Origin: Saccoglossus kowalevskii
Lineage: Eukaryota; Hemichordata; Enteropneusta; Harrimaniidae
DNA: 39,830 bases
NCBI RefSeq assembly: GCF_000003605.2
Contig: NW_003108579.1
Span: 313,441 to 353,270, forward strand
Direction: 5' to 3'
Shown here in pieces: positions 1 through 39,830 of this stretch. Position 1 is the stretch's first letter, and each line of letters opens with the position of its first letter. The notes beneath the pieces are model-generated. The model saw nothing but the letters and a program-made list of their open reading frames with translations, was not told where the DNA came from and ran no database searches. Made by a program: the position numbers and the translations under genes.

Positions 1-1198
1 AAAACAGTTAATTCCTGAGTATTTTTGGCATCTTCCCAATTCAGAAAAATATTACAGTCTAATGTGCTCAAAATCAGCAAAGGTACTACGTAATCGTGGT
101 AAATTTCTACATAAAGCATTCAACCTTAGAAGGGAGTTTTCGTTACTTTCGGTATATGAATTTTGTTATATATATATATGTATTTTACAATTTCTGTACA
201 TTCTCCAGTGCTTGTGTATTCTTTTGTTTTTCTGTTATGTATAGTCATATGGGCCTGTGGCCTAAAAGACAATAAACATTATAAAATAAAGAAATAAATG
301 AAATTGTCGTCACATTTCCTATGTTATTGGCCATTATATAGATTTTCGCATTATTACTGACTACTGAAGTCTGTTTATTTATTAGAATTACAAATATATT
401 GAAAGGTAGGCATAGTGTATTGCACGCAATGGGTTGAGTTAACTCGATGAATCGGAACATGTGACACATCCAGGGAAATGTATTATTTGAAGAATCACTT
501 TATTGTAAATTGATTGGCGGTTTGATCCAGTAACTCTAAGTGGACGATTTTGTCTGTAATAACAAATTGTTTTTGAAATCTAGACGCTTTGACCCAGTAA
601 ATCATACGTGTACGTCATTATAAGAAGTTGGATGAAATTGGTGACATCATCTCAAATGGTCATGTTCAAATAATATAGGGAGTTAACAAGTTTAATACCA
701 AAATGTCCGCCAGTCGGCCAAATATGACAGTTCCCAAAATAAAATGGTTTGTATATGTATCTTGTGATATGATATATCTTGAAACGAACGTCCAACAAAA
801 TTACATGCAATGTATATGTATGAGAAATGGTTCCAAAGGCTTGTACAGAAGCTAATTTACCCTGGTCGACCAACTATACTACTAAAACTACAATATTTCT
901 GACACAAAATATTATCACAGCCATAAGCATAAAAATATACTCACATTTGAAAATCCATTACGCACAAGTAACCTCCAAATAGTAAATTTCGCATAGAAAA
1001 TGCACTGCCGGATTCAGAAATTCGGTAAAGGGGAGCGCGCTCCTATTGACTATTGGCCACCGGTGCGATGGGTTTGTCAATTGATTTGTCAATTTTTGTT
1101 GCGGGCTAAATCCCCCTAAATTCGCGAGTGATATAATGAATGATTCAACAACCCCCCCCCCCCAAAAAAATATAGTAAAACAGTGACTTGTAAATTAC
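1..1198. other. Unassigned left edge / intron
   Basis: By comparison with the other copies, the second-half exon of CTLD14 should lie here or just beyond the window edge. No frame with the Trp, Cys and CEF pattern and good splice sites was found. A C-run followed by an A-run lies at 1151-1167. Confidence 0.6.
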
Positions 1199-1478
1199 CT
1201 CAGATTCATACAATCTTTTGTATCATTCACAAATGCCCAATTGCTTGGGAAAAACTGTTGCAAGCCGTCTCGGTTCATCCAGATATAGTCTTCAAAGTTT
1301 CTGCTCACGTTGAAGTAAATCTTGACACTCGGAGCTGGATTTTCGTTCAGATAGCTAATGACGTTTGCATATGTTTCTTCATCATTAATGACAGCAGACA
1401 TGCCGTTCTTTGCGACGCACTCCTCGTGCGCACGAAATCCATTTACTGGAACTGGGTTGACCCAGTACATGACGCTCG
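1199..1478 (-). CDS. CTLD14 first-half exon (gamma-like)
   Basis: 280 bases, phase 1-2, acceptor ATTTACAG, donor GTAATT. 'SVMYWVNPVPVNGFRAHEEC', then 'KNGMSAV' in place of GGRLA, 'KIYFNVSRNF', 'WMNRDGLQQ', 'NWAFVNDTKDCMNL'. It is most similar to CTLD13 but the GG.LA core has decayed. Its second-half exon was not found in the remaining 1.2 kb. Confidence 0.9.
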
Positions 1479-4400
1479 CTGTAAATATAAAATACTGGGC
1501 TATATACACCTTTCCTATAAATTGCGCCCATCTAGTGACAAAGCGCCTCCATGACGTAAATGGTTGACGCGCAGACCGTTCAAAGCGTCGACATAATTTT
1601 TATCTGTAGTCATCCATTCGCCAATGAATATTATATTTTTAGAAAATGTCACCACATTTTAGTTAAACGACTACACAATTAATCACAGTTGTCGACTGGA
1701 GACATTGCCCTTACCCATATACGTCATTATGACGTCATAGAGCTACTCCGTCACTAGAGGGCGTGCCCTATAGAAACCATTATTACATAATCATTATTAC
1801 ACACACACATATGTGGTCTAGCGCAGGATGTCAACACTCACCTCATGTGTTCACACTCCTTTAATTCTTACCACATTCTCAGGAAGCGATTTTGCGATAT
1901 ATGTTATGAAAATAATATTGAAGTACTTAAATACTTGAAAACTCAACTTATGCAAGTCATTTTTTAAGCCATGCTATTGTGAACAGCTATTTTAGATGTA
2001 GACTCAACGCTATACAATGGTAATGTCAATGAATGTGCGAGCGTTATTCTGTAATTCCATAGCTATTACAATACATACGATTATTTTCAAGACCTAAAAT
2101 TTATGCTATCAAGTCATTTGGTCCAAATCGAACAATAGTGGAATTTTATAATATCTGTCTTCAAATTTATTGCGACTTGGGAAAAAGGGCTGTAACTTGG
2201 AAACGTTTGTGTGAAACACTACGTACCTTCTGCTGTGGTGTTTGAGGTGGTGGTGGCAACAGTAGTTGTCGTTGCAGTTGGATCAACGTCTGTGAATATA
2301 ATTGAATTTGAAGAAGGTACTGATTAATCTGATGAAAATGCATTTTTTAAATAAAAGACTGCGTTCTAAGGGTTAATTATTTGGATTACGAAAAGTCATT
2401 AATGAAAGTAAATAGCAACCTGAAGGTAGCGAACGATCAGTGAGGATGCATTTATTTTAATTAGTCTCTGAATATTAATTAATCAACAAATACCTATTGT
2501 AATGCATATTATAGAAAACATGTGCGTGCATTTGTTATTACTCTAACATTACGTGGAAACATCACAACTGTTTTGCCCCATCATTGCCTTGTCTGTATGT
2601 TGGCTTCAATAAAACAGCACAACTTAGTGAAATAAAATCATAGAAAAACAGCCTCTAGCTTGAAAACAAATGCCAACTTAAGATTGATTCCCTTTCTGTT
2701 TCACTCTTGTTGACGAGATAGTCTTATCTACAGAATGTGATCAATATGATTTTCGAGATCACTAAACTTATTAATTAAAGTTAAAGCGCGGTGGTCGTCG
2801 CGCAGCGCGTGTTCGAATTTCTTGTAAATAAACAATGTATTTTACACGCCTTGTATACGTCGCTATGAGTCCCATATCGAACTGGACGCGGCGCGTCGGC
2901 CACCGCCCTTTAATCAAACATTGTTGGTAGAATGTCATATTCAACTAACCATCGCACAAGGTTCCCCGCCATCCGTAAGAGCACTGACAATAACAAGACG
3001 TGGTGTTAGCAACAATATTACCATTTTTACACCAATCCGGCACGGAGCAGTCTGGAAAATAACAATAATCAACTTACAAGGCATTATTCCTCGCGTGCGC
3101 CCGCTATTGAAAAAGCGCACTGTGACGCAAAAATGTACATATTATGAGACATACTACGTATACGAGTTCTGTACCAACTATATACTTACCAAATTCGCAT
3201 AAACTTATCCTCGTACCCGACCAAGTACATTTGTTTGCTTGGAATGCGAAATCTGCAGTTTGGCTGAATAACACAAAATATAATATTTTCAAGTTTGAGA
3301 TGTTATTGTTATTGGTCAAAGGCGGTCACATGATCATTTGATGAATATTCAATGTATAATATTGTGGATTCCTTGCCTCGGGTTTTAATTGTGTGTTACT
3401 GACATCTGATGTCATAATACTTTGATTATTGACTATCGAAGACTAATTTTGATTTTAATCCAAGACGTTTCCATTTGGCTCACATTTTTCACCTTACTTA
3501 TTGCCAATTGTTTTGTTTAAAATAATAATACAGTTATTTATATAACTAAAATCAAGTTATAGTTCTAAATCAGGGAACAACAATAAGCTGGTTGCAATTA
3601 CAATGTAGTATAAATGATCATTCAGCGTCCTCATGCGTCGAAAATATTATAATATTATAAATTCAACACTGGAGAAAGAAAATGCAATTTTAACAATGTT
3701 GTATATATACAACAAAAGACAAAATAGTGTGCCATTTTAAGTACGCTGTGACTGTTAAGACACCCGTAATGCCTATTACAAAACAATCTTGGTATTTAAC
3801 GCCATGCCTATTTCTGGTAGCAGGGCTTTCTAATAGACCATTTTCCGTACACTGCGAGAATCACGCGTTATGCGTGAAATCGAACGTAAAAACAAGACAA
3901 ACAAAGGTCATAGCGTCGTAGTCGCGTCAAACATCGCGTGGGATTCGACAAACGCGAAAGTATTTCGGGGACATTTCCATGCTTAAAGGCCCAATTCACT
4001 TGCCCTGGGCAAGTGTGAATTGGAGGTGTGGCTATTCTAATGCATGGTGTTAATCACTTGCGTAGCCTATGATGCATCCTGTTTCAGCGGTCCAACATCA
4101 CATGACTTTGATTGACAGTAGTAATTATTCAAGATTAGTCGCGCATCCCTTTCCCCGGTTCATGTTCTTTACTTTTATCCGCCAAAATCTCAGCTCGTAC
4201 ATTATTTATTGTCATAAATATTACACACAGTCACTGCTGTGATATTCATAGTCACATGCATCCACTTTGGCACGACATAATTGACCTGTAAGTTCGAGAA
4301 AACACGTTTTTACCGGAGCTTGGCTGGAGCTGTTTACTACAGCTTGACAAGCAAGGAAATGATCCCTATTGTTTAGGAGCGTATTTATAGTATACCTGGG

Positions 4401-7400
4401 CCTTTAATAATGTGCTGTCCACATTTAATGATGGGCAATTTCGATTAAGTAAGGGTATTCGGAAGCCATATTCCTCTGTCGAAGATCGGCCGATCAATGT
4501 AAGCTGCGAAATAAAGAAATTCTAGTTCAAAATCAAATCGTTCGATTTTTGCGGCAGACGTTCGACGCGCGTGTTTCATGCATCTCGCGAGATCTCGCAA
4601 TTGTACGGAAAATCACCTATTTCACGAATGCCAAAAGTATCATAGACACAACAAATAATAATAACACACACGTGGCGCGAGCGTGTGTGACAAGCGTTCC
4701 AACAGTTTACACAACTACACAATGGCCGTGTAATACTCTTGCATGAAAAGTATTCCCATGTCAACGAAATGATCACGCTATTTTGTTCCTGGTTGTAGAA
4801 TTGCTTTGCAATAGTTTTCTATTTCATCACAGTAGGGTGGTTACTTACAGTAGCGCGACACAGTCATTTGTCTCATCAACAATCCCATTCCATTGGAAGT
4901 ATTCCTGGATCCCATCATCATTTACCCATTCATCGACAATCTTCTGTATCCCAATATACACCCTAGGGTCCGCTAGATAAACGCTTTCAAGGAAACTCGC
5001 TACAGCAATGTGAGTTCCAATGTCTGCTACCTTAGCTAGTCGACCACCTCTTGCTTGGCATTCAGTCCTGGCTTCAAAGCCATTTACGGGCTGAGGGTTG
5101 ACCCAATACATGATGGACGTACTCACTGCAAAGAATAGATTAAATCGTCGTTATCTCTGTCAAGACAGTTGTCGGCCTATTCGGTGATTTGTCTGCCTGA
5201 CCGTCTGTCGTATGCGGGTCTATCTGTCAGCAGGATAACTGAAATGTCTGCAGATAATTTACCATGACATTCTGGCCTAGCCGCTAAAAAGACAAATTAT
5301 TTTGCTAGTTTTTGGATTTAGCTATTCTTTCTATGTAAATGTTCCACAGAGAATTACATTAACACGGTTAGTATTCTGGTCTTCAGTGTATAAAGTAAAT
5401 TATTCTTTCGGTGTCAAAGCATCATCTGTAATTCTTGAATTTGTATGCCTTGTATTTTGTCTGATTGCAGACACCTTTACTAGCTTGTTCTGATAAAAAA
5501 AAGTTGTCATTCGACCAATAAATGAAATTATCTGGCCAATATAGGCTACCGCGATTTGTTATTAATTGTTGCCATTCAGTTGGTACATGCTACTACTCAG
5601 TATGGACTACAGGAAGGCCATTTTGGGGTATTATTTACTGTGCGTCAACCAGTTAAATTATCAAAGACAAAAATCGTAATTCAGTGAGCATCTACTGTCA
5701 GAGGACAGCGTTTGCCACCACCTACACTCCACGGAAGGCAAATTTCAGTTGACATTTCCTCACGAGGGATCTCGCACGTTTTCCGTGTAACGGCGTTCAT
5801 TGCTCGAAACCCCAACATGTTTAAATTCAACGTTACTTCTTCTACTGCGCTTCCACATTCGAGTATATACTGTGTTGTCAAATTTCCCGCACACGAGATT
5901 ATACAGTGAATGTTTTGGGCACATGATTGATAGTACAGATATTTGTCTCATTTGTTTAATATTTAGTTTTATTTTAATTCAGGTTTGGGAATTAACCAAA
6001 TATCACAGTGTGGCATTGTTGACTGGAGCTCGCTGGAAATACGTAAGCATAAAATATAACTTTTTGAAGACGCCATTATAGTAAGTTTACCTCGACAGAA
6101 ATCTCCACTCCATCCATCATGACACCGACATTCACAGGAATCTGCAGTCTCCACGACAACGCCATTTTTACACCAACTTGTATCGCCGACACAATCTGAG
6201 TACGTAGAAAGAAAGAAACAAATGTAGTGATATTTTTTTTTCAAAAGGTCACACAATTAAGAGGGTTATAGAACTGCGCAGCAGCATCATAAAAAGCGAG
6301 CGCTAAACTAAATGAAGGGCAAGGGGTAATTTGCATAATATTTCTACGCCCTCCAACAGAGCTTCCAACGGCCAACGCTAAGTCGTGCATTTCAACCGTG
6401 GTTGTCATCCATAAAATACAGTTTTTTTTGTAAATTTGATCTATTATTAATGAATAACAAATCCACCCATCTACGTCATTATGACGTCGCGTGAGCGCTT
6501 CGTTATTAGGAGCGCGTCTTATGGATTTAAGTCGGGTTTGTCTAAGTATAAGATCAATGGCGAATGGTTGTGAAGCCGTACTGCGCATGCGTGTATTTCA
6601 ATATCGTCGCATGACCGTTATTTGCATGCGCTAGTTTACAGTGACAGTTGATTGATTGATTGTCATACTTGTTTTAACTATTCACGTCTTATATAATGTC
6701 TATTGGGTTCAACATACCGAACTCGCACACGTATTTCCTTTTTGACGTGCAAGACGTTCCACGCCACGTCCAAGCTCCAATGTCGTACCTGCAAGAGATA
6801 TATACACATACTTATATTATTGTACAAATGAAAATGAAATGAAAAGAGTAGGAGTAGTCACACAAAAGAAATCTTTAATTGCTCAATTTGTTGGCTAATT
6901 TCGTGTTCATTTCAGTTTCTAACCTACTTCATGCACGTTTCTATCGGATAGAATTTTGAGTTTCGTTTTCTTGACATTATATACTTCATATCGAATCTAT
7001 CTACATTGCGCATATTTTTTGAAGATGAAGCTAGTAATTAATGAATATCTGAGATATGCAATATATTGTGACCGTTAGGAAATTGTAATGTATCTTTATT
7101 TATCCAAGCCTGGCACTGGCCATATACTTGATTTCTTGTCCAGGAGATTTGGTGCTGCGACTGACGGCTCGCGACCACCCACAGCATTCACATTTGTATT
7201 ATGTATTTACTGTAATTGCACAATCTTTTCAAATTGTTTTGCAGTTCAGAATAACAAAATTTATAACAGTTAATCACCGGGTAGAAAATTAATTTGCCTT
7301 AATATTTCAGTAAGGACTTCTCACTTGACTAATGTTGACGCACGACCTATACAACTGTGTGCATTGGCGCGATTTGCCACACAAAGTGGAGTATTATACG

Positions 7401-10400
7401 ATTTGCCACACAAAGTGGAGTATTGTACGATTTGCCACACAAAGTGGAGTATTATAAATCGAGGTGATGAGTTATTTAATGCTTATATATATATCATGGA
7501 CTACTTGTGTTAAGTTATGTGACGAGATTTATTCGTTTAGCTTACGATTGTTTAACATTTCCAAATAACCGATGCGATAAATCAACAGGCTTTACTACAT
7601 TTGCTATGCTAAATTAATATTAATATATACTTTCGTCAGCCGCCACCAAAGAGCAAAACGTCGAATTATGAAATTACATTATTACTATAGGAACTCAGAA
7701 CTAAATGTGTCACACATTTGTACTGTTATTCCTGAATTAGATATTTTAATGTACTGATGGTAAAGAAGTTATATATTTTAGGAATAACCACCCCACAGGC
7801 GGTTATTTTAGAATTTTAGCCACTTTTATCAATATACACACATACGATAATATCTGTGTCCATTTCAGTTGACAGAAGTATTTAAACCTACTTTGTTTTA
7901 TTGAGAGTTGGGGCCTACTTCTGAAACAAGACAGCTTCATATATCGTCTATTTGACCACGTTTGGTATCATTTAAAAACTTACTTCATGAACGCGCATTG
8001 TTCGTCGTGAGGTTGAGCGGATTTCCATGCCATGAACGCGCTCTGTTGAACATTTTCCACAGACATCCATTTGCCGTTTTCCATATGAAGCCCAGAGTAC
8101 CAATTGTTTAAACCAATAGACATAGCGAAGCTGGTGACGCTGTCAAACATTTCCTGTGACTGAGTCTGAGCCAACCGTCCTCCGAATAATGCGCAGTCAG
8201 ATTCAGCGTCCGCATAGATGTTCAGAGCGCGTGATGCAAAATACTTCAGAGCTGGTGCTGGGTCCGGTTCTGAAAAAGTGAAAACAATTGTGTGAAAGTT
8301 TTAAGATTTTAATTCAACATTTGAATATTATTCCGTCATTAGACTATATATGGAGATACAAAACAAAGCACATCGCGTCGTTGGATTCACTATACGTAGA
8401 GGTAAGTAAATACAGCCCATAAATCCACAGGTAATATTTTCGATAGAAGCGTTATGAATGTCCTGTACAATTCACAGATCATTTGCGCGACTGAAAGTGT
8501 TTAAACAAACGGTGTTTTCAACAGTCACGAAAGTAAAGAAACAATTGCACTCTCCGTAAGCAAATCTTTTGACTCCCACTGTGAAAGTAAATAGCTGTAT
8601 TATTGCTGCTTTCATGCGTGTAACGATGGCGTTGCTACCCTTTAGCGAGCCTAGGATAGCTTGACCATGTCACGTGACAGTGGCTGTTTGTCAAGTGCGT
8701 GATTCAGATCACGCGAGATCTCGCAAACTAAGGAAAATGGCTTATTGGTCATCAGGAAAATTCTTTTCCATGGGGTATACGCTTATATAAAAGGTAGTGA
8801 ATGATGTAGCATTTAGCATGACTAGCAACTTTTAGAGAATGTCTAAATCACAGATAATTTCGAGCTAATTTTTCCAACCTTAAAGCGGGAGAGTCGACAC
8901 CTGTGCATGCGTCAGATGGCCATAGCGTGTCATTGTTTACAAACAAGCGTCTACCCATGAGCCTTTGCGTTTTTAGCCTGCATCGTTATCGTCACTTGGG
9001 ACTCAATTCCCACGCGTGCGCAAGTGAGGACCCTCCCGCTTTAACAGAAAACATTTGTACCTCCTGACGTGATGCAAGCAAATTGTTGATAGTATTTTTG
9101 AACTAAACCTTTGGATCACGTTATGCTGATTATTGTCATGTTTTTGACAATGGCACAATTGTAAAATTTAATGAAATTATTACTGGCTGGCAAAGCGAGC
9201 AACTCTTGACAATAGTAAACAAGCATGTTGCTTTTCAATTAAGAATCTAATTTTCACTAAACAAACAGTACAAAGAAGCAAAATTAGTTCAGCTGTATAT
9301 AACTGTGAACGAATACTTTAATTTACTTTGTAATTTGATACATTTCTGCATTTTTCTTCCAATAAATTCAATTTAATTTCAAAGTGAAAATATATACGTG
9401 ACTGTGTTATTGGTATGAATGTTTTCTCAACTATTTTTATACAGAGTCAACAGAGATAATAATACTATAGTTCGTTAAAGTACTTTTACGCGTGAACACT
9501 ACTGTCGGTGTTGTACTACTTACCCTTACAGAACGTTCCCTTCCAACCTATATCACACACACAGCTGCATGTATACCCGCTATCGTTTGTAACAACTTGT
9601 CCATTGGTACACCAATTCGTCGTCTCAATACACTCTATGAAGACATTAATGCTTTAGTGTTAGTTGATGATTTCATTATTAAATGTGAATATTGGCTGCG
9701 TGAAATTTGTGCTGGTATATCTCATCCCCCTGACATCCGGGACAGTCAGACGATACCAAGCAATAGAAGTGTACTTTTCGACACGCAAAAGTAAGAGTGA
9801 ACCTTTTAAAAGCCATTAGGGTTTACATCTTGCACATCAAACCCTTGGCGACATTAATTAAGCATAACAAAGATTTTTCTTTTACATTATGAGTTGCATA
9901 AAACAGTCACAGAAAGCAATCACACTCACCAAATTCGCAAAGATGATATATTTCCCAACTGGCAGTACAGTTCTCACGTTCCCACAAATAACCGTCAGTA
10001 GACCTGCATTGAAACGTAATTATTACTCATTTTAATGAATATAAAGAACATCCATCATCATCCACAAAAGTGCCATGTCTATAACCATGCAAAATACAGC
10101 GGCGACATTGTGAATGTTAAAATACTAGAATTAGAATATTCATGAATGACACTTTTCAAACCGTTAATATATTCCACCACATTGCTTCAAATATGTATAA
10201 CACTATGTACGTGTGTAAAGTATCAACTGCCTTCTGTTTCGTATACACTTTTGGTTTCAATTTCAGTTATTTTTTATAAATACATTTATTAGAACCGCAA
10301 TTTATCGAATAATACTTATGCAATATTTCATACCTAAAAACAGCACAATCCAGCCAATCAAATTCTTCAGAATATTTCCAGTTAGAATATTCTAGAATCT

Positions 10401-13400
10401 CACCCGAGTCATATCCCCAAACATCATTAATTCGTTGAAGTCTAAAAAACACCTTTCCGCTCAATGAACTGACACCAACTGTATTCATATATGACACAGC
10501 ACGTTCCTGGGTGGCCTGACTTGTGACTGTAGCGAGGCGCCCACCATACATTTGACACTCTAAGCTGGCATTGTCATATGAAATAGTGTGTTCAGAAAGC
10601 CAGAATGCAACGTTTGAAGAAGGTGGTTCGAGCGTAGAAGCTGTAGTAGTTGTTGTTGTTGGTGGTGGTGGAGGGGCTGTTGTAGAAGTTGTAGTAGGGG
10701 CAGTTGTAGTTGTTGAAGGTTCGGTAGTAGGAGGGGCTGTTGTAGAAGTTGTAGTAGGGGCAGTTGTAGTTGTAGTTGCTGGAGGTTCGGTAGTAGGAGG
10801 CGCTGTCGTAGAAGTTGTAGTAGGGGCAGTTGTGGTTGTAGTTGTTGGAGATTCGGTAGTAGGAGGCGCTGTCGTAGAAGTTGTAGTAGGGGCAGTTGTG
10901 GTTGTAGTTGTTGGAGATTCGGTAGTAGGAGGCGCTGTCGTAGAAGTTGTAGTAGGGGCAGTTGTGGTTGTAGTTGTTGGAGATTCGGTAGTAGGAGGCG
11001 CTGTTGTAGAAGTTGTAGTAGGGGCAGCTGTGGCTGTAGTTGTTGGAGGTTCGGTAGTAAAATGTACTGTTGTGGAAGGTATAGGAGCTGTAGTTGTTGT
11101 TGGAAAGAGAGTAGTGGTCGTTGTTGCTGTTGGATCAGGCACTGCAAAGAGAAAAACATAACATTAAACCGAGAAATATTATCGTGACCATATATTTGCT
11201 GTTTGTATATCCTAGCCTAGCATTAGAATCTGGGAAAGGTTGAAACATTACTCAACAATGTTTCATTTCGGACTGAAGAGAACAATGTATATCATATTGT
11301 AGAATAGCACAGATTTAGTTTGTCATTATGCCAAATTTGCAATAGTTTGGAAATAAACAGAAGCGATTAAATTTTGTCATTATACTTCTGTTAAATTCGG
11401 TATTTTTATAAAGTATTTTTTTCATAAAAAAATCTCTTTTTGTTAAGCAAGTAACATTGATATGCATGGCGTTTTACACTGGCTGTCTAACTTTGTGAAT
11501 ACCTACTGTCACAGAAGGTTCCCATCCAGCCGTACGAGCACTGGCAGGTACAAAAGTCGTCTATTTGTATCTCCCCATTTGCACACCATTGTGTATCCAC
11601 TAAGCAGTCTTTAAAATGAAATAAAATAAATAAATGAAACAATATTATCCACATAGTTACACTGGTACAACAGTGTACAGAATTGTCCATTGCGAGCAAG
11701 CCACTCCTCTGTTTAAAAGTACGGTGTAAGCTGCATTTCTTTAATGTAGATAAACTTGTTTGAATTGTGTAATTCTTCTCCACAATTCTGACGTTTGTGA
11801 TTGTTTAAATTTATGTTGATATTTCTATTGATTGGATAGATCGAAAGAGAAAACACGTGTTATTAGTATTTAGATTTGATTTCATACAGTGATAATAGTA
11901 GAAACCTTGAATGTTTTGAATGCATTACAGCAATACATAGACGTAACAATCAACACTAAACATAGACAGATAAACCCAATTAACATTTCAAAGTAAAATG
12001 CAAAATAACGACAATTCATGAACATGTACAATTCCCATATTCTCGTGGGCGAACATTCGGGCATTTTCACCGCCTGGCAACCACCACAGAGAAAATAAAG
12101 GCCAACAACTCTCAGAAAACGGTACTTTGGAATGGTTATTGAGACTCCCCCGAACAGTGTAACAAGATTAGCCATGCGTTTGCAACATATATATAAATTT
12201 GGTTGTTCTAGATAACTTCAAAGTTGAGTTTGTGTTGTTTTCTCGAATTTAGCTGTTTTCACCGGCTCATCGACCGGCGTTCCAAAGCAGCTCGCGCAAA
12301 GCCTATAGAAACACGTGGTACAGTGGTGTGCGCCTTAGCAACGCGTAACGTCTTGTGACGTAGCTCCACCGCGATGATACCGCGCTCACTGTCCACATAT
12401 GTAGTAACCTTGGTATTTGAAATGACTATTTGAAGGTCAAAAAAAGTGTCGTGTTTATATTGGATATACGTAGAACATTGTGTACTTGCGTTCTGGCAAC
12501 ACTACTTGTCGCCAGTAAATAATGAAAGTAGCTTGGAAATTGTCTGAGGTGTCTTAGAAATTATCTGTGTTCTTAAAATAATAATAATAAAAAAAAAATG
12601 TTCACGTCTTACCAAATTCACATAAACTTAGCCGTCCGGCAGCCCACGTGCAAACTTGTTCATTCCATGCCATATCTGGGCCATACCTAATAAAACAAAA
12701 AAACAGTCGTACAAATAATAATAATACAACATCTTTAACAAATTAAATATGGCAAAATACAGCTCTTCGTCTTCAAAATAAAGGCAGTCATTTTGAACTA
12801 ACAACCGAGTGTCTAGCATGTATACGTGCGCCTCCGAGATCACACAACATAAGCACGAACATTTTACCTTTCTGTCAATAATGCTGTTATAGATATTAAG
12901 ACGTATAAAGCAAATACTCACTTTAGCATAACACAAGTTTTGGTACCATCACCCACACTCAATCCATTGAGAAACGACTGCGGACCGTCATTATTATACC
13001 ACTCTGTGTTGTTCAGCTGTAAATCGAAATAGAGTCTCGGATCTGACAGAGTTTGTCCATCGAGGAAGGTACCAATATACATCAGTTGGTCAAAACTGTC
13101 TATTTTGGCTAGCCGACCGCCTTTGTCTTGGCACACGGTTCGAGCTGTTATTGCATTAACAGATACAGGGTTCACCCAATAAGCAATATTCTTGTTTGCT
13201 GGAATTGAAACAGTAATGTAGTTACTTGATTGCAGTTATGTACACACAAAAGGAAACAAACTATATTGAATAATATTTTGAATATTCTTCTTAGATGTAT
13301 GTTCTTTGGTTAATTTATTACTGTTTCCCTGATTTGGCCTTTGTGCTCATACATTCGTGCTTGTGAATTTCCTGTCAGTCTTGCGATCCTGGTCTTGTAG

Positions 13401-16400
13401 TATTAGTTTCTCCTACTTCTGCAAGTATTGTTGTTCTCACCACTTCGTTCCCAACTCTCAATTTTGTGTTTCGTCATTGGCGAAAATGCAGTTTATTTAT
13501 GCGATGTAAAATATATTATCCCGCATACACATGTCACAATGGAAATCAATTTAGTTTGACCAATCAGCTTCAACCACATGTGCAACAATCACTGGCTACA
13601 TTGTCTCAGACTTTCTATGAGTCAGTGTGCGTTTATCCTTGACATAAATATACTCTGATTTATTTAATTAAAAATACGAAATGTACTATGTGCCTCCCAA
13701 CTGTCGAACTGCACCGTTTGTCGATGTAACTAGCGTTTTCACGCCGGGCAGCCTTCGGTAGCTAAGTGTTCCACGCAATAATACAATTCTCACCTTTGCA
13801 GAATTCTCCGACCCATCCGCTGTGGCACTCACAAACACAACCCGCGGTCTCGTGCGCAACGACGTCACCTTGGAAACACCAACTATCACCATCGTCACAC
13901 TCTAAAGATATAGTAGAAATAGTCATTACCAAACAAAACAACTAACTTTCTTTGAACGGAAAGAATTACCAATAATTCCGGTGTCTTGTCCAATCAATGG
14001 ATCCATTGGCCAACAAAAAAGTACACATCTTCGCATAATGCCATTTATGGTAAGATATAGATCAATTAATTAATCGTTTTTTAAATCAGATTATATATAG
14101 GTCAAAAACAGCCCTATATATTTTTGCAATATTTGCCTATTCAAAATTGAATCACAATGTTCATTGATTTGTTATGTACAGCCATAGTTCCACGCTAACA
14201 TTTTTAAGCAAATTGGACTAACATTGTCATTCCAAAAGAATATTCGAATTACACAGATCATACTTTCAACCGTTCTTGTAACGTTTTTTTAAAATAAATG
14301 ATTGTTTTAAGTAATTCAAAATAACACAGAATAAACCATCAGTCAATATATCAGTTCGAAATACGGAATAATATTGTAGCGTATCATACTCTGCAACTAA
14401 TAGCACAATCTTTATATTGTCCGGGAGTACATTCACTGAAAAAAGATGCATTTGGGATAACGACGTAATTCAATTCGTCAATGTGATTCTAAGGCAAGTA
14501 CATATATATTTTTCTGCACCATTCACATTTTTTTTTTCGTGGACACACATTTTATCTGAAATAATGTTACAAATTACGTTCGTATGTGTTCTCTTATATA
14601 AAAGATAATAATAGCGTAGTCTGCTCATTATGGAAACACCGTATCTTGGTTGTTTGGTATTACGTGCAGTCCTGGTCATTAGTTTCAATGCATAAACACA
14701 CTAGACATTTGGACGGATCATTCAAACAACAAACCTTTCATGCTTTAAAAATACACCTATTAGCGCGTTTTCTCTACGCGTAGCTGAAATACACTCACAA
14801 CACTGTCAATAAATTCTCACACTACTTCTGCAAGATTATTTAATTTTTTGACAATTCAGAATATTTTAATTGAAATAAAGACTCCGCACTACCCATCACT
14901 GCTTCATAAAACGGCTCAAACGGGATGTGCGCTTAAACAACAGGCTCGAATTCGTCCCGTTATAACGCAATAATGAGAATTTTTCTCTCTCTGAATATCC
15001 ATATATCTATACATTGCCATAGTTGCACGCACAGTAACTTGCGAGACTGGCTTATTACAACAAAGTTTGACCGTCCAGATTTCTCTAGTCACAACCATAA
15101 AATAACAACAAGATTTAACAAGAGGGGGTTATGTTTTCCATACAGGATATGTTGGACGAAAATAAAACAATCAATTTAAATACTGTAAATTGGCCAACTC
15201 ACCAAACTGGCATACATAATACTTCAGCGAAGTACAACCCGCACCATACCACTCCCACATTCCATTAGAACTCCTAGAATAAGTGAGTTTGTGTTAGAAA
15301 ATGATGAATGATCTTTTTATCTTGAGTCGCAACATACATTCTGTGAACAGCTCTTTGTACGAAGTGAATAGACTATGATTTCATTATACCAGCATCGTGA
15401 TAAATCTCATTGTATCAACCTCATAAACTTAGGCGCTGCATTGCAAATTATGTTTACCCTATCCACACATCGTGATTCTGATTTCTCTTCTCGGCGCCTG
15501 TCTAGCTTGTAGAGGACAGTGTCGATCTCGTAAGCAGAAAGGGGGAGGAGTGATACTCCCAGTTCACCAGGAATAGCCGTTAGTTTACGCATCTTTCATC
15601 TAGTCACTCACCGCTATTTTTTGGATGGTAAGTGCTCACGAGTTAAATCTCGCGTGTTTTATTTTAAATAGTGGTGCCCCCCCCACACATTACATATATT
15701 GGATATCAGAAAAAAAAAATAGTTATGAAACACTGATTCTGAGAGCCCCATGAGTTGAACCCCAATCCTGCAGTTAAACTAACACTGACGCGCCAAGTAA
15801 CGCGGCAACCAATCCAAAACTAGTGCCACATTAAGTCAGTGGTTACAGGGAAGAATTGAGTATACAAGACTTACTTCAGGTACGCACAGTCTCTCAAGTT
15901 CGGGTGTGAGCCTCGCCATGCACTGAAACCACTTTGCAAAGTGCCGTCTTCATATATCCAATTTGACCCCGACAGTGCCAGTCCAAACCACACATCTGTC
16001 TGACCAGTGGACTGAATAAAGTTCACAAGATTCTGAAACATTTCCGGGGACTGTATTCGCGCCAAGGTTCCACCACTGGCGCCACATACTGACGAGGCAG
16101 TGACGTAATCTGCTGGTATGTCTGACACTGAATACCCAAGTGCCGGTGGTGATTCAGGTTCTACAAGAGTTGACATTATCGCATAATTAATTGTACGCTG
16201 TTACGTCACAGCATCTTGTACCAATTAGAATTCACCGCATATGCACATGCAAGATGTTTGATTATTCTCATACAATATGATTGTACATTTGGCAAAAGAT
16301 TTTGCAACTCAGGACTTACCAAGCGAATCTTAAAAAGCACCCTCTCATAACTTAACTTAACTTACCCATACAGAATGGCCCCTTCCAGTTAGCGCTGCAT

Positions 16401-19400
16401 TGGCAGTAGCAGGATTCATCTTCAATACTAATATTTACTTGGCCATTTACACACCACGACGTGTCTGTCAAACAATCTAAAAATACATCCCATAATATTA
16501 CACCACGGCATAAACTGTGGCGATATATAACATTCTTAAAATATGTTGCATTTGCATAACGATTATAGAAATTTTAAATATGTATTAGGGCTGAGGGTTT
16601 TAATTCTTACCGAATTCGCATACATGGGATCGTCCAGTAAACAAAGTGCAATTTTCGCTCTGCCAAATATATTCCAAATCTGTCCTGATAATAAAATACA
16701 ATACAATAGTGAGTCGAAACGTTATATATTCACATTCCTGGTCCGGTTGAACACAATAGACTCACACGTAGTCCTTAACTTGGCTTCTCAAAAAAAATCG
16801 CTCACTTCTCATATTAACCATCTCGGCACCGGCTGCATACAGTTATTCCAGTTTTGAGCGTTCAACCCAATAGGGGATAAAAGAACTCTGGTCTAGTGAT
16901 CAAAAAGGAGATGCAACAACTACTGCGCTATCGGTGACATACTCCCAGTTTGTAGGAGCGGAAATAGTGTATTCTCATTCGCTAACATATATATTGTTGA
17001 CCAACCTGAACACAGCACAGTCGTACTCCTGTAGTGGATGACCTGACATCCAGTTGGTGTAGTTTAACACTTCCTCACCGCTGTCGTAACCCAAAAGGCC
17101 GTTGACAAAACGCAGACCGAAAAACACCTTATTGTTCACGGGGTTTGTACTGGCCAGATATGATTGCACACGAGCTTGGGTCCATTTATCCACGACGACA
17201 GCAAGACGACCGCCATGCATTTCACACAGGGATTGCGCTCGATCCCTTGGCCAGGTTGGTTGTGGAATCCAGAAGGAAACAGGGTCTAGAATAACTGGTT
17301 TAGCAGTAGTGGTGGTAGAAGCCAAAGGATCAATCTCTGTCAGACAAAATGAATAATTTAAATAATATATGTTATTACGAGGATATCGAAAAGTATGCAC
17401 GAAAACAGTACAGTGAAAGTATCGATACACCCCCCCCCCCCAAGTATACATCATGGGAATGCCGAAATCCAAAACGTTTAGAACAGATTTAACGAACTTC
17501 TTTCTGTGAGGTCCGGTCAAACCTTGGGGGCAGCCATATTTCTTTTTATTATTACAGGACGCTTACGCGCATAATCATTCCATATTTGGAATTCGAGTTT
17601 CCTAATACGGAAGGAAGAAAATACCCGGTGCAATACCGCAAAATTACGACACGCTGTGACTTAAGGCGTCACGATGACAGATGTATAATAATACATAGTA
17701 CGTGCCTAGGAAAAGTTATTCTACATAAAATTTGTAAAATAAAATAATGAAAATGATACACGATCTATTAGTGTAATCCCATGCAGACTGGCACATGAGA
17801 GCAAATTACTCACCGTCACACAACTGTCCTATCCAACCATAGGAGCAAACACACTCACATCCGGCTTCCAAGATGTTTATGCTGCCATGACTACACCATG
17901 TTCCGGATGTACAATCTGTATAGTTTGCAAATAGTATATTGAATTGATGTCATATCTTGAAGCGCTATATTTCTTGCGCCTCGCGTGTTCGAATTTCACG
18001 TAAATAAACAACACACGGCGTACACGCAAGCAGCATGCTATTTAAAACTTTGGTTTATATAAATAACACATTTGGTACATACCGAATTCACATAAACCAT
18101 ATCTGCTGTCTCGCCAGGCACATGAGCTGGGTTGCCATATATACTGCAAATCCATTCTACAATAATGATAAAGAACATGCAGGAAAAACCCCACTACATG
18201 AATCGAGTATTGCAATAGTAAAGTATTGACTAACTAGCTACTAAGGGTTGAATGCAGTGCAAGAACAAATAAAGGTGACCACTCCCAGTTATTAATAAAT
18301 ATGCACTGTGATGCACATATTTCACTGTGCCAAGTTGATTTTGTATTTTGCAAAAAATATTCACATTATACGGGGACAAATAGGTTACGTTCGTGCACAG
18401 ATATATGGACGTTATCAGTGACGTCATAGTATTATTGCCCATCTCTGAGGAACAGGAATGTCATGTTCAGCTGAGGCTAACCGTCTCATAAAACAACCCC
18501 GCCTTTCATTACGTGTGCTCAGTAACTTTATTATACAATTGCAGAAGGAACAAAACGCACATTCTATGTTAGGAAGTGCTTGTAACATTCGATGACATTT
18601 ACTTGGGACATATGGTGGCGCAAGCAACTTAATATAATGCACTAGAAAAACATAATATAATGCACTATCAACATAATATAATGCGCGAGGAACATAATAT
18701 AATGCACTGGGAACATAATATAATGCACCAGAAACATAAAATAATGTACTATCAACATAATATAATGCACTGGCAGCATAATATAATGCACTAGCAACAT
18801 AATATAATGCACTAGCGACATAATATAATGCACTAACAACATAATATAATGCACTGGCGCAACATAATATAATGTACTAGTAACATAATATAATGCAGTA
18901 GCGACATAATATAATGCACTAACAACATAATATAATGCACTGGCGCAACATAATATAATGTACTAGTAACATAATATAATGCAGTAGCGACATAATATAA
19001 AGCACTAGCTACATAATATAATACACTAACAACATAATATAATGCACGCCACGCTGTGTTATAGTTAGGTGTATTCTATACTTACCTCATTGTTGCGCAA
19101 TCTTCCGTACCAGTTGGAGGCCAAACCCAGTTGCGGAACAACTGAACACCATGAGAGTTCTCCCACACAGAGTTAACCAATGTTAAATCAAAGATAATCT
19201 TATTATAAATAAAAGTTTGATTTCCCAGAATCATCGAAACACGGCACAACGTATCAATATTTGCTATGATAGCTAAACTACCACCTCTTGCAGTGCATTC
19301 GTCTCGGGCTTCAAGTGCATTCACGTTGTTAGGAGTCACCCAATATTCAACAGAGGTACTTGCTGGAAGGATGAATTCAGCGAATTAGTATGTGGAAAAG

Positions 19401-22400
19401 AGATGGTATATTACATCTAGAAACGCATTGCGTATACAGCATGAACCTTTCACGTCTCTCTAAATTCGATCACCGAAATTGATTCTGTGACGATGTAAGC
19501 AATTAGCCTACTGCCAGCTTAAAAATCTAAGGAGCACATGTTTCAATCGGTGAATCTCTCACAATATTTGTTTTCATTCATTGTCACGGCATATATATTA
19601 TCAGACAATGAGGCACTCTTGATTAAAAACAATGTTGTGTTGAGGTTTGGCTATACGTCCATGCACCCACCCATGCTAGTAATGCATAATTGTGCAAATC
19701 GCGATTACTGAAGATATTTTGTAAGACGCGCATTGTGTATAACAATTTCTAGTCAAAATTTAATTTGTCTTAGACAGAGAAATCAACTATAACCTTTACG
19801 TGCTCGCTTTGGTGGGACAAAAATTGTGTCCAAGCAAAAAATATGGAATAATAGCAAATAACTGTTTCATACAAGGTGGTCCCTTCGTTGATTATTATAA
19901 ACTGAAAAAATCAATATTCACCGGCACAAAAGTGGCCCGTCCATCCAGCATGGCACTGACATATACACCCATTCTCTTCAGCCTGGACAATATCTCCATG
20001 AACACACCAATTAGAATCCACAAAACAATCTAGAGTGAAATAATATAAGAATAAAATGATTATTGCAAATAACGTAGGAATCAAACCTGCGAGAGGATAA
20101 GCCGGATTTATAACAGTCTAGACCCAGGGTATCAGTAGTTTAATTGATTCAAAGGAAAAAGAACAGGGGGAAATGTTTAAATATGAATTTGTGATTTAGT
20201 CAGTTTGTAAGGGTTACTAAGCATGCTACTGTAACAGTATATACATTCCTCGATACGGAGACAATTCACAATAACCAAAGGAGATGCAATTAATAAGGAG
20301 TGCTTGAATATGGAACAGTCCATCAGCAAAGTGAACGTTTATTTGCAGGCGGTTTATTTTTATACATTTAACAAATTTACCGGAAGTTTTGTTTTAAAAC
20401 ACTGTAATGTCATCTTTATTTCTGAGAAAATCGCACTCCTGTTGCGGATGTCCAGGATAGAGAACATATCTCACACTGGTTAAACAGTGTTACTAGCGAA
20501 GTGAAATTGTTGAGAATAAAAAAACCACCAGAATTGGATGTAGGGCGTCCATGTTATCCTATATATTGTAGACAGTTCACGTTAAACGAGAAACTATCGT
20601 ATAGGGGAAACCATTCTATTTTGATGTAAATAATATGTTATAGACGTATGATCACTATATGGTGAATATATGGTGCTAAATCTAAAAGCAAAACACAGCT
20701 TGTAGTTTGGCGTTTTGTTACGTATTCGACCTCAATATTGATGCGAGTCAACCTTCACATGAGGGTATGCCCAACAGATTATGACGGCGAGAGTTGATTG
20801 TCCGGATTGACAACAAATAACTATGACGTAATTACTTACCAAATTCACATACGTACTTCTTGGTCTTAGAATCACAGCTGGTACCTTTCCACCCCCACGT
20901 GTTATCTGCCGAGTTGAAGCTAAAATAGAAGATAATTAGTTTGCGTCTTGTACGAATAACTGTCGAAGCATGATATTAGGTTAAATGTTTTCATGTCGTA
21001 AATTACGATATTATTTTGATAAATTTGATTTGATTGATATCTATACATATGTGTTCGTCCACTTAATTTAATTATTCGCATATTGTGTTAATATTAGTAT
21101 ATTAATATCTATACTATATATACCTGATGAATGCGCAGTCGTCCGTATCTGCCGGTTGGCCGCCAAACCAGGCCAAATACCCGCTTTGAGGCGTGACGTG
21201 GTAAGACATCCAAGTGCTTCCCACCTTACGCAAACCTACTCCGAGTTCCACTTCATTATTACTTTCCGCATATGCAGTTAGGAAACCGAACAATTCAGGG
21301 GAATGAACCTGTGCCAACTTGCCGCCAAACAGTGTACAATCATAGTCGGCAATGGTGTATTCTGTCTCTCGTTTGTGAGTGTAGTAATGGACGGGTTGTG
21401 GGTCACCCGGCTGGATATCTGGTTCTAATATTGGGATACAAAAAAAGCTACGTTGTCAGTTAGAAAGCAATGATGTTAGGTATCGAGGGTTGGCGGAAAA
21501 TTCTCTATTTCATTATAGATGATTAAGGATGCACGTAGGTCGAAATATTCATTCTAAATGAAAATTTATTTTGACGATCCAAAACTAATTATTGTTACAT
21601 GATTAGTCCATGCTTTCATGACCGATCAATACGTGCTTTCGCCAAAACATTTTAGAACACTCAAAGTGAATTTTAGAACAACAGATTTTCTCCCTTTTCG
21701 AACCATCTGTCTGAATTGTTAAGTTATCGGTAACCGTCCCCTACAGCGACTAACAGTACTTTAAAGGAAGTGACAGGGGGGAAATTTATGAGTTTCTTCA
21801 TATTCAAACATTTGATATAACACAGATTTCGAAGAAGCAAAGTTAATCCTAACGCAATACAAATTTCGTGTAATAAGTTTCAGCTTGAATTGACTGTTTA
21901 CCTATAAAATACGAATACACAATATATTGAAAACTGGTTAGGAAAATGTAGATAACTTTAAGCAATTTTGAGCCTGTTAAATAGTTGTGTATTGACGGGG
22001 GCATTACATAGTATGATTTGTCGTTAAATACAAATGTTATCTTGGCAACAAACGTAGTTGTATTCACTTGACGAATCACGAAAAAGCCACCTCACACCTG
22101 CGATTGACACGAGTGGATCAGAAATAGCATGTGATCTATCGTGATAACGCTGTCTATATGATTTTGATATTACCATAAATGTATCGTTTAACAGCTGCAG
22201 TGAACAACGTCATTACTTTTACTTAATAATCATTGCGCACCCCCAAAAGCGCTTCTATTATATACAGGACAAGTAGAAATGAACAAATGACTTACGCATA
22301 CAAAATGGTCCTGCCCAGTCAGGGTCACATTCACAGCTGCACGTCTCCTCCAGAGCGTTGATAGAAATTACACCGTTTTTACACCACGTGGCATCCACCG

Positions 22401-25400
22401 TGCAATCTTAAATATAAAAAAAAATCCGGGAGTGTATCATACATTAGATGTTACGATGCAGCAGTATTTATACATAAGGAGATTGTTTTAATTTACAAAT
22501 ATAGCTATATGTTTTAAATTATTATTGTTCAATACGTGATCACACTTACAAATGCTAACATGATTATTCACTGATCGCAAAGTGACATAGTTCAGCAAAT
22601 TGGTCAAAAACTGAGGTCACTCTGAGAAAAGTCAAAGCAAAAACTCGTCGCTGTGCATGCGTGTGCACTGACATCTTCGATTATAACTAACAGAATAGGA
22701 CATGCATATCGAAAGCGAATCAGACAACCAAATTCAGCGATTCTAATTTTGACAGGCAAGAAATTGGCTGACCGACAATCCACAGTAATCTATCCAGACA
22801 AATCCACAGACCTATATGGTATTTCTAAGATAGTCACGATGATTAAATTCAAAAGCAAAGTCAATGACTCGTAAAGTCTTCTTCTGGCCATGCTCAAATC
22901 ATCGTATCTCATTGGTATTTCGTGTTTCGTTTAAAGTAGATTGCAATGAAAATAAACTTATGAACAAATTAACATGATAATCAAGCACAATAAAACCTAT
23001 CACAAAAGATATTTTACCTAGTAAATACAGGTGATTTAATTTATTGCACATAAACTGCGGATATTAACTGTTAGTATTTTGTTGATATAGAGAATAGCGT
23101 AACATAGCTCTGCATATAATTACAAATGTTTAATATAAACATACACAAAAGGCACACATTGTTAACGTCAAAAGGAAATCCGGACAAACAACTTAATGCT
23201 CCAGATAAAAGACCACGGCAAATAGAGAAGAATGCAATTTACATTTTTATATCACTTTTTATTCCCTAGATCTTGATTCTCCGGGGCAGAAATACGGGTG
23301 TAATAACACACATAAATGATTTCAACTATGTATATTTAAAATTTTTCTTACACATATTACAACAAATGTGCTAAAAACACATTAAGTATCGTCTTTTACA
23401 ATTTAACAAAATTTTAAATTTGTTGACATATTACAATTTATACGAGATATGAACCCACAGTATCATATCCCCAATTCTATCTTCGAAATGTTCCAGAATT
23501 TAAAATAATATAGCCACACCAATTGTATTATAGAAGACACAACGATGAAAGATTCGTAGATTATGTAGTTATATAAATACTAAACTGTAAAATTGCCATA
23601 CGGATAACGGAATGATTTACATCGTTTAAATTACACTTATATGTGTATATCTCTTCTTTGCCAACTTACCGAACTCACACAGATGGTTTGAACCGCCCGA
23701 AGTACAGTCAACGGCCATCCATTGGTAATTATTGGCATATCTGAAAGGAAAAAAGATGGAATAACTGAAGGTACGTAAAATATTGTTTCCTTCAGAGGTG
23801 GTGCACCATAACACATCACAGTATGGTCGCTTCGAAGTTGAGGGGATTAATTGCGAATAATATTGTTCAAAAACAAGTACCTAGATAAACAAAGAAACAT
23901 TTAATTTATTATAACTTGTGTATAAATGTCTTTTGATGATGTATGATGTCATGGAACTGTGCTTCGCGCAAGTTTGGTAATATAGTTAGCCCAGAAAGTT
24001 TGGACGTTTGTGAAGAATGAGATATTCTTTAGATAGTTACGTGTGTTAACAATATTGTATTACATTGATTCCTTGTGTAGTGTGGATCTTTAACATTAAA
24101 TCATTCAAGGCGGTATGACCCACTATTCCGTTTTGATATAATTTGGCGAATTTTAAATAATTAGGTGAAAGGTGTACATGTTCCTTAGCTGATATTTGAA
24201 TATTAAGTATGGAAGCATCTTCCCCCCCTAATATGCTGATAAAAAGTCGTAATGTATAATAAATATTTGTATATAAAAAAATGTCAGTAATTTCCCATGT
24301 GTTTGTGTATGGACTGTTTTGATGATAAATTGTAGAGTATTTGTATTCTCTACTCCAACGCAAACCATGATGAATTATGTGATAGCTAATGATATAAAAT
24401 GTGTTGAAAACATATCTGATCACAAATATATGATCCAAAGATGGAAGTGTTTACTCATAGACATTTAAAGTAGCAGCAGAGGATACATTAGATAAAATTT
24501 AGGCGAATACCCCAGTTCATATGCTGAAATAACGTTTGTCTGGGGGATTAACTGCCGGCCAATTTAGCTGTTGTTGTTTATTGATTATTCTGACTATTGA
24601 AAAACACAATTTTTTGTTAACAAATGCGAATTACATAGAACGTTTACAATACTGTACGCGAGAAGATCGAATCTCGATTATTCTATATTTACCTTATATT
24701 TGCTTTCGAGCTACAACCGAATAATCACGGACATGCCATCGCGAAAGGATTCTCGATATTTAGTTATACTAACATGCTTAATAATTTTTAGAGAATATCT
24801 AAATCACAGATCAAATCTTAACTAGTTAATAATATTATCCAATTACATATTCAAATTATGCCCTTTTCAGATTATTACATTGTAATATTATCAAATTTAC
24901 TATGACCATGACCATGTATGTACAACCTTGTATACATAGAATTCAAGCATATAATCTGTTCTCAGGTCTAATATTCAAGCAAGAAACCGAGCTGTGACTC
25001 TAACTGCTTACCTTAAGAATGCACATAAGTCCGTGGATTCCGGTTCATCTTTCCAGTTCTCGTACCCATCAATCGGTAACACACCGTTATCATATTGCCA
25101 GACGCCAGAAACATTATGAAGACCAAATATTATGTTGGTTGCCAAGTTTTGGCTTGACAAAAACCTGACAACTCGATCGTGAGTCCATCGATCCACAATT
25201 GTTGCAAGACGTCCACCATAAATTGCGCAGTTCAAATCAGAGTCGTACCACGAAAAGTTCGGTTGAGGAACCCAGAATTTGAGCGGTTCTAATGGCCCTG
25301 GAACGTGAATAAACACACATTTCAAATAATGATTATCGTTTCATTGATCGAATAAAAAAAATGCCGACGACGACGACGCCCCTAGTAAGTGTAAGTGACC

Positions 25401-28400
25401 GAAGCAATAGATAGCTTTCGGAATTCTCGGCCCGTATTGAAACCGCTAATTTTTAAGAATATTTATATAGAAGTTTTATGAATTATTATATAGAAGTTTT
25501 CATTGGGGCATTTTAAAATCTGTCATTGATGACCACGTGACCTAGAGCCATTTATGTGAGTGGCTCAGCTCATTTACTTAGAACATACCTAACCGCTAAA
25601 TGCGTGACGTCATTGTTAATTGCGCCGGTGAAATCACCTGCCATTGAAGTTTATATAAAACAATAAAAATCAACAAAATAATTTGTGGTGTGGAAAATCT
25701 ATTTTGTTTCAGACTACGCGTGACAAGTCATGTACATCAGCATTTCTTTCAAGGACGGCGTTACGGGCAGATATTTTAGAATATCGATCGAAATCGTCAG
25801 AGTTGTCTCTACTCATACTCGGCGAAAAATACTTATATCATCAAACTTACGAGCAGTGGTTGTTGTTGGCATGGTCGTTGTCGTCGATTCTGCAAAAAAA
25901 AAGACAATCAAATTACGGTATTGAGAATGTAGCTTAGTAGCCACGTAAACACGCGGTGACAGTAGAACTATTCCAACGAAGGTGATAATAGAAAATAATT
26001 GTACTCACCCGAACAAAATGTGCCTTGCCAGTAGGCATGACAATTACAAAAACATGTATCACCGTCACTTACAATATCACCATGGCGACACCATTCGCTC
26101 CGTGTGCAATCTGATGAGAGAAACAACGGGTAAAGCATCAGTTTGAAAGTATCACAGCCCAGTAGTGTGATAACATCGAACAACTTTAATATGTAATTTA
26201 TAAAATAAACGCTATTTTCGAAGAAACTATTTTATACTGTTTGAATATTAGTGCGAACAAATCCCATGTTATTCTACAATACACTGCCTAGTGATCCATG
26301 CTACATAACGGATTATGCAAATTCAGTTATGATTATTGATGAACTATGACATGACACGCATGTAACAGCAAATTAAATGTGTTAGATCGGAACAAATTTA
26401 TAATTTTTAGTATATAATACTCTCCAGAGGAAACGCTTCGAAAAGTTTTTGAAGGTTTAATACCTGTAAGTAAACTGGCAGAATTTTGAGAAAAAAAATA
26501 ACAGTAAAGAGAATGTAAAAGAGGAAAACAAAAAAGTGCATACAAAATGTGTCTTCTGCCATCTGTAAATGAAACGTTTGCAATAACAAAAAATCCATCC
26601 TCTGATATTTCAAAATGAGAGACCCTTGTACAGTATTATTCAAATAGGCGACTTCCGTTGTCTGTGCATTTTTCCGTCATTTGAAAATAGGACATTTCTA
26701 AACATTATTTTTTTTATTAACTAACCTCAGATAAAAACAATATGGACGCTATGAACTGCATTCCTTCCATTCATTCTTACGTCACAGAAGCGCCTCGTCG
26801 ATAGAGGGCGCAACTATAATACTGGAGTCAATGCGAAGCTTCATCATACAATATTGTGTCTGATTAGCTACCAAACGCTAATTCCAGACCAATCAGAAAA
26901 CAGCTTGTTTGTAGACAGTTTTTTTCAACGCATCAAATTTAGATTCGACTGAACTGTTATATTGCACTTACCGAATTCACATAAACTCAGCCTACCACCT
27001 GACCATGTACACACCGTAAACACCCATTTATACACACCGTTTTTCAGTCTGTTATGTGCAAATTAAATACGTAATATGGTAATGTATGTTTATGATTATG
27101 ACCTGTCCCGAACTAAACACGCTGTACTTGGAGCATATAATTCTAAGTATTCGGTCTAAGTATTCGCTCTAAGTGTCGATAACTTTTTTTGTGCATGTGC
27201 ATTAGTGGGTTGAATTGCTCGACGAATGAGTGTGCTACAAAAGCAGCACTTTAGTTTTTACGATAACTCATTAGGTCTTCAACTTACAGTATCGAATAAA
27301 AATACTAGTAAATGTCATGTACATACATACCACGTGCTTATAACACAAACGTTTGCATCATGAGCGAGAACATGAATTCTGTAATATTGTTTTTTTGTAT
27401 ACATCATTTTTTATGACCACATCAGAATGTTTTTTTTCGTCAACCGAAATTTTGCTTTTGCAGCACATTCGTTCGATAAAGTGATTGTTACCATGACCTT
27501 TTGCACACATGTGTACGCGTAATAGAAAATGTAATCGTTACGAATGCGTGTGCTACCAATGGAACAATAATTCTATTTTATGATAAATCGCGATCTATTG
27601 CATTCATTATAATGTCATGTGATCAAACAACCGTATTAAATTTACATATTTACATCCACATTCTATCTTTAATAATTCAAATAGAATACAGCGGCTAGCA
27701 CACGGGAAAGCGTCTGCTCTTTCCAAAATATATATCTAGTGAATATCGTTTTAAAAGTCTTGTGATAATAAACATTTCTCGATAAAACAAATGTTAAAGA
27801 ATATTATTTTACTTTAAATCCAGGCAAATATGCTTACTTCTTATTAATACTAGTTTAAAAATTCAATAGGGACGAAAAAAATGAATATTTAGTATAGTTA
27901 TTTGACACTTCATATTGATAAATGCATTGGACTAAGATTTAGCATGAACTGATTACGTTGTCATGTAGCTTGCGTCTGAGTATTCATTTGATCAAGCAAT
28001 TCATTCTCTAATACGCATGCGCACTGGTTGTTGTCGTACGTACAAAAACAATCACTGCACATGCGTATTACTTGTTTTCATTTTTCATCTAACGAATACC
28101 GTCGTGTGTCCTACAAACGAAACCTTTCAATTTATGATAAATTATATTTCGATTTGGTATCGAACAACATTAAAAATATTAATTTGTTCGTCCATATTGC
28201 ATATTTAAGCAAATAACTTTTCAACATGTGTTTCCCGTGAAAGTTCTTTGTTGGAGAATGTATTTTAGACAGTGAGAACTTTTACCTAAAATAAATACAA
28301 TATTTACATGATTTTTATTGGGAAACTATGCTAATAGATATACTGCAGTATGGAGAAAAAACTATACTCACCTAAGAATGCCACAATCGTATCCATCTGG

Positions 28401-31400
28401 TTGGGCTGTAGGCCAGTTGTCCCATGTCTGAACACTGTCACTATTATACCACGTCCCATTCACCATAAATATGTCAAAATAAATCCGTGGATCTGGCAAA
28501 ACTTGAGAGTTAAGAAATGTTTCAACTGATTCTTGTGTTCCTGCATCTGGTATCGGAGCTAGTCGCCCACCTAGAGCGCTGCATTGATCATTGGCCGACT
28601 CGAAGTTGACTGATTCAGGATTGACCCATAGCATGAGACCAGCACGTTCTTCAAGAAAAAATAATCACTTAATTAAGAGTAATTACTCAATTATGCAATA
28701 TTCATAACAAGATGTGCAAGAATTGACATTTATTATATTCGTAAAATCTCCATTTGTAATTATAAAACCTCCTATTGTTTTTTTGTTAATTCTATATTTG
28801 TATGTAATCCTCTTGGCTTGGCTCAACACCCATTGAGAGGTGCTGCCTTGTTCATGTTGGAATAAACACAGTCAATGACGAAGAAGGCCCCTTACGCCCA
28901 CATATCGCATACGAACATTAATCTAAGAATATGAACCATAAACATGCCATTTGTAAATATAAATAAATATGAATTATTGCACCTAAATATATTTAATGAT
29001 TTATGAAAAACTTGATCCTTCATATTGGTCCCAATTACTATATCAGAAATTTTATAAAAAACAGTATTTGATTAGCTTCAGCGTTCAATGTGACAAATGA
29101 TCAGCGCCGAAGAGACACTCTGAGATTGATGAAAGCAGTGACTGGCTGTGTAATCGTTCATCATATCGAATACATAAATCCCGTAAGAAATTGTTTTTGT
29201 TATTCATGGAAACCCACAATTCAAAACAATGAACGAACCAACGACCATTTACGTCGTAGCAGGGATTCGTCGATAGAGGGCGCTGTATATAGAAATAATA
29301 TATTAATTGCATAATAGTTAAAACTACGCACACATTTTATGAAAATATAGCCAGCTTGATACTGCTAACTAACCTGAGCAAAATTGTCCACTCCAGCTGT
29401 AGTCACATTTGCATTCACATCCCAACTCATCACTGATGACTTCGCCATTGACACACCACAACGCTCCTTCTACACATTCTGAAAAAAACAACAAATTTAG
29501 TTTTGAGGTCAATAAACTTTAACTGAATCGGCGTGTCTTGTAATTTTGTCTATACACTGTATTTTTTCGTTTTTACACGGTAACATTTCCAACTTTAAAG
29601 ACGACCTTTCCGTCTTTTCTGTTTTATGAACTTTTGAGGCAACAGGGTATTATTTTTGCTGGAAAAAATGATGACAACTGAACAACAATAAACAAAAAGA
29701 AAACGGTAATGGTCAAAAACTATCAAACCTATCCATCTGTGAAAAGAATTTCGTCTAAAGTTTGTGAAAAAAATTCTATTCGGACTGTATTTGTTTTAGA
29801 ATCGATAACGAAGTAACATTAATAACAAAAGGTAATAGCATCTCCACTGTCATTCTTGCTTTAAAACTAAATACACCATTGTGAATAATACACCATGAAC
29901 GTTCTCACCTTTCAGATTGTACAACTTGTGTAGACATTTCCGAATTCTCAATCATTGTTTCAAACTTTTCAAACTTTGCTAGTTTTTTAGACAACATTTC
30001 CAACTTATCAATGAATGTTTTTAACTTTTGGAACAAATTCTCCGCCTTTCGATGCAAGTATCCAAAAAGCATACAGACAAATTTGCCGTCTTCCCAATTT
30101 TTATTTTGAACTTTTCAAACAACTTTCGAGCCTGAAAAAATAAAATCTCCAAGGTTTGCACACGACATTGCTGACTTCTCAAAGTTTAGATGACATTTCG
30201 ACTTCGTAATTAGAAAATTTCGAACTTAATGATCAACTTTGCCGCCTTCTGAAGCAACTTTGCCAACTCTACAAACGACTGTTCCTTCTCCTCACATTAT
30301 GTTTCGAATCTATCAATAATGTATCTTTTCCAAATCAACTTTCGCAAATTTTGCGGACGACTTTTTTGTCCTTCCAAATCAACTTTGCAGACGATTGTTT
30401 TATATTCCCAAACTAGTATTCAAACTTTTCAAACAACGTCCTCGTCTTGCAAGGCATGTTACCTTAACAAGTGTATTTTGAAAAAACAAGCTTTTCGCAC
30501 TTAAGTTTGTTAGGCGATTTTTTCATTCTCTCAATTAACTAATGATTTTTCGGTCATTTCAAACAAGGTTTTCATCTTCGAAATCAACTTTCCGAACTTT
30601 GTGGACGATTTTTTAGTACTTTCAGACCATTTTTTGAAAACAATTCTTGCACTTCACAGGAACACTTGCTGAAGACTTTTTCATCATATTTATGTCGACC
30701 TTTTCAAACTAGTTTCCCGCTTCAGCATCATAGCAGACGTATCCCGTGTTATCAATTTATATGTTGTACTTTTTAAACAAATTACCCACCTTCCAAAACA
30801 AAGTTTTCAAGTTTTTATACTTCTTTCACGCATAGTCTCTATAGTAAACTTGGCAGATGTTTCCCGTCTTTCCAAAGCAACTTCCAGTCTTTTCAATTAA
30901 TTATTTGAAACATTCAAACAATCTTTCCGCTTTATAAGGCAACGTATGTAGCTTTGCAAGCGACTGTTCCTTCCTCTCAGTTTATTCCACAAACTTATAT
31001 TTTAAACTTAATAAACTACTTCTCCGTCTTGTAAACTTTCGAAGAAACTTCCTCGTCTTCCAAATCAACTTTCTTGAAATTGAAGAAGACTGTTCGGTCT
31101 TCTAATTTATATTTTGAAATTCTCAAACAACCTTTAAAAGCGACTTTCCTAATTTTGCAGACGACTTTTCCGTTTTATCAGTTTATTTTTCAAACCTTTA
31201 GAATTGTTTTTCCTCTTTCCAACTTTGCAGACAACTCTGTTCAATTTAGTTTAATTTGTAACATATTTGAACAAACACAATTTAATTGAATATTGATTAT
31301 TTTCAAATATAATTTCTTCTGTATTCACGTCCGGGAATTTGTTGAAACTCTAACTCCAATTCATAAACAACTTACCGAACTCGCACATATACTTCGTAGA

Positions 31401-34400
31401 ACCTACTGCGCATTCCCGCCCGTACATCATCCACTCGTTGTCCACAAATCTGCCAACATGCATAAAGAATAAACAAAACAAAGTGGTTATGCTTATGTGG
31501 GAATAACTCTCACAAAACATGTACAAAGGAATTCAAAGCTGTCATTTGAGGATAAAAGTTTATCCAAATTGGAAATCATAATCAATATACTTGATTGCAA
31601 TGTTGATGTTGAGCAAGATGTAATAAAATAAAACGATTCCGAGTTTCGAAGGTAGTGTAGTGGAATGTCTTTGAGGTTAGATTAACTACCTTTATACCAC
31701 ATTTATCATCTTATTACAAATTTGCTTTTTGTATGTGCTCGACTGTCAGCAAAGTTGTTCAATGGAGATAAACATATTTCTGTCAGTCTCCTGTAAATCG
31801 TCTCCCGTTTTCTTTTCTATTTTTTGCTTTTCTGAGATATTACGTGATTTCCATCTAGGATCGTTTATAAACACAGCAAAAAACACCCTATCGACATTTA
31901 CATTTGGCAATCAATTCAACATATGTTTACCAGTATACAAAACAGGTCATATATGACGGATGCTTTTAAAGTTTTTTTTTTACTTTATTTTAAAATAGGC
32001 CACAATACAATATAATCAGTATAATTCTTATGCTAAGGTATCAAGCCATATCACGTGACGGTTATCAAATTCTTGTTGTAAACACAAATTCTTTATATAT
32101 CGGCAGTTTAGAATGACATTGATGCTCTCAAAAGGTGTTGTATGCAAATACTTATCATCGAATGTGAATTTCTATTTTGTGTGAAAAATATGACTCGAAG
32201 GAAGCAATCATGTGTTGAAAATTCAATCAGTAGCGTCAACGCAACCTGGGACAATTAGTATATAAATCAAACTGGGAAATGGAACATTAGGACAGCTCCG
32301 GTTTTCTTAAATGTATCATGCGTATGTGAATTACTATACATATGTACAAAACAACTTGGAATGCATTAATTATTAATATTTATGGTAATAACTAATTGAA
32401 GCCCGATAATATCCAAACATGGGTTAAAAACTTTTTCCTTAATCACACTTTGCTTTCTATACTATGTCGAAATGAAGTTGATGTCAAGCCGTTTTGCCAC
32501 CTATGTCGATGAATACTACATGGTTTACTTTGATCAAGACAATTACCTGATGTCAGCGCATTCGTAGTCTAGTGGTTGTTCGCCGTACCATGACGTAAAC
32601 GCCCCTTGAAATTGGTTTCCATCTGCCATCCACGCATCCCCAACCTTGTACAGTCCCACAATTACTTCGCTCTCGAGATTAGCTGCAGCAAAGTCGCCGA
32701 CGTTTTGAAACATTTCCGGTGATAGCACTGGCGATAATTTGGCACCGAGGGAAGAGCAGTTTGCCTGTGCTTCATAAAAAGTGGCTGTATCTGTCGACAT
32801 ACTGTACCACGAATGGACAGGTGTTTCCGGTTCTGTGTGAATAGAGAAATATACACCGCATAAATACAACACATTGCCTCTCAAAGCAAACACGTTCAAT
32901 ACTTGACTATCTCGACAAGAGACAACTCAAATGACCTGCTTCCGATCAAATACGCCACTCCGGAAACTAAGACTGAAACTTACATAGTCTATTGTGCAAC
33001 CATACAATCACCACGCATATAAAGTGACGTGTGCAAACATCAGAAGACATATATCATCAAGGAGAGGCGATTCCATTTCATGATCATAGAGGCAAGGAGG
33101 TGGTCAGAAAAAGGAGGAAAGATACTACAAAATATAGTTTTTTTTTTCTTTGCTTAGTTTTTTATTTCAATTGTTTCTTTCGAAGATGAAGCAATTTCTT
33201 CTGCTTTCTTTTGTTTAATATGTGTGATATTTGCACAAATCCATTTGTCCCATCACCAAGAGAGGTACGAGACTCACTGAATTAACTATAATGTTTCCAT
33301 TATCAGAGGTAATTCAGAATTTTGCTTGTCTAAATATTGTCACATGTCCCACATGTCACGGAGCAAATTCCAGTCAAAGGTTAAAACAGTTTGTATAAAA
33401 TTCAAATTAAGCCCCGCTGAGCATGTATATGCGCATATACGCAATGCATTATGGTACAATGCACCACTTTATACAGAATGGACACATTTTTATTGAACTG
33501 AAAAGTCACTAAATTAGAATCCAAAGATCATTATCCGTGCCGTTTCGGACTTTTTGTTAAATTATAATGGAATTAACAAATAATAATAAAGGTAGATATT
33601 GAAAATCTACCTTTAATAATATTATAGCCCTGTCAAAAATAAAATAACTGGCATTATGGATTATTTCGAAGAATGCATATTACTCACGTAGACAGAATGG
33701 TCCCTTCCATCCGATGTCACATATACATGCACATGTGTTGCCGTTCTCGTCCATATCAATTGCGCCGTTATGGCACCAGGAAGCACTCAGAACGCATTCT
33801 GCAAAAAAAAACAAAAATATATTTAAACAACCGAATACAGATGAGAACGGACATTGGTAGACGTGGATATGAGTGGCGTATTTCACATGGGAGTACACTA
33901 TCTTGAGCTTATAAACGGTATGCCGAGTACATTGTAGCGTTTGTAAGACCTAAATAGCCTGTTTGAAACAGATAACCAACCTCACTCGCTTACTCACTCA
34001 CTCACCCACACCCACACACCCACACCCACACACACACACTCACACACTCACGATAAACATGATAATTATTCCTCGATTGTTACTCACCAAATTCGCAAAC
34101 ATGGCGAGTGTTTAAATACGTTGAGCAGTCCACACTCTCCCACTTGTAGCCGCTGTCGACACTGTAAATTAGATAAAAAGTATGTGTAAATTTACTGTTT
34201 TCTGTCAAAGGAATATATAAAAACGATCGTATTTTGTAATCACAGCCCCTTAAGCTTCTCCATACACTATACATGGTCACATAGATTAAAAGTGATAAGG
34301 GGATTTTCCAAATCAAATATTTGAAGTTCGGAGAAACATACAAACGAAGGAACGAGCTAGCTAAAGGAATAAAGTTCGGTGGTTTGTATTTTTTGAGAGT

Positions 34401-37400
34401 CGTGATTTTTATAGAAGGATTATTTGTGAATCGTGAATGCGTGATTCTATTTTTTGTGAAGAGAAAAATTAGCATACCCATAGGCCAAACTCATTGATTT
34501 GTTTGTACAACAAATGAGTGTTTTTATTTGTTTTGATAACATGCATGTAGTCTTCAACGTTTTCAAGGATGTTATATTCAAATAATTTGATCATTCAAAG
34601 TTATCTGTTATACTAGATACTAGAAGAGCGCATTGGATTGTGGGAAAATCAATGTTTATCAACACAAATGTCGTTTTGATGACTGATATGCAGTGTGTTT
34701 TTTTAAAAAAGAAAGAAATATCGCTTACTCCATAACTGCACAGTTGTGTTCAGCGGTGGGTTCGGCAAGCCAGTTGCTAAACTCACGAATCTCCTGCCCG
34801 TCAGGAAACTGCCATACGCCATCGGTTTGTCCAAGACTGAAGTAAACCTTCTTGGAAGCCAGCGGAATCCCAATTTCATTTAGAAAAGTGTTAACCAGTG
34901 TCTGTGTCTGTGCGTCCCCGACCTTTGCAAGGCGTCCGCCATAACTGTTACACATGTTGTTAGCTGCCTCCCGATTGTACGTCGGCTGGGGTACCCAGTA
35001 CGTCATCGTCACAGGCGACACTGAAATATGCAATTTATTTCAAGTCAGTTGTGCCTATATTTGTATGATATGCGCGTGCGCCATAGATTATTTTGTCTAT
35101 ATGCAAATGACCTGAATATATGGCGCGAATAGGCGGGTGGTTGTGGTAATTGCTGAATTTAGCCACCATATTGAAGAAGTGTTCGACGGCAAATTATTCA
35201 CTTTATTGAGTTTATTTAAATAGTGACTGTGTACACCTACCAGTCACACATACACTGACAAGCAAATGATTAGTTAATTAAACAGTTAAATTGACTAAAG
35301 GGCACATTGCCATTGCAGAATTTAAAGCGAGAGGGTCGTCACCTGCGCACGCGCGGGAATTGAGACCCAAGCGACGATAAAAACACACGCTAAAAATGCA
35401 AAGATTCATGGGTAGACGCTTGTTTGTAAACAATGACACGCTATGGCCATCTACCACACGCACAGGTGACGACTCCCCCTTTTTAAACAGTTCTTACATA
35501 TTTGACAGACTGCTCCAATAAACTCAGCGCAGCCGTAATCTAGCCATTTGTAACCGTTTGATCGACTGTAAAATATAAATACAAATAAGTGAGTTAATTA
35601 TTAACATACAGCCACTCAAACAAAATATGCAAAGTTACCTTATTCGCAAATGGCCGCTGAAATCTCGTTGGAAGCGCGAGAGACCCGCGACTTGCTTTTG
35701 CGCCCTCTCTGACAAAACAGCGTTCCATTACCGTTATCGCATCTACTGTTCCAAATGACCACGCTCATATTTTAGGAAGCACACCCACTTTTGCAAAACC
35801 ACGCCCAAATTATATCTCGATTTTCAATTAACAGTTAACCAAATTTCGCGTTATGGGCAACACAAATCGCTTATGTTGTTTAACGTCCACATTTAGTAAC
35901 TCGAACTTTAATTAACAGTTGGCCGAACTTCGAGTTAAGATCAACATAAAGTTGTTGTTTTGTTCAACGTCTTACGTTTCCCGTGACTCGAAGTTCGGTT
36001 GAGAGTTAATTAAAATTCGATTTTATAAATTTGAACGTTAAACAAAAGAACAAATGTATGTAGTCCGTAACTCGGAGTTCTTTTAACTGTTAATTGAACA
36101 TCGAATTACAATTTGGGCGTGGTTTCGGAAATGTGGGCGTGGTCATTTGTATCTAGTTCCAAATATTCTACTGTTCCATTTCCATAACCAACATAAAAAT
36201 AAATGTGATGACAGTAGGGAATTTTTCTCTGTGTTTTGCGCATTGCATCACGGGAAAAAAGTCCACATTTGCATAACACAATCGAAGAACTAATTGACGT
36301 TCTACTAGTGTACAGGTATTAATTTGTTAGAGGTTGTCCAAAATATGTTGAAATATTTGAGTAAGTGCAAATGTCAATCTTATTAAAACTTAGATAGAGT
36401 TCACTGGGTTTTATTCTCTAAAAAAAAAAACGTTAAATAAAAACAAGCTCACCATAGTAATGAGACATAATAAAAGTCGCACAATAAGTTAACGGGTTTT
36501 AAGTGGACAGAAAAATAAGTGGAAATGATCTGAACTTGGTCTCATAACTGAACTGACACAGGAAAAATAGAATGCTGAATAAAAAAATATTTTCCCGGAA
36601 AAAATAGCGGTTATATGGGTAAATAGTTTCTGTTTCGTATTCTACGTCGAATGAGGGCTGTAAGAATTGTATTCCCATCATTACTGGTATGTTTGGGGGT
36701 TATTATATTGATCAACCAATATTCTATACATTTTGAGAAGTTGGTGTGTTCCAGTGTCGTGTACAAATGGACAACATAAGTTCGAATAGAGATAACAAAT
36801 TTAACACCAAAAAGATGTGAATACTGCATTTGTATAATCTTATTCGGTAAAAATACACGACACACAGGATGGTAAATATGACTTTATTTCTATGATGGTT
36901 GAATAGACGATTCATTGCACTTTCGTTTGCCATTCTATTAAAACACCATGCACTACGTATGGTTTGTACTGTCTAACGTCAAACATGTCGACCCCGGAAG
37001 CTCAAAAGTCACGTGGTTAGTGTCGAATCGAACAGAGGTACTGGGAATTGAATACTATTTCGGGAGTGAGGAAATACATTTCTGTGGCTCTCTACTCCCG
37101 ACGACATCTCGGTGGCCATTTGAGTTTTAAAGGAGTCTTATATATCACAACACACGATGACCAACTCAGGGTGCAGCCTAACTCACCTCAATACCGCACA
37201 CTCGTGTGCTACGTCATTGGGCTCCCCAGAAACCCAGTAAAAGAACACAGGTGGGTCTCCATTTGACTTCCATCGGTACCCGGTTGTTATGTCCCGACTT
37301 AAAGCGAAGTAAAATTTATCATGTTGGGTATAAGATTCAAGAAAGCTCTCAAGGTGGTTCTGGGTTTCAATATTTCTTATTTCGGCAAGTGTACCTCCGT

Positions 37401-38983
37401 AGGCGATGCACTCCAAGGCCGCCAAGGCATGCCCCAGTGTCGTAATAACTTTATACGATGATACGCCAGATGTACCAGTATCTGGATTAATAAGAAAAGC
37501 AGAACGTGTTAACTTACTTTAGTGCCACAGTCAGCTTTTCACACATACAAAACGTGAACAATTTTGTTCATGTTTCTTTTTTTCCCAAATTGTGTGCAAG
37601 TTCTGTCAGCAATAGGAAATTGTGTAAATTTGGACCAACATTATCAACAAAATTTAAGTGAGATCTATAGAAATATGCAAAATTGTGGCTGGAATTAAAT
37701 CGATGCTCATTGGTTCATATATGCCTGATATGTACTTACATCAATAATTAACATATGATTCGTTTACTAAATGAAAGAAATACTTTCAAACGTAATGTGA
37801 GAATATGACCTTAAACAGTTAGGGTTAAATTGTTGATAGTCAGCTGAGGTCACGGTGGACCCAGTTGACAGAATGACGCCATGGGTTAGTATTATGTCCA
37901 AGCACACGAGTATAAAACCGCTGTATACAAATAAGTTACATCAGTCGGTAATCTAGTTATCACATGACCAAATTCGAGTGTCATAAAAAACAGGGAAACC
38001 GTAAATGATATGTTAATTTATGCTAACTATGCACACAAGTTTTTCTGATTATGAATAAAATTAGATTACCATCGCCGCCAATGCAGTCCTCGCCTTCAGG
38101 GCAAATACAACCTTGTAATTCATCGCATATCTAGAAAGTAAATGTTAAGACATAAAGCTAATATTAATATGCACACATATGTACTAATAACTATAAATAT
38201 TTATTGTAAAAATTACAGTTTATAACCTCTTTCAGTTGATGTGACGCCCTCAACGGTATTTAGAAAATATGCAGTATACTGACTGACATCGCCATCGTTT
38301 GTTATAAACATTCAATCAGTCATACACACACGGAGCATCATGGATATATTCCAGACAAAAATCTGACGATCAATAACGTGGGATAAATAAATGACAACTT
38401 TTCAGGATGAGGGTGATATTTGCGAATAAGTTAGCTAGGCTCAAATATACATGGGTTGATGTGTTGTCACATGAAATGGTTACAGCTCATTTTAACATAA
38501 TGTAATTTAAGCTTGATTTATAAATACTAGATGTTCACAAATGGTTAGTCGTGTTAATGTTGTTCCTTGCCACACTCGGAAATAATACAAGATTGAAGTT
38601 CGCCAGCCCATCGGAAAAAAACTGCGTGTCGATCCCCAAATAGAATCTAAGTAGCGTGGAGGCAAAGGGGTATAACTCGTATCTAGTTTACATACGTTTG
38701 TCTGACAGTGAACTAGTTGACTAGAACAACCTAAACGAACATTATAGTTTAATTTGGGAGTTCAGGTTGGTTGGCTGTATGAGTTTGTACAGGAACAGTA
38801 CACATCAAAATATCATGCATATATCTTGATAGACTGTTAGAACAAACTTTGTTCTTGATAGAACAAACTTACCATGTTGTAACCACATGATGAATTATCG
38901 TACGAAGGCATGACTTCTTCGTTGTTACAACCGTCAACCCTGGTAGCTTTGTCAACAACATTGCACCATAAATCACAGGAAAA
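1199..38983 (-). CDS. Giant modular CTLD/EGF/mucin gene, 43 exons, partial at both ends
   Basis: One minus-strand gene explains every strong coding signal. Exons were joined by AG/GT boundaries, consistent phase and protein homology. Order: cysteine-rich exons, CTLD1, then alpha-beta-gamma CTLD triads, most CTLDs being preceded by a small EGF-like exon. Each CTLD is split over two exons. The first carries C1 ('C..GGRLA') and the DC cysteine; the second carries a Trp, the next Cys and a terminal 'CEF'. About 2,350 residues are encoded here. Known of the families: CTLDs bind sugars, proteins or other ligands outside the cell; EGF-like domains act as spacers or protein contacts; Thr/Pro repeats are usually O-glycosylated and extended. 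Inferred: a secreted or surface multivalent adhesion, immune or matrix protein. No signal peptide, start codon, stop codon or membrane segment is in the window. Adjacent separate genes are not excluded, but phases connect throughout. Confidence 0.87.
1479..2226. other. Intron
   Basis: No coding signal. It holds two copies, in opposite orientation, of a short dispersed repeat with 'tagagggcg'/'tagatgggcg' next to an 'acgtca' half (about 1524-1562 and 1721-1763). Confidence 0.6.
2227..2289 (-). CDS. Thr-rich linker exon
   Basis: 63 bases, phase 1-1, acceptor TTCACAG, donor GTACGT. Encodes 'DVDPTATTTTVATTTSNTTA' plus Glu; 'DPTATTTT' matches the start of the mucin segment in CTLD11. Such linkers otherwise precede alpha-class CTLDs. 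Confidence 0.8.
2781..2913. mobile_element. TTAA-bounded MITE-like element, GC-rich type
   Basis: 133 bases starting TTAAAGCGCGGTGGTCG and ending CGGCCACCGCCCTTTAA. The ends are inverted repeats of about 20 bases with few mismatches, and TTAA lies at each end as expected for a TTAA target-site duplication. Non-coding. Related sequence occurs at 39751-39830 and a fragment at about 17976-18030. Confidence 0.75.
2950..3051 (-). CDS. EGF12-like exon (alpha class)
   Basis: 102 bases, phase 1-1, acceptor TTTCCAG, donor GTTAGT. 'DCSVPDWCKNGNI', then 'SCYCQCSYGWRGTLC'. Class and length predict an alpha CTLD next, but the next CTLD is gamma-like. Confidence 0.9.
3190..3263 (-). CDS. CTLD13 second-half exon
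   Basis: 74 bases, phase 2-1. Acceptor TTATTCAG is chosen over the inner CTGCAG because only it keeps the frame. Encodes 'FAFQANKCTWSGTRISLC' then EFG. The conserved Trp five residues before the cysteine is Phe. Donor GTAAGT. Confidence 0.86.
3264..4848. other. Intron within CTLD13
   Basis: No coding signal. Contains the TTAA element at 3983-4407 and a CpG-rich patch near 4545-4735 with a 'cgcgagatctcgcaa' palindrome-like motif at 4586-4600 that recurs at 8712-8726. Confidence 0.6.
3983..4407. mobile_element. TTAA-bounded MITE-like element with hairpin end
   Basis: 425 bases bounded by TTAAAGGCCCA and TGGGCCTTTAA, perfect 11-base inverted termini with TTAA at each end. Just inside the left end, about 3990-4022, 'ccaattcacttgccc' is followed by a near-perfect reverse complement, giving a strong hairpin. 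No coding potential, so it is non-autonomous. Confidence 0.75.
4849..5125 (-). CDS. CTLD13 first-half exon (gamma class)
   Basis: 277 bases, phase 1-2, acceptor TTTGCAG, donor GTAAGT. 'MYWVNPQPVNGFEARTEC', 'RGGRLAKV', 'DPRVYIGIQKI', 'WVNDDG', 'ETNDCVAL'. No EPN/QPD motif. Confidence 0.93.
5126..6090. other. Intron
   Basis: Plain AT-rich intron; only chance open frames on either strand, none with homology to the array or flanked by usable splice sites in phase. Confidence 0.6.
6091..6195 (-). CDS. EGF11-like exon (gamma class)
   Basis: 105 bases, phase 1-1, acceptor TACTCAG, donor GTAAAC. 'DCVGDTSWCKNGVV', then 'SCECRCHDGWSGDFC'. Confidence 0.9.
6196..6717. other. Intron
   Basis: No coding signal. 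About 6473-6515 carries another divergent copy of the 'acgtcattatgacgtc' plus 'gagcgc' dispersed repeat seen at 1721. Confidence 0.55.
6718..6788 (-). CDS. CTLD12 second-half exon
   Basis: 71 bases, phase 2-1, acceptor CTTGCAG, donor GTATGT. Encodes 'GAWTWRGTSCTSKRKYVC' then EFG. Confidence 0.92.
6789..7983. other. Intron within CTLD12
   Basis: No coding signal apart from the short tandem repeat at 7371-7456. Confidence 0.6.
7371..7456. repeat. 29-bp tandem repeat, three copies
   Basis: Three almost identical 29-base units (7371-7399, 7400-7428, 7429-7456) beginning 'gatttgccacacaaagtgg'. Each holds a small CCAC...GTGG inverted repeat. One substitution separates unit 2 from unit 1. Confidence 0.95.
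7984..8269 (-). CDS. CTLD12 first-half exon (beta class)
   Basis: 286 bases, phase 1-2, acceptor TTTTCAG, donor GTAAGT. 'EPDPAPALKYF', 'CALFGGRLAQTQSQEMFD', 'WYSGLHMENG', 'AWKSAQPHDEQCAFM'. QPH replaces QPD. Confidence 0.93.
8270..9523. other. Intron
   Basis: No coding signal. Holds the MITE at 8880-9044 and, just upstream, a 25-base motif (8831-8855) that recurs with one mismatch at 24787-24811. Confidence 0.6.
8880..9044 (+). mobile_element. 165-bp TTAA-bounded MITE, copy 1
   Basis: Starts TTAAAGCGGGAG and ends CTCCCGCTTTAA: perfect 12-base inverted termini that include TTAA at both ends. An inverted copy of identical length lies at 35322-35486 with high identity through the interior, including 'gggtagacgcttgtttgtaa'. 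Non-coding. Confidence 0.9.
9524..9634 (-). CDS. EGF10-like exon (beta class)
   Basis: 111 bases, phase 1-1, acceptor TTCATAG, donor GTAAGT. 'ECIETTNWCTNGQV', then 'TCSCVCDIGWKGTFC', close to EGF1 ('CDIGWKGPFC'). Confidence 0.9.
9930..10003 (-). CDS. CTLD11 second-half exon
   Basis: 74 bases, phase 2-1, acceptor AATGCAG, donor GTGAGT. Encodes 'GYLWERENCTASWEIYHLC' then EFG. Confidence 0.92.
10004..10333. other. Intron within CTLD11
   Basis: 330 bases, AT-rich, nothing recognised. Confidence 0.6.
10334..11141 (-). CDS. CTLD11 first-half exon with long mucin-like repeat (alpha class)
   Basis: 808 bases, phase 1-2, acceptor TTTGCAG, donor GTATG. The first ~170 residues are a Thr/Pro/Ala repeat with a core like 'TTTSTTAPPTTE', then the CTLD half: 'YGGRLATV', 'KVFFRLQRIND', 'YDSGE', 'NWKYSEEFDWLDCAVF'. 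It starts with 'PDPTATTTT', like the separate linker exon at 2227-2289. The extended segment is expected to be O-glycosylated and to act as a stalk. The usual WVPQP is WLSE here. Confidence 0.93.
10640..11100 (-). repeat. 60-bp-type minisatellite coding the mucin repeat
   Basis: Direct DNA repeats of roughly 60 bases, with core 'gtagaagttgtagtagggg' on the plus strand, repeated about six times inside exon 10334-11141. Units between about 10800 and 11040 are nearly identical at DNA level, which points to recent unit expansion in frame. Confidence 0.9.
11507..11608 (-). CDS. EGF9-like exon (alpha class)
   Basis: 102 bases, phase 1-1, acceptor TTAAAG, donor GTAGGT (non-consensus fourth base but needed by frame). 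'DCLVDTQWCANGEI', then 'FCTCQCSYGWMGTFC'. Confidence 0.88.
11609..12612. other. Intron
   Basis: No array exon. A CpG-rich patch lies at about 12245-12400; an AAT/A-run microsatellite at 12577-12598. Confidence 0.6.
12613..12686 (-). CDS. CTLD10 second-half exon
   Basis: 74 bases, phase 2-1, acceptor TATTAG, donor GTAAGA. Encodes 'DMAWNEQVCTWAAGRLSLC' then EFG. WNE at the WND position is the closest match to WND in the array. Confidence 0.92.
12922..13198 (-). CDS. CTLD10 first-half exon (gamma class)
   Basis: 277 bases, phase 1-2, acceptor ATTCCAG, donor GTGAGT. 'ANKNIAYWVNPVSVNAITA', 'KGGRLAKI', 'DPRLYFDLQLN', 'WYNNDGPQ', 'TKTCVML'. The EPN region is entirely changed. Confidence 0.93.
13199..13793. 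other. Intron
   Basis: AT-rich, no coding or repeat signal recognised. Confidence 0.55.
13794..13901 (-). CDS. EGF8-like exon (gamma class)
   Basis: 108 bases, phase 1-1, acceptor CTTTAG, donor GTGAGA. 'ECDDGDSWCFQGDV', then 'GCVCECHSGWVGEFC'. Confidence 0.9.
13902..15202. other. Intron
   Basis: AT-rich, only chance open frames; nothing recognised. Confidence 0.55.
15203..15273 (-). CDS. CTLD9 second-half exon
   Basis: 71 bases, phase 2-1, acceptor ATTCTAG, donor GTGAGT. Encodes 'MWEWYGAGCTSLKYYVC' then QFG, where other copies have EFG. Confidence 0.9.
15274..15874. other. Intron within CTLD9
   Basis: No coding signal. Contains a C-run near 15680, an A-run near 15711 and a possible tRNA-derived repeat at about 15712-15835. 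Confidence 0.55.
15712..15835 (-). mobile_element. Possible tRNA-derived SINE fragment
   Basis: Read on the minus strand: an A-box-like 'TTGGCGCGTCAGTG', then a B-box-like 'GGGGTTCAACTC' about 35 bases on, then a T-run that could end pol III transcription. Only one copy is seen, so this stays tentative. Confidence 0.35.
15875..16160 (-). CDS. CTLD9 first-half exon (beta class)
   Basis: 286 bases, phase 1-2, acceptor CTTGTAG, donor GTAAGT. 'EPESPPALGY', 'CGASGGTLARIQSPEMFQN', 'VWFGLALSG', 'AWRGSHPNLRDCAYL'. HPN is a near-miss to EPN. Confidence 0.93.
16366..16476 (-). CDS. EGF7-like exon (beta class)
   Basis: 111 bases, phase 1-1, acceptor TTTTTAG, donor GTAAGT. 'DCLTDTSWCVNGQV', then 'SCYCQCSANWKGPFC'. 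Confidence 0.9.
16611..16684 (-). CDS. CTLD8 second-half exon
   Basis: 74 bases, phase 2-1, acceptor TTATCAG, donor GTAAGA. Encodes 'LEYIWQSENCTLFTGRSHVC' then EFG. Confidence 0.92.
17006..17336 (-). CDS. CTLD8 first-half exon with fused Thr linker (alpha class)
   Basis: 331 bases, phase 1-2, acceptor CTGACAG, donor GTTGGT. The exon begins with a linker 'IDPLASTTTTAKPVILDP' before 'SFWIPQPTWPRDRAQSLC', 'HGGRLAVV', 'KVFFGLRFVNG', 'YDSGEE', 'NWMSGHP', 'YDCAVF'. In CTLD5 the linker is a separate exon, so intron loss or gain has occurred between copies. Confidence 0.93.
17337..17813. other. Intron
   Basis: 477 bases with a C-run at about 17431-17441; no coding signal recognised. Confidence 0.55.
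17814..17915 (-). CDS. EGF6-like exon (alpha class)
   Basis: 102 bases, phase 1-1, acceptor TATACAG, donor GTGAGT. 'DCTSGTWCSHGSI', then 'GCECVCSYGWIGQLC'. Confidence 0.9.
17976..18030. mobile_element. Fragment of the GC-rich TTAA element
   Basis: Shares 'gcgtgttcgaattt' followed by 'gtaaataaacaa' and a 'acacg' tract with the interior of the element at 2781-2913. The inverted ends are not evident, so it is a truncated or diverged copy. Confidence 0.55.
18083..18156 (-). CDS. CTLD7 second-half exon
   Basis: 74 bases, phase 2-1. Of two possible acceptors, ATTGTAG is chosen because it gives the required frame; the inner TTTGCAG would break it. Encodes 'MDLQYIWQPSSCAW' and 'RYGLCEFG'. Donor GTATGT. 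Confidence 0.85.
18633..19045. repeat. 21-bp minisatellite, about 20 units
   Basis: Units built on 'ataatgcactagcaacataat' repeated from about 18633 to 19045, in the intron between the two CTLD7 exons. A few units are 23 bases. A block of about five units, containing the 'gtactag', 'gcagtag', 'gcactaac' and 'gcactggcgc' variants, is itself repeated, showing higher-order structure. The apparent protein frame through it is a by-product of the unit length. Confidence 0.95.
19086..19362 (-). CDS. CTLD7 first-half exon (gamma class)
   Basis: 277 bases, phase 1-2, acceptor CTTCCAG, donor GTAAG. 'ASTSVEYWVTPNNVNALEA', 'RGGSLAII', 'KIIFDLTLVN', 'NWVWPPTGTEDCATM'. No EPN or QPD motif. Its donor lies just beside the 21-bp minisatellite of the next intron. 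Confidence 0.92.
19363..19921. other. Intron
   Basis: 559 bases, AT-rich, nothing recognised. Confidence 0.55.
19922..20029 (-). CDS. EGF5-like exon (gamma class)
   Basis: 108 bases, phase 1-1, acceptor ACTCTAG, donor GTGAAT (weaker). 'DCFVDSNWCVHGDI', then 'GCICQCHAGWTGHFC'. Confidence 0.9.
20030..20839. other. Intron
   Basis: No coding signal. On the minus strand about 20065-20140 contains a B-box-like 'GGTTTGATTCC' in a T-arm-like setting ('CGCAGG...CCTACG'), a possible tRNA-derived remnant. Confidence 0.45.
20840..20919 (-). CDS. CTLD6 second-half exon
   Basis: 80 bases, phase 2-1, acceptor TTTTAG, donor GTAAGT. Encodes 'WGWKGTSCDSKTKKYVCEFG'. It is close to the CTLD12 copy ('TWRGTSCTSKRKYVC'). 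Confidence 0.92.
21124..21424 (-). CDS. CTLD6 first-half exon (beta class)
   Basis: 301 bases, phase 1-2, acceptor ATATTAG, donor GTATAT. It starts with a longer lead, 'PDIQPGDPQPVHYY', then 'CTLFGGKLAQVHSPELF', 'LGVGLRKVG', 'AWFGGQPADTDDCAFI'. It is 15 bases longer than other beta copies because of this lead. Confidence 0.92.
21425..22295. other. Intron
   Basis: 871 bases, AT-rich, nothing recognised. Confidence 0.55.
22296..22406 (-). CDS. EGF4-like exon (beta class)
   Basis: 111 bases, phase 1-1, acceptor ATTTAAG, donor GTAAGT. 'DCTVDATWCKNGVI', then 'TCSCECDPDWAGPFC'. The GPFC ending is shared with EGF1 and EGF7. Confidence 0.9.
22407..23669. other. Intron
   Basis: 1.26 kb, very AT-rich. 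A 73-codon plus-strand open frame at 22653-22874 has no recognisable domain. No repeat found. Confidence 0.5.
23670..23740 (-). CDS. CTLD5 second-half exon
   Basis: 71 bases, phase 2-1, acceptor CTTTCAG, donor GTAAGT. Encodes 'NYQWMAVDCTSGGSNHLC' and EFG. The 'AVDC' pattern resembles the 'SVDC' of CTLD2, another alpha-class copy. Confidence 0.92.
23741..25011. other. Intron within CTLD5
   Basis: No coding signal. Holds the second copy of the 25-base dispersed motif (24787-24811) shared with 8831-8855. Confidence 0.55.
25012..25297 (-). CDS. CTLD5 first-half exon (alpha class)
   Basis: 286 bases, phase 1-2, acceptor GTTCCAG, donor GTAAGC. 'LKFWVPQPNFSWYDSDLNC', 'YGGRLATI', 'IIFGLHNV', 'WQYDNG', 'NWKDEPESTDLCAFL'. 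EPE replaces EPN. Confidence 0.93.
25298..25850. other. Intron
   Basis: 553 bases with a short repeated 'tatatagaagtttt' at 25465-25500; nothing else recognised. Confidence 0.5.
25851..25889 (-). CDS. Thr-rich linker micro-exon
   Basis: 39 bases, phase 1-1, acceptor TTTGCAG after a T-run, donor GTAAGT. Encodes 'ESTTTTMPTTTTA', a probable O-glycosylated hinge between EGF3 and CTLD5. The phase fit, good splice sites and presence of Thr linkers at the same point in later alpha modules support it. Confidence 0.75.
26009..26110 (-). CDS. EGF3-like exon (alpha class)
   Basis: 102 bases, phase 1-1, acceptor CATCAG, donor GTGAGT. 'DCTRSEWCRHGDI', then 'TCFCNCHAYWQGTFC'. All four alpha-class EGF exons are 102 bases. 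It is followed by a separate Thr-linker exon and CTLD5. Confidence 0.9.
26111..26971. other. Intron
   Basis: No coding signal. Dispersed repeat copy at 26779-26811 with 'cgtcgatagagggcgc'. Confidence 0.55.
26972..27048 (-). CDS. CTLD4 second-half exon
   Basis: 77 bases, phase 2-1, acceptor ATAACAG, donor GTAAGT. Encodes 'VYKWVFTVCTWSGGRLSLC' followed by EFG. The 'CTW..GRLSLCEFG' ending is the gamma-class signature shared with CTLD10 and CTLD13. Confidence 0.92.
27049..28371. other. Intron within CTLD4
   Basis: 1.3 kb, AT-rich; only chance open frames. Confidence 0.5.
28372..28648 (-). CDS. CTLD4 first-half exon (gamma class), with QPD
   Basis: 277 bases, phase 1-2, acceptor TTGAAG, donor GTGAG. 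Signature 'LWVNPESVNFESANDQC', 'LGGRLAPI', 'DPRIYFDI', 'NWPTAQPDGYDCGIL'. QPD is the galactose-type motif of CTLDs and occurs only in this copy, but the WND position in its partner exon is WVF, so calcium-dependent sugar binding is uncertain. Confidence 0.93.
28649..29373. other. Intron
   Basis: Dispersed repeat copy at about 29251-29283 ('acgtcgtagc', then 'cgtcgatagagggcgc'). No coding signal. Confidence 0.55.
29374..29478 (-). CDS. EGF2-like exon (gamma class)
   Basis: 105 bases, phase 1-1, acceptor TTTTTCAG, donor GTTAGT. Six cysteines: 'ECVEGALWCVNG', then 'GCECKCDYSWSGQFC'. It has the same C-x-C-x-C core as the other copies and precedes CTLD4. Confidence 0.9.
29479..31375. other. Longest intron, mostly degenerate array
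   Basis: 1.9 kb between EGF2 and CTLD3; most of it is the degenerate repeat array annotated separately. Confidence 0.6.
29580..31290. repeat. Degenerate pyrimidine-rich repeat array
   Basis: About 1.7 kb of loosely repeated phrases such as 'ccaaatcaactttc', 'gcagacgacttt' and 'ttccgtctt', spaced a few tens of bases apart. Units are too diverged to set an exact period by eye. Plus-strand open frames here merely read the repeat. Confidence 0.75.
31376..31449 (-). CDS. CTLD3 second-half exon
   Basis: 74 bases, phase 2-1, acceptor TTGGCAG, donor GTAAGT. Encodes 'NEWMMYGREC' and terminal 'KYMCEFG'. The Trp that normally lies five residues before the cysteine is Met, while an earlier Trp remains. 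Confidence 0.9.
31450..32546. other. Intron within CTLD3
   Basis: 1.1 kb, AT-rich, nothing recognised. Confidence 0.5.
32547..32832 (-). CDS. CTLD3 first-half exon (beta class)
   Basis: 286 bases, phase 1-2, acceptor CACACAG, donor GTAATT. Starts 'EPETPVHSWY'-like after a C+AA split codon (Gln), then 'CSSLGAKLSPVLSPEMFQ', 'VIVGLYKVG', 'SWYGEQPLDYECAD'. The GG before the conserved Leu is GA here. QPL takes the place of EPN/QPD. Confidence 0.92.
32833..33687. other. Intron
   Basis: 855 bases, with T-rich runs near 33138 and a near-palindrome 'aaggtagat...atctaccttt' at about 33590-33615. No coding signal. Confidence 0.5.
33688..33798 (-). CDS. EGF1-like exon (beta class)
   Basis: 111 bases, phase 1-1. 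Acceptor follows a T-run (TTTGCAG), donor GTGAGT. Six cysteines with 'SWCHNGAI', then 'TCACICDIGWKGPFC'. The C-x-C-x-C spacing in the middle is not the canonical EGF spacing. It introduces CTLD3; all beta-class EGF exons are 111 bases long. Confidence 0.9.
33981..34051. repeat. CTCA / CCCACA microsatellite
   Basis: Run of (CTCA)n grading into (CCCACA)n and (CA)n, ending about 30 bases from the CTLD2 second-half donor. Confidence 0.95.
34088..34161 (-). CDS. CTLD2 second-half exon
   Basis: 74 bases, phase 2-1, acceptor TTTACAG, donor GTGAGT. Encodes 'GYKWESVDC' and terminal 'RHVCEFG'. The WND position is WES. It closes CTLD2 and joins EGF1 in phase. Confidence 0.92.
34162..34728. other. Intron within CTLD2
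   Basis: 567 bases, AT-rich, nothing recognised. Confidence 0.5.
34729..35020 (-). CDS. CTLD2 first-half exon (alpha class)
   Basis: 292 bases, phase 1-2, acceptor ATTTCAG, donor GTAAGCG. Signature 'YWVPQPTYNREAANNMC', 'YGGRLAKV', 'KKVYFSL', 'WQFPDGQE', 'NWLAEP', 'NCAVM'. It follows CTLD1 directly: no EGF exon lies in the intervening intron 35021-35497. The EPN position reads EPT, so classical mannose binding is doubtful. Confidence 0.92.
35322..35486 (-). mobile_element. 165-bp TTAA-bounded MITE, copy 2 (inverted)
   Basis: Reverse-complement copy of the element at 8880-9044, same length, with TTAA at both ends (35322-35325 and 35483-35486). Termini are slightly diverged: 'TTAAAGCGAGAG' and 'CTCCCCCTTTTTAA'. 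It ends ten bases from the splice donor of the CTLD1 second-half exon. Confidence 0.9.
35498..35565 (-). CDS. CTLD1 second-half exon
   Basis: 68 bases, phase 2-1, acceptor TTTTACAG and donor TGTAAG. Encodes 'YKWLDYGCAEF' then 'AVCQI'. The Trp-x-Asp (WLD) sits at the WND position five residues before the cysteine, keeping the Asp that could ligate calcium. The terminal 'CQI' replaces the usual CEF. A TTAA-bounded MITE ends ten bases from the donor site. Confidence 0.8.
35566..37186. other. Intron within CTLD1
   Basis: 1.6 kb; includes the foldback element at 35754-36166. The rest is AT-rich without recognised coding sequence. Confidence 0.6.
35742..36178. mobile_element. Foldback / long-inverted-repeat element with 12-bp flanking repeat
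   Basis: Left arm (from 35754) 'aaatgaccacgc...accacgcccaaatt...caattaacagttaa' is repeated in reverse complement on the right (to about 36150). Inner segments around 35898-35940 and 35980-36020 add further inverted 'taactcgaa'/'ttcgagtta' pairs. The 12-mer 'tctactgttcca' occurs at 35742-35753 and again at 36167-36178, a likely target-site duplication. No coding potential. Confidence 0.8.
37187..37481 (-). CDS. CTLD1 first-half exon, with EPN motif
   Basis: Acceptor TTAATCCAG, donor GTGAGT, phase 1-2, 295 bases. Contains 'CIAYGGTLAEI' (C1 and GG.LA), 'FYFAL' in the WIGL position, and 'YWVSGEPNDVAHECAVL'. EPN is the classical mannose-type calcium/sugar motif and is unique to this CTLD in the window. 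It does not group clearly with the alpha, beta or gamma classes, so it is probably the founder-like or specialised N-terminal lectin domain. Confidence 0.88.
37482..38069. other. Intron
   Basis: 588 bases between CTLD1 and exon N2; nothing recognised. Confidence 0.5.
38070..38130 (-). CDS. Exon N2: cysteine-rich, ADAMTS-CR-like second half
   Basis: Sixty-one bases, phase 0-1, acceptor TTTCTAG and donor GTAATC. It continues exon N1 with cysteines at ICDE, GCIC and EDCIGG. The pattern CG-x4-C-x5-C-x-C across the N1/N2 junction is like the 'DGT.CG..xxC..G.C' tail of ADAMTS-type cysteine-rich domains. It ends in phase 1, exactly what the following CTLD1 exon needs, which ties the cysteine-rich part to the lectin array. 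Confidence 0.65.
38131..38872. other. Intron
   Basis: 742 bases between the two cysteine-rich exons; a direct repeat 'gaacaaacttt...ttgatagaacaaactt' lies beside the donor near 38838-38870. No coding signal. Confidence 0.5.
38873..38983 (-). CDS. Exon N1: cysteine-rich, ADAMTS-CR-like first half
   Basis: Thirty-seven codons, phase 0-0, with acceptor TTGCAG and donor GTAAG. Four cysteines in the pattern CDLWC, DGC, then NSSCG near the end. The order 'LWC ... C ... D-x-x-x-CG' followed in the next exon by C and GC resembles the cysteine-rich domain found after the catalytic domain of ADAMTS and related M12B metalloproteases. The family call is inference from cysteine spacing; the exon itself is well supported by splice sites and by joining in phase to exon N2. 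Confidence 0.65.
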
Positions 38984-39830
38984 CTGCAATCGAAACACAC
39001 AATATAATTATATTATGCCTACATGACTGAGAAGCACACATGCAATCATAAAGCACACCGTTAGAGAAATGAAGCTAGTGTAGAATTTGGTTACCTTCTC
39101 TGAAACAGGGTTGCACATTTCAGAGTACTAAACATGCTAACTCTCTTACCTTGGGAGGTTGTACTGACGTTTAGGCGCATGTAGATTTGTCGGCAGACAA
39201 TGTTTTTTAAATCTGTTTATTTTTTTATATTTTAAAGTGTGCTGAATCATTCTATGTATGATATTCAATGCTTCAATGACGGGTACATGTTTTCATGAAT
39301 CCAACGGAACTTTGAGGCTTACTTTCAATAGTTCAAATGAAGACAATTTCTAAATAACCAGCAGTTCTACACATACACATACTATTACTACATGAATGCA
39401 CAATTGACAATGAACAGTCACAATGATCATGGAGGTGTGCGTGGTTACCATCAAGATGAAAAATTATGTCTTTTTTGTCAATATGGCTCCCTTTACAAAA
39501 AATAACTTGAAACAGTTAGGCCTACTAAATATACTAATCACACTGGCATTTGTGATGTACATTGTTTCCTTCAACTTTTTGTGCCAAATTAATGTGATTT
39601 GATGCATGTGATTATTGGGGTAATGAATTAATAAACACGAATAAAGACGAGGCTAAACACTATTAATTAAAAAGTTGATATAAAATGTTAACTGTGAAAA
39701 GCTTGTAAAATCATTTTAGCAGATGCTCAGTTCAATGCAAATAATTATACTTAAAGCGCGGTATCGTCGCGCTGCGCATGTGTGAATATATGGGTCTCAT
39801 ATGAACAAACATGGCCGACTTTGACTATTG
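38984..39830. other. Upstream intron / right edge
   Basis: No convincing minus-strand exon and no metalloprotease HExxHxxGxxH motif was found. The gene must continue upstream of the window. Confidence 0.5.
39751..39830 (+). mobile_element. Left part of a GC-rich TTAA element, cut by window end
   Basis: Begins TTAAAGCGCGGTATCGTCGCG, nearly the same as the left end of the element at 2781, and likewise has 'gtctcatat' inside (as 'gtcccatat' at 2868). The right terminus is outside the window. Confidence 0.65.

Follow-up and report, generated by a model that had tools for sequence, protein, structure and literature searches.

The gene predicted on the minus strand of the window, a stretch of 39,830 nucleotides from Saccoglossus kowalevskii, very probably grew by tandem duplication of a six-domain block (alpha-CTLD, EGF, beta-CTLD, EGF, gamma-CTLD, EGF). 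Four complete in-register copies were located behind a single N-type CTLD. Duplication of a block of three CTLDs, rather than of single domains, had been proposed in a preliminary description of the locus and was supported here by constrained trees and by the domain order of a paralog, P, on the same contig. A further CTLD-EGF gene, M (CTLDs M1 and M2), was also present on this contig, P and M being in the same orientation. On the mitochondrial contig TGA is read as Trp, AGA resembles Ser at one conserved site each in cytochrome b and ND1, and AAA resembles Lys; of nine ATA sites in COX1 aligned with the best PDB hit (7o37_a), five lie opposite Ile, two opposite Val, one opposite Leu and one opposite Met, a code that would fit a hemichordate.

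Gene layout on the minus strand

The minus strand of the window held 14 CTLDs, 13 of them complete inside the window, and 12 EGF domains in 39 coding exons. Judged from the sequence, these probably form a single multi-exon gene for a large, extracellular protein. All 39 exons fitted AG/GT borders with phases of 1 to 2 for the first CTLD halves, 2 to 1 for the second halves and 1 to 1 for the EGF exons, in a border scan restricted to these phases, which were chosen after inspection of the raw borders. Every junction between whole domains was in phase 1, so that any EGF-CTLD run can be copied with its frame intact. The 12 first-half exons of the alpha, beta and gamma CTLDs were found where they had been placed before, with AG/GT borders and free of stops.

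The first CTLD, N, consisted of a first half with an EPN motif (37187–37481) and a second half (35498–35565). It was followed by 12 CTLDs in the order alpha-beta-gamma, four times over, and by the 14th CTLD, x5, after gamma 4. From alpha 1 onward EGF and CTLD alternated, and no EGF exon was detected in the interval from N to alpha 1. Upstream of N, four ATGs met the hydrophobicity criterion when an exon encoding a signal peptide was sought, and none of them was convincing.

Triad 1 comprised alpha 1 (first half 34729–35020, second half 34088–34161), a 111-base EGF exon (33688–33798), beta 1 (32547–32832 and 31376–31449), a 105-base EGF exon (29374–29478) and gamma 1 (28372–28648, with a QPD motif, and 26972–27048). 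A 102-base EGF exon (26009–26110) separated gamma 1 from alpha 2 (25012–25297 and 23670–23740). Triad 2 continued with a 111-base EGF exon (22296–22406), beta 2 (21124–21424, acceptor at 21424 or 21418, and 20840–20919), a 108-base EGF exon (19922–20029) and gamma 2 (19086–19362 and 18083–18156), followed by the next 102-base EGF exon (17814–17915). The first half of alpha 3 included a short Thr-rich linker (17006–17336; second half 16611–16684). It preceded a 111-base EGF exon (16366–16476), beta 3 (15875–16160 and 15203–15273), a 108-base EGF exon (13794–13901), gamma 3 (12922–13198 and 12613–12686) and a 102-base EGF exon (11507–11608). In triad 4, the first half of alpha 4 (10334–11141; second half 9930–10003) carried a Thr/Pro mucin-like linker with six copies of a 66-base unit (10670–11059). 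The remaining exons were a 111-base EGF exon (9524–9634), beta 4 (7984–8269 and 6718–6788), a 105-base EGF exon (6091–6195), gamma 4 (4849–5125 and 3190–3263), a 102-base EGF exon (2950–3051) and the first half of x5 (1199–1478).

CTLD and EGF classes

Three classes of first halves recurring in a fixed order had been described, and pair scores bore this out: the best partner was of the same class for 12 of 12 rows. The lag-3 contrast of the first-half scores was reached by 3 of 20,000 label permutations. Mean pair scores were 160, 157 and 146 at distances 3, 6 and 9, and 59–89 at distances 1, 2, 4, 5, 7, 8 and 10, with 114 for the one pair at distance 11. Mean within-class identity of the first halves was 36.5%, showing strongly diverged copies. 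A six-CTLD unit (lag 6) was considered and rejected, as scores at distances 3 and 6 were alike and nothing pointed to a larger unit.

The extension of the same classes to the second halves held in part. Best partners were of the same class in 11 of 12 cases by score and in 9 of 12 by gap-blind identity, and 5 of 20,000 permutations reached the class signal by either measure, but gamma was the sole class forming one clade in the second-half tree (25 columns).

Grouping of neighbours over class members, the outcome incompatible with the preliminary description, was examined by constrained trees on 12 rows (N, x5, M1 and M2 left out). Log-likelihood fell by 160 units with triads forced as clades (AU 5e-6) and by 153 units with neighbour pairs forced in one scheme (AU 2e-5), whereas forcing the three classes cost 0.27 units (AU 0.45). 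The linkers of alpha 3, alpha 4 and beta 2 were trimmed in the constraint tests, the first-half profile search, the paralog trees and scores, the 15-row tree with its count of class-specific columns and the gap-blind identities. Pair scores and the separate first-half, second-half and EGF trees used untrimmed rows, with alpha 4 taken from 10640.

Support for individual classes was moderate and differed between trees. A 19-row tree of joined halves that included P recovered beta (97/99), gamma (83/83), alpha (81/65) and N-type (88/76) clades. Alpha was not a clade in two free trees (12 and 15 rows), and gamma was broken in a 20-row first-half tree with P, where the gamma CTLD of P (Pg) formed a long branch. 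Long-branch warnings in the fuller trees concerned M1, M2, Pg and several EGFs.

Among the EGFs, the classes showed in exon length only. As described before, length depended on position, with 111 bases before all four betas, 105, 108, 108 and 105 before gamma 1 to 4, and 102 before alpha 2, alpha 3, alpha 4 and x5. This tightness was equalled by 12 of 100,000 permutations, the EGF before x5 being scored as alpha. A 102-base EGF before every alpha was confirmed for alpha 2 to 4, but alpha 1 had no preceding EGF and the fourth exon of this length precedes x5. The proposed three classes of EGF residues were not recovered: gap-blind identity was 45.2% within classes against 43.3% (1,858 of 20,000 permutations), and 4 of 11 best partners were of the same class. 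The gap-penalised score, into which length difference enters, gave 7 of 11 same-class best partners (9 of 20,000 permutations). Beta was the only class in one clade of the EGF tree, weakly (21/79). Six cysteine columns were invariant in all 12 EGF domains. Of these 12, three were scanned against Pfam (those before beta 2 and gamma 4 alone, that before alpha 2 joined to its CTLD) and none reached the EGF cut-off, with two matches below it and no EGF match listed for the third.

Probable block duplication, paralog P and alternative histories

Beyond the preliminary description, the repeat was best cut as (alpha-EGF111-beta-EGF105/108-gamma-EGF102) x4, each unit being complete. Block starts at 35020, 25297, 17336, 11141 and 1478 gave start-to-start lengths of 9.7, 8.0, 6.2 and 9.7 kb, which corrects the earlier estimate of about 6–9 kb. 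Also new was the character of x5, which sits at the next alpha position yet looks gamma-like. It grouped with gamma 4 (support 97/94), which suggests a later single-module copy on top of the block copies. A second half of x5 was not found in the window.

Tandem copying of the six-domain block would enlarge a modular protein gene. The best shared block histories in the 12-row tests were ((1,(3,4)),2) and (1,(2,(3,4))), and AU rejected 5 (first and second halves), 6 (first halves) or 7 (with EGFs) of 15 block orders. Triads 3 and 4 were the favoured youngest pair, and copies may have been added toward the 3' end, with a single gamma module perhaps copied by itself at the end. Comparison of the introns and of the whole locus with itself, which gave 30 pairs after masking of the exons and 32 without masking, matched no introns from equivalent positions of different triads; introns are unalignable between triads, so the block copies are visible in exons and lengths only. 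Matches in the self-comparison were satellites, the mucin VNTR, inverted repeats and a few short matches. The only two exon matches linked the first halves of gamma 2 and gamma 4 and the second halves of gamma 1 and gamma 4.

Paralog P, newly located at C285:64931-59051, reads N-alpha-EGF114-beta-EGF105-gamma-EGF108. As in the window gene, no EGF exon was found between N and alpha. EGF lengths agreed only partly (114, 105 and 108 against 111, 105/108 and 102). Its CTLDs scored best with N (PN), alpha 1 (Pa; 194, next alpha 3 with 190), beta 1 (Pb; 232, next beta 3 with 212) and gamma 1 (Pg; 145, next 131). The EGFs that precede Pb and Pg likewise scored best with the ones preceding beta 1 and gamma 1. 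P has the same N-alpha-beta-gamma order, and its CTLDs joined the classes in the joined-halves tree; this favours the triad as a unit of evolution, and the trees support an origin of the three classes that would predate the split of the window gene and P. Matches to the first-half profile also marked CTLD loci on C1271, C4732 and C3468, where the 10–50 kb covered contained no EGF match of at least 15 bits.

With P included (15 rows; N, x5, M1 and M2 left out), the history ((1,P),(2,(3,4))) was best without being significant, and the best 14 of 105 orders all survived AU. Placing P outside all four triads was only 4.2 units worse (AU 0.54), a result compatible with late growth of the window gene from a P-like one-triad ancestor. 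Such growth is quite possible, somewhat short of an even chance; against it, triad 1 gave the best match for all collinear CTLDs of P and for two of its three EGFs. Under the alternative reading, several triads were present before the window gene and P diverged, or else P represents a partial, 5'-end copy.

Copying of EGF-CTLD modules one by one, with classes produced by convergence or position-dependent selection, is scarcely credible. Copying of single modules seems to occur, since x5 resembles one extra gamma module, but the rejection of triad clades and of one neighbour-pair scheme (160 and 153 log-likelihood units) and the repetition of the class order in a second gene, P, argue against it as the origin of the array. 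It is very unlikely that the 12 CTLDs are split over several tandem genes, an arrangement that the CTLD-EGF genes P and M, on the same contig and in the same orientation, would suit. The introns that separate triads, running from the second half of a gamma CTLD to the following EGF exon (861, 167, 1004 and 138 bases), did not exceed the longest within triads (1897 bases), the phases continued unbroken, and an N-type CTLD was found inside the window before triad 1 only. A single gene enlarged by block duplication is preferred.

Domain function and comparison with known proteins

The Pfam PF00059 Lectin_C cut-off (22.6 bits) was passed by four of the five spliced CTLDs scanned, out of 13 complete ones: alpha 1 (44.2 bits), N (34.1), alpha 2 (29.5) and gamma 1 (25.2) exceeded it and beta 1 (17.9) did not. 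Four CTLD cysteines, two per half, were present in all 19 complete CTLDs (13 in the window, four in P, two in M). Gamma 2 carried one extra cysteine.

Classical Ca2+-dependent sugar-binding lectins have an EPN/QPD-type motif together with WND. By eye, WND occurred in none of the 19 complete CTLDs of the window, P and M; EPN was confined to N and QPD to gamma 1, EPD appeared in PN, M1 and Pa, and the classical combination was absent. The lack of classical Ca2+/sugar motifs in most CTLDs makes binding of proteins, or of sugars in another way, probable. The product might act at the cell surface or in a body fluid as an extended, multivalent binder, in which every triad may present the same combined set of three distinct CTLD surfaces. 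Seven class-specific invariant columns were counted in the 15 rows (N, x5, M1 and M2 left out), against a mean of 6.1 in neutral simulations (at least 7 in 120 of 300), and these columns thus give no evidence of a functional difference between the classes. We consider it unlikely that the triad is one tri-specific unit, with a contact per class and fourfold avidity, and that at least two triads before the family split gave rise to graded receptors with differing triad numbers.

Six PDB sequence hits of alpha 1 were chains of LY75 and MRC2 and the yolk sac IgY receptor (E 3e-9 to 6e-4). Members of the mannose receptor family (DEC-205/LY75, MRC2) have N-terminal ricin-B and FNII domains, then tandem CTLDs without EGF between them, many lacking a sugar site. 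The EGF exons between the CTLDs argue against membership of this family. Selectins contain one CTLD, one EGF and then CCP domains, an architecture unlike the 14 CTLDs and 12 EGFs found here. Among the papers listed by literature searches on CTLD and EGF repeats and architecture, none had a title describing such a protein.

Titin is an intracellular Ig/FN3 filament protein. It is highly repetitive, and its A-band part has ordered super-repeats (PMC10665226). The long homologous repeats of complement receptor 1 (CR1/CD35) are similar in forming four super-repeats of several domains. The CR1 unit comprises seven SCR domains, whereas the present unit comprises three CTLDs and three EGFs in strongly diverged copies. 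Grouping by place in the unit over neighbours, as in CR1, was observed for the CTLDs and not for the EGF residues. Passages of one study describe growth by several domains at once as common, domain repeats that expand several domains together, such as nebulin by sevens, and many repeats that expand in the middle (PMC1553488). In contrast to nebulin-type repeats, the unit here mixes two domain families, and unlike in mid-repeat expansion the favoured youngest pair, triads 3 and 4, lies toward the 3' end.

The domain combination is unusual, whereas block copying itself is a known growth route for large modular proteins and, as a mechanism, unsurprising. The locus illustrates clearly how a mosaic protein can grow block by block, with symmetrical phase-1 modules and a class order kept through four copies, and the collinear paralog P serves as an internal reference for this growth. 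Its importance would be greatest if orthologs differ in triad number between species.

Layout of the gene and its repeat unit

The window (G000:C285:313441-353270, in a genome of 572 Mb and 4,830 contigs) held 39 coding exons with 6,793 coding bases on its minus strand, which read as a single gene from their sequence. All 39 exons had AG/GT borders and none contained a stop. They comprised 14 first halves and 13 second halves of C-type-lectin-like domains (CTLDs) and 12 EGF exons, and followed a single phase scheme (CTLD first half 1->2, second half 2->1, EGF 1->1). The domain order was N, four alpha-beta-gamma triads and x5. The preliminary description had listed the four triads, starting at alpha 1, and had omitted N (37481-37187 and 35565-35498, minus strand) and x5, of which the first half was located at 1478-1199 on the minus strand and no second half was found within the window. 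The intron of the N CTLD harboured an imperfect palindrome of about 360 bases (35780-36141, 73.8%). A 165-base intronic element, possibly a mobile element, was present in two inverted copies (35322-35486 and 8880-9044) that were 86.7% alike. The intron splitting the gamma 2 halves carried a minisatellite (18623-19047) with about 20 copies of a 21-base unit.

Alpha 1 had no preceding EGF and a 102-base EGF followed each gamma, so the repeat unit is better written as alpha-EGF111-beta-EGF105/108-gamma-EGF102. All four copies were complete in this register. The x5 CTLD was located after the fourth copy, at the expected place of a fifth alpha. It paired with gamma 4 in trees (97/94 and 98/93), and forcing it with alpha cost 8.0 log-likelihood units and was not rejected (AU 0.14). 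The simplest reading of the sequences is that x5 would be a copy of a single gamma module.

CTLD and EGF classes

The first-half exons fell into three classes, as proposed in the preliminary description, with a same-class best partner in 12 of 12 cases (3/20,000 permutations). Gap-blind identity was 36.5% within classes versus 23.8% between them (2/20,000). The second halves showed the same classes, with same-class best partners in 11/12 by score and 9/12 gap-blind (5/20,000 permutations either way). A first-half tree of 16 rows recovered clades of alpha (87/88), beta (85/78) and gamma with x5 (85/83). Constraint tests used the joined first-half, second-half and EGF alignments of 12 domains. 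The free tree, which did not unite alpha in one clade, differed from the best three-class tree by 0.27 log-likelihood units. Grouping by neighbourhood instead of by class fitted poorly: the best tree with triads as clades was 160 units worse (AU 5e-6), and the best tree for one neighbour-pairing scheme was 153 units worse (AU 2e-5). First-half exon lengths tracked class in part, with 277 in all four gamma, 286, 301, 286 and 286 in beta and 292, 286, 331 and 808 in alpha. No extra class-specific conservation was found (7 columns versus 6.1 expected; 120 of 300 simulations reached at least 7).

The EGF exons had been assigned to the same three classes, which held for their lengths (111 before every beta, 105 or 108 before gamma, 102 after every gamma) and not for their residues. 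Gap-blind, these were 45.2% identical within and 43.3% between classes (1,858/20,000 permutations), with same-class best partners in 4/11.

Paralogues and duplication history

Gene P (C285:64931-59051), on the same strand as the window gene, encoded an N-type CTLD, alpha, an EGF of 114 bases, beta, an EGF of 105, gamma and an EGF of 108. In both genes, the interval from N to alpha yielded no EGF. In a joined-halves tree of 19 rows, N-type (88/76), alpha (81/65), beta (97/99) and gamma (83/83) were all clades and the four CTLD kinds needed the fewest changes possible. With first halves alone (20 rows), alpha (82/88), beta (77/79) and N-type (81/78) were clades; gamma was not, and the gamma of P formed a long branch. 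By pairwise score, the CTLDs of P were nearest to N, alpha 1 (by a small margin), beta 1 and gamma 1, and the EGFs before its beta and gamma were nearest to those before beta 1 and gamma 1. The EGF after its gamma was nearest to an EGF of gene M and, within the window, to that after gamma 1. In window coordinates, gene M lay at -13862 to -16697; it comprised an N-type CTLD, the first domain found, an EGF, a CTLD without clear class and an EGF.

A whole-genome search with beta 1 ranked the beta of P over beta 2, 3 and 4. Matches were obtained at at least 13 places for alpha 2 (E to 0.001), at least 10 for gamma 4 (to 0.01) and at least five for beta 1 (to 0.05). Across these searches, at least three matches lay outside contig C285, all with the alpha 2 query. 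A Lectin_C scan, with 150 of 480 candidates scored, showed CTLD clusters on contigs C4110 and C4174. On C4110, five matches had nearly equal scores and a spacing of about 8 kb, which suggests a recent tandem array. The mitochondrial contig (C4830, 17,037 bases) read TGA as Trp and apparently AGA as Ser, ATA as Ile and AAA as Lys; COX1 was on the opposite strand to COX2 and ND1.

Among 15 rooted block orders common to the three classes, ((1,(3,4)),2) and (1,(2,(3,4))) were best, both with triads 3 and 4 as sisters. Several other orders remain because AU rejected only 5, 6 and 7 of the 15 on three data sets. When P was added as the fifth copy, the best of 105 orders was ((1,P),(2,(3,4))), and placing P outside all triads was only 4.2 units worse (AU 0.54). 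The block copies are probably old, since introns showed no alignable homology between triads and same-class first halves differed at about 63% of sites.

Protein features and known parallels

All 19 complete CTLDs of the window gene, P and M contained the four fold cysteines and lacked WND; EPN or QPD was present in N and gamma 1 only. A short Thr-rich linker preceded alpha 3, and alpha 4 was preceded by a Thr/Pro mucin-like linker, a coding VNTR (10670-11059) with six copies of a 66-base unit. The predicted product would be an extended multivalent extracellular protein.

A limited search found no literature description of a CTLD-EGF super-repeat, which does not imply that none is published. 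Protein growth by several domains at once is reported to be frequent (PMC1553488). The nearest parallel is complement receptor 1, which likewise has four repeats, with a unit of seven domains (PMC6883348).
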